Shown: piece by piece, positions 1 to 35,442 of the stretch
Numbering within the stretch: the first letter of the stretch is position 1
Layout: each line of letters starts with the position of its first letter
Virus record (IMG/VR): IMGVR_UViG_3300043448_000429
Coordinates: 1-35,442 of that record
Length of the DNA stretch: 35,442 nucleotides
Strand: one strand, 5' to 3'
Origin: a virus
Notes under the pieces: generated by a model
What the model was told of the DNA's origin: nothing
Database searches by the model: none
What the model saw: only the letters and a program-made list of their open reading frames with translations
Program-made: the position numbers and the translations under genes

Positions 1-53
1 ATTTGGGTATTGCTATCAGTAAAATTATTACATTGGAAATGCTTAAGAAATGA
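1..53 (+). CDS. 3' end of an upstream gene (partial)
   Basis: An open frame enters from the window edge, encodes LGIAISKIITLEMLKK and stops at TGA 51-53. The stop overlaps the ATG of the clamp-loader gene (ATGA, 50-53), so the two are probably translationally coupled. In T4-like phages the sliding clamp gene (45) often precedes gene 44, which makes the clamp a reasonable guess from position alone. The 16 visible residues are too few to identify it. Confidence 0.5.
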   Translation, partial: LGIAISKIITLEMLKK

Positions 54-973
54 AGAATCAATTATGGGTTGAAAAATATCGTCCAAAGTCTGTAGACGAA
101 TATGTTTTTGTTGATAACAAACAAAAAGAACAAGTACAGGGTTGGATAACAGACGAATCAATTCCTCATTTATTGTTTAGCGGTGATCCCGGTACAGGTA
201 AGACAACACTTGCAAAGGTTCTCATAAATGAACTAGGTGTAAGTGAATATGACGTATTGGAAATAAACGCAAGTCGTGAGAATAGTGTTGATGTTGTGCG
301 AAACAAAATATTAGGTTTCGCACAGACTATGCCTTTTGGTGCATTCAAAATTGTATTACTGGATGAGGCAGATTATTTGACCCCACAAGGTCAGGCAGCA
401 TTACGTAGCGATATGGAAACATATCATCAAACATGTAGGTTCATACTTACATGTAACTATGAATATAGAATTATTCCTGCACTCAAAAGTCGTTGCCATC
501 AGGTACATATTAGTAAAACTGATTTAGCAGAATTTACAGCACGTGCGGCTACAGTTTTGTTAAATGAATCAATTGATTTTGACATTGATGTGCTTGACAC
601 ATATGTTCGTGCAACATATCCAGACTTGAGAAAATGTTTAAATCAACTACAGGTTAATAGTAGTACAGGAAAACTTGTTGCGATACAAGAAGTAGGCAAC
701 ACAGAAGATGATTTATTAATTAAGGCTACAACACTTTTTAAACAAGGTAAAGTATTAGAAGGTCGTCAAGAACTCATGCAATATCTAGATATGTATCCTA
801 CAAGATTAGAAGATATCTATCGTTGGATGTATAATAATCTAGATTTATGGGGTAACACACATGAAACACGTGACGCTGCTATCATCAAAATTAGAAACGG
901 ATTAGTTAATTTATCTATGGTTGGCATACCAGAAATTAATCTAGCAGCTACATTAGCGGAGCTTACAAATTGA
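50..973 (+). CDS. 44: Clamp loader large subunit, gp44-like AAA+ ATPase
   Basis: ATPase subunit of the sliding-clamp loader, which opens the clamp and places it on primer-template DNA for the phage polymerase. At 307 aa it is close to T4 gp44 (about 319). Visible motifs are the RFC-type N-terminus WVEKYRP (6-12), Walker A GDPGTGKT (45-52), Walker B IVLLDEAD (101-108) and the SRC arginine-finger motif (147-149), followed by an all-alpha C-terminal region. The start ATG overlaps the previous stop. The stop TGA (971-973) overlaps the TTG start of the next gene, the slot where T4 has its small loader subunit gp62. The family call is secure; that it serves a T4-type clamp is inferred. Confidence 0.95.
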   Translation: MKNQLWVEKYRPKSVDEYVFVDNKQKEQVQGWITDESIPHLLFSGDPGTGKTTLAKVLINELGVSEYDVLEINASRENSVDVVRNKILGFAQTMPFGAFKIVLLDEADYLTPQGQAALRSDMETYHQTCRFILTCNYEYRIIPALKSRCHQVHISKTDLAEFTARAATVLLNESIDFDIDVLDTYVRATYPDLRKCLNQLQVNSSTGKLVAIQEVGNTEDDLLIKATTLFKQGKVLEGRQELMQYLDMYPTRLEDIYRWMYNNLDLWGNTHETRDAAIIKIRNGLVNLSMVGIPEINLAATLAELTN

Positions 974-1227
974 GATATTTTTTAATAACATTTAAGAAAA
1001 AAGCCGGTGGGCAAATAGATGAAGAGGCTGCTGTCGTTAAGCATTTACGCAACTCTGACATTCAAACATGCAATATCATTCTAGACTTTAAAGAACGTAG
1101 TGTAGATAGGTGCATGATTGATGGTAAAAGAATGGATACGGATTGGAACACTATAGTAGAATACTATAAGAAAGTATATCCATCTATTCTTCAAAACTTA
1201 GAAGATTTAAACAAAGAGGGGCAATAA
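970..1227 (+). CDS. Small unknown protein in the gp62 position
   Basis: An 85-residue protein starting with TTG inside the stop of the clamp-loader gene (TTGA, 970-973), with GGAG about 8 nt upstream as ribosome binding site. It begins MRYFLITFKKKAGGQ and has alternating beta-strand and helix character. It lies where T4-like phages carry the clamp-loader small subunit, but T4 gp62 is about 187 aa and I see no motif linking them. It could be a reduced partner of the loader or an unrelated small protein. The coding sequence runs into the left arm of the terminator that ends the operon. Confidence 0.75.
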   Translation: MRYFLITFKKKAGGQIDEEAAVVKHLRNSDIQTCNIILDFKERSVDRCMIDGKRMDTDWNTIVEYYKKVYPSILQNLEDLNKEGQ

Positions 1228-1239
1228 GCCCCTCTTTTT
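1213..1239. terminator. Bidirectional intrinsic terminator
   Basis: Perfect 10-bp stem AAAGAGGGGC / GCCCCTCTTT (1213-1222 with 1228-1237), loop AATAA, followed by a T run to 1239 on the plus strand. On the minus strand the hairpin is followed by TTTGTTT. It lies between the convergent clamp-loader operon and phoH and overlaps the stop region of the plus-strand gene, so it can serve both. Confidence 0.85.
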
Positions 1240-2047
1240 ATTGATACATAGTTAAAATATGTTCAATTAAATGATGTCGTTGAACATCTTTATAATTAAA
1301 ATGACAGACCTCAATACCTTTTACCCTACAAGTTTCTAATCTGTTTTGTAAGTCTAAAAGTCCATTGTCTGGTTTTCTCCTGTCAGTTTGCTCAATGTCT
1401 CCTGTAATCACAATTTTTGTACCAACTCCGATTCTAGTCATAATCATTTTGAGTTGGTTAGGAGTGCAATTTTGAGATTCGTCTAGAATTACAAAGCTAT
1501 TTTTGAAATTTCTACCTCGACAAAAGGCTAGGGGTGCAATCTCTATGATTTGTTCATCTAGCATGTGGGTTATTTCCTTGGCTGTGTAAAATTCACGAAG
1601 TACATCAAAAAGTGGTCTCGTCCAAGGTTCCATTTTTGCGTTAATATCCCCTGGCAAAAATCCATGTTTCTCATCATCAACACCCACAGCAGGTCTTGTC
1701 AATAAAATCTTATCAATTTCTTGTGATTTTAATGCTTTGATTGCTGCTAACATAGCCAAATAAGTCTTTCCAGTTCCAGCTGGTCCTGTCCCTATAACAA
1801 TATGTGTATCAGGATTTAATAATTCTAAGATATATTTTTCTTGGTTAGTTGATTTTGGTACTAGTTGAAGAATTGTTGATTTTTTTGGTCTATGAGTGTC
1901 AAAGTGTATCGTTTTAGATTCGTGTGTGTAGAAAGTTTGGTCTGTGTTTTTTCTAATATTTGTCATTTTTGCGTCTGCTTTTCTTAAAGCGCCAGTCTTT
2001 CTCTTGCTCAAGTTGCTTCTCCTATGTGAAATGAGTACGTGACTCAT
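1238..2047 (-). CDS. phoH: PhoH-like ATPase
   Basis: P-loop ATPase of the PhoH family, widespread in marine phages; its role in infection is unsettled, with RNA-linked functions suggested for cellular relatives. The 269-aa protein has a basic, low-complexity N-terminus (1-60), Walker A GPAGTGKT (88-95), a TRPAVG segment (118-123), Walker B FVILDE (185-190) and the sensor-like TGDIEQTD (215-222), all typical of the PhoH core. It is the only minus-strand gene here, convergent with the replication operon. Met28 would be an alternative start that skips the basic leader; no clear Shine-Dalgarno separates the two. The first codons can form a 6-bp hairpin (2031-2036 with 2042-2047) that includes the start codon. 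Confidence 0.92.
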   Translation of the reverse strand: MSHVLISHRRSNLSKRKTGALRKADAKMTNIRKNTDQTFYTHESKTIHFDTHRPKKSTILQLVPKSTNQEKYILELLNPDTHIVIGTGPAGTGKTYLAMLAAIKALKSQEIDKILLTRPAVGVDDEKHGFLPGDINAKMEPWTRPLFDVLREFYTAKEITHMLDEQIIEIAPLAFCRGRNFKNSFVILDESQNCTPNQLKMIMTRIGVGTKIVITGDIEQTDRRKPDNGLLDLQNRLETCRVKGIEVCHFNYKDVQRHHLIEHILTMYQ

Positions 2048-2105
2048 CTTTATTTAAAGGACTGGTTTATGTCTTTATTAGTAGACTTTTTGAGCATTTA
2101 GGCAC

Positions 2106-2170
2106 GATAAATATTAAGCTGTCCAGTAACTTTTTACATATCCATAAGTAACTCCCTTCCTTGATAAATA
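2106..2170 (+). promoter_or_regulatory. Two tandem late-promoter-like motifs
   Basis: The 130-nt gap between divergent phoH and the next gene holds GATAAATA twice on the plus strand (2106-2113 and 2163-2170). It matches the T4 late-promoter core TATAAATA except at the first base. The second copy would place transcription start about 2 nt before the ATG at 2178, leaving no room for a Shine-Dalgarno. No terminator or other gene is visible in the gap. Confidence 0.6.
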
Positions 2171-2177
2171 CAATACT

Positions 2178-2804
2178 ATGAAGAATTTACCTGCGACCGA
2201 ATTTTTTAAAGATATTGATTATGTTAGTGTTATAGATACTATAAAGGGTATCTACACAAGCGATGGATCAATGTCAACATTACTCGATTTTGAACGTGTT
2301 TTAGATGAAGCTGACCTCTATGCTTTTAAGAACTGGGATTTGGGAGAGCTAGTTGATGGCCCAGACATTAAGAAGTATTCTGTGGCTTGTGTGTTCATGT
2401 ACCCACTTAATTTGATGCCTGACCCAAGGGGAGGAAAAAGATTAATTGGTGTAGGGTGCAATGTACACTTTAAAAAGACAGAGATAGAGATACCTATTAG
2501 AATTGAAACCCCCGATGATTATAAACCAGGCACACATTATCCAAAAATGATCAAGCGAAAAGTTTGGTTAGTCCGTATTGAAATGCCAAAACAATTAATG
2601 AATGAAATACGTGAGGGCTCTATTGACTTAGCTGACCAAACTATCAACTTAGATGAGTTGGATGAGGCATATGAAAAGGATTATGATCAGGAAACAAAGC
2701 AAGACGATCAATTAAATCAAGATATGAATATGGGAGGTGGAATGCCAATGCCAGGACCAATGCCAGGCGGGGCGCCAGCTCCAATGCCGGGAGCACCAGT
2801 ATGA
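2178..2804 (+). CDS. Unknown phage protein with Met-Pro-Gly-rich tail
   Basis: A 208-aa protein of unknown function. Residues 1-165 look like a compact mixed alpha/beta domain, including a stretch of alternating hydrophobic residues around the VGCNVHFKKTEIEIPIRIE segment. The acidic linker is followed by a low-complexity C-terminus rich in Met, Pro and Gly (about 185-208) that is probably disordered. It leads an operon with another unknown and a holin-like gene, overlapping the next by ATGA (2801-2804). Transcription probably starts at the GATAAATA motif at 2163-2170. Position suggests a late, possibly virion-associated product, but that is inference only. Confidence 0.75.
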   Translation: MKNLPATEFFKDIDYVSVIDTIKGIYTSDGSMSTLLDFERVLDEADLYAFKNWDLGELVDGPDIKKYSVACVFMYPLNLMPDPRGGKRLIGVGCNVHFKKTEIEIPIRIETPDDYKPGTHYPKMIKRKVWLVRIEMPKQLMNEIREGSIDLADQTINLDELDEAYEKDYDQETKQDDQLNQDMNMGGGMPMPGPMPGGAPAPMPGAPV

Positions 2805-3337
2805 ACAAACTAACTGAGGGAGTTGATTACAAGGATTTTGTAAGACAAATTGTACCTACACTTTCAATAGACGAATACGAAGCAAAAACAGGTACTGACG
2901 ATGAAACAGTCACATTAGCTTTCACAGTAAAAGGTAGAGAAGCGAGTCAAGATTTGGCTAGTTGGTTTGAAAAAGGATATGATTTTGTAATTGATGCTCA
3001 GGTCAGTAAGGGCGAGATAAGACGCGGTACACACATCGTTTTTGTAGAAATGGAACGCAGAACCAAAGTTCCAGAAAGAATAATAGAAATGCTAGAAGAT
3101 TTAGAAACACTAACTAATCTTGAATTAGCAGACTGGAATATTGAAATTAATGATATTGAGATAGAAGCAGACATAGACCAATTAAAAGATCAAATTATTT
3201 TATCACCGCATTTATACAGAGAATCAAAAGAGACAGATTTAAATGAAATGCGTGAGTTATCTGGCTTAGAGCCACATAAACTTTTCGGTGATCAGGACGC
3301 AGAAGTAAAAAACTTTAAAGCAATGGCAGGATTATAA
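2801..3337 (+). CDS. Unknown phage protein, acidic
   Basis: A 178-aa acidic protein starting in the stop of the preceding gene. It has predicted alternating strands and helices, with an amphipathic acidic segment around 90-130 (EMLEDLETLTNLELADWNIE), and no motif I recognise. It is translationally coupled upstream and followed after 9 nt by the holin-like gene, so the three probably act or are expressed together late in infection. Confidence 0.75.
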   Translation: MNKLTEGVDYKDFVRQIVPTLSIDEYEAKTGTDDETVTLAFTVKGREASQDLASWFEKGYDFVIDAQVSKGEIRRGTHIVFVEMERRTKVPERIIEMLEDLETLTNLELADWNIEINDIEIEADIDQLKDQIILSPHLYRESKETDLNEMRELSGLEPHKLFGDQDAEVKNFKAMAGL

Positions 3338-3346
3338 GGAGCAAAC

Positions 3347-3841
3347 ATGGGAACAACTTTATTAGCAAGAAAAGCAAATGGTGAAAATCCATTTGGGACA
3401 AGTGATGATCATCACACATCAATGGCGAATGACCCAACTATAAGTCAAATACCAGCAGGTAGTAGTTTTGGTGCACCAGCACAATCTGCACCTGCGTTTT
3501 CAAATACAGGAGCAAGTATGCCAGTACAACAACCAGTACTAACACAAGCAGGTGATAATGCAGCGCAAGGTGCAGATTTTGTAAAGAATGATAACACAGA
3601 TTGGATCAATAAAAAATGGCGTCCAGTTATGGGTTGGGTGTATATGGCAACGTGTACAGCAGACTTTGTTGTATTCCCAATTTTATGGAGTATACTACAA
3701 ACATTACAAGGTGGTCAGGTCACAATGCAATGGCAACCGTTAACATTGCAAGGTGCAGGTTTGTATCATATCGCAATGGGTGCAGTTCTTGGTATCGCAG
3801 CATACGGTCGTACAAAAGAAAAAGTAGCCGGAGCAGCGTAA
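3347..3841 (+). CDS. Holin-like small membrane protein
   Basis: A 164-aa protein preceded by a strong ribosome binding site (AAGGAG about 7 nt before the ATG). The first 85 residues are Gly/Ala/Pro/Gln-rich and probably disordered. From KKWRPVMGWVYM (89-100) it has two hydrophobic segments, about 95-120 and 135-155, joined by a short polar loop, and ends with a small basic tail (GRTKEKVAGAA). A conserved-looking KWRP motif before the first membrane segment followed by a second segment resembles phage holins of the gene-transfer-agent type. A holin would form inner-membrane pores to time lysis. No endolysin lies next to it, so another membrane role remains possible. Confidence 0.6.
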   Translation: MGTTLLARKANGENPFGTSDDHHTSMANDPTISQIPAGSSFGAPAQSAPAFSNTGASMPVQQPVLTQAGDNAAQGADFVKNDNTDWINKKWRPVMGWVYMATCTADFVVFPILWSILQTLQGGQVTMQWQPLTLQGAGLYHIAMGAVLGIAAYGRTKEKVAGAA

Positions 3842-3888
3842 CCATAAATATTTGATTACTAACAAAGGTATGTTATAATCAATTATGG
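3842..3888 (+). promoter_or_regulatory. Dual promoter within a start-codon hairpin before dnaJ
   Basis: A late-like motif CATAAATA (3843-3850) and a sigma70-like promoter share this gap: TTGATT (3852-3857), 16-nt spacer, TATAAT (3874-3879) with an extended TGT just before it. Transcription from TATAAT should begin at about the ATG (3885), giving a leaderless message. The region also folds: CCATAA plus TTGATTA (3842-3847, 3852-3858) pairs with TAATCAA plus TTATGG (3876-3888), 13 bp with a 4-nt bulge, burying the start codon in readthrough RNA. Confidence 0.65.
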
Positions 3889-4682
3889 ACCATTACAAAA
3901 CATTAGGCGTTGACCGTAACGCATCACCAGACGAAATCCGTCAAGCATATAAAAAACTAGCAAGTATTCATCACCCAGATAAGGGTGGTGATACTGCTAG
4001 ATTCCAAGAAATTCAATCAGCATACGAAACATTAAGTGATCCTCAAAAGAAGAATGAGTATGATATGCCTAGGGGAGGTTTCCCAGGCGGAGGATTTGCG
4101 TTTAATGGATTCCCAGGTGGATTTAGTTTCCAAACAGGACCAATGAATATTGATGATATATTTGGTCAAATGTTTGGTCACAGACACCATACTCCTACTT
4201 ACAAAACAATTGTAAATCTTACGTTAGAACAAGTGTATAATGGTGATCAACAAACACTAAATTTTTCAACAAATAACGGACCTCACAGTGTACGCATTGA
4301 TATACCTAAGGGTATTGACAATGGACAACAATTACGTTACGATAACTTAATACCGAACGGAGTGTTAATAGTAGAGTTTAGAATTTACGATCACCCAAAA
4401 TTTCAAAGAAATGGATTTAACTTAACAAGTGAAATTGAAGTTGATGTATTAGATTTAATTGTTGGAACAACTATTGATTTTCAAACTATATCTGGAAAAA
4501 CTTTTAGTGTTTCAATTAAACCCAAAACACAACCTAATACCACACTACGTATTGCAGGGCAGGGTCTAACAAATGGACAATATAACGGAGACCAATTGTT
4601 ATTGATAAAACCGTTTGTGTCTGATAAAATAGACAATGATATTATTATCAGTATTTTGAAATCAAAAAACAAAGGAAACTAA
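3885..4682 (+). CDS. dnaJ: DnaJ/CbpA-like co-chaperone (type II Hsp40)
   Basis: A 265-aa J-domain protein that would stimulate an Hsp70 ATPase, presumably the host DnaK since no dnaK is in the window. The J domain covers 1-60 with the essential HPD at 30-32, then a Gly/Phe-rich linker (63-100) and a C-terminal substrate-binding region (about 105-262). The CxxCxGxG zinc fingers are absent, so it is CbpA-like. The C-terminal region is shorter than in full DnaJ. It is 1 nt from the ClpA-like gene, which points to joint protein remodelling. No Shine-Dalgarno is placed for this ATG; a leaderless transcript is expected. Confidence 0.93.
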   Translation: MDHYKTLGVDRNASPDEIRQAYKKLASIHHPDKGGDTARFQEIQSAYETLSDPQKKNEYDMPRGGFPGGGFAFNGFPGGFSFQTGPMNIDDIFGQMFGHRHHTPTYKTIVNLTLEQVYNGDQQTLNFSTNNGPHSVRIDIPKGIDNGQQLRYDNLIPNGVLIVEFRIYDHPKFQRNGFNLTSEIEVDVLDLIVGTTIDFQTISGKTFSVSIKPKTQPNTTLRIAGQGLTNGQYNGDQLLLIKPFVSDKIDNDIIISILKSKNKGN

Positions 4683-4683
4683 A

Positions 4684-6957
4684 TTGAACAGTTCTGTAGA
4701 AATCGAATCAATCATTGAACAAGCTATTGTTTTGGCTAAAGATAGATGCCATGAGTATTGCACAGTAGAGCATCTACTACTTGCACTTGTAACACATACC
4801 CCATTTAAAAAATGTTCAGAACAATTTGGTGTCGATGTAGATAATCTGTCAAAAGAACTGATTGCGTATTTGGATAGCCTACGATATATTGTAATTAATG
4901 TTGATCAAGGTCAAGAAGTTCATCCTAAGAAAACAAACAGTCTTGAACGTGTGATTAACCGTAGTGTAACACAGGTGTTATTTACAGGTAGAAAAAATGT
5001 AACAACGGTCGATCTGTATCTAAGCATTATGAGTGAAAACAACAGTCATGCTCATTATTTTTTACTGAAGTATGGGATGACTAAAAATGAGTTTGTACCA
5101 CACTGGCAGAAAACATATAAAGGTGCAGAATATTCTGGTAACCTCACTGATAGTCAAGCAAACGAAATCCTTGATGAATATACTATCAATCTAACTAAGA
5201 TGGCTCATGAAGGTAAACTTGAGCCACTAATTGGCCGTAGTACAGAATTAAATGATATCATTAATGTTCTTGCTAAACGGTTTAAATCTAATGTATTGAT
5301 GGTAGGTGATCCGGGTGTTGGTAAGACTGCAATTGCAGAAGGTCTTGCTACAATGATTGTTGAGGATAATGTTCCTGAGTTCCTAAAAAATCACGAACTA
5401 TACAGTTTAGAAGTCGGTATGCTACTTGCGGGCAGTAAGTATCGTGGTGATTTTGAAGAAAAAATTAAAAACATTATTGATGCATTGAATACTAAAAAGA
5501 AAGCTATCCTTTTTATTGATGAAGCGCATACAATGAAAGGTAGTGGTAATACTAATAATGGTAGTATTGATTTTGCAAGCATGATTAAGCCTGCAATCAC
5601 TAAAGGCACATTAAAGATTATTGCAAGCACTACTTGGGAAGAGTACTACGAAAGCTTTGAGAAGGATCGTGCATTGATGCGCAGATTCTATCGTGTTGGT
5701 ATTGATGAGCCAAGTCACGATAGCACTATTCGTATCTTACGTGGATTAAGTCAAAGACTAAATGATTTTCATAATGTAAAAATTTCTGAAGAAGCAATTG
5801 AGGCAAGTGTTGATTGTTCTTCACGTTACATCCATGATCGTAAGAATCCAGATAAAAGCATTGACTTGCTTGATGCAGCCTGCGCTAAACAACGTGTGTT
5901 AGAAAACAAGGAGGCAGAAATCACTAAGGAGCTTATCTACGAACAAGTTGAACGATTTACAGGCGTTCCTGCAGATAAACTTAGTAATGACTTCAGTGAT
6001 AGAATTAAAAACCTTGAACAAAATGTTAAGGATAAACTATATGGACAAGACGATGCTGTAAACAAGGTTCTTGAAAGAATATATGTTAGCTTTGCAGGCA
6101 TCAATAACGAAACTAAACCAGTTGGCAGCTTCTTGTTTTTAGGTCCTACTGGTACTGGTAAAACTGAACTTGCTAAACTTCTCAGTAAGAATCTTGACAT
6201 GCCATTGCTTAAGTATGACATGAGTGAATATGGTGAGAAGCATAGTGTTGCTAAGTTGATTGGCGCACCTCCTGGTTATGTTGGCTACGGTGAAGGTAAT
6301 CTAGGTGGTGGTAAACTCATTAATGACCTAAGCAAGAATCCATATTCAATTATGTTGTTTGACGAAGTTGAAAAAGCACATCACGAAGTGTTTGACATTT
6401 TCTTACAACTACTTGATGAAGGTCGTGTGACAGGAAGCAATGGTAAAGAGGTAAACGCTAAAAATTGTATCATTATCATGACAAGTAATTTGGGTGCAAG
6501 TGATAGTGAACGTAATGCTATTGGCTTCGGCGCACAAGAAAAAACTGGTGAAGATGAACGTGCAATGAAGGAGTTTTTTAAGCCTGAGTTTAGAAACCGT
6601 CTTGATTTAGTTTGTAAGTTTAACAAATTAGATTCACTTGCGATTAAGAAAATTGTCGTTAAGTTCACTGAGGATCTTAAAAAGTCACTAAAGAGTGCTC
6701 ACGATATTACACTAACCCTTAGTGAACCAGTGGTAGATTATCTTGCAGAAAAAGGCTATGATAGCAAAATGGGTGCTAGACCACTGGCACGTAAGATTGA
6801 TGAATTAATTAGAGTTCCATTATCTAAAAAGATTGTATTTGAAAACGTAAAAAATGCAAATATCTTTGCTATAATGAATGGAGAAGAAATTGAATTTACA
6901 GTAACGCCAAAAATTACTGCATTTGTAGGATATGACGGAGTGATTACAGTTGAATAA
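4684..6957 (+). CDS. clpA: ClpA-like AAA+ unfoldase
   Basis: A 757-aa double-ring AAA+ unfoldase, matching the usual length of ClpA. It has a Clp N-domain (about 1-140), D1 with Walker A GDPGVGKT (about 208-215) and Walker B ILFIDE (from 275), and D2 with Walker A GPTGTGKT (487-494) and Walker B IMLFDE (near 556). No long ClpB middle domain is present. An IGF tripeptide (613-615) sits where ClpA has its IGL ClpP-docking loop, just before FKPEFRNRLD, so docking to a ClpP is plausible; no clpP is seen here, so host ClpP is the likely partner. The start is TTG with AAAGGA about 7 nt upstream, 1 nt after the dnaJ stop. Confidence 0.93.
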   Translation: MNSSVEIESIIEQAIVLAKDRCHEYCTVEHLLLALVTHTPFKKCSEQFGVDVDNLSKELIAYLDSLRYIVINVDQGQEVHPKKTNSLERVINRSVTQVLFTGRKNVTTVDLYLSIMSENNSHAHYFLLKYGMTKNEFVPHWQKTYKGAEYSGNLTDSQANEILDEYTINLTKMAHEGKLEPLIGRSTELNDIINVLAKRFKSNVLMVGDPGVGKTAIAEGLATMIVEDNVPEFLKNHELYSLEVGMLLAGSKYRGDFEEKIKNIIDALNTKKKAILFIDEAHTMKGSGNTNNGSIDFASMIKPAITKGTLKIIASTTWEEYYESFEKDRALMRRFYRVGIDEPSHDSTIRILRGLSQRLNDFHNVKISEEAIEASVDCSSRYIHDRKNPDKSIDLLDAACAKQRVLENKEAEITKELIYEQVERFTGVPADKLSNDFSDRIKNLEQNVKDKLYGQDDAVNKVLERIYVSFAGINNETKPVGSFLFLGPTGTGKTELAKLLSKNLDMPLLKYDMSEYGEKHSVAKLIGAPPGYVGYGEGNLGGGKLINDLSKNPYSIMLFDEVEKAHHEVFDIFLQLLDEGRVTGSNGKEVNAKNCIIIMTSNLGASDSERNAIGFGAQEKTGEDERAMKEFFKPEFRNRLDLVCKFNKLDSLAIKKIVVKFTEDLKKSLKSAHDITLTLSEPVVDYLAEKGYDSKMGARPLARKIDELIRVPLSKKIVFENVKNANIFAIMNGEEIEFTVTPKITAFVGYDGVITVE

Positions 6958-7618
6958 TTTACGTGTAGTTAAAAAAACTAAACTCTTTTTCAACAAATAC
7001 AAATATAGGGCAGTTATTTGTAATCCTGATTTTCATCTTATTCGTTACTGCAAAACTGAAGAACAGTTACGTAATACTATTACATATAGACAACAATCAG
7101 GTATATACTTCTATCATAATCAAAGATCGGATAAAATAGATACTATTCCATTAAATAAATTTATTCATTGGAGAAATAATCAAAGTAAAGATATTACTAT
7201 TCGGGTTGATTATGATATGATAAGCGTTTATGGCAATGATTTATCTAAACTACAAACCTTAGAATATGTTGACACAAATGTTGATTATTCCGAAGTACAA
7301 TTGGAGGGAGACCCTTCCGTATTAGAACGCAATAATCCAAAACATAAGTATAGAACATACTTCAAATGTAGGTCATTGCAAAATTCTGATTTACATACTG
7401 AAATTCAAAAATTCTTACAGTCATACGAAAAATCTGTATATCCTTGCGGGGCATTACGCAGATGGGCATTTGAGTTGAGAGATGGGCAAAATTGGAAGAA
7501 ACACTACTTAGAAGCAAGCTTTTTTATAGATTATGATACCGAATCTATCCAAACTATGTTGGGACTGACTTTTGACAGATACCTAGGGAAAACCTATAAA
7601 GTAGAGCAGCGAGACTGA
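6950..7618 (+). CDS. Unknown phage protein downstream of clpA
   Basis: A 222-aa basic, aromatic-rich protein with no motif I recognise. It starts with TTG inside the end of the clpA frame (8-nt overlap) and has GGAG 8 nt upstream, a good spacing. The C-terminal half (YRTYFKCRSLQ onward) looks like a mixed alpha/beta fold. Coupling to clpA suggests it could be an adaptor or a partner in protein remodelling, but that rests only on position. Confidence 0.75.
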   Translation: MNNLRVVKKTKLFFNKYKYRAVICNPDFHLIRYCKTEEQLRNTITYRQQSGIYFYHNQRSDKIDTIPLNKFIHWRNNQSKDITIRVDYDMISVYGNDLSKLQTLEYVDTNVDYSEVQLEGDPSVLERNNPKHKYRTYFKCRSLQNSDLHTEIQKFLQSYEKSVYPCGALRRWAFELRDGQNWKKHYLEASFFIDYDTESIQTMLGLTFDRYLGKTYKVEQRD

Positions 7619-7622
7619 TTTT

Positions 7623-7650
7623 GATAAATACTCTATTAATGGAGTATTTA
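7623..7650 (+). promoter_or_regulatory. Late promoter inside an RBS-sequestering hairpin
   Basis: Late motif GATAAATA at 7623-7630. The 9-bp inverted repeat TAAATACTC (7625-7633) / GAGTATTTA (7642-7650), loop of 8, contains the promoter in its left arm and most of the GGAG ribosome binding site (7641-7644) in its right arm. Predicted late transcription start is about 7636, after the left arm. Late transcripts would therefore expose the GGAG, while readthrough from the clpA operon would hide it. Confidence 0.7.
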
Positions 7651-7652
7651 CC

Positions 7653-7817
7653 ATGGCAAAAATCGTAGAAGATGTAATAGTAATTAAACTAAGCAAAATT
7701 GTTAAAGATAGTGATCCTGCAACAGGAATAGCTAGTCCTGAAATACAAACTGCGCTTGAGCAAGTAGTTCAGGAACTAGTTGGTGATTCAGTAATAGTGG
7801 AACTGGTGCAAGCATAA
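7653..7817 (+). CDS. Small unknown protein, 54 aa
   Basis: A short frame beginning MAKIVEDVIVIKLSKIV and ending at TAA 7815-7817, which overlaps the next ATG by one base (TAATG). It has a GGAG ribosome binding site 8 nt upstream and a dedicated late promoter with a regulatory hairpin, which argues strongly for a real gene. The pattern is a hydrophobic strand, a polar turn, then a helix (EIQTALEQVVQELVGD) and a last strand. Function unknown; a structural or assembly role fits the neighbours. Confidence 0.75.
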   Translation: MAKIVEDVIVIKLSKIVKDSDPATGIASPEIQTALEQVVQELVGDSVIVELVQA

Positions 7818-8155
7818 TGTCACAGGCCACTACCCTTATATTGCTTTCTCAGACTCCGTTTGGATCAGGTCCAAACTTAGTGGGAGAAAAGCAGCCCGCA
7901 GCTTCCTATTATTTAGGTAAAAGCGACTTACAAACACTTACTTGGAACTTCACTAACGTTTCAGCGACGGTAGTTATACAGGCAAGTTTGTCAGAAAATC
8001 CAACGAATACAGATTGGTTCAATGTCTACACATTGAGTCCTAGTTCTACAACAGAACTGGGATTTTATAATTTATCTGGTAACTTTGTTTGGTTACGTGT
8101 CAACATCACAAACTTTACTACCGGTGTCATACAATATGTAAAGGTAAGTTACTAA
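7817..8155 (+). CDS. Small beta-rich protein, probable virion component
   Basis: A 112-aa protein of mostly beta character, with repeated NFT/NVS-type strands (LTWNFTNVSATVVIQASL, then FVWLRVNITNF) that suggest a beta-sandwich like small tail or capsid decoration domains. There are no charged catalytic patterns. It overlaps the preceding stop by one base and the following ATG by one base (TAATG at 8153-8157), so it is translated with its neighbours. The structural role is inferred. Confidence 0.7.
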   Translation: MSQATTLILLSQTPFGSGPNLVGEKQPAASYYLGKSDLQTLTWNFTNVSATVVIQASLSENPTNTDWFNVYTLSPSSTTELGFYNLSGNFVWLRVNITNFTTGVIQYVKVSY

Positions 8156-8892
8156 TGTCTACTATAGTCACAGAAGGCGGGAACGTAGTTCCAGACGCAA
8201 AACCAGTAACAAGAAAAAATGTACAAACTGTTGTAGATAATCTACAGAAATTAATGCCTAAAGGTATTCGTGTACATCCTATAGGCAGTGCAGGTAAAAA
8301 AGATGTAAGTAGTGACATGGATGTATTGATTGACGCAGGAGAATTGATGACTGTATTTCCTGCTAAAGAATTAAAATTGAGTCGCAAGGCACTAGAGGAA
8401 TACTTCCAATCTAAAGGAATGTTTGCTGCACGTAGCGGGGTTAGTGTACATATTGGTGTACCAACAGGTGAAGGTAATGACGTAACACAAGTTGATATTA
8501 TGGCTGTAGAAAATGCAGCAGACGTTGTTCCGTTACATACACATGATTATAGTAGAGATCCTGCAATGAAAGGTGGAACATTACATGGTATGTGGGCGGA
8601 CTTAACTAATATGAGTTCATTACCAGAACATCCTAGTTTGATGATGAGTCCATATAAGGGTTTAGTAGACAGACAAACAAAAGAATTAATTACAAGTAAT
8701 AAAGATAAGATAGCAAAAATTATTATTGGACCTAGTGCAAGTGCAGAGGATATGGGAAGTGTACATGCACTATTAACTGCACTACGTCAATACCCAGACA
8801 AGTACAGAGCAATAAAAGATAAGTGGGCACCTAACTTAGAATTAAATGAAGATAATTCTTGGTTTAGATATTTGTTAAATGTGTTAAAATGA
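8155..8892 (+). CDS. Pol-beta superfamily nucleotidyltransferase
   Basis: A 245-aa protein starting at the ATG that overlaps the previous stop; an in-frame upstream ATG at 8089 would lie deep inside the preceding gene and add an unlikely Cys/His-rich leader. The Pol-beta signature is clear: GS (44-45), then SD-x-D (D54, D56) and a third acid in VDIM (D114). Such enzymes transfer a nucleotide to nucleic acid, protein or antibiotic. The C-terminal half is helical and unassigned. It opens a run of three overlapping genes with nucleotidyltransferase-type motifs; substrate unknown. Confidence 0.85.
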   Translation: MSTIVTEGGNVVPDAKPVTRKNVQTVVDNLQKLMPKGIRVHPIGSAGKKDVSSDMDVLIDAGELMTVFPAKELKLSRKALEEYFQSKGMFAARSGVSVHIGVPTGEGNDVTQVDIMAVENAADVVPLHTHDYSRDPAMKGGTLHGMWADLTNMSSLPEHPSLMMSPYKGLVDRQTKELITSNKDKIAKIIIGPSASAEDMGSVHALLTALRQYPDKYRAIKDKWAPNLELNEDNSWFRYLLNVLK

Positions 8893-10037
8893 AAATACAA
8901 TCATTACTAGAGGCAGCAGGGCAAGTAGGTCGTAAATATCAACATATTGAGGACTTAGTGATTGCCAACGGTAGTCATGGAGCAATGCATGCCATAGAAC
9001 GTCTAGATAATATGATTGACAGATATGATTCTATTGAGTTAAAGTGGGACGGTATGCCTGTAGTATATTGGGGCCGTGATGATAATGGTACATTTTATAT
9101 GATACCAAAAAATGCATGGCAATATTTAAAATCAGGAACAATGCAAACAAAAGCGGGAGCCCCTACATTAACTAAAAGCCCACAAGATGTAATGAAATTT
9201 ATATTGGGTACAGGCGGAGAGGCTGATGCAAGCCGTATGCAATTCGCAAAACAGTTTGCAAGTTTATGGCCTTACTTAGAAAAAGCAAGTCCTGTGCGTG
9301 GTTTTTTAGAAGGTGGATTATTATTTTATCCAGGTACAAAACCAGATGGACAAAGTGCTATGCCTGTATTAAACAAGAATACAAATACATATGATTTTAA
9401 ACCTAACATAACAGCATTCCATGTTCCAGTTGATAGTGATTTAGGTAAAAGAATATCAAAAGCAAAAGTAATGATAGCTGCAACAGGATATTATGACAAA
9501 TTGGGTAGTAGTGAGGAAGGTAGATATGAGGATGCTCAACAACTTTCTACTCCTGAAACAATAGTACAAGGTACTACATATGCTGAAGAATTACCAGGTG
9601 TTGATAAATCTGGATTACAAAATTTATCAAAGTTTATACAAGCAAATGCACAGAAAATAGATAATTTTCTATCACCTAAGCCTGGCATGAACAATCCAGG
9701 TGGTGAATTATATACATATTTAAATCAGCATTTAAGAACAAGTGGGTTGTTAAGAGATTTTCCTGCATGGGCGCAACAAAACTTAAGCGCAAAAAAAGCA
9801 CAAACATTATTAAGTGACCCTGAAGGGTTAAAAGCAACATTAGGTGCGGTAGAAGCTATAACTAATGAAAAAATGAAAGTGATTAAATCACTAAGTTTGG
9901 GATTACATGGCGGTATAATGCAAACTAACCCAGAAGGATATGCACAAGCACATCCTGAAGTTAATTTCAAATACCCACTGCCCGGACAGTTTTTAAAATT
10001 AATAGATCAACTTAGTTGGCAACCGAGAAAATTATGA
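8889..10037 (+). CDS. Tagged KxDG ligase-like protein (cyanophage DUF6267-type)
   Basis: A 382-aa protein that begins with the capsid-tag-like MKIQSLLE followed by AAGQ. It carries KWDG (52-55), matching motif I of DNA/RNA ligases and capping enzymes where Lys is adenylylated, then RGFLEGGLLF (137-146), similar to motif III, and a FKPNITAFHVPVDSDLG stretch (170-186). These features recall a family common in T4-like cyanophages (DUF6267 from memory). Nucleotide transfer or ligation is inferred; the later ligase motifs are not obvious. It overlaps both neighbours by 4 nt, between a Pol-beta type and an HxGH type protein, suggesting joint action. The tag would predict presence in the virion. Confidence 0.75.
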   Translation: MKIQSLLEAAGQVGRKYQHIEDLVIANGSHGAMHAIERLDNMIDRYDSIELKWDGMPVVYWGRDDNGTFYMIPKNAWQYLKSGTMQTKAGAPTLTKSPQDVMKFILGTGGEADASRMQFAKQFASLWPYLEKASPVRGFLEGGLLFYPGTKPDGQSAMPVLNKNTNTYDFKPNITAFHVPVDSDLGKRISKAKVMIAATGYYDKLGSSEEGRYEDAQQLSTPETIVQGTTYAEELPGVDKSGLQNLSKFIQANAQKIDNFLSPKPGMNNPGGELYTYLNQHLRTSGLLRDFPAWAQQNLSAKKAQTLLSDPEGLKATLGAVEAITNEKMKVIKSLSLGLHGGIMQTNPEGYAQAHPEVNFKYPLPGQFLKLIDQLSWQPRKL

Positions 10038-11383
10038 TACAACGTACAAAAGGTAAAACAGCAGTAGTAGGATGGGGTCGTGGCATGGGACATAAAGGTC
10101 ACATGTTATTAGCTAGTGCGGTTATACATCAAGCAAAGGCTATCAATGCTACACCTATTTTTATTTTGAGTAGAACAAGTTTAATAGATCCTAATACTGG
10201 TGATTTATGGGCTGATACCAAAAAAGTTAGATCAACAAAAGACGATCCATTGACTCCACAAGAAAAACTTGCAATATATCAGAAGACATTTCCTGAAAAC
10301 GCAAAGATTTTTACTGTAGCAGACGGTGAATCAGGATCACTTAACGATGCATTAGCAAATTTGGCTAAGCAAGGATTCAGTAATGTTGTATTAGTAGTTG
10401 GCGCAGATCAAAAAAATGCATTCCAATATTTGGTAAATCCAAGCAAAGATGGTTCAATACCATATCAACAAATGGGTTTACAAAATTTAGTAGTTATGAG
10501 TAGACAAGAAACACAAGCACCCGGTAGTGACATAGAAGGCCCAAGAGCTACTCCTATGCGTCAGGTTCTATTAGACCCGAACGTTAGTGACGAACAAAGG
10601 TTTGCAGTATGGCGAGATGCTATGCCAGACAGTTTAAGTGATAAGGAAGTGTTTGATTTAATGCAGAAAGCGCAACAAAGATTAGGTAGAGCAGAACAAG
10701 TTGCACCTCCTAAAGCAGCTAAATTAAAAGAATTTATTCAGCGTGTTCGCCCTATGCTTAAAGAGGCAAGCATAGAAAAGAAAGTACAGGTTCTTAAATT
10801 TATTAAAGAATCAATGTTGAAAGAATTTGTAGATACATCAGGTGATGGCGGTAAAGAAGATCCTGACTCTTTTCCATTAAATAAATTTGCTGATATTATA
10901 GAACAATACTTAGGTCGTGGATATACAAGACAGGATAGAGAAAAACCTGAACAAGTTAGTGTGAAGTTTGAACCAAAAGACAAATCTCGCAACGGAGCAA
11001 TACTTTACAGTGTAGTGGGCAAGCGAGGTGAATACCCTACTGTTAATATTCATTTACTTGACTATGAACAAGGATTCGGCAGAGGTCGCAAAGCCGGTGT
11101 TGCAATACCAAAAACTAGAGACAATGCACTTAAACTAGCAGAGTTAATTTTTAATGCACAGTTAAACGAATTTGAAGTGAATGAAGCAGAAGAACCATAC
11201 AATCTACCACAGCGACATACTATGGATTACGGAATGCGTAAAACAATGATTCATCGTTTGGCTAAAGCTACAGACTATGAAATCAGCGCATTAAGTCTAG
11301 CTAGTGACGAAGAATTAACCGATTTGTACAAACAAGTATTCCCAGATCAAGATATAAACGAAGATTATCTAGACGAAAAATAA
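10034..11383 (+). CDS. HxGH nucleotidylyltransferase-like protein with C-terminal extension
   Basis: A 449-aa protein; I chose the ATG at 10034 because it overlaps the previous stop as ATGA, rather than a TTG 18 nt earlier. The N-terminus GWGRGMGHKGHMLLA contains H20-x-G22-H23, the nucleotide-binding signature of the cytidylyltransferase/NMNAT superfamily, and GPRATPMRQ (about residue 175) resembles their ISxTxxR motif. The first 200 residues form this domain. The rest (about 230-449) is an unassigned extension with a basic central part and acidic end. Third of three overlapping nucleotidyltransferase-type genes; substrate unknown. Confidence 0.8.
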   Translation: MIQRTKGKTAVVGWGRGMGHKGHMLLASAVIHQAKAINATPIFILSRTSLIDPNTGDLWADTKKVRSTKDDPLTPQEKLAIYQKTFPENAKIFTVADGESGSLNDALANLAKQGFSNVVLVVGADQKNAFQYLVNPSKDGSIPYQQMGLQNLVVMSRQETQAPGSDIEGPRATPMRQVLLDPNVSDEQRFAVWRDAMPDSLSDKEVFDLMQKAQQRLGRAEQVAPPKAAKLKEFIQRVRPMLKEASIEKKVQVLKFIKESMLKEFVDTSGDGGKEDPDSFPLNKFADIIEQYLGRGYTRQDREKPEQVSVKFEPKDKSRNGAILYSVVGKRGEYPTVNIHLLDYEQGFGRGRKAGVAIPKTRDNALKLAELIFNAQLNEFEVNEAEEPYNLPQRHTMDYGMRKTMIHRLAKATDYEISALSLASDEELTDLYKQVFPDQDINEDYLDEK

Positions 11384-11395
11384 TTTGACCAACAA

Positions 11396-11431
11396 ATCCT
11401 CATGTAAATAATAGTACATTTTCATGAGGAT
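11396..11431 (+). promoter_or_regulatory. Late-promoter-like motif and RBS-sequestering hairpin
   Basis: Perfect 9-bp inverted repeat ATCCTCATG (11396-11404) / CATGAGGAT (11423-11431). The right arm holds the GAGGA ribosome binding site for the ATG at 11435. TGTAAATA (11403-11410), a variant of the late core, sits at the loop edge; transcription from it would begin near 11416, past the left arm, leaving the ribosome binding site open. Readthrough RNA would keep it paired. Confidence 0.65.
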
Positions 11432-11434
11432 CAA

Positions 11435-12361
11435 ATGGCTAAGAAAAAACAAACCCAAGAAGCTACTGTCCCTGTAGAGCAGGTTCAGGAAGCAATTCAA
11501 GAAATACAAGAACAAGATGCTCCAGCAGCTCCTGCTCAAAATCAAGTACAAGTTAACGTAGACTTCTTAAAAACTACCCGTGTACACATAGCTATGCCAT
11601 GCTATGGTGGTATGTTGACCGAATCTACATTTATGAGTTTCATTAAATGGGCTAATACAGCCCGTCAATTGGGGATTGACTGGACATTGGAAACAATGGT
11701 TAACGAAAGTCTAATCAGTCGTGCCCGCAATACACTAACTGCAAAGTTTTTAGACCAAGCTGAATCAACACACTTATTCTTTGTTGATGCTGATATTGGT
11801 TGGGAGCCATGGCACTTGTTAGTATTATTGAACCGTGACAAAGACGTTATCGGTGGACTATATCCTATGAAGACTATGCCAATCAAGTGGGTAGTCAATG
11901 GATTTGAGGGTGCCGAAGAAGGTCCTGATGGACTACAAGAAGTTAGTAAAGCAGGCACTGGTTTCTTACTAATGAAGAAGCATGTATTTGAGAAACTAAA
12001 TGTTCACCCTGCAGTTAAACAGTACAAGAACGACATTGGTCTAGATCCAAAGTATGACAAGTACCTAAAGACATATTTTGATACAGCAGTCCGTCAAAAT
12101 CGTTACTACAGTGAGGACTGGACCTTCTGTGAAAACTGGCGTGATCTAGGTGGTAAAGTTTATGTTGATAAGCGTGTATTATTACGTCACAGTGGTGCAT
12201 ATGTATTCTGTATGGAAAATCAGCAACATTTGTTAAACACAATTGGACCTATGTATGTTCAGGAACAACAGAATCAAGCAGCACAACAAGCACAAGCAAG
12301 TGCAGCACCTGTTGACGCAGGAACTACAAAGGCAACAAAGAAAAGTAAAAAGACAGCATAA
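11435..12361 (+). CDS. GT-A type glycosyltransferase
   Basis: A 308-aa protein with a Gln/Pro-rich disordered leader (1-42), a catalytic domain from VHIAMPCYGG (50-59) to about 265, and an Ala/Gln/Lys-rich tail. FFVDADIGW (115-123) contains the DxD-type DAD (118-120) that binds the metal and nucleotide sugar. The YSEDWTFCENWRDLGG segment supplies the ED acid pair typical of the fold. It may decorate virion proteins or phage DNA. It has its own regulatory hairpin and is followed by a strong terminator, so it forms a single-gene unit. Confidence 0.88.
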   Translation: MAKKKQTQEATVPVEQVQEAIQEIQEQDAPAAPAQNQVQVNVDFLKTTRVHIAMPCYGGMLTESTFMSFIKWANTARQLGIDWTLETMVNESLISRARNTLTAKFLDQAESTHLFFVDADIGWEPWHLLVLLNRDKDVIGGLYPMKTMPIKWVVNGFEGAEEGPDGLQEVSKAGTGFLLMKKHVFEKLNVHPAVKQYKNDIGLDPKYDKYLKTYFDTAVRQNRYYSEDWTFCENWRDLGGKVYVDKRVLLRHSGAYVFCMENQQHLLNTIGPMYVQEQQNQAAQQAQASAAPVDAGTTKATKKSKKTA

Positions 12362-12380
12362 ATTACACTGTCTCTAAGAC

Positions 12381-12416
12381 AAGGGCTATAGCAGACATCT
12401 GTTATAGCCCTTTTTT
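12381..12416 (+). terminator. Intrinsic terminator after the glycosyltransferase
   Basis: A 10-bp perfect stem AAGGGCTATA (12381-12390) / TATAGCCCTT (12403-12412) that extends inward by four more pairs including one G-T, followed by a T run to 12416. The T run abuts the late-promoter motif of the next gene. Confidence 0.88.
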
Positions 12417-12424
12417 GATAAATA
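12417..12424 (+). promoter_or_regulatory. Late-promoter-like motif GATAAATA
   Basis: GATAAATACT lies directly after the terminator T run and 4 nt before the ATG at 12429. With T4 spacing, transcription would begin at about the start codon, so the message would be leaderless; no Shine-Dalgarno is present. Confidence 0.65.
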
Positions 12425-12428
12425 CTCT

Positions 12429-13514
12429 ATGAACCTTAAGGAATTAGCTAATTTTAAACTGCATGATGCAGTATTTTTTCATGACCAACTAAATCCAGTG
12501 ATTTTTTTGGGAGATAAGATGCGCCCCGAAGTCAGAACCCAATTAATTTTAATTGCTGAAGATTTTATAGATCATTTGGGAATCCCGCATTTAGAAGTAG
12601 AAGATGTAACAGTTTCAGGGTCGAATGCAGCTTACACCTACACAAAACATAGCGACATTGATCTACATATTTTAGTAGATATGAAAAAATTAAATGATGA
12701 TATTATCTACCGTGAGTTATTTGATGCTAAGAAAACTATCTATAATGACACACATGACATTCAAATAGGTGGATATGACGTTGAACTATATGTACAAGAT
12801 ACGAATCAACCTGTAATCAGTTTGGGTGAGTACAGCGTTGTAAATGATGAATGGATTAGATTACCTAAGAAACATCGTTCTAATTTAGACCAGGCTGCTA
12901 CTAGATTAAAATTCAATAAACTAGCAAGATTAGCAGAATTGGCACTAAAGAATGATGATGAAAAAAGAATAAAAAATTTGTTAAAAACAGTCAAAAAATA
13001 CAGACAAGCAGGACTTGATATGCATGGTGAATTCGGGCCTGAAAATTTAGCATATAAAGCACTACGTAGTAAAGGCATTCTTAAAAAATTATACGATAAG
13101 ATAAATTCACTACATAGCGATAATTTAAGTTTAGCCGAAGAAGAAAAATTATTAGATAAACCAACTCAAACACTAAGAAAACTTGCTAGCAAACATCATG
13201 TATTAATTCAAGACCTATATCAACAACTAAAAAAGGGTATAGGTGTTGAAATGGAACATACTAACCATCCTAGTGTAGCAAGAGAAATAGCAATGGATCA
13301 TTTAGCTGAAAATCCATATTATTACGATGAATTAAATAAAGTTGGTTTAGAAGAGGGAGCGAGTGGGTATATACCTAGTCCTAAACAAAAAAATGACCCT
13401 CGATATAAAACAGGATTAACAGTAGATGTTACTCCATATAGCATACAAGATAATGCTAAAAAATTAGGTAGTAAAATAAGTAGGGCAGGTATACCACCCT
13501 TACTAAGACCATAA
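12429..13514 (+). CDS. Pol-beta type nucleotidyltransferase with DUF5661-like C-terminal domain
   Basis: A 361-aa protein. The signature GSNAAYTYTKHSDIDLHIL gives GS (64-65), SD-x-D (D76, D78) and a third acid around DVELY (117-121), all expected for an active Pol-beta fold. A lysine-rich helical middle follows. Around 270-305 is EHTNHPSVAREIAMDHLAEN with PYYYDEL just after, a pattern I associate from memory with DUF5661 in phages and environmental bacteria. The C-terminus ends GIPPLLRP. It precedes the tail-fibre block and shares its transcript. Substrate unknown; it could act on RNA, protein or a small molecule. Confidence 0.83.
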   Translation: MNLKELANFKLHDAVFFHDQLNPVIFLGDKMRPEVRTQLILIAEDFIDHLGIPHLEVEDVTVSGSNAAYTYTKHSDIDLHILVDMKKLNDDIIYRELFDAKKTIYNDTHDIQIGGYDVELYVQDTNQPVISLGEYSVVNDEWIRLPKKHRSNLDQAATRLKFNKLARLAELALKNDDEKRIKNLLKTVKKYRQAGLDMHGEFGPENLAYKALRSKGILKKLYDKINSLHSDNLSLAEEEKLLDKPTQTLRKLASKHHVLIQDLYQQLKKGIGVEMEHTNHPSVAREIAMDHLAENPYYYDELNKVGLEEGASGYIPSPKQKNDPRYKTGLTVDVTPYSIQDNAKKLGSKISRAGIPPLLRP

Positions 13515-13533
13515 AAATTATAAGGAAAAAATC

Positions 13534-14715
13534 ATGGCAACACTAGATCCATATCAGTTTATCGCAGATCAAGCGGCAGCGTCTGCTAATGTAGCAAGTA
13601 CTCAAGCAAACGTGGCAACTGCTGCTGCTACAAGAGCAAATGTATCTGCTACAAATGCAGCACTTTCTGCACAACAAGCAAATAGATCAGCGGTGCAAGC
13701 AAGTGGTTCAGCCTCTCTAGCTGCAACATACGCCAACACTGCAAGAACAGCAAACACAATTTCTTTGACAAGTGTTACAAATCAAGCTGCCGGCGCCTCA
13801 GGTTGGGTGCAATTTAAATCGGGAAATGGTTTTAGTGGATCAGGAAATTTTACATTTAATACAAGTAATAATTCATTAAGTATTAATGGAAACGTCACTG
13901 CGTTGCGAGTAACTGCAGGTAATGCAATACTAACAAATGTCACCATGACAACTAGCAACACTATCGGTGTTTTGCAAGCAGGCACATTAAGTACCACAGG
14001 TAATGTAATAGCTGTTGGAGCAGCATTTAGTACATTAAGTGTTTCCGGTTCTATTATTGGTAATGGAGCAGGATTAACTGGAGTAGCTAGTTTAAATAGT
14101 CCCGTGTTTACAGGAACACCAAGTGCACCAACTGCAGGCTTTGGAACAAGCACTACGCAAATAGCTACAACTGCTTTTGTTAATCAGGCAATTTCTAATA
14201 TAACTGGTATAACTGGAAATAGTTTTTCTGTAACTGGTAATATTGTAACATCAAATAATGTCGTTGCCTCAGGAGTACTAACATCAATTGGTAATGTAAC
14301 CGGCGGTAATTTAAGAACAACCGGCATCGTAACTGCAACAGGTAATATTTTGTCAGGTGGCAATTTAACTGTTGGCGGTAATGGAACATTTTCTGGAGTT
14401 ATTATTGCATCTAGTTTAACATCAATTGGTAATGTTCAAGCTGGTAATCTACGTACAACTGGTGCAGTAAGCGCAACCGGCAACGTTCTTGGATCAGCCT
14501 TCTTAGGAAATATACTAAGTGTGTCATCTAACGTAACTGCCGGAAATGCTACTATCGCTAGTAGTTTAAGTGTAACTGGTGGAATAAAACAAAATCAATT
14601 TACTAAGTTAGGTAGTTCTGTTGGTCAACCTGGACAAATAGTTTGGGATACAAATTATATTTACGTATGTACAGCAACCAATGTATGGAAACGTGTAGCA
14701 TTAACATCATTTTAA
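13534..14715 (+). CDS. Tail fibre protein 1
   Basis: A 393-aa fibre-like protein with AAGGAA upstream. An Ala/Asn/Gln-rich heptad-like region (about 8-75) suggests a trimeric coiled coil, followed by a shared module GWVQFKSGNGFSGSGNFTFN and many TGN/SGN strand repeats. SPVFTGTPSAPT with IATTAFV shortly after is a classic phage tail-fibre repeat. Two copies of LTSIGNV-x-GNLRTTG (DNA at 14278-14358 and 14416-14496) are near repeats. The C-terminus (QIVWDTNYIYVCTATNVWKR) resembles the end of fibre 5 at 23239. Likely a trimeric receptor-binding or distal fibre part. Confidence 0.85.
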   Translation: MATLDPYQFIADQAAASANVASTQANVATAAATRANVSATNAALSAQQANRSAVQASGSASLAATYANTARTANTISLTSVTNQAAGASGWVQFKSGNGFSGSGNFTFNTSNNSLSINGNVTALRVTAGNAILTNVTMTTSNTIGVLQAGTLSTTGNVIAVGAAFSTLSVSGSIIGNGAGLTGVASLNSPVFTGTPSAPTAGFGTSTTQIATTAFVNQAISNITGITGNSFSVTGNIVTSNNVVASGVLTSIGNVTGGNLRTTGIVTATGNILSGGNLTVGGNGTFSGVIIASSLTSIGNVQAGNLRTTGAVSATGNVLGSAFLGNILSVSSNVTAGNATIASSLSVTGGIKQNQFTKLGSSVGQPGQIVWDTNYIYVCTATNVWKRVALTSF

Positions 14716-14725
14716 TTAGGTAATT

Positions 14726-16078
14726 ATGGCAACTACAGCAAATACAGCAGCAAATATTGCAATAGAAGCAGCGAACGTAGCAGTTCAAGCTGCCAATACA
14801 GCCCAAATAGCAGCCTCACAAGCGGGTGTTGCTGCGAGTAGATCGGGAAATGTAACAAATATTACAGTAATAAATCCAAATGCTGCGGGAACTCCGGGGT
14901 CATTGCAATTTGCAAGTAGCGCAAATCAATTATCTGCTAGTAGTAATTTAGTTTTTGATCCAAATACTGCTAACTTACAAATTTCAGGTAATTTAAGAGT
15001 AATACAAACAATTCAAGCAGAAACACTTCAACTAAAAAGTGCTATTGCTAACGGAAATATTCAAGCAGAAAGAATTATTGCTGCAAGGATTGAATCATTA
15101 GCAAATTTAAGTGTAGCAAATCGTGTTACATCTAATGTAGTTGTTGCAAACACTTTTGTAGGTAATGGAAGTCAATTAACTGGTGTCTTATTACAAAATA
15201 ATCCAACACTCACTGGTAACGTTTCGGTTCCAAATGTTGGTATAGATGGATCTATTTTTGCTCCTGCTACCGTAGGATTACTAAAAGATGCACTTTCTTA
15301 TAAGGCAAATGTTAATAGCCCTAACTTTACAGGTAATCCAACAGCACCAACATTAACTAATGTTTCTACGTCAACTAATGCTATTGCCACAACTGCATTT
15401 GTACAATTAGTAGCGAATACAAAAGCAAATTTATCAAACGTAACACTTACGAATGTTAGTTTAGTTGGTAATGTATTTGCTCCTACGTTAATTGCTAGCT
15501 CAAACACTAATGCTGTAGCTACAACACAATTTGTACAAAATCAAAAAATTAATTTAAACTTGTCTGGTATACCAACAGCACCTACACCAAATGCAAACGC
15601 TACGTCAAATCAAATTGCAACTGTTAGTTTTGCAAGAAGTTCAGGAGTACCTAGTATTATATTATCAAGAAGAATAGGCACAGACCTTAGTTTTTCAGTA
15701 GGTAGTTGGGTAACAATACCTTTTGACACATTTGATAGAAATGTGTCAGGTGCATTAATAGTAGGTAATAATTTTGATTTGCTTGCAGGTACATATGTTT
15801 ATAATATTTTTATACCAGTACATTGTGTTGGTTCAGATACAATAAACAGTTTCTATACAAGATTTTTTAACGTAGATACTGGATTCGCACTACAAAATAT
15901 TTCAGCAACGTCTATAGGAGATTGGTCAACTGCTACTATTACAGGCAGTGGGCAGTTCACACTTACAGGTACTACTACTATTGCATTGCAAGGTTTACAA
16001 GCTGATAGTCCTACCGCTAGAATTGATGGTTTCGCTGGTTACCAGTCAGGTATAATACAATTTTATAAAATAGCGTAA
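14726..16078 (+). CDS. Tail fibre protein 2 with jelly-roll-like tip
   Basis: A 450-aa paralogue of the previous protein: Ala-rich coiled-coil-like start (1-45), the GSLQFASSANQLSASSNL module, a GNGSQLTGV motif and the SPNFTGNPTAPT / IATTAFVQ repeat. The last 140 residues differ: they read as a beta jelly roll of C1q/TNF type, with SWVTIPFDTFDRN and later GTYVYNIFIPVHC strands. Such domains cap trimeric fibres and may bind the receptor. Confidence 0.83.
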   Translation: MATTANTAANIAIEAANVAVQAANTAQIAASQAGVAASRSGNVTNITVINPNAAGTPGSLQFASSANQLSASSNLVFDPNTANLQISGNLRVIQTIQAETLQLKSAIANGNIQAERIIAARIESLANLSVANRVTSNVVVANTFVGNGSQLTGVLLQNNPTLTGNVSVPNVGIDGSIFAPATVGLLKDALSYKANVNSPNFTGNPTAPTLTNVSTSTNAIATTAFVQLVANTKANLSNVTLTNVSLVGNVFAPTLIASSNTNAVATTQFVQNQKINLNLSGIPTAPTPNANATSNQIATVSFARSSGVPSIILSRRIGTDLSFSVGSWVTIPFDTFDRNVSGALIVGNNFDLLAGTYVYNIFIPVHCVGSDTINSFYTRFFNVDTGFALQNISATSIGDWSTATITGSGQFTLTGTTTIALQGLQADSPTARIDGFAGYQSGIIQFYKIA

Positions 16079-16099
16079 TAAGAATAACAAGGAAATAAA

Positions 16100-18937
16100 A
16101 TGGCAACAACACCAAGTCCGTATACTTTTATAAATGACACAGAAGGATTGCCTAATACAGCAAATGTCATCTATACTCAAAAAAATGCAAACAATACCAA
16201 TACTCTTGTTGCCACCTACACACAAAACAATATAGACAACAACCCACAACTACAAATATTAAACAGTGCAGGTGGGGCCAATGGACAAATACAATTTAAT
16301 AATGGCAGAGGTTTTGGTGGTACTAGTAATCTAACTTATACAGAATCAACATCACGTTTACAATTACGTGGCAACTTATATGTTACAGGTAATTTATTTG
16401 CAAACATACAAACTAATTTAAACAACTTTCATTTAACTGGTGGCGCAAATGGATATGTGTTGACAACAGATGGTGCAGGAAATGTAAATTGGATAAGTCC
16501 TGATCCAAATGTATCTGGATCATTATACAACGGCAATAGTAACGTTATTGTAAACGCTAACGGCAATATAACATTTAGTAGTGCAGGCGTAGCTAATGTA
16601 GTCGTTATAAGCAATGTAGGGATAAATTTAACAGGTCCAAATAGTTTACATATTGGTGGTGGTAATGCTACTAATTACCTGACAACAGATGGTAATGGTA
16701 ATTTATATTGGGCAGATGACGTTCCTGTATCTATAAGTGAAATCGCTCCTGATTTGCCACAAGGACATATTTGGTTCAATAGTGATGAGGGTCGTGCTTA
16801 CATTAACTATGATGGTAATAGTTGGGTAGATTTAAGTCCAGCAGTAATGCCTAACCCTGATATGTATGCGAACACAATTACATTCCCTGACGGTAGTGTA
16901 CAAACTACAGCAGGTGGAGGTGGTCCTAGTGGATATGGAAATAGCAACGTAGCTGCATACTTGCCAACATACACAGGTAATGTAGGTGCAGGCAATATCA
17001 ATGTTTCAAATACCGCATACACCTATAATTTAAGTGCGACAGGTTTAGCAAGTTTAACAACTGTGAGTGTGTCAGGTAATGTGAATGCAGCCTATTTAAT
17101 AGGAAACGGTTCTAGTATAACTGGTATTGTCCCTACAGCCGCTACAGTAACTACAAATGCACAACCAAATATTACTGGTTTAGGCACATTATCATTTTTA
17201 AGTGTAGCAGGAAATGTAAATGCTTTAGGAAACGTCCATAGTGCATTTTTTAAAGGAAATGGAAGTCAACTAACTGGAATAACAGCAACAACAGTAGGCA
17301 CACTACCAAGTCTTAGTGTAACTGGAAATACAAGAACAGGTAATTTAATTGTTACATCAAATACTGAATCTATATCACCTAGTTCAGGATCAATACATAC
17401 AGCAGGTGGTATAGGTGCACAAGGAAATATAGTAGGTAATCATCACTTGTATGTTGGTCCAGGATCTAGTTTAACAGCATTTACTAATCCAGTTATGATT
17501 GGTAAAAATTCAGGTGAAGAGTATGTTCAATCCGCAATTATTAATTCAGCAGAAACTGGTTCAAGTGACTGGGTAGCCTACGGTGACAATGGTACTGAAA
17601 GCGGCGGATGGGCCGACTTTGGATTCACCAGTTCTAACTTTTCTGATCCAGCCTACACAGTAACAGGATCAAATGATGGATATTTCTTTGTTCAACCACA
17701 ATCAGGAAGTTATGGTGGTAATTTAGTTCTTGCCACAGGTGATCAGGGTACAACAAATGATATTATATTCGCTACTGGTGGATTCCAAACAGCTAATATA
17801 TTCGGTAGAATAAGCCATGCTAATTTAACACTTGAATTACCCACAGGTAATATTAGCATTGGTGGTAATATCACTGCAAACAATTTAGGTAATATTTCAA
17901 GTATTGATATAGATGGAAATACAAGTAACATACTTTACGGTAATGGTATTTTCGCTGCTGCACCTAGTACAACTTACGGAAACAGTAATGTTGCTTCTTT
18001 TTTAGGTGCTTACGGAAGCAACACAATTTCTACTACAGGGTCTATATCAGCAAACACAATTACACTATCAGGAACCGGTACTTCCGTTAATGCCGGCTCA
18101 GGAAATATTTTAACCAACGAAGTAACAGGAACTAAATTTAAATTCTTGAATGGCCTATATACCGCTACACTCACTGGACAAGGAGCAACAAGTAATTATT
18201 CATTGGCTCTTCCTGCAAATGCCGGCACTAATGGGCAATTACTAACTAGTGACGGAACTGGTAATTTAACTTGGACAACATCAAGTAGTTATGGTGATAG
18301 TAATGTAGCAACACTTTTAGGTAGTTTTGGATCAAACAATGTATCAACTACAGGTAATATCAGTGGCACAAATCTATTTTCTACAAACGCAGCAGGAGAC
18401 GAAGGTGGAGAAATACAACTAACAAAACCACCTAACGGTACTCTTAGTGGTGGCATTACAATTGATGCTTATGTTAACAAATTAAGATTTTTTGAACAGG
18501 GCGGTAATGCTCGCGGTGCTTATATTGATCTATCACAAGCAGCCGACGGGGTTGCAACATTACTTAACAATAGAATAACTTCTGCATTTAATACAACTAG
18601 CAACGAAGTCACTGCAGATAGCATTAAAGTTGGAATAAACGGCAGCGCACAACCATACATTAAAATGGTTACTGGTTCCTCTACATTTACATGGACATCT
18701 ACTTTTGTTAGATATGATGGCATAAGCCAATATGTTTCTTCAGGTGGCGGCGGAACTGGTATCCCTATAACTACATCACCGCAAACGGTGGGTACAGCCT
18801 TCACTACTGCAGGTGACTCAGGGGTAGTAACATTTATGAATCAAAGCAATGGGCAAGTTCACAGAGTGACTTATCTAGCAGGACCTAGTAACGTTGGTAC
18901 AGGTGGCGGCAGTGTCATCGTAGAAAGATTAATGTAA
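16100..18937 (+). CDS. Tail fibre protein 3, long
   Basis: A 945-aa fibre protein with AAGGAA upstream. It lacks the coiled-coil start but has the same GQIQFNNGRGFGGTSNL module, GNGSSITGI and GNGSQLTGI motifs, and long tracts of N/G/T/S beta repeats. A DLPQGHIWFNSDEGRAYINYDG segment (near 215-235) is a small domain often seen in phage fibres. Segments of the type YGNSNVA followed by a hydrophobic stretch recur four times or more. The C-terminus turns glycine-rich and ends in a short beta segment. Elongated trimeric fibre is likely. Confidence 0.82.
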   Translation: MATTPSPYTFINDTEGLPNTANVIYTQKNANNTNTLVATYTQNNIDNNPQLQILNSAGGANGQIQFNNGRGFGGTSNLTYTESTSRLQLRGNLYVTGNLFANIQTNLNNFHLTGGANGYVLTTDGAGNVNWISPDPNVSGSLYNGNSNVIVNANGNITFSSAGVANVVVISNVGINLTGPNSLHIGGGNATNYLTTDGNGNLYWADDVPVSISEIAPDLPQGHIWFNSDEGRAYINYDGNSWVDLSPAVMPNPDMYANTITFPDGSVQTTAGGGGPSGYGNSNVAAYLPTYTGNVGAGNINVSNTAYTYNLSATGLASLTTVSVSGNVNAAYLIGNGSSITGIVPTAATVTTNAQPNITGLGTLSFLSVAGNVNALGNVHSAFFKGNGSQLTGITATTVGTLPSLSVTGNTRTGNLIVTSNTESISPSSGSIHTAGGIGAQGNIVGNHHLYVGPGSSLTAFTNPVMIGKNSGEEYVQSAIINSAETGSSDWVAYGDNGTESGGWADFGFTSSNFSDPAYTVTGSNDGYFFVQPQSGSYGGNLVLATGDQGTTNDIIFATGGFQTANIFGRISHANLTLELPTGNISIGGNITANNLGNISSIDIDGNTSNILYGNGIFAAAPSTTYGNSNVASFLGAYGSNTISTTGSISANTITLSGTGTSVNAGSGNILTNEVTGTKFKFLNGLYTATLTGQGATSNYSLALPANAGTNGQLLTSDGTGNLTWTTSSSYGDSNVATLLGSFGSNNVSTTGNISGTNLFSTNAAGDEGGEIQLTKPPNGTLSGGITIDAYVNKLRFFEQGGNARGAYIDLSQAADGVATLLNNRITSAFNTTSNEVTADSIKVGINGSAQPYIKMVTGSSTFTWTSTFVRYDGISQYVSSGGGGTGIPITTSPQTVGTAFTTAGDSGVVTFMNQSNGQVHRVTYLAGPSNVGTGGGSVIVERLM

Positions 18938-18945
18938 AATAAATA
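18938..18945 (+). promoter_or_regulatory. Possible late-promoter-like motif
   Basis: AATAAATA follows the stop of fibre 3 and lies 17 nt before the ATG at 18963, with AAGGA between. Weaker than the other copies at its first base, and chance matches are common in AT-rich DNA. Confidence 0.35.
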
Positions 18946-18962
18946 TAGTATAAGGAAATAAA

Positions 18963-19166
18963 ATGGCATTACAATTCCCGCAAGATCCAACAACTGGGCA
19001 AATATTTACAGGTGATAACACAGTCACTTACATTTACACAGGTGATCGTTGGAGTTCAGCATTAGCAATATACAATGGTGTATACGAATACGCATATGAA
19101 GGTGGTAATGCATTTAATGTGTATAATCCACTTTTAGATACAGAAATAGATGGCGGAAACGCTTAA
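18963..19166 (+). CDS. Small fibre-associated protein, 67 aa
   Basis: A 67-aa protein between two fibre genes, with AAGGAA upstream. The start MALQFPQDPTTGQIFTGDN and the TYIYTGDRWSSAL segment resemble the short aromatic/Gly repeat found at the ends of marine phage fibre proteins. It may be an adaptor or a small tip subunit. Function inferred from position and composition. Confidence 0.7.
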   Translation: MALQFPQDPTTGQIFTGDNTVTYIYTGDRWSSALAIYNGVYEYAYEGGNAFNVYNPLLDTEIDGGNA

Positions 19167-19186
19167 GCAGTTTACAGGAAAATAAA

Positions 19187-22100
19187 ATGACAACAATAAT
19201 TAAAATCAGACGAGACACAGCAGCAAACTGGACAAGTGCAAATCCTATATTAGCATCAGGCGAGCCAGGACTAGAAACAGATACACTTGCACTTAAATAT
19301 GGTGACGGTGTAACAGAATGGAATGACCTAGAATACAGTGCTGTGGGTAATGCAGCTTATGCAGATGTTGCAAATATTGCATATAATATTGATGTTGCTA
19401 ATGTAGCTAACATAGGTAATATTGCTACTGTTAACTTAGATGGTAATTCAGCTAATGCACTTAGAGGCGACGGATCGTTTGGACCAGTCGATAGCGCAGG
19501 CACTTCTATAAATAATGGACTAAGTGAAGTTGCCATAGAATCAGCAAACGGAAATGTCTTAATCAACATAAATGACGGTAGTTCTGAATGGCAATTTCAA
19601 GATAATAACAATCTAATATTCCCAGGCGGTGCATTAGTTGATACCTCCGATAGTAATTTTGAATTTCGTCAATTTGAAAATTTTAATATAGAAGCAAACT
19701 CAGACATTAATTTATATACAGGTGGTGGAAATTATCAGTGGACATTCACTGATACAGGTAACTTAACATTACCAGCTAACACTTTTAGTGTTAATTACGC
19801 AAATGGTTCACAAGTTCAGTTAGGTGGCGGCGGCACTGGTTTCACTATTGAATATGAAGTAGGTAACTTTGTTGCTAATACATCAATCAGAGATACAGGT
19901 GAAATTCAATTCTGTACTAATAGTGGCAATGCTACAACACCTGCTCTTGCTGATAAAATGTTCATTGCTGCTGGTTCTAGTAATGAACAAAGTTTAGGCG
20001 AACTTTTCTTACAATGGTCTAACAACTCATACAGTGGTACAATTAGTTTAAACGACAGTACTAATCAATTAATAATGAACATTAGCGACGGTATGATCTA
20101 TCGTACCCCACAAGAACATCGTGGTTTCTATGCAGGGTTGAATCAAATTTGGGGTGATGATTGTAGCGTTAATCAATTAATTATAACAAACAGCCCGACA
20201 GTTGAATACTACAATACAGATTTTACAGTAGAAGATGATGTATTCCACGCTACAAATCTTGGTACTGGAAATATACATGTAATGTTGAATGTATATGGTA
20301 GCAGTCAGTATAATCCAATAAATCCGCAAAACTTGTGGGATACATTTACTGTATTTGTTGACAATGTATTATATGATGGTGAAACATTAAGAACTGATTT
20401 GGGCGATATTAGAACCCAGTTCTATAACAATGCCGGTAACTTCAGAGGCAATATTCCTACTACTGAACTATTTCAATATTTTAGATTTACTCAGAGTTCT
20501 GATGCCGACTACTTTGGTACAGCACCGACAACAGGTGGCAGTGGTACAGGTGCTACTGTGCGTATTAGAGTAAATCCTAACAACACTTATACTGTATTAG
20601 GTACAGCCCTTCCGGGCATTGGTTATATAGGAGGTGAAACCCTGCTTGTACTCGGAACAGACCTTGGTGGCTTAACTCCTGCCAACGATTTGACACTTTT
20701 CATTGATTCAGTTGATGGTGACGGTGTTATAACAGCAGTCAGTTTTTTAAGCGGTGGCGGTGTTTATCCTTGGCCATCAAATTATATTAGTGACGGTAGT
20801 GATGACCAGTACGACACTGGTAACTATCTCAACACAAACTTAGCGGCTGAAATCTCATATGCCAATGGTGTGACACAAACAGCATCGGCGGCATTTGGTG
20901 GCGGTGATTATTGTGTAATGTATAATCAAAGTTTCTTTTGTATGGTCACAACTGGTGCATCCATTGATGATTTATTTTATTCAGGTGACTTAGGTTTTGA
21001 CGGTGATGGATTCGTTCGTTGGACCGGATTAGTCAACTTTAATGCTGCAGTTGATCCAGGTAATGCCCCCGAGTATGCTTACTTCAATTGTGAGTTCTTA
21101 GATGGTGACTTAACTATTGCTGCTGGTAATACATATACTGTAACACTAGATTCAGCAGGTATTAACCTTGATGGATTCTATACTTACTATGACAACAATT
21201 TAAATGATTATTTCTTTGGCAGTGATAATAGTTGGCGTTTAGAAAGTCAACAGAATTTGTATGTTCAAAGTTATAATGAGATGGTCATACAAACCCGTGT
21301 CAATCAGCGTGGCATAGGTGAGACAGGACCAAGTATTAACATAAATGCTTCCAGTGGAAGCCCCGGACAAAAAGAAATCAATGAGGTATCAGGTAACGGC
21401 GGTACTGTATATGTACGAGGTGGTGATGCTGGTGGTGCTGACGGTGTCAACAGTTTAGGCAACAACGGCGGTAGTGTAAACATAGATGCTGGTGCTGGTA
21501 GTGGCAGTGGTACAGGTGGTACTGTGTATATTCGTGGTGGTGGTCAAGACAACGGCACCGCCGGCGATGTTACAATATCAACATATTCAGGCGTAGTTGG
21601 CAATGGACAAGTTAATATTATAACCAACGATGGTACCGGTGACCGTAACTGGGCATTTAAGGCAGATGGTTCGACACTCTATCCTACACTAACAGTGGAG
21701 CGAGGTGATGTTAGTAGTGGCACACTGAGTGGATATACATTGCGTATGGGTATAGGCGATAACGAAGCTGTTATAACCACACCAGACGGTAGTAATGCGT
21801 TCAACAGTTCACAAAGACTTGTAATTAATCCCGGTAAAGGTGCTGATGGTACATCAGGTGAAGGTGGTGACATCTATCTATGGGCAGGACGAGGTGGTTC
21901 CGGTGATGCTGGAAATGCAATATCCGGCGGCTCGGGCGGCGACATTAAGATTCGTGGAGGCTATGGTGGCGGGGCTGACGGTGAAGGTGGATACATACGG
22001 ATACAAGGTGGAGATTCGCCATCTACAGGAGCCGCCGGATATGTTGTAATAGAAGCAGGTGAAACGACTGGCGGCACTGTTGGTTATGTAAGTATAACAG

Positions 22101-23239
22101 GTGGATATAACAGTAATGGTGATGGTGGAAATGTCTTACTTAATTCAGGGTACGGGTCTAGTGCATATGGTAATGTAACTGTAACAACTACACCAGGAAA
22201 CACTTGGACATTTGATAATAATGGCAACCTTGTTTTCCCAGGAGCAGGTGCCATAATAACTCCGAATTTCTTTGGTACTACTGCTTTTATATCAGACAAT
22301 ACACCAATTAATGTAGGCACTGTTGGAGCAAATGGTTCAGCTTATTTATCCTGGACTAATGATGTAGCTAATATAGCAAATTCATCTGTTGCGTCATTTT
22401 CTTTAAATACAATAGCCGGTCCAAGTAATGCTACAATTACAGTAGGAAACAATGCTAGCACAGTTTATTTTTGGAACTTTGGGTCAGACGGTAACATTCA
22501 TGCAGTTGATAGTATTCCTTCTAATCCAGGTAGTCAGCAATGGGTAGGTAATAGTTCAGGTGACGGTAGCGGATACACAACATTACAATTGCGTCCAGAC
22601 AATACTCTTGTAGCCGGTGATCAGTATATCATACTTGATCCTACGGGTCCTGGTCATATTCATATTAGAGCAGGCGGAACACAAGATAATAGTAATGCAA
22701 GTTTATACTTGGGTGGTGAGAATAGTCATTTCTTATTACCAGCAGGACCTAATCCAAACGCTGTTATTTCTGCTAACAATAATAGTTGGATCTTTGACAC
22801 GACTGGTAATTTAACTGCTCCCGGTGGAATTTCAGCAGGCAATGTAGCAGGCAATGGTTATGCTAAATTTACTGGATCATTTGATGAATCAGAGGCTTCA
22901 ACTCCTGGTATATTTTTAGGCTACGCTGGCAACACACCACGAGTAATGTTTGGCACAGGAAACACATCACAAACATTTGAAATTGATAATGACGGTGGAA
23001 ATCTAAGATTCTATCAACCTGGAAATACTAAAGCTACTCTAACTTCAACAGGTGATTTATCTATTCTAGGTAACATTACTGCAAATAATTTGAGTAATAT
23101 TGTAGTTTGGACAACTGCTCCTGTAGCAAATACAAGTGCAGGAACTGCAGGTCAAGCAGCATATGATGCAGGTGGTAACTTGTATGTGTGCGTCACAACA
23201 AATACTTGGGCTAAATTCTCAGGTACAACAAGCTGGTAA
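19187..23239 (+). CDS. Tail fibre protein 5, very large, with Gly-rich repeats
   Basis: A 1350-aa protein. The N-terminus IKIRRDTAANW with LASGEPGLETDTLALKYGDG is a trimerising module common at the start of phage fibres. The motif N-x-W-x-F-x(3)-G-x-L-x(2)-P recurs at least five times (WQFQDNNNLIFP, WTFTDTGNLTLP, WTFDNNGNLVFP and others). The middle (about 320-690) contains an unassigned insertion with two cysteines near YCVMYNQSFFCM. Residues about 738-1000 form the glycine-rich repeat block. The C-terminus (NLYVCVTTNTWAKF) matches fibre 1. Likely the main receptor-binding fibre. Confidence 0.85.
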   Translation: MTTIIKIRRDTAANWTSANPILASGEPGLETDTLALKYGDGVTEWNDLEYSAVGNAAYADVANIAYNIDVANVANIGNIATVNLDGNSANALRGDGSFGPVDSAGTSINNGLSEVAIESANGNVLININDGSSEWQFQDNNNLIFPGGALVDTSDSNFEFRQFENFNIEANSDINLYTGGGNYQWTFTDTGNLTLPANTFSVNYANGSQVQLGGGGTGFTIEYEVGNFVANTSIRDTGEIQFCTNSGNATTPALADKMFIAAGSSNEQSLGELFLQWSNNSYSGTISLNDSTNQLIMNISDGMIYRTPQEHRGFYAGLNQIWGDDCSVNQLIITNSPTVEYYNTDFTVEDDVFHATNLGTGNIHVMLNVYGSSQYNPINPQNLWDTFTVFVDNVLYDGETLRTDLGDIRTQFYNNAGNFRGNIPTTELFQYFRFTQSSDADYFGTAPTTGGSGTGATVRIRVNPNNTYTVLGTALPGIGYIGGETLLVLGTDLGGLTPANDLTLFIDSVDGDGVITAVSFLSGGGVYPWPSNYISDGSDDQYDTGNYLNTNLAAEISYANGVTQTASAAFGGGDYCVMYNQSFFCMVTTGASIDDLFYSGDLGFDGDGFVRWTGLVNFNAAVDPGNAPEYAYFNCEFLDGDLTIAAGNTYTVTLDSAGINLDGFYTYYDNNLNDYFFGSDNSWRLESQQNLYVQSYNEMVIQTRVNQRGIGETGPSININASSGSPGQKEINEVSGNGGTVYVRGGDAGGADGVNSLGNNGGSVNIDAGAGSGSGTGGTVYIRGGGQDNGTAGDVTISTYSGVVGNGQVNIITNDGTGDRNWAFKADGSTLYPTLTVERGDVSSGTLSGYTLRMGIGDNEAVITTPDGSNAFNSSQRLVINPGKGADGTSGEGGDIYLWAGRGGSGDAGNAISGGSGGDIKIRGGYGGGADGEGGYIRIQGGDSPSTGAAGYVVIEAGETTGGTVGYVSITGGYNSNGDGGNVLLNSGYGSSAYGNVTVTTTPGNTWTFDNNGNLVFPGAGAIITPNFFGTTAFISDNTPINVGTVGANGSAYLSWTNDVANIANSSVASFSLNTIAGPSNATITVGNNASTVYFWNFGSDGNIHAVDSIPSNPGSQQWVGNSSGDGSGYTTLQLRPDNTLVAGDQYIILDPTGPGHIHIRAGGTQDNSNASLYLGGENSHFLLPAGPNPNAVISANNNSWIFDTTGNLTAPGGISAGNVAGNGYAKFTGSFDESEASTPGIFLGYAGNTPRVMFGTGNTSQTFEIDNDGGNLRFYQPGNTKATLTSTGDLSILGNITANNLSNIVVWTTAPVANTSAGTAGQAAYDAGGNLYVCVTTNTWAKFSGTTSW
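21398..22190 (+). repeat. Glycine-rich repeat block inside the large fibre
   Basis: About eleven units of the form (G/A)-G-x-(V/I)-x-(I/V/L)-x-(G/A)-G, for example GGTVYVRGG, GGSVNIDAG, GGTVYIRGG, GGDIKIRGG, GGYIRIQGG and AGYVVIEAG, separated by 8-25 Gly/Ser/Asn/Asp-rich residues. The regular short strands suggest a beta-solenoid or polyglycine-type stack. Confidence 0.75.
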
Positions 23240-23265
23240 AATAAAGCCCCATAAGGGGCTTTATT
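23240..23265. terminator. Terminator hairpin after the fibre block
   Basis: Perfect stem ATAAAGCCCC (23241-23250) / GGGGCTTTAT (23255-23264), loop ATAA, with one further A-T pair outside. The T stretch that follows is short (TTTATT), so termination may be incomplete. Confidence 0.75.
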
Positions 23266-23283
23266 CATTCTATAGCAAAAAAC

Positions 23284-23314
23284 GATAAATACTAGATATA
23301 TTTGGAATATATCT
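23284..23314 (+). promoter_or_regulatory. Late promoter plus hairpin abutting the polyprotein start
   Basis: GATAAATA at 23284-23291. The perfect 9-bp inverted repeat AGATATATT (23294-23302) / AATATATCT (23306-23314), with TGG in the loop, ends one base before the ATG (23315) and covers the GGA of the ribosome binding site. Predicted late start near 23297 falls in the left arm and would shorten the stem. Confidence 0.6.
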
Positions 23315-26300
23315 ATGAAAATCAAACAACTCTCAGAAACGACAGCAGGTGCAGTAGCAAGTGTCGCAATGCCATTAGGATCCACACATAAAAGAACAGA
23401 AGAAGCAGCCAATCCAGCACAGCAAGCAGCAATAGCCGTTAATATGAAAAAAACTGGCAAGAAGCCTAAGAAGGTTGACGAAGGAACATATAAAGGTCCT
23501 CACGGTGAAATGGATGTTGACCGTAGCAAGAAGGGTGTTACTAAAGTAAGCAGGAAAGATTACGAAGCTTCATATCCTAATGTTGCTAATGTAGGTAAAG
23601 ATGTGTCTGATTATGATTTAAATTTACATCCTAATAAGCCTCATATCAGTCTTTCAAAAGTTAAAAAAATTAAAGAAGGTGATACGGAACCACAATTCGT
23701 AGAGATAAATCCAAACAGTTTTTTAGACGATGATTTTTATGCATTTGATCCAGAAACTAAAGTACTAAAAGGTACATGGAGTCACAAGTCAGTTGGTCGT
23801 AGACACCATGAATATGAAGCACAACAAAAAGGCTATGAGGTTGTTAGCGGTATGAAAGCAAAACGTTTAGGATTAGTAAGAAAACAAAAACAAGTAGATG
23901 AAGGTGGCTTTGACATTCCAGAAATACCTAGAGCACCAACGCCAAAACCTCCCAAAGAGAAAGATGTGGCGGAAGGTGCCGGTAGAAGTTTCTTAGAAAT
24001 TGTTGATGACTTTTTAGTAGATTATTCAGGCTCACAGTCAGGCGATACTTATAGCTGGACTGATGGTAAAAAAGTGATTGAAGTTGAAATGGATCCCAGT
24101 GATAACGGCACAGTGTATTGGGCATTGGGAATCGCAGGAAGAACTGGCAAAACCAATTGGGTAGAAAGTGGCAGCGATAACCCGAAAGATGCATTGCGTG
24201 TTGTAAAGAACTTTGCTAAAAATTCACTGGCGGAAGGCATGTTTGGATTGTCGGACAAAGAAAAAGGAAAAATTCAAAATATTGCCATAGAGATCAGTGA
24301 CATCCCTGGCTATTGGGATTGGAAGCGTGACACCTTTACTCCATATGGAGTTTTAGCATTAGAAAAGGCTTTAGATGATAATAAACACTATGTAAAGTAT
24401 GCACTAAGTTTAACAGCAGACGATTATTATTATGATTTGGAAGAAGGAAAAGATGAATCTTTACGTAAAGCTGTAACAGATTTTGATTATAACAAAAATA
24501 ATCAACAACCGGTAGCGCCTTCTCCTGAACAAAAAGCACAAATAAAAAAAGACGTATCAGACTACAATAAAGAAAAAGAAGAAAAGCAAAAACAAGGTGT
24601 TAAAGAAGATTGGCAGAAAGTAAATCGTAAAGATAAAACATCTGGCATGAGCAGTAAAGCAGTCAAAGCATACCGTCGTGAGAATCCAGGCAGTAAATTA
24701 AAAACAGCGGTTACTACAAAGCCAAGTAAGTTAAAGAGAGGCAGTAAAGCTGCCAAACGCCGTAAAAGTTTCTGTGCTAGAATGAGTGGGAACAAAGGTC
24801 CTATGAAAAAGCCTAATGGTAAACCTACTCCAAAAGCGTTAGCATTACGCCGTTGGAATTGCGAGAGCATAGAAGATATGCGCAAACTAATTGAAAATGC
24901 AGAAAAGTTTATTGCAGAACACAAGCAAATTAATAACGAAAAATCACTAAGCGAAAATTTACATAAGTGGTTTAAAGAGAAGTGGGTTCGTTTTGGTCCT
25001 GACGGAAAGATTCGTGGTGATTGCGCAAGAGGTGATGACAGCGAAGGTAAACCAAAGTGTTTACCACAAAGTAAAGCACAGAACTTAGGTAAGAAGGGCC
25101 GTGCAAGTGCTGCTGCAAGAAAGCGTAGAGAAGATCCAAATCCAGAGCGTAGTGGCAAAGCAATTAATGTTGCTACTAAAAAGAAAACCAATGAAGCTGA
25201 CCTTAATGAAGCATGTTGGAAAGGTTACCATAAAGAAGGTAACAAAAAAATGTTTGGTAAGACTTATCCTAACTGCGTAAAAAATACAAACGAAGAACAG
25301 CAATTAGATGAAAAATGTTGGGATACACATAAGCAAGTTGGCATGAAGAAAAAAGGCGGTAAGATGGTTCCTAACTGTGTACCAAAAGAAAGTATACAAG
25401 AAGGACATCAACAATGTCCTGAATGCGGTGGTGCAATGTACTCAGAAGAAATGATTAATGAAAAGAAAGATGCTTGTTACTATAAAGTGAAAAGTCGTTA
25501 CAAAGTATGGCCTAGTGCATATGCTAGCGGAGCACTAGTAAAGTGCCGCAAAAAAGGTGCAAAGAACTGGGGCACAAAATCTGAAAGCATTGATACAAAG
25601 AGTAATATTCTTAAAGGTATGGCAGAGGCAAAACTTAGAGAAGAAGAACTATTATTAGCGCCAGGTCAAGGTGTAAGATTTAAAACTGAACTAATGCCAA
25701 AGCGTACTGATCATGAAGTTGAAATGGCTCGCAATCAATTAAGATCAAGTTTTGAAAATGCAAAAGACATTTATCAAAATATAAAAGATTTAAGTGAGAT
25801 ACAAGGACTTGATGGTTGGGTTCAAGCAAAGATTACGAAAGCAAGTGACTATCTTGAGGCAGTAAATCAGTACATTGAAGGTAAAAAAGAGATGCTTGAA
25901 ATACAAAGTGAAGTAGATCACCAAGTTGAAGAACAATATCCAGCTCAGCAATATAGTCCAAAAGGTGTGCCATTAAAACGAGCTCCTGTAGCACCAACAA
26001 ATGTGCCTCAAGGTTGGCAAGCAAATACTCAGGCAGATGGTAGTACACGTATATCCAAACAAGGAAGTATGTCTAGAGACCAGTATCAACAGAATATGGC
26101 AAACTACAAAGCACAAAACTGGACTCCTCAAAATATTGCAGATTATGACAGAAGAATGGCTTCAGGTCAGGGATATTCTGATGCAGAAAAATATGCAAAT
26201 TATCAAGCTGGTGTAAAAGCAAGTGGGCGTGAGGATCCTGAGACATTAGCAATGTTAATACCAGATGAAAATGTTCGTAATCAATTACAACAACCAACAA

Positions 26301-26944
26301 ATGAAAATAATACTGACTTTGATGACAGGTCACCTCAGGACACATATATTCAAAGTAAAACTTCTTTAACCAGTAGAGATGGTGTTGATGATATTAGCAA
26401 AAGAGTGGCGTCACTAAGTACTGACAGGCACGGAAATCAACGTGTAAGAGCAATTGATACTAATAGAGATTTGGGTGATGAAGTAACAATTAATACTATG
26501 ATACCAAAAGGTGTAAAAGCTAAAATAGTTCCTCAACAAGGTAATGCAAATATAGAAGAAGCAGAAAAATTATCAGCACGTGAGAAATTCAAACGTGGAT
26601 TAAAACGTGCAGGATATGATCCTGATGCCGGTGCAGATAGATTATTACGATTGATTGCTAGACAAGCAGAAGAACGTAAAGAATTTGAAAGAAAACAAAA
26701 AGAACAGGATGAAGAATTCTACAAAAATAGAAAATTAAAAGAACAAGATCCTCAACCAAATAGTAATCAACAAGATCAACCAAAGTCAAATAAATTGTTT
26801 GATGTACTAAAGAGTATAGGTGATGTTGCATTACCAGTTGGCAGAGCTATTTATGGTATGCAGGGAAGAGATGTACCAGCTGACATAAAAAGTGATGTAA
26901 AAACAATGATACGAAATAAAGTTACAGGCGAGCCAAACAAATGA
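23315..26944 (+). CDS. Tagged 1209-aa apparent polyprotein with repeated prohead-protease-like sites
   Basis: Begins with the tag-like MKIKQLSE, then short modules separated by hydrophobic-x-E junctions. Sites after E56, E121, E196, E220, E307, E377, E431, E535, E547, E632, E666, E696, E716, E771 and E1082 read VDE-G, IKE-G, VDE-G, VAE-G, LAE-G, LEE-G, VKE-D, IAE-H, LSE-N, LNE-A, LDE-K, IQE-G, INE-K, MAE-A and IEE-A, close to the T4 gp21 rule (L/I)-x-E. Modules include a basic KSFCARMSG to RRWNC piece (484-516), KWVRFGPDGKIRGDC to KCLPQSKA (551-588), two CW-x(18-20)-PNCV units (634-690), CPECGG (701-706) and a CYYKVKSRYKVWPSAYASGA to NWG piece (721-753). The last third is helical and Gln-rich. 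Probably internal virion cargo cut during maturation; cleavage is inferred. Confidence 0.8.
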   Translation: MKIKQLSETTAGAVASVAMPLGSTHKRTEEAANPAQQAAIAVNMKKTGKKPKKVDEGTYKGPHGEMDVDRSKKGVTKVSRKDYEASYPNVANVGKDVSDYDLNLHPNKPHISLSKVKKIKEGDTEPQFVEINPNSFLDDDFYAFDPETKVLKGTWSHKSVGRRHHEYEAQQKGYEVVSGMKAKRLGLVRKQKQVDEGGFDIPEIPRAPTPKPPKEKDVAEGAGRSFLEIVDDFLVDYSGSQSGDTYSWTDGKKVIEVEMDPSDNGTVYWALGIAGRTGKTNWVESGSDNPKDALRVVKNFAKNSLAEGMFGLSDKEKGKIQNIAIEISDIPGYWDWKRDTFTPYGVLALEKALDDNKHYVKYALSLTADDYYYDLEEGKDESLRKAVTDFDYNKNNQQPVAPSPEQKAQIKKDVSDYNKEKEEKQKQGVKEDWQKVNRKDKTSGMSSKAVKAYRRENPGSKLKTAVTTKPSKLKRGSKAAKRRKSFCARMSGNKGPMKKPNGKPTPKALALRRWNCESIEDMRKLIENAEKFIAEHKQINNEKSLSENLHKWFKEKWVRFGPDGKIRGDCARGDDSEGKPKCLPQSKAQNLGKKGRASAAARKRREDPNPERSGKAINVATKKKTNEADLNEACWKGYHKEGNKKMFGKTYPNCVKNTNEEQQLDEKCWDTHKQVGMKKKGGKMVPNCVPKESIQEGHQQCPECGGAMYSEEMINEKKDACYYKVKSRYKVWPSAYASGALVKCRKKGAKNWGTKSESIDTKSNILKGMAEAKLREEELLLAPGQGVRFKTELMPKRTDHEVEMARNQLRSSFENAKDIYQNIKDLSEIQGLDGWVQAKITKASDYLEAVNQYIEGKKEMLEIQSEVDHQVEEQYPAQQYSPKGVPLKRAPVAPTNVPQGWQANTQADGSTRISKQGSMSRDQYQQNMANYKAQNWTPQNIADYDRRMASGQGYSDAEKYANYQAGVKASGREDPETLAMLIPDENVRNQLQQPTNENNTDFDDRSPQDTYIQSKTSLTSRDGVDDISKRVASLSTDRHGNQRVRAIDTNRDLGDEVTINTMIPKGVKAKIVPQQGNANIEEAEKLSAREKFKRGLKRAGYDPDAGADRLLRLIARQAEERKEFERKQKEQDEEFYKNRKLKEQDPQPNSNQQDQPKSNKLFDVLKSIGDVALPVGRAIYGMQGRDVPADIKSDVKTMIRNKVTGEPNK
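25214..25384 (+). repeat. Tandem duplicated CW/PNCV module in the polyprotein
   Basis: Two consecutive units, residues 634-655 and 668-690, each run CW-x(2)-H-K-x(2)-G-x-K-K-x-(F/G)-G-K-x-(Y/V)-PNCV with small spacing differences, and each is preceded by a hydrophobic-x-E junction (LNE-A, LDE-K). This looks like duplication of one peptide with its processing site. Confidence 0.7.
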
Positions 26945-28212
26945 AATATATAGAACTATTTGAAGGTGCAGAACCACAACTACCAGGTGCACCTAGTGGT
27001 ATACAAATTATGACACCGCAACAATTTGTTGCTAAAAGTCAACAAGGTCAAGAACCAACTCCTGATGAAGAAGTTGATGAAGCTACTAAACTTCCAGCAA
27101 GCACACGTGAATTAAAAGGACAAGAACTAACAGATTATCTAGACCGTATTCGCGGCACTGCTGACATTGACAAAAAGACAGGCATGCCCAAAGTAGATAA
27201 AAAGGGCAAAGAAAAGTATATCAGTGGTAAAACTAAACTAGACAAGTACAGAATGCCCTACATTCATCGTAGTGCAGTATTAGGTTTCTATTCACCTGAA
27301 GGTAAGAAGTATGACATTGATAGATTAAAAGATGCAATGAAGCAGCGTCCTGCTAAGTTATTAAAGCAGAATGAAAAAATGAAACATAGTAATGGAGAAC
27401 TAGAACAATTCTTCAATATTGGTTTCGCTGCATTAGTTGGTTCTGCTGTTGATGAAACAACAAACGAAATTATTATTGTTAACACTTGTCCTGGCGCAGG
27501 ATCATGTAAAGTAGATTGCTTTGCTATGAAGGGTGGTAAAATTCAATATGATGGTCCTTGGTTAAGTGATGCACGTATTCTTACTTACTTACTAAATGAC
27601 CCTGAAGGATTTAAAGCGCAACTTAATAGTGAAATTGCAAAAGAGGCAAAAGCAGGTGCAACATACAAAAAAGGTCCATACAGTGTTTCTATTCGTTGGC
27701 ATGATGCAGGTGACTTTTTCAGTCCTGAATATTTAGGACTAGCATTTGATATTGCAAAAGCCAATCCTACAGTTAAATTTTATGCTTATACAAAAATGGC
27801 TAGTGCTGCTCTTGCTCAAAAGCCAGATAATTTTATTATCAATTGGAGTGAAGGTGCTCACACTAGTCAAGAAAAACAAGTAAAAGCGGCTGATCCTAAT
27901 TTAGAGCGTACAAAGAACTCACGTATTGTACCAGAAAAATTATTCTGGGACTTGTTAGTAAAAGACGAAAAAGGTAATTTAGTTAAGGGCAGCGAAGGAC
28001 AATGGCAAGTTCAACCTGATAAATTAAAAGAGTTAAAACAAAGATTAGGGCAAGCATATGGTATTAGTCCAAGCTCTATTCTATCATACGATGAATATAC
28101 ATCAAGACCAAAAACAGGTGGAATGAAATACAATGTTATTGTTGCGCCAGGTGAAGGTGATATTAGCGCAAACGATCTTGGCGTGCTAAGTACATTATTA
28201 TTGAGACATTAA
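26941..28212 (+). CDS. Tagged Gp88-like cysteine protein
   Basis: A 423-aa protein starting MKYIELFE-GAEP, tag-like, with a second possible processing site VDE-A (45-48) after a Pro/Gln-rich linker. The core has CPGAGSCKVDCFA (C183, C189, C193), SDARILTYLLNDPEGF (209-224), a RWHDAGDFFSPEYL segment (252-265) and FYAYTK (280-285). This order resembles the phage Gp88/DUF7227-type family as I remember it; its activity is not established, though the clustered cysteines suggest a metal or iron-sulfur site. It overlaps the polyprotein gene by ATGA and is followed after 1 nt by the Dps gene. Confidence 0.72.
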   Translation: MKYIELFEGAEPQLPGAPSGIQIMTPQQFVAKSQQGQEPTPDEEVDEATKLPASTRELKGQELTDYLDRIRGTADIDKKTGMPKVDKKGKEKYISGKTKLDKYRMPYIHRSAVLGFYSPEGKKYDIDRLKDAMKQRPAKLLKQNEKMKHSNGELEQFFNIGFAALVGSAVDETTNEIIIVNTCPGAGSCKVDCFAMKGGKIQYDGPWLSDARILTYLLNDPEGFKAQLNSEIAKEAKAGATYKKGPYSVSIRWHDAGDFFSPEYLGLAFDIAKANPTVKFYAYTKMASAALAQKPDNFIINWSEGAHTSQEKQVKAADPNLERTKNSRIVPEKLFWDLLVKDEKGNLVKGSEGQWQVQPDKLKELKQRLGQAYGISPSSILSYDEYTSRPKTGGMKYNVIVAPGEGDISANDLGVLSTLLLRH

Positions 28213-28213
28213 A

Positions 28214-28654
28214 ATGCTATCAGACAATTTAAAAGTATTACTAGCAAGTACACAAAGCTTTGCAATTAAATCACAAAACTTTCATTGGAATATTGAAGGT
28301 AGTGATTTTCCACAATATCATGAATTTTATGATAATCTTTATAATGATGTTCACGATACTATAGACAGAATCGCTGAGTACATAAGAATATTAGGTCATT
28401 ATACACCTGGAAGTTTACAGCGTTATGGTGAACTAACTATTATTCCTGATCAAACAAAAATTCCTAGAGCAGAATTAATGTTTATGGAAACATTAAGTGA
28501 CATTGAAAGAATGCTTGAATTAATTATACCAATGTTCGATGAAGCAACTAATGAAAGACAACAAGGTATTGCAAACTTTTTAGCAGAGTTACAAGACTTG
28601 TATGGCAAGAAAGCTTGGTTCATTCGTAGTATTCTTAAACGTGAAAGAGCATAA
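28214..28654 (+). CDS. dps: Dps-family ferritin
   Basis: A 146-aa four-helix protein of the DNA-protecting ferritin family, which oxidises iron with peroxide inside a 12-mer shell. The ferroxidase ligands are present with the E. coli spacing: H24, H36, D40, D51, E55 (12, 4, 11 and 4 apart, as H51, H63, D67, D78, E82). The context NFHWNIEG then DFPQYHEFYD is diagnostic. The Lys-rich N-terminal tail that E. coli Dps uses for DNA binding is missing, so DNA binding is uncertain. It has no capsid tag. It may protect phage DNA or the infected cell from oxidative damage. Confidence 0.93.
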   Translation: MLSDNLKVLLASTQSFAIKSQNFHWNIEGSDFPQYHEFYDNLYNDVHDTIDRIAEYIRILGHYTPGSLQRYGELTIIPDQTKIPRAELMFMETLSDIERMLELIIPMFDEATNERQQGIANFLAELQDLYGKKAWFIRSILKRERA

Positions 28655-28713
28655 TGGATCCAAACACTAATCCAGATGATGATCGCCCAGTTGTTCCTTA
28701 CGGAGAACACTAA
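28654..28713 (+). CDS. Possible 19-aa mini-gene
   Basis: ATG overlaps the dps stop (TAATG, 28652-28656) and its TAA overlaps the next ATG (28711-28715). It encodes MDPNTNPDDDRPVVPYGEH, an acidic proline-rich peptide. Precise stop-start overlaps at both ends favour translation; it could also serve only to couple dps with the next gene. Confidence 0.5.
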   Translation: MDPNTNPDDDRPVVPYGEH

Positions 28714-28895
28714 TGAAAGCCAAAGAGTTTTTAGAAAAAATTAACAAATATTCAGCTAGAGTCAAAGTAAAAGCTGGAGGCAACTCTACGACAGTAAATA
28801 CTGTTGTGTTTGCTGATAACGCATCACAGGCACGTGCGTTATTACAAGCAGCATATGGTGATAATAGCGTAATTTCATTAGACAAGTTGAGTTAA
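28713..28895 (+). CDS. Small tagged protein, 60 aa
   Basis: A 60-aa basic protein starting MKAKEFLE-KINK, like the capsid tag. The rest (KVKAGGNSTTVNTVVFADNASQ and a helix ARALLQAAYGDN) reads as a beta-beta-alpha mini-domain of unknown role. It begins within the stop of the mini-gene and is 3 nt before the next gene. The small size and tag recall T4 internal proteins. Confidence 0.7.
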   Translation: MKAKEFLEKINKYSARVKVKAGGNSTTVNTVVFADNASQARALLQAAYGDNSVISLDKLS

Positions 28896-28898
28896 TTT

Positions 28899-29096
28899 AT
28901 GATTGCAGAAATGGTTATTTGGGGTTTCTTTAGTGCAATGGGTTGGATGGCAGCTAATTGGACAGTGGATCAAGTAATTCAAGAAAAGAAAAAAGAAAAA
29001 GAAGAACAAGTTTGTTCTGATTGGAAAGAAGAAAAAATGCCAGACGGCACTATTCACAGATCAAGAACTTGTAATACAATAAAGGCTTCACCTTAG
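28899..29096 (+). CDS. Small membrane-anchored protein, 65 aa
   Basis: A 65-aa protein with one N-terminal membrane segment (about 3-25, EMVIWGFFSAMGWMAANWTV), a charged Lys/Glu stretch (30-37) and a short Cys-containing tail (CSDWKEEK to RTC, two cysteines). The stop is TAG, one of only two in the window. In-frame codons continue for 19 residues after it in a GC-rich stretch. A role in the cell envelope or lysis is possible; unassigned. Confidence 0.7.
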   Translation: MIAEMVIWGFFSAMGWMAANWTVDQVIQEKKKEKEEQVCSDWKEEKMPDGTIHRSRTCNTIKASP

Positions 29097-29166
29097 GACC
29101 GTGAGGGCGCGGCTGCTGCGCTATCCAAAGGAGTCGTGCCCAGAGGGTTTAAGTGAGCATTAATCT
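29097..29166. other. GC-rich intergenic segment
   Basis: About 64% G+C over 29095-29150 in otherwise AT-rich DNA. After the TAG stop at 29094-29096 the frame stays open for 19 codons (DREGAAAALSKGVVPRGFK) to TGA. A GTG frame from 29101 is also open for 20 codons. A weak GCGC stem is possible, but there is no tRNA-like or terminator structure. Confidence 0.45.
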
Positions 29167-29871
29167 ATGACAGAAATCTTATATACACTTATCTGCACAC
29201 ATATTACAATCGTGTGCGTAACACTTTTCTTACATCGTAGCCAAGCACATAAAGGAATAGAGTTCAATCCTATCGTAAGTCATTTTATGCGTTTTTGGTT
29301 ATGGCTTACAACAGGCATGGTTACTAAACAATGGGTAGCTATTCATCGTAAACATCATAGATTTTGCGAATCAGAGGGCGACCCACATAGTCCAGTTACA
29401 TACGGCATTTGGCGTGTACTATTCAAAGGAGCATTACTTTATAATGACGCAAGCAAAGATAGTGAAATGGTTAATAGTTACGGTGTTGGGACTCCTGATG
29501 ATTGGATCGAGCGCAATGTATACACTCCTCACAGCAGACTTGGCATTAGTATTCTCCTTGTGTTCAACCTCATTGTCTTTGGTTGGCTGGGCGCCATAAT
29601 ATGGGGCATACAAATGATATGGATACCCTTTTGGGCTGCAGGAGTAATTAATGGTATTGGTCATTGGTGGGGCTATCGTAATGGTGAAACTAAAGATCAA
29701 AGCAGAAACATTAGCCCTATAGGGTTTATCATAGGCGGAGAAGAATTACACAACAATCATCATTTAGATCCTGCTAGTCCTAAATTAAGTAATCGTTGGT
29801 ATGAACTTGACATCGGCTGGATATATCTACATATTTTACGTTTTTTCAAATTAGCTAAACTACGTACATAG
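29167..29871 (+). CDS. Fatty acid desaturase (acyl-CoA/acyl-lipid delta-9 type)
   Basis: A 234-aa membrane di-iron desaturase that would introduce a double bond into fatty acyl chains and change membrane fluidity. All three histidine boxes are present: HRSQAH (23-28), HRKHH (60-64) and HNNHH (196-200), with an extra His in GHWWGYRN (167). Hydrophobic segments near 6-23, 40-55, 125-150 and 150-166 fit the family. It is shorter than most bacterial relatives (about 300 aa) but looks complete. It ends in TAG. An auxiliary metabolic gene; whether host-derived cannot be told here. Confidence 0.93.
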   Translation: MTEILYTLICTHITIVCVTLFLHRSQAHKGIEFNPIVSHFMRFWLWLTTGMVTKQWVAIHRKHHRFCESEGDPHSPVTYGIWRVLFKGALLYNDASKDSEMVNSYGVGTPDDWIERNVYTPHSRLGISILLVFNLIVFGWLGAIIWGIQMIWIPFWAAGVINGIGHWWGYRNGETKDQSRNISPIGFIIGGEELHNNHHLDPASPKLSNRWYELDIGWIYLHILRFFKLAKLRT

Positions 29872-29878
29872 CCAAATA

Positions 29879-29899
29879 CGCATAAATACTAATTATGCG
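29879..29899 (+). promoter_or_regulatory. Late promoter with start-codon-sequestering hairpin
   Basis: CATAAATA (29881-29888) lies in the left arm of a perfect 7-bp inverted repeat CGCATAA (29879-29885) / TTATGCG (29893-29899), loop of 7. The right arm contains the ATG at 29895. Late transcription should start near 29894, removing the left arm; readthrough from the desaturase gene would hide the start codon. Confidence 0.7.
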
Positions 29900-30776
29900 C
29901 ATTTCAGACTTTAGAATTCACAACACACAAAAACTAGACCGTATTCTTGCAAAGTTATGCGAGATGATTATTGACGGACAAAAACGTGACCCTGACTACT
30001 ATGGTATGGTAGCAGCGTGTGTACTTGATACACAAGACGAGGCCGTTTGTGCAGTCAATTATCAAAAAGGTGACCAGCGAGTTCACGCCGAAAAAGCAGC
30101 AGTTGAAAAGTACATGAATCAATATGGAGACATCCCTGCAGGAAGTATTATAATTACCACACTAAGTCCATGCAGTGAGATGATGAGGGAACGCTACGGA
30201 GACGATTGCACAGACTTAATAGAACAGATAGGAGTGCATAAAGTATACTGCGGATATGAAGATCCTACACAAGATGACAGTAGTAACTATATGCATAAGA
30301 CATTTCATGTCATGTGTACTAGAAACGACAAAATCAAAGAACTATGTAAGTCCTTTGCAGATACTTTCTTAGAAAAAGAAAAGATAGCAGAGCATAAGCA
30401 AATAATGGAAGCAGTATTAAAAGTGAATACTGAAGAAATGGTTCCTAAATTTGTTGAGTGGTCTAGACGAGTATTGAAGCTCAAAACTAATCCCGAAATA
30501 GAATTAAGTTATGATACTGAAGAAGCACAAAAAGGACATCATACTGGTCGTCATACTACAGATGACAACAAAGTATGGGTTTATGCAAAGAATCGTAACT
30601 TAGTGGATATATTAAGAACAGTGTTTCACGAATTAGTTCATGTACGCCAAGGTGAGTTGAATATGATTAAGCCAGGTGATAGTTATCCTGGTAGTCCTAT
30701 TGAGCGTCAAGCAGATGAAATGGCTGGAAAGTTTATAAAGATATTTGGTGAAAAGCACCCTGAAATTTTTCAATAA
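29895..30776 (+). CDS. Deaminase-like domain fused to zincin-like metallopeptidase
   Basis: A 293-aa two-domain protein. Residues 1-150 carry the cytidine-deaminase fold signature: HAE (64-66) and PC (92-93) with a second Cys in the DDC at 103-105; the style resembles RibD-type deaminases. Residues 170-293 contain HELVH (245-249), a zinc HExxH motif, followed by IERQADEMAGKF (269-280) that could give the third ligand. The joint (164-170) reads IAEHKQI, identical to a stretch of the polyprotein (533-539), and could be cut after IAE. No Shine-Dalgarno; near-leaderless late transcript expected. Substrates unknown; a role in modifying host nucleotides or proteins is inferred. Confidence 0.82.
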   Translation: MRISDFRIHNTQKLDRILAKLCEMIIDGQKRDPDYYGMVAACVLDTQDEAVCAVNYQKGDQRVHAEKAAVEKYMNQYGDIPAGSIIITTLSPCSEMMRERYGDDCTDLIEQIGVHKVYCGYEDPTQDDSSNYMHKTFHVMCTRNDKIKELCKSFADTFLEKEKIAEHKQIMEAVLKVNTEEMVPKFVEWSRRVLKLKTNPEIELSYDTEEAQKGHHTGRHTTDDNKVWVYAKNRNLVDILRTVFHELVHVRQGELNMIKPGDSYPGSPIERQADEMAGKFIKIFGEKHPEIFQ

Positions 30777-30789
30777 CATATAGGAAAAC

Positions 30790-31557
30790 ATGACAGAATC
30801 TATATTCAAAAAATATGATAGAACCAAGCGCAGAAATAATTTAGGAAAAGACCTTGTGTTTTATGAAAGTGACAAATGGACAGCCTTAGCACCATTGGAT
30901 GAAAATTCATTAATATATCATTATCATGTAGCTAAAAATTGTTTATCTGCACCAGAAATGTTTCCGGAAATGTTTAGAAACGTAAGATCAATTGGGCAGG
31001 TTGGAATGTTATATCCAAAAAATCCAACACACGAATATGAAAAATATGAGTTTCACTTTTATTATCATTTAATACCAAATTTTTTGTTAAGGTATTTAAA
31101 AGAAAAAGGGGCTTTTACTGCAGGATTGAAAAACAAATTATTAGAAAACGATTTTAGTGAACAAGATATAGAAAATATATTAGATGTAAATTACAGTACG
31201 ACAAGCGAACAAGAATATAAAATTTGGACATTGACATTTGATATAAAGGATGATGATTTAAGGCCTATTTTAGAAATTTTAAATCTAGAAAATCATAATA
31301 TAATTTCATTATCTGAGTTGATGGATCCAGTAAAATTATTTTCAAATTCCTATCTAACCTTTTCAAAAGAATTCTTAGAAGGTAACAATTTACAGAAACG
31401 AGGACCTAGTAATTTACAAGGAACTTTTTATTCAATTAAAGAGCTGAAAGAACTTTTACAAGATGAATACGAAGTTATATTAGCAAAATATTTTGAATCA
31501 TTTCCTAATTGTGAAAAACAATATGAGATGTACAGTTTTTATGATAGTATGCAGTAA
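30790..31557 (+). CDS. Unknown protein, possibly related to the WCTA-motif protein
   Basis: A 255-aa protein rich in Asn, Lys, Glu and aromatic residues, preceded by AGGA. No clear motif. WTALAPLDENSLIYHYHVAKNCL and, further on, KYEFHFYYH vaguely align with the W-x-V-x-x-P / GTRWCTA / YQLHF layout of the protein at 33487, so it may be a distant relative. It lies 3 nt upstream of the Alt-like gene. It has no capsid tag at its start. Confidence 0.7.
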   Translation: MTESIFKKYDRTKRRNNLGKDLVFYESDKWTALAPLDENSLIYHYHVAKNCLSAPEMFPEMFRNVRSIGQVGMLYPKNPTHEYEKYEFHFYYHLIPNFLLRYLKEKGAFTAGLKNKLLENDFSEQDIENILDVNYSTTSEQEYKIWTLTFDIKDDDLRPILEILNLENHNIISLSELMDPVKLFSNSYLTFSKEFLEGNNLQKRGPSNLQGTFYSIKELKELLQDEYEVILAKYFESFPNCEKQYEMYSFYDSMQ

Positions 31558-31560
31558 AAT

Positions 31561-32346
31561 ATGAAAGCAAGTGAATTTATAACAGAGTTATATGAACCAA
31601 AAACTAGTTTTCCATTAAACTGGTATCCAAGTCACCACCCTAGCGAAGCATCAGCTAGAGCATATGATAGGAACAAAGGTTACATAGATATTAAATTCAC
31701 TCCAATATTAGGTTCCGATGATATGGTTGAAGTAGAATTTAGTCGCAATGATAGTTATGACATGACTGGTGGCGGTGATGCTAACAGGGTATTAGGAACA
31801 GTATTACAAGCATTTCGAGAATACCTACAAGGTTATCAACCTAAAATACTAGTGTTTAGTGCAAAGGGTGCAAGCCGTAGTAAAGTGTATCAGAATTTAA
31901 TAAAACGATTTGCAAGTACTGTAGGTTACAAACAATTTGATATCAGTAAATTAAGTCCAGAAACACAAGAAAAAATTGCCTTTAGTGGTAGTGATCTTAT
32001 GGTATTAAGAAAATCACTGGTTAAAGAAGATATTAAACCTAGAACATATGCAGGTAACGTGCAGGCGGGTAATTATTTAGTTAAAATAGATCAACATCTT
32101 GTAGATAGAGCAGTTGAAAGAAATGTTCCACAGCATGAAATTATAAGCACAATGAATAAATTAAGTAAAGCCAAAGCTAAACTTAAAACTTTAGCTCCCG
32201 GTGAAAGTTTTTATATTCATGATAACACCAATGGTTTGTATGTATTATTTTATACTTTAGATTCTGATAGAAAAGTTTATATAGCCAGAACAGTTTGGCC
32301 CCATAAAAAGAAAGATAGTGTTTTACCGATTATTCAGGTGGCATGA
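31561..32346 (+). CDS. Tagged Alt-N-like protein with RNase-like C-terminal domain
   Basis: A 261-aa protein. The leader MKASEFITE-LYEP parallels T4 Alt (MELITELFDE), and the region after it (12-150) follows Alt's N-terminal domain in layout: a GGGDANRVLGTVLQAF stretch, then a strand and KGASRSKVYQNLIKRF. A VKE-D site (154-157) would separate a C-terminal domain (about 170-261) with HLVDRAVERNVP and a strand-rich end, like small RNase or toxin folds (DUF4258/RelE style); that part is uncertain. In T4, Alt is packaged and injected. The same is proposed here. Confidence 0.7.
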   Translation: MKASEFITELYEPKTSFPLNWYPSHHPSEASARAYDRNKGYIDIKFTPILGSDDMVEVEFSRNDSYDMTGGGDANRVLGTVLQAFREYLQGYQPKILVFSAKGASRSKVYQNLIKRFASTVGYKQFDISKLSPETQEKIAFSGSDLMVLRKSLVKEDIKPRTYAGNVQAGNYLVKIDQHLVDRAVERNVPQHEIISTMNKLSKAKAKLKTLAPGESFYIHDNTNGLYVLFYTLDSDRKVYIARTVWPHKKKDSVLPIIQVA

Positions 32347-32375
32347 TGAGAGCAAACGAATTTTTAATTGAGGGC
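32346..32375 (+). repeat. Tag-coding DNA repeat, copy A
   Basis: First 30 nt of the kinase-like gene, coding MRANEFLIEG. It differs from copy B at two third-codon positions only. Confidence 0.85.
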
Positions 32376-33041
32376 AACTGTCTATATAAAGAAGATGAAC
32401 TAGAAGAAATGGCTGGTGAGATTCATGGTGGAGTTCGTAAAGCACTAATAGATCAAGGCTACAAATATTTAGGTAGTGGGATTGATAAACAAGCATACTT
32501 AGAACCAAGTACAGGTCAAGCATTAATTATTTTTGGTTATAGAAAGAATATTGATGATTTCAGTCCTGATCAAAGAATGTTTATTGATTGGATTAAGTAT
32601 TGCAATGCTAATAAAAATAATCCAAATTTACCAAAATTTAGTGGCTTTGAAAGTTTTAAATTCCATGGCAAAAATTATATACAAGCTAGAATGGAACCAT
32701 TGCAAGAAGTAACCGATCAAGTAAAGAACCTTGTAAATTATCTTGAAACTGTAATAGATGAGATATCACAAGGTGACATAAATGCTGCCTTTGAATATTT
32801 GGCAAAAAAAGGTTATTATGATGAAAAAATAGACTACTTTAGACCTTACACAGTAAAACAAGTTGTAGATTATTTAGGCGGGCTAAAACGAGCAAAAAAC
32901 TTACTGCAAACTGTGCATGATGTTGCGGTGTTTGGCGCAAAAAACAATTATAACATAGATTTACATTCTGGTAATTATATGAAACGAGCTAACGGAACTA
33001 TTGTAGTGAACGATCCTTTTGTAATATGGTTGAGATCATGA
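32346..33041 (+). CDS. Tagged kinase-like protein
   Basis: A 231-aa protein from the second of two adjacent ATGs (32343, 32346). The second gives MRANEFLIE-GN as in its neighbours. A glycine-rich stretch YLGSGIDKQAYL (41-52) and the catalytic-loop-like DLHSGN (205-210) then NDPF (222-225) match the protein-kinase superfamily order (HxD-like loop, DFG-like). The VAIK lysine is unclear (K67 is nearest), so it may be atypical or inactive. The upstream stop overlaps the start. Overlaps the next gene by ATGA. Confidence 0.72.
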   Translation: MRANEFLIEGNCLYKEDELEEMAGEIHGGVRKALIDQGYKYLGSGIDKQAYLEPSTGQALIIFGYRKNIDDFSPDQRMFIDWIKYCNANKNNPNLPKFSGFESFKFHGKNYIQARMEPLQEVTDQVKNLVNYLETVIDEISQGDINAAFEYLAKKGYYDEKIDYFRPYTVKQVVDYLGGLKRAKNLLQTVHDVAVFGAKNNYNIDLHSGNYMKRANGTIVVNDPFVIWLRS

Positions 33042-33067
33042 GAGCAAATGAATTTTTAATTGAAGGC
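33038..33067 (+). repeat. Tag-coding DNA repeat, copy B
   Basis: First 30 nt of the ADP-ribosyltransferase-like gene; 28 of 30 bases match copy A, and the first 21 match copy C exactly. Confidence 0.85.
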
Positions 33068-33490
33068 AATCGTTTGTATCATGCTACCACTCCCCAAGGT
33101 TTCAGAGGTATGTTAAAAACCGGTTACATCTTACCGAGCAGTCCAGAAATACAACACGGTTGGGGATTTGGTGCCACAGGAATCGATGATGGCACTATAA
33201 GCATGACCCGTGACCCACGTTATTTGGTGTTTGATATTGTAGACACACAAATCATCTTAGATCGTGAGGCACTACAGCGTCATCATAAAATCACGCCATA
33301 TGGCAGTGAAGGAGAATTTGAAGAACGTGTTACTAAAGCTATTCCCTTTACTAATGTATATGTTAAAAAGGTTATCTTCCTTGACGAAAGACCTGGGCCC
33401 AAAACACTAAGAAAATTAAAAGATTTAGGAATTCCTTATATCACTAAGTGGCCTGATAATCCGATAGATCGATATAGGATGTATAAATGA
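33038..33490 (+). CDS. Tagged ADP-ribosyltransferase-like protein
   Basis: A 150-aa protein from the ATG that overlaps the previous stop (33038-33041). A frame start 12 nt earlier would add MVEI before the shared tag and is less likely. After MRANEFLIE-GN comes LYHATTPQGFRGMLKTGY, then ISMTRDPRYL (54-63) and EFEERV (93-98). This H/Y, S-T and E order resembles the ADP-ribosyltransferase superfamily, but I cannot verify the fold. T4 Alt and Mod are ADP-ribosyltransferases, so a tagged small relative fits. Targets unknown. Confidence 0.68.
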   Translation: MRANEFLIEGNRLYHATTPQGFRGMLKTGYILPSSPEIQHGWGFGATGIDDGTISMTRDPRYLVFDIVDTQIILDREALQRHHKITPYGSEGEFEERVTKAIPFTNVYVKKVIFLDERPGPKTLRKLKDLGIPYITKWPDNPIDRYRMYK

Positions 33491-33507
33491 GAGCAAATGA
33501 ATTTTTA
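33487..33507 (+). repeat. Tag-coding DNA repeat, copy C
   Basis: First 21 nt of the gene are identical to copy B, then the sequence diverges after the codons for MRANEFL. Confidence 0.85.
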
Positions 33508-34425
33508 GTAGAATACAAGCGGGACGTAACTATACAAAAGTTAGGTCAACCACTATATCAAAAAATGATTAATGATAGAACCGTACAAAGAATATACGGT
33601 GATGACCCATTACAAAATATTGATCCAAACGAAATAATTGAGTTTGGTATTGATAGATTTCAAGAGGCTGACCCTACACCCAATAAACAATTTGTACCTT
33701 GGTTAGTAAGACTATACGCAAAAGACCCTACATTTAAGTTTGAAGATGTACTAAGTCAAGTTCATCCTTACTTAGAAAAGTTTTATAAATTAAACATGCG
33801 TAAGAAAATTCCTAGTCCACGCAATGATGTAAATCGTTATGCAAGCTTTGCAGATTTTATGGGCGTAATGGATGAATATGAAGATCCTGATAAAGTAGAA
33901 CTAAAAGATAAAGGTCGTGCATTTACATTATATGATGACGAAAATTGGCGTGTTATAGTTCCACAAAACGAAGCAGCATCGTGTTACTATGGTCAAGGCA
34001 CACGTTGGTGCACTGCTGCTACAAAAGCAAATAATATGTTTGAATATTATGAAAGTATAGCTCCATTACTTATTGCAATACCAAAAAAGCCTAAATATCC
34101 CGGAGAAAAATATCAACTACATTTTGGTATATCTATTGATGATAATCCAGTGAAAAGTGATTCTGATGCTTTAGATTATGCGAGCCAATCAAGTGATTAT
34201 GCCGGTTACGATTGGAGTGATTACCTTAGTAGTGATGATGTAGATATTGATTTTGAATACGGTCAAATAATGGATGAACGAGATAATCCTGTAGCAGGTC
34301 CTACCATTATTACAAGAATGGGTGATAGTTGGGAAAATATGCTAAATGCGTATGTTCAAAAATTCCCTAAACATCAATGGCAACTAGAAAAGAATTTAGA
34401 GCAACTGGATACAGGGTTTATTTAA
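33487..34425 (+). CDS. Tagged WCTA-motif protein of unknown function
   Basis: A 312-aa protein that begins within the previous stop (ATGA, 33487-33490) with MRANEFLVE-YK. The N-terminal half is helical. Residues 154-213 read WRVIVPQNEAASCYYGQGTR then WCTAATKANNMFEYY and YQLHF, a motif layout seen in proteins of large phages and viruses, function unknown to me. The acidic C-terminus contains many Asp/Ser/Tyr. It closes the run of tagged genes. Confidence 0.72.
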   Translation: MRANEFLVEYKRDVTIQKLGQPLYQKMINDRTVQRIYGDDPLQNIDPNEIIEFGIDRFQEADPTPNKQFVPWLVRLYAKDPTFKFEDVLSQVHPYLEKFYKLNMRKKIPSPRNDVNRYASFADFMGVMDEYEDPDKVELKDKGRAFTLYDDENWRVIVPQNEAASCYYGQGTRWCTAATKANNMFEYYESIAPLLIAIPKKPKYPGEKYQLHFGISIDDNPVKSDSDALDYASQSSDYAGYDWSDYLSSDDVDIDFEYGQIMDERDNPVAGPTIITRMGDSWENMLNAYVQKFPKHQWQLEKNLEQLDTGFI

Positions 34426-34436
34426 ATCCAAATTAG

Positions 34437-34474
34437 TTGTTTATTTTACACATCTATGCTATACTATATAGATG
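34437..34474 (+). promoter_or_regulatory. Sigma70-like promoter with start-codon hairpin before tilS
   Basis: TTGTTT (34437-34442), 17-nt spacer, TATACT (34460-34465) preceded by TGC, an extended -10. Transcription should start at about the ATG (34472), so the message is leaderless. CATCTAT (34451-34457) pairs perfectly with ATAGATG (34468-34474), placing the start codon in a stem in readthrough RNA. Confidence 0.72.
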
Positions 34475-35071
34475 ATCAAATTACTCTTTCCCTTACCCAA
34501 AAAGTTAGTTGTCGCATTCAGCGGCGGCGTGGATAGTGTAGCCGTTGCTGATTTCTTGCGTAGGAAACATGATGTAACATTAGCATTCTTTCATCATGGT
34601 ACAAAAACAAGTGATTGGGCACATACTTTTGTGCAAGACTTTGCTGGTGCAAGAGAGTTGCCACTGGTAGTTGGACATTTAACTAAACCATATCCTGATG
34701 GTGTAAATAGTCAAGAGTTTTGGCGCGATGAACGGTATAAGTTTTTAGAGTCATTTAAAGATCCAGTTGTTACTGCGCATCATTTAGATGATTGCGTAGA
34801 AACATATATTTGGTCAAGTCTTCATGGCAATCCAAAAGTTATTCCGTCACAAAGAAACAATGTATTACGCCCATTCTTAACTACATCAAAGAGTGATTTT
34901 CGTGATTGGGCAGAAAGACACGATTGTGGTTGGGTTGAAGATATGAGTAATACTGACACTAAATATATTCGCAATTATATTAGACATGAACTGATGCCGC
35001 ATGCATTACATGTTAATCCAGGATTACACAAACTTGTAAAAAAAATTATTTTAGAAAAGGATAAAAAATGA
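34472..35071 (+). CDS. tilS: TilS-like tRNA(Ile)-lysidine synthase, minimal
   Basis: A 199-aa PP-loop enzyme that would attach lysine to C34 of tRNA-Ile(CAU), changing it to read AUA codons. Motifs: SGGVDS (17-22), HHLDD (103-107), RPF (133-135), VEDMSN (155-160) and RNYIRHELMP (167-176), all typical of TilS. It lacks the C-terminal domains of the E. coli protein (432 aa) but seems intact. AUA codons are frequent in these AT-rich genes, so supply of this tRNA could matter. Its TGA overlaps the ATG of the next gene. Confidence 0.9.
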   Translation: MIKLLFPLPKKLVVAFSGGVDSVAVADFLRRKHDVTLAFFHHGTKTSDWAHTFVQDFAGARELPLVVGHLTKPYPDGVNSQEFWRDERYKFLESFKDPVVTAHHLDDCVETYIWSSLHGNPKVIPSQRNNVLRPFLTTSKSDFRDWAERHDCGWVEDMSNTDTKYIRNYIRHELMPHALHVNPGLHKLVKKIILEKDKK

Positions 35072-35442
35072 ATTTGACAGATTTTTTACTGATAAAACAC
35101 GCTTATAGAGAAGTTTTTGAGCCTTCTCATAGGTTTTCCTATCCATGGAACGAGGCTTTCGTAGATAATACAAGAAGTATTACTTATAAAGATTTATATG
35201 AAGAAACTCAAAGATTCGCAAAAGTGTTGCAAAATAGAGGAATTAAATCTGAGGATCACATTGCATTAATTTTGTCAGACAAAATAGAGCTAGCAGTTTG
35301 TATATTATCTTTATGGTATATTGGGGCAGTACCGGTGCTTTTAAATTTACGTGATTCAGAAAAAGTATTAGAAACACAATGTGAATTGACTGATGTAAAA
35401 TTAACAATAGATGAAAATAACATTAATGATTTATACGCACTT
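35068..35442 (+). CDS. Adenylate-forming (ANL superfamily) enzyme, 5' part
   Basis: The frame starts at an ATG in the tilS stop (35068-35071) and runs open to the window end, 125 codons. The visible part matches the N-terminus of acyl-CoA synthetases and related adenylation enzymes: RSITYKDLYEETQRFAKVLQ, NRGIKSEDHIALILS and LWYIGAVPVLLN. The catalytic core motifs lie beyond the window, so substrate and completeness are unknown. Such enzymes activate carboxylic acids as adenylates. Confidence 0.82.
   Translation, partial: MNLTDFLLIKHAYREVFEPSHRFSYPWNEAFVDNTRSITYKDLYEETQRFAKVLQNRGIKSEDHIALILSDKIELAVCILSLWYIGAVPVLLNLRDSEKVLETQCELTDVKLTIDENNINDLYAL

Follow-up and report, generated by a model that had tools for sequence, protein, structure and literature searches.

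The locus and its genes

The window, by which we mean the whole 35,442-nt stretch of viral DNA analyzed here (IMG/VR record IMGVR_UViG_3300043448_000429), carries three consecutive genes, A, B, and C, with a 4-nt ATGA overlap at each of the two junctions, in agreement with the overlapping operon described in a first-pass annotation made from the sequence alone. The genes and the promoter-like site are as follows.

7623 to 7632, plus strand: late-promoter-like site GATAAATACT, at the head of the gene run from 7653 to 11383; suggestive only
8155 to 8892, plus strand: gene A, Pol-beta superfamily nucleotidyltransferase with a predicted family-X palm-plus-thumb fold, start ATG at 8155 (invariant residues, AlphaFold [AF2] model, VIA)
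8889 to 10037, plus strand: gene B, DUF6267, predicted KxDG covalent nucleotidyltransferase with a ligase-type core (PF19782, invariant residues, AF2, VIA)
10034 to 11383, plus strand: gene C, predicted HxGH nucleotidyltransferase (cytidylyltransferase/NMNAT type), its tail having a variable middle (phrog_3041, alignment)
11435 to 12361, plus strand: glycosyltransferase-like gene between C and D, a conserved neighbor (phrog_1574, E = 2.2e-33; weak Anp1 match)
12429 to 13514, plus strand: gene D, second Pol-beta-type nucleotidyltransferase plus DUF5661 (Pfam and phrog matches)

Exact copies of GATAAATACT also occur at 12417 and 23284 in the window, and ATAAATA is enriched within 50 nt 5' of genes (6 observed versus 1.1 in shuffles), which is suggestive only. 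The order of genes around the glycosyltransferase-like gene is kept in close relatives. The proposal that three different nucleotidyltransferase types share one operon is borne out by intact active-site residues, and the catalytic residues of all three proteins vary little or not at all among relatives.

Genes A and B

The residues of A that had been read as the GS and SD-x-D motifs of a Pol-beta-type protein (G44-S45 and D54-x-D56) are present, as is a third aspartate, D114, which completes the GS...DxD...D catalytic set of family X; none of the five varies across an alignment of 21 sequences. The AF2 model of A (pLDDT 88) matches Pol beta and Pol lambda over residues 13 to 203 with a VIA Z of about 10.5, all of the rows listed being family X, and Foldseek gives a family-X match with an E value of about 1e-6 along with matches to viral family-X polymerases. 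By fold, A is clearly predicted to be a minimal family-X-type DNA polymerase, consisting of palm and thumb. No family-X Pfam profile was among the matches of 21 A members at E values up to 1. A structural match to A was also found in Agrobacterium phage Atu_ph07 (UniProt A0A2L0UZB9), which a profile search did not place in the genome of that phage, and no cultured phage was recovered by tblastn with two variants of A.

B matches PF19782 (DUF6267) at 49.4 bits against a cutoff of 27, and all 63 aligned B sequences match this profile at E values up to 1. DUF6267 is listed as a family of unknown function and is present in cultured cyanophages, a pelagiphage, and methylophages; S-CAM9, P-HM1, HTVC008M, and Melnitz are examples of cultured phages that have both DUF6267 and a cytidyltransferase. 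The KxDG motif reported earlier is present as K52-W-D54-G55, and E141-G142, P348-E349-G350, and K370 supply the other motif residues, with motifs III, IV, and V assigned by pattern and order. K52, D54, G55, G142, E349, G350, and K370 are invariant in the 63 sequences, with identity down to 22%. Because Foldseek alone was weak for the AF2 model of B (pLDDT 92; no match at an E value under 0.001), VIA was used, and its best 50 rows were all nucleic acid ligases, with a best Z of 7.0, which is below the caution level of Z 8. B is thus moderately supported as having the fold of the nucleotidyltransferase core of nucleic acid ligases. In the model, a helix-rich insert of about 140 residues precedes motif IV, and the protein ends 12 residues after K370, with no OB or other C-terminal domain past motif V. 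Ligation by B is uncertain, since the fold match is modest and the OB domain is missing. The structural check of the earlier reading, which covered A and B, therefore gave a clear family-X polymerase fold for A and a moderate ligase core for B. Searching solved structures with sequence profiles yielded no useful match to A, B, or C.

These results bear on the suggestion that the genes heal and seal tRNA cut by the host. In its broader form, A would add lost nucleotides to tRNA or other RNA in the infected cell, B would seal, and C would prepare ends or a cofactor, with packaging in the phage head absent or incidental. The best rows of B in VIA are RNA ligases, and at least 28 tRNA genes, along with tmRNA, are present in the large relatives. 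However, A most closely resembles DNA polymerase X and has no Pfam match to RlaP, neither A nor B matches PF10127 or PF09414, and neither the RlaP family (PF10127) nor the RNA_ligase family (PF09414) was found in four large relative records. Nor does the operon in the window include a recognized kinase or phosphatase, and RNA repair leaves the protease-type sites described below unexplained. Healing and sealing of tRNA was accordingly not upheld as first formulated, and tRNA repair as a whole, although possible in relatives so rich in tRNA genes, is unsupported; we consider repair of RNA improbable as the function of these genes. The NAD-dependent DNA ligase family was likewise not found in the four relatives.

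Genes C and D

In C, the HxGH signature noted previously is present as H20-K-G-H23 and is accompanied by an invariant downstream arginine, R176. C matches phrog_3041 (E = 6.9e-15), and marine C members match PF01467, while the window C itself has no Pfam match. These sequence features point to an HxGH protein of the cytidylyltransferase/NMNAT type. The variable middle of its tail lies at about 260 to 377. D, which had been proposed as a fourth nucleotidyltransferase of Pol-beta type, does match NTP_transf_2, at an E value of 0.002 that falls below the Pfam cutoff, and is 33% identical to S-CREM2 gp156 over 222 amino acids.

Conservation and fusion of A, B, and C in relatives

A was found without B in none of the 197 loci examined, and the order A-B-C is constant wherever all three genes were seen. 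All four possible joining states occur among relatives (three separate genes, A fused to B, B fused to C, and all three fused), and on the B tree the fusion states have changed at least 4 and 6 times. Because of this constant pairing, fixed order, and variety of fusion states, the adjacency of the three genes is not due to chance. The conserved order and recurrent fusion also favor the functional cooperation of the three proteins that had been proposed. PADLOC gave no match for the window A, B, or C; one fusion (L035) had a weak match to an oligonucleotide cyclase (E = 0.0013).

Prohead-protease-type sites

The first-pass annotation had not noted a set of prohead-protease-type sites located before A and B, after the catalytic domain of C, and between fused domains. 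Those predicted in the window are listed here, with a slash at the putative cut.

8155 to 8175, plus strand: predicted propeptide of A, MSTIVTE/GGN (residues 1 to 7 have pLDDT under 50)
8889 to 8912, plus strand: predicted propeptide of B, MKIQSLLE/AAG (residues 1 to 15 have pLDDT under 50)
10757 to 10810, plus strand: paired protease-type sites MLKE/A and FIKE/S in C (E244 and E259), between the catalytic domain and the variable tail

Both N-terminal peptides are disordered in the AF2 models. The prohead protease gp21 of T4 cuts after L/I-x-E (PMC9026906), and the N terminus of T4 IPIII reads MKTYQEFIAE/A. In sequence, the motif at the N termini of A and B and at fusion junctions (L/I-x-E followed by A or G) resembles this site. 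The strict form, [LI]xE[AGSTND], lies immediately N-terminal to the core in 29/31 of the A relatives, 37/47 of the B relatives, and 17/48 of the C relatives, against expected fractions of 0.002, 0.011, and 0.041, respectively, these statistics being on related sequences. The window B carries the motif; the window A has V rather than L or I at P3 and so departs from the strict form. With V or F also allowed at P3, the motif is present at 21/21 A-B junctions and 18/19 B-C junctions, and the paired sites of C recur in four close relatives (L002, L005, L012, and L014). Internal sites are depleted in A, B, and C, whereas other proteins encoded by these phages show no such depletion. Genome-wide, only the window has a clear excess of N-terminal motifs, the excess in three relatives (G001, G003, and G007) being modest. 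A gp21-family protease (PF03420) was found in three large relatives; the window fragment holds no protease gene.

The motif might instead be a linker or docking peptide, with A, B, and C acting as ordinary cytosolic enzymes. The protease-type sites in these phages are predicted ones, and some C proteins, including that of the window, and some marine B proteins have no N-terminal site, as a linker would allow. However, the same P3/P1 pattern occurs at free N termini and at fused junctions, and the depletion of internal sites, the protease gene in relatives, and the detection in virions of a homologue of C whose targeting peptide is T4-like all argue against a linker or docking peptide, which we regard as slightly less probable still than RNA repair.

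Virion evidence from cyanophage S-CREM2

Mass spectrometry of S-CREM2 virions detected homologues of C (gp154) and D (gp156), although contamination is not excluded in that paper (PMC10665884). The S-CREM2 C homologue has a T4-like N-terminal targeting peptide. A simple N-terminal motif test in S-CREM2 was not significant (P = 0.33); a stricter, T4-IPIII-shaped motif was significant, having been chosen after the list was seen. Support from virion mass spectrometry is limited to C and D, since an HMM search did not find A and B in S-CREM2.

Considering the placement and depletion of the motif, the gp21 homologue in relatives, and the C and D homologues in S-CREM2 virions, the three proteins are most likely packaged, released by the protease, and injected. 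Packaging and processing of A, B, and C seem highly probable.

Packaging is also compatible with a role other than repair, in which the injected enzymes would act by nucleotidyl transfer (A and B) and NMN or CTP chemistry (C) on proteins, nucleotide signals, or NAD+ pools of the host, so as to shut down its defenses or divert its metabolism at once, as T4 Alt does. Window genes with similar N-terminal motifs include one for a RegB-like endoribonuclease, S-CREM2 virions also contain a SAM hydrolase and a kinase (PMC10665884), and the C tails are variable, as expected of conflict proteins. Pol-beta nucleotidyltransferases are also among the protein-modifying domains of polyvalent proteins in the part of Iyer et al. 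2017 (PMC5512222) considered here. However, A matches template-using family-X polymerases with palm and thumb, B matches nucleic acid ligases, and their full catalytic sets and constant pairing fit a joint nucleic acid task better. Host modification is the strongest of the competing explanations and still an unlikely one.

Comparison with known systems

The internal proteins IPI to IPIII and Alt of T4 are a close parallel for delivery: they bear a capsid targeting sequence processed by gp21 (PMC9026906), and the present genes share with them a short N-terminal peptide ending in L/I-x-E, a gp21-type protease (in relatives), and a late-promoter-like site. The T4 internal proteins are likewise a variable gene set delivered with the DNA (PMC9026906). 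They differ in that A, B, and C are three nucleotidyltransferases in fixed order, often forming one polyprotein with sites at its junctions, and in that packaging of A and B is predicted. Polyvalent proteins, as described in the portion of the 2017 account that we draw on (PMC5512222), similarly bring together multiple enzymatic domains, either within a single protein or in neighboring ones, with proposed delivery at invasion and proteolytic separation, and fusions of all three genes into one polypeptide occur among the relatives. They differ in having a built-in peptidase, whereas separation here is predicted to depend on the prohead protease, and the combination of family-X-like, DUF6267, and HxGH domains was not found in that portion.

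African swine fever virus offers a repair pair (PDB 5hrf and 6imn) made up of a minimal family-X polymerase, AsfvPolX, which A matches with a VIA Z of 10.2, and a partner ligase, AsfvLIG, which appears weakly among the Foldseek rows of B; the likeness is one of fold and pairing only, with no relationship claimed, and B has no OB domain. The virion cytidylyltransferase gp154 of S-CREM2 (PMC10665884) is a homologue of C that has a T4-like N-terminal peptide and was detected in virions; the difference is that its genome has no A or B by HMM. RNA repair by RlaP and Rnl (PMC7824862) also places a Pol-beta nucleotidyltransferase next to a ligase-type enzyme, but our genes match neither the RlaP nor the RNA_ligase family, and the window operon has no recognized end-healing enzyme.

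A proposed role in the incoming phage

We propose that a T4-like phage makes A, B, and C late, as pro-proteins targeted to the head. A short capsid-targeting-like peptide at the protein's own N terminus, fusion into a polyprotein, or, for the window C, association would bring each of them into the prohead. A gp21-type prohead protease would then cut after L/I-x-E, which would take off the propeptides, part the fused domains, and detach the variable tail of C, and the mature enzymes would be injected together with the genome. There, A as a minimal family-X-type polymerase and B as a ligase-type covalent nucleotidyltransferase would most likely repair gapped or broken nucleic acid by filling and sealing it, with the incoming genome a more likely target than tRNA. 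C would carry out HxGH adenylyl or cytidylyl transfer, possibly converting NMN to NAD+.

The conservation, the active-site residues, the folds of A and (moderately) B, the fusions, the placement and depletion of sites, and the protease gene of relatives are computed results, and the virion presence of C and D homologues is published for a relative; we infer cleavage, injection, and a repair role. That the three proteins are packaged in the head and share a nucleic acid role of some kind is reasonably likely. A DNA gap-fill-and-seal kit is the best fit for A and B, and such a role, taken by itself, is plausible at somewhat short of an even chance. The full picture is rather doubtful, namely, a virion-borne repair kit in tailed phages, encoded as a separable polyprotein and made up of a minimal polymerase of family-X type, a ligase-type enzyme lacking the OB domain, and an enzyme of NMNAT type. 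Once packaged, split by the prohead protease, and injected, the kit would fill in and seal either the incoming genome or cut tRNAs, and C would renew the nucleotide cofactor.

If such a virion-borne repair kit exists, it would be the first function for DUF6267, a family that is in any case now given a testable one. A reading rule is also provided by sites of the prohead-protease type, which, at a protein's N terminus or where fused domains meet, may reveal injected proteins of T4-like phages from sequence alone. More broadly, these results suggest that T4-like phages may deliver nucleic acid-processing enzymes with the genome, before any phage gene is expressed.

Organization and conservation of the gene trio

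The window, a virus record of 35,442 bases, comes from a T4-like phage by gene content (clamp loader, PhoH, tail fibres, DnaJ, and Clp). The first-pass annotation had placed three nucleotidyltransferase genes with 4-nt overlaps here, followed by a fourth protein of the Pol-beta type, and the coordinates and two ATGA overlaps, one each at the A/B and B/C joints, agree with this.

8155-8892, gene A, Pol-beta superfamily nucleotidyltransferase
8889-10037, gene B, KxDG ligase-like DUF6267 protein
10034-11383, gene C, HxGH nucleotidyltransferase
12429-13514, gene D, fourth Pol-beta-type protein
7623, 12417, and 23284, identical GATAAATACT late-promoter-like sites just 5' of gene runs

Relatives came from IMG/VR (39 close loci plus two profile-found sets of up to 80 each). 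Among the 197 loci, in which some contigs are counted more than once, A never occurs without B. All three genes stood separate (A B C) at 69 loci, with A=B C at 22, A=B=C at 19, and A B=C at 14, "=" denoting a single open frame; the remainder were incomplete or B-only. A tree of 77 B sequences requires at least four changes in A-B state and at least six in B-C state, so joining or splitting of the genes recurred. B was matched by tblastn in 60 annotated phage records and, in cellular genomes, on only 12 contigs, all of metagenome-assembled genomes, which we read as stray phage. No cultured phage gave a tblastn match to A; Agrobacterium phage Atu_ph07 encodes a protein matching A by structure.

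In the marine relatives HTVC008M, Melnitz, P-HM1, and S-CAM9, B and C stay near each other and a different gene precedes B. The A slot of marine relatives is occupied by other proteins (loci L040, 6272-7357; L041, 5908-6966; L043, 6240-6980), several with a PKxD...SxKxG pattern that appears to resemble PD-(D/E)xK nucleases, with no Pfam match. Pelagiphage HTVC008M has a Zeta-toxin/AAA_33 type kinase between B and C (L041, 8703-9365; PF06414, E = 3.1e-13), which could be an end-healing kinase. Genes for DnaJ and for a Clp-type AAA ATPase lie just 5' of the trio in the window (3885-6957), the ATPase gene being a neighbour conserved across many relatives.

Predicted folds and invariant residues

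The AlphaFold2 model of A (pLDDT 88; pTM 0.80) has a family-X polymerase-like fold, which bears out the nucleotidyltransferase assignment. The best 50 Foldseek matches listed from the PDB are all family-X DNA polymerases, and VIA gives a Z of about 10.5 against the palm plus thumb of Pol beta/lambda (residues 13-203) and 10.2 against the minimal AsfvPolX. Since no family-X Pfam profile matches A, this relation is one of fold likeness. Its catalytic set (G44, S45, D54, D56, and D114) is invariant among relatives, as are the KxDG of B and further residues fitting ligase motifs III, IV, and V.

The ligase-like reading of B is upheld in part. In VIA, the best 50 rows for its model (pLDDT 92; pTM 0.88) are all RNA or DNA ligases (top Z, 7.0), but Foldseek matches are weak and an OB domain is absent. 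Because of this absence and a long helix-rich insert ahead of motif IV, adenylyl transfer is better supported than ligation. Two relatives encode a separate DNA ligase, so B is not the replicative ligase there.

C carries HxGH and R176 and matches a PHROG annotated as cytidyltransferase. The middle of its tail differs between close relatives, being swapped at 10800-11200 with both ends conserved; a weak SprT-like match in the tail of L035 and a HELVHH motif in that of L015 are both metallopeptidase-like.

Protease-type sites and probable head packaging

T4 internal proteins carry a short N-terminal capsid-targeting peptide that is removed by gp21, which cuts after L/I-x-E (PMC9026906). The N terminus of T4 IPIII is MKTYQEFIAE/A (slash, cut after Glu, predicted in all other proteins below), and similar starts occur in A (LLE/GGN), B (LLE/AAG), and many C proteins (LFE/NI) of these phages. 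The strict motif [LI]xE[AGSTND] stands directly ahead of the domain core in 29 of 31 nonredundant A sequences (expected fraction, 0.002), 37 of 47 B sequences (0.011), and 17 of 48 C sequences (0.041); P values for the motif serve as guides, as the sequences are related and hence dependent. When P3 may also be V or F, it marks the junction in all 21 A=B fusions and in 18 of 19 B=C fusions. Inside the domains it is rarer than in shuffled sequence (per domain, 0.03 versus 0.53 for A, 0.40 versus 1.01 for B, and 0.10 versus 0.45 for C), and it is not depleted in other proteins of the same phages. Both models are of low confidence at the end that holds the predicted propeptide (residues 1-7 in A, 1-15 in B). 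C of the window's group has no N-terminal protease-type site; paired LKE/A and IKE/A or S sites lie at the border of its catalytic domain and variable tail. Relatives of 260 kb, 345 kb, and 68 kb encode a gp21-family protease (PF03420).

The T4 late-promoter core, ATAAATA, is enriched directly 5' of window genes (6 seen versus 1.1 expected). Site 7623 heads the gene run holding A-B-C, and site 12417 precedes D, an arrangement that is only suggestive of late expression alongside head genes.

The virion proteome of cyanophage S-CREM2 contains gp154 and gp156, with contamination considered possible by its authors (PMC10665884). The former is a homologue of C (HMM E = 2.4e-36) and starts MKNFSSFLTE/A; the latter is a homologue of D (33% over 222 aa). 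Six nonstructural S-CREM2 proteins have a T4 IPIII-shaped motif, picked after the list was seen, and five of the six were detected in virions (Fisher P = 1.7e-4); a looser N-terminal motif was not significant. The trio is thus most likely processed head cargo. HMM searches found neither A nor B in S-CREM2; for these two, therefore, packaging is what we infer.

Four consecutive window genes (31561-34425) have near-identical T4-like starts (MKASEFITE, MRANEFLIE, MRANEFLIE, and MRANEFLVE) and unrelated bodies, and look like further head-packaged cargo; the first weakly matches RegB endoribonuclease (PF10715, E = 1.2e-4). A GP88-family protein (26941-28212; PF17338, E = 9.7e-24; N terminus MKYIELFE/G) is another candidate.

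Possible joint roles

Given the likeness of A to a gap-filling polymerase and of B to a ligase core, their constant adjacency, and their frequent fusion, the simplest joint role is gap filling and sealing of nucleic acid. If the trio arrives with the genome, the nearest substrate would be incoming DNA. The cooperation proposed by the first-pass annotation is thus supported by adjacency and fusion, but its specific form, healing and sealing of host-cut tRNA, is unproven: tRNA genes are abundant in two relatives and the top-scoring VIA rows for B are RNA ligases, which makes tRNA repair possible, whereas searches of four relatives turned up neither the RlaP nor the RNA_ligase family. The strongest rival to gap filling is action of the trio against host proteins or signals, in keeping with the RegB-like RNase, SAM hydrolase, and kinase among other cargo-like genes of the window and S-CREM2 virions.

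Predicted tRNA arrays comprise 28 genes in the large relative G003 and about 46 in G001 (L063; L068-L069; L064, L075, L076). Both also have predicted permuted tmRNAs, and G001 has a predicted CTA-anticodon tRNA, called tRNA-Pyl. At 29167-30776 the window itself encodes a fatty-acid desaturase (PF00487, E = 2.8e-16) as well as a protein of the cytidine/dCMP deaminase type (PF00383, E = 2.1e-10).

As head cargo, the trio would be a new variation on both T4-type internal proteins and the polyvalent proteins. For DUF6267, this offers a mechanistic proposal.

Follow-up and report, generated by a model that had tools for sequence, protein, structure and literature searches.

Short N-terminal leaders on unrelated proteins of large phages resemble T4 capsid-targeting propeptides

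The window analysed here, a stretch of 35,442 nt of viral DNA, encodes eight proteins that begin with a short leader ending in a hydrophobic residue, any residue and glutamate. Our best reading of these sequences and their relatives is that a T4-type system has been expanded into a tagged, protease-diced cargo set with about 60 candidate families. We consider it probable, at roughly 80%, that the leaders are T4-type capsid-targeting propeptides, that an S77 protease cuts both the leaders and interdomain linkers, and that the mature cargo is mostly ejected into the host.

All eight open reading frames and their N-termini exist as the first-pass annotation had claimed. Among 34 hand-curated window genes, M[KR]x(3-4)[LIF]xE was found in eight, exactly those named, and each of 14 other end residues in 0-3 (D 0, K 1, Q 0, N 0, S 0, T 1, G 1, A 1, R 0, L 0, I 3, V 1, F 1, P 0). 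The eight proteins match different Pfam or PHROG families, or none. Six of the leaders (8889, 23315, 26941, 31561, 32346 and 33487, by gene start) are backed by diverged homologues, but at 28713 the P1 residue is D in a relative. All eight genes show the pattern, but a set of eight, as originally proposed, was much too small. The genes concerned are as follows (a slash follows the last residue of a leader or internal site).

2801..3337, + strand: possible extra member with the short leader MNKLTE/G (relatives MNRIINE/G, MHLLLE/G and MSIILNE/G)
8889..10037, + strand: DUF6267 protein (Pfam PF19782, E=5.6e-13), leader MKIQSLLE/A
23315..26944, + strand: 1209-aa modular polyprotein (DUF6321 and small Cys-rich modules), leader MKIKQLSE/T, many internal [LIV]xE
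26941..28212, + strand: GP88-family Cys protein (PF17338, Pfam E=9.7e-24), leader MKYIELFE/G
28713..28895, + strand: 60-aa protein with the doubtful leader MKAKEFLE/K (MKAKDFLD/K in the relative G014_4357)
29895..30776, + strand: cytidine-deaminase and zincin-like fusion (Pfam PF00383, E=2.1e-10) without an N-terminal LxE leader, internal KIAE166/H
31561..32346, + strand: GNAT-like (residues 15-155) and RelE/RegB-like (170-253) protein, from Pfam, a structural model and relatives, leader MKASEFITE/L
32346..33041, + strand: kinase-like protein (phrog_15752 protein kinase, E=4.1e-10), leader MRANEFLIE/G, second site ELEE21/M
33038..33490, + strand: 150-aa protein, ART-like by eye only (LYHAT...), leader MRANEFLIE/G
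33487..34425, + strand: protein with a GTRWCTAA motif, leader MRANEFLVE/Y, PA5oct homologue EST35_0205

The 8889 protein, nucleotidyltransferase-like by eye from its KWDG motif, has a single [LIV]xE in 382 aa, that of the leader itself. Its relatives have varied N-termini and keep [LIV]xE before the domain (MYNDLLVE/D in HTVC008M, MRAFEFLRE/A in L213, MRYSDIKLVE/S in L136). In the GP88-family protein a second site, VDE47/A, lies ahead of the conserved part; LxE is present in 14/14 listed homologue N-termini, the other leader residues being variable. The modelled 31561 product resembles a GNAT joined to a RelE/RegB domain, with VIA Z of 7.7 to a GNAT and 6.4 to RelE 2kc8; its RegB Pfam match (E=1.2e-4) is below the curated cut-off. 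Its one internal site, SLVKE156/D, is located at the domain junction, and stretches of three or more residues with pLDDT <50 occur only at 1-5 and 154-160. Stand-alone RegB-like relatives carry MRATEFLTE/E and MRAIEFLQE/V, and in a chosen set of 11 sequences M1 and E9 are the sole invariant positions of the 31561 leader. In the kinase-like protein DLHxGN and DP are conserved, but the window sequence has Ile where other homologues have the Lys of VLKIFG; a kinase profile (A2) gave no match at 0.01 among PDB sequences. E directly precedes the domain in 7/7 aligned homologues that cover the column (one does not), with L/I/V at P3 in 6/7. An in-frame ATG lies upstream at 32343, and several relatives (L041, L223 and L049) begin at a leader Met. 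The 33038 gene also has an upstream in-frame ATG (33026), and only identical copies of it were found. For the ART domain proposed there, Pfam gave nothing at E<=0.1 and PDB sequences nothing at E<=1; an Alt-like/ART domain in 33487 likewise had no Pfam match. The 33487 model has pLDDT <50 at residues 1-7, as at five other short stretches, and gave no PDB fold match by Foldseek, a known fold being still possible. No homologue of 28713 was found at E<=1e-5 among ORFs of at least 80 aa in the fetched loci. The 2801 protein, which had no Pfam match, is a possible member of the leader set, judging from its relatives' N-termini, that the earlier list of eight lacked.

The 23315 product had been described as a diced polyprotein, and its sequence supports such processing: [LIV]xE followed by G occurs seven times against 0.97 in shuffles (0/5000 reach seven), and [LIV]xE in total 22 times against 13.5. 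Its modules stand behind leaders elsewhere. DUF6321 is found behind MKSSEFITE in G033_154611 and MRISEILTE in G021_223343, and MRATEFITE/DWNK of L142 aligns with 23315 at KE431/DWQK; the homologues in P-SSM2 and S-SRM01 are without a leader. Similarly, the C-terminal domain of 29895, read as a zincin from its HELVH motif, occurs alone in relatives behind MKIREITE/S and MKINELLNE/G, which align at KIAE166/H. Across fused proteins, the point aligned with the end of a stand-alone relative's leader has [LIV]xE in 148/186 junctions, where about 45 are expected. With one junction per family the count is about 32/39, where 8.5 would be expected and the null reached at most 21 in 20000. Residue specificity was marked, with z=18 for E and 3.6 for N, the next best. 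Junctions do not repeat the other leader residues, and only 3/129 keep M[KR], so that the sites are not leader relics. Before counting, 20/206 junctions (12 with sites) were removed; they traced back to five queries with wrong starts (ClpA, portal, 2178-like and one more among them). Families mostly without a junction site were kept (fam26 1/10, fam8 1/5, fam22 1/3, fam16 and fam38 0/1 each), as was one junction (fam31) with an internal MRAKEFLAE that may reflect a mis-called start. This junction evidence, read from sequence, is new in this analysis.

MRANEFL[IV]E was found in 27 IMG/VR stretches before 17 unrelated families, and with the final E changed to K there were 0 matches. M[KR]A[TS]EFIxE had at least 120 matches against 27 with a final K, and 25 families among the matches listed against 8; together the two E patterns precede at least 34 families. 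Fifteen of 26 K proteins belong to one family, MRATEFINKE/MRATEFIDKE, with E one residue later. Position at an ORF start fails to separate E from K, since 25/27 K matches are also at starts. A strict leader pattern was searched for in four large contigs related to the window and was present in the start regions of 8/446, 10/480, 6/211 and 6/256 genes, compared with 1/1714, 3/1736, 1/936 and 0/1002 internal ATGs respectively; of nine end residues compared there, the eight other than E gave 0-3 genes each. These genome-wide counts are probably low because the first gene caller found only 1/8 of the window's leader starts, and 3/8 after the start region was widened. Pelagibacter phage HTVC008M has an S77 protease yet few such leaders: the strict pattern showed no enrichment (1/192 genes; D: 3), and the phage was dropped as a positive control because its leaders are too few. 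The 74 proteins scanned, nearly all leader-bearing, matched 15 Pfam families, including NUDIX, GNAT, NT5C, HicA, SLT, glycoside hydrolase 19 and ART-PolyVal.

A syntenic 223-kb relative (G014) encodes a T4 gp21-type S77 protease and has LxE in the N-terminal region of its capsid protein. The protease was present in 7/7 tested leader-bearing contigs of at least 190 kb; one leader-bearing 171-kb contig and the 35-kb window record gave no S77 match. The capsid-protein gene is absent from the window, and the motif was read in relatives' sequences alone, where LLAE/S, YLKE/N and FLVE/N occur alongside other LxE. A possible link to virions comes from PA5oct, whose 33487 homologue, EST35_0205, is annotated as a structural protein by ESI-MS/MS. 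An MS note is attached to 12/22 PA5oct proteins with leader-type homologues and to 81/474 others. The note does not strictly prove that a protein belongs to the virion, because enzymes such as ribonucleotide reductase, and also thymidylate synthase, carry it too. Among PA5oct's own starts the leader pattern is modestly enriched (5/93 MS-noted CDS, hand-listed from tables, vs 4/403 others, from a gene caller and not the annotation; p=0.014). Other patterns gave 5 vs 3 (p=0.007) and, for a looser one, p=0.097; all of these patterns, the first included, were chosen after data inspection. The proposal that these are T4-like leaders for capsid targeting, with a gp21-like protease cutting them after [LI]xE, appears well supported by the relatives, given their S77 protease, the capsid-protein motif, the E-specific leaders on many unrelated families, the E-specific junction sites and the annotation of one homologue as a structural protein detected by MS.

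We propose that leaders of 8-9 residues would direct unrelated proteins to the prohead core during head assembly, where a gp21-like S77 protease would cut after [LIV]xE and remove them. The same protease would cut [LIV]xE linkers, so that a multidomain precursor packed as one chain would be freed as separate domains. The mature proteins would stay with the DNA and most likely be ejected into the host, acting at once; candidates are the kinase-like, GNAT-like plus RelE/RegB-like, DUF6267 and GP88 proteins, among others. Cleavage, packaging by this phage, injection and the enzymatic roles are what we infer from the sequences.

The leader proteins might instead be cut and packed mainly to fill or scaffold the head core, as T4 gp67/gp68 do, and be digested in the prohead rather than delivered as effectors. 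The modular 23315 polyprotein with its many sites would suit such a role and may indeed be core filler, as may some other leader proteins, and in PA5oct a small gene adjoining the portal gene, gp67-like by position, has the leader MKINDIITE/G. However, in some leader proteins [LIV]xE is confined to the edges (8889 has no internal site, and 31561 only that at its domain junction), and the 74 scanned proteins match the 15 Pfam families noted above, from NUDIX and GNAT to HicA and ART-PolyVal; we regard filler as the main role as unlikely, though the most credible of the alternatives.

It is distinctly improbable that the leader is an uncleaved localization or regulatory peptide with no tie to the prohead protease. 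E5 is nearly invariant too, with F6 in one family, and cleavage is itself a prediction from sequence, but the leaders have E at P1 and an aliphatic P3 in common with the capsid-protein N-terminal region and the internal junctions, and the remaining leader residues are absent from the junctions. Least plausible of all, and very much so, is that the shared 5' gene ends are recombination traces, genes having been swapped behind a conserved start segment with no function at the protein level. Identical leader peptides do occur on unrelated genes, but synonymous codons vary (19/29 nucleotide sequences are distinct, and 87/120 among the matches listed). The leader nucleotides differ, and therefore selection acts on the peptide. 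Moreover, within one family leaders diverge while hydrophobic P3 and E are kept, and the internal sites are not relics.

The capsid-targeting reading has its closest parallel in T4, where Alt is cut at ITE-6 and LTE-619 (PMC5694885) and diverse internal proteins share a conserved leader (PMC3012670, PMC12373910); in T4 itself MKTYQEFIAE occurs at two places, with one PF03420 match. IPI-III and Alt, which gp21 cuts, resemble the present proteins in being unrelated cargo behind a short N-terminal leader that closes with [LI]xE; an S77 protease is encoded by T4 and, here, by relatives. The present set differs in its many more cargo families, in a leader that is mostly M[KR]xxEF[LI]xE and in domain fusions that carry internal sites, in large phages far from T4. 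In phiKZ and SPN3US the prohead protease likewise cuts packed proteins after E, at A-X-E or S/A/G-X-E, and several propeptides reported there exceed 100 residues (PMC5694885); the cut predicted here from sequence follows [LIV]xE, mostly after 8-10 residues. An N-terminal packaging signal is also known from phage P1 DarB, where it can direct a reporter into the head, with no LxE leader described in the accessible text (PMC9024508). Polyvalent proteins join ART, RNase and peptidase domains in long chains that are probably injected (Iyer et al., 2017, PMC5512222). Here L201, a leader protein, scores above the cut-off for ART-PolyVal, and several effector domains per chain are found here too, GNAT-like plus RelE-like in 31561 and the 31561 N-domain plus kinase-like and RegB-like domains in L003. 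For polyvalent proteins, self-processing by built-in peptidase domains is proposed in the accessible text of that paper, whereas the present sequences point to the head protease. In the open PMC literature, as far as its accessible text goes and with subscription papers and preprints outside this scope, neither this leader in large environmental phages nor head-protease dicing of effector chains was found.

It seems somewhat likely that large phages with an S77 protease use the capsid as a secretion system, in which a portable tag of 8-10 residues serves dozens of effector families and chains are diced at [LIV]xE linkers, so that fusing or splitting effectors, or giving them new tags, would leave the injected set unchanged. 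The proteins that such viruses probably carry into bacteria could then be listed from DNA alone. If this is true, a simple sequence rule would make the injected set of many uncultured large phages readable and would add dozens of new candidates for anti-defence and host takeover. Head-protease dicing would give polyvalent effector chains a processing mechanism, and the make-up of a phage's injected set could be tested directly by mass spectrometry.

In both G014 and G021 an ATAAATA-type late motif is over-represented ahead of genes; the leader genes were not individually enriched for it (p 0.38-1.0), and a late-promoter link was dropped as support. PADLOC gave two candidate-defence names among the 74 scanned proteins.

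All eight open reading frames that the first-pass annotation had credited with a T4-like capsid-targeting leader are present at their claimed starts in the complete 35,442-base IMG/VR virus record, and M[KR]x(3-4)[LIF]xE, used as a pattern, selects exactly these eight out of 34 curated genes in the window. When the final E was exchanged for each of 14 other residues, 0-3 of the same 34 genes matched. The cargo is indeed unrelated, with differing Pfam/PHROG assignments or none (genes named by start coordinate):

8889, DUF6267 (Pfam/PHROG)
23315, polyprotein containing DUF6321 (Pfam/PHROG)
26941, GP88 (Pfam/PHROG)
28713, no match in a Pfam search
31561, DUF6934-like with a weak RegB match (Pfam/PHROG)
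32346, protein-kinase PHROG
33038, no match in a Pfam search
33487, no match in a Pfam search

From sequence, we favour, with a probability of about 0.8, T4-type capsid-targeting propeptides that would be cut by an S77 (T4 gp21-type) prohead protease after [LIV]xE; cleavage, packaging by the window phage and injection are what we infer from this. The core of the earlier proposal stands, some of its labels were wrong or unproven, and the leader set is far larger than eight genes. The kinase activity of 32346 is uncertain, since Ile replaces the Lys of VLKIFG carried by other homologues. The 28713 leader is not kept in G014, a syntenic 223-kb contig with identity up to 88% (MKAKDFLD/K; a slash marks the presumed cut), and for 33038 no diverged homologue was found for testing leader conservation. 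Window:30790-31557 has no leader; its residues 19-90 match residues 144-214 of the G014 frame G014_678 (32%), a region common to the 33487 family, and by sequence it is possibly a decayed or unpackaged copy related to that family.

The leader system reaches well beyond the window. Scanning IMG/VR with M[KR]ANEFL[IVM]E gave 29 matches on 27 stretches, every one MRANEFL[IV]E and all heading long frames (at most 30 open codons upstream) from 17 unrelated families; a version ending in K instead of E matched nothing in IMG/VR. M[KR]A[TS]EFIxE gave at least 120 matches, and among those listed 113 are long frames having no more than 30 open codons ahead of the match and 25 families are represented (115 proteins of at least 50 aa). 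Its K control gave 27 matches, 25 of them at frame starts, in 8 families, and 15 of 26 proteins were one family (MRATEFINKE/MRATEFIDKE) with E one residue further on. E and K therefore differ in number and spread, not in position. Distinct codon versions numbered 19 of 29 and, among the matches listed, 87 of 120, which argues that selection acts on the peptide. Single linkage sorted the 242 strict-pattern leader proteins from fetched loci into 62 families; the largest (119) is chained via shared domains, and some singletons are perhaps due to chance. A Pfam scan of 74 proteins (62 family representatives and 12 hand-chosen, at least one of these without a leader at its start) found 15 families, including NUDIX, GNAT, NT5C, SLT, glycoside hydrolase 19, ART-PolyVal and HicA (HicA_toxin in 1/74, E=3.6e-6). 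At locus L019:11973-13316 a leader protein has, by eye, a HicA-like stretch between GNAT-like and kinase-like domains, and at L029:4664-9701 a row of small genes of various families includes at least seven with MRAxEF-/MRASDF-type starts (one MKASEF).

Within families the leaders vary, and a hydrophobic P3 and the E persist. Zincin-like examples are MRYTEFIIE/S, MRAIELYE/S, MRFEQVLIE/S and MITIQFLHE/S (P3 is L/I/V in 16 of the 19 listed, F in 3); GP88 leaders such as MKYIELFE/G, MNFKELHE/G and MKITDLLLE/S have LxE in 14/14 listed. In 31561 aligned with ten chosen relatives, M1 and E9 are the sole invariant columns. Relatives of the deaminase at window:29895-30776 have MRISDF-like starts without LxE (MKISDFQIHD, MRASDFQIHD).

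A gp21-like protease gene, which the first-pass annotation placed beyond the window, was found in G014 (PF03420, S77), adjoining genes that were named gp20-, gp22- and gp23-like by eye, on the basis of gene order and likeness to genes annotated in HTVC008M and PA5oct. All seven tested contigs that bear leaders and reach 190 kb or more (G014, G017, G021, G029, G033, G037, G039) have S77; the leader-bearing 171-kb G040 gave no match. Smaller contigs, which are fragments, gave 0/11, 1/21 others and 0/7 others in three batches, the first two having three contigs in common and the third drawing its ten IMG/VR contigs by hand from rows of the M[KR]A[TS]EFIxE scan. Phage HTVC008M, which has S77, carries few leaders, a point against the favoured reading. 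In the single case of phage CcrBL9 a 33487 homologue without leader accompanies no S77 match. The capsid protein reads LLAE/S (G014, G021, G029), YLKE/N (G033) or FLVE/N (PA5oct) in its N-terminal region, near the position at which T4 gp23 is cut. The exact site is only presumed, as other LxE occur in that region; P3 L/I and P1 E are common to it and the leaders.

The 33487 homologue of Pseudomonas phage PA5oct (EST35_0205) carries the annotation "structural protein" and an ESI-MS/MS note. The note does not strictly prove that a protein belongs to the virion, because it is also attached to enzymes, for example ribonucleotide reductase and thymidylate synthase. PA5oct proteins with a leader-type homologue carry the note in 12/22 cases versus 81/474 others (p=1.2e-4), or 11/18 (p=6e-5) without four from mis-started queries, several of those left being ordinary structural or housekeeping proteins. 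Leader patterns at PA5oct's own starts, selected after the fact, were only modestly enriched (5/93 MS-noted versus 4/403, p=0.014; further patterns 5 versus 3, p=0.007; looser 10 versus 25, p=0.097). Window:1238-8155 (PhoH, DnaJ, ClpA and neighbours) shares gene order with PA5oct, where some flanking genes carry the note. In Salicola phage SCTP-2 (L267, 440 kb) seven places match the 33487 protein, and one protein starts MPSMRDYINLIDSYSKNQILLE followed by S.

We asked whether leader-borne domains fused into longer chains keep a cut site at the leader-end position (junction). After removing 20 of 206 junctions that came from five mis-started queries, [LIV]xE occurred at 148/186 versus about 45 in random windows from the same chains. 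With one junction per family it occurred in about 32/39 families (minimum 28), where 8.5 were expected and the null never exceeded 21 in 20,000 trials. At P1 E alone stands out (z=18; N next, 3.6); P3 is enriched in L, I and V, and also in E (z=9), which charged linkers may explain; the residues that stand out at P1' are A, D, N, G, H and S. The sites are not leftover leaders, since among 129 distinct ones M[KR] is kept in 3 and [EDQ][FIL] at P5-P4 in 6 (3.5 expected). Window junction sites are:

31561, SLVKE156/D, the sole internal site
32346, ELEE21/M
29895, KIAE166/H

The E21 column is E in 7/7 aligned homologues covering it, with L/I/V at P3 in 6. In the 31561 model, stretches of at least three residues with pLDDT <50 are only 1-5 and 154-160, the leader and the junction. 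A Foldseek search with 31561 gave no match at E<=0.001; resemblance of its halves to GNAT (Z 7.7) and RelE (2kc8, Z 6.4), middling scores, suggests predicted GNAT-like and RelE-like folds.

In 23315, [LIV]xE followed by G occurs 7 times versus 0.97 in shuffles (0/5000 reach 7), and [LIV]xE in total 22 times versus 13.5. Its modules are found behind leaders in other sequences and, as homologues, in cyanophages (369/50,697 phage records match), adjoining tail and terminase genes in both records inspected. The P-SSM2 and S-SRM01 versions are without leader; other S-SRM01 proteins begin MKSFKQFISE and MKNFHQFITE, near the T4 leader MKTYQEFIAE, which occurs at two places in T4.

T4 internal proteins have just a packaging leader in common (PMC3012670), their short N-terminal peptides and that of Alt are removed by gp21 (PMC9958956), and the cleavage sites of Alt are ITE-6 and LTE-619 (PMC5694885). 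Other papers describe many ip genes identified through their leader and GmrSD variants blocked by Ip1-3 (PMC12373910), a packaging signal in P1 DarB (PMC9024508), a presumed packaging of ARTs and polyvalent chains (PMC9503650, PMC5512222) and S77 in large-phage groups 1 and 2 (PMC7824862). In the open PMC literature covered, neither this leader in environmental phages of this kind nor effector-chain dicing by a head protease was described.

Leader genes, taken individually, showed no late-promoter enrichment, which counts against the favoured reading. In G014 and G021 (L096-L107, L078-L095), GATAAATA is over-represented upstream of genes, those for tail and head among them, and by sequence is likely a late promoter; in both G029 and G021, TTGACAAT is over-represented.
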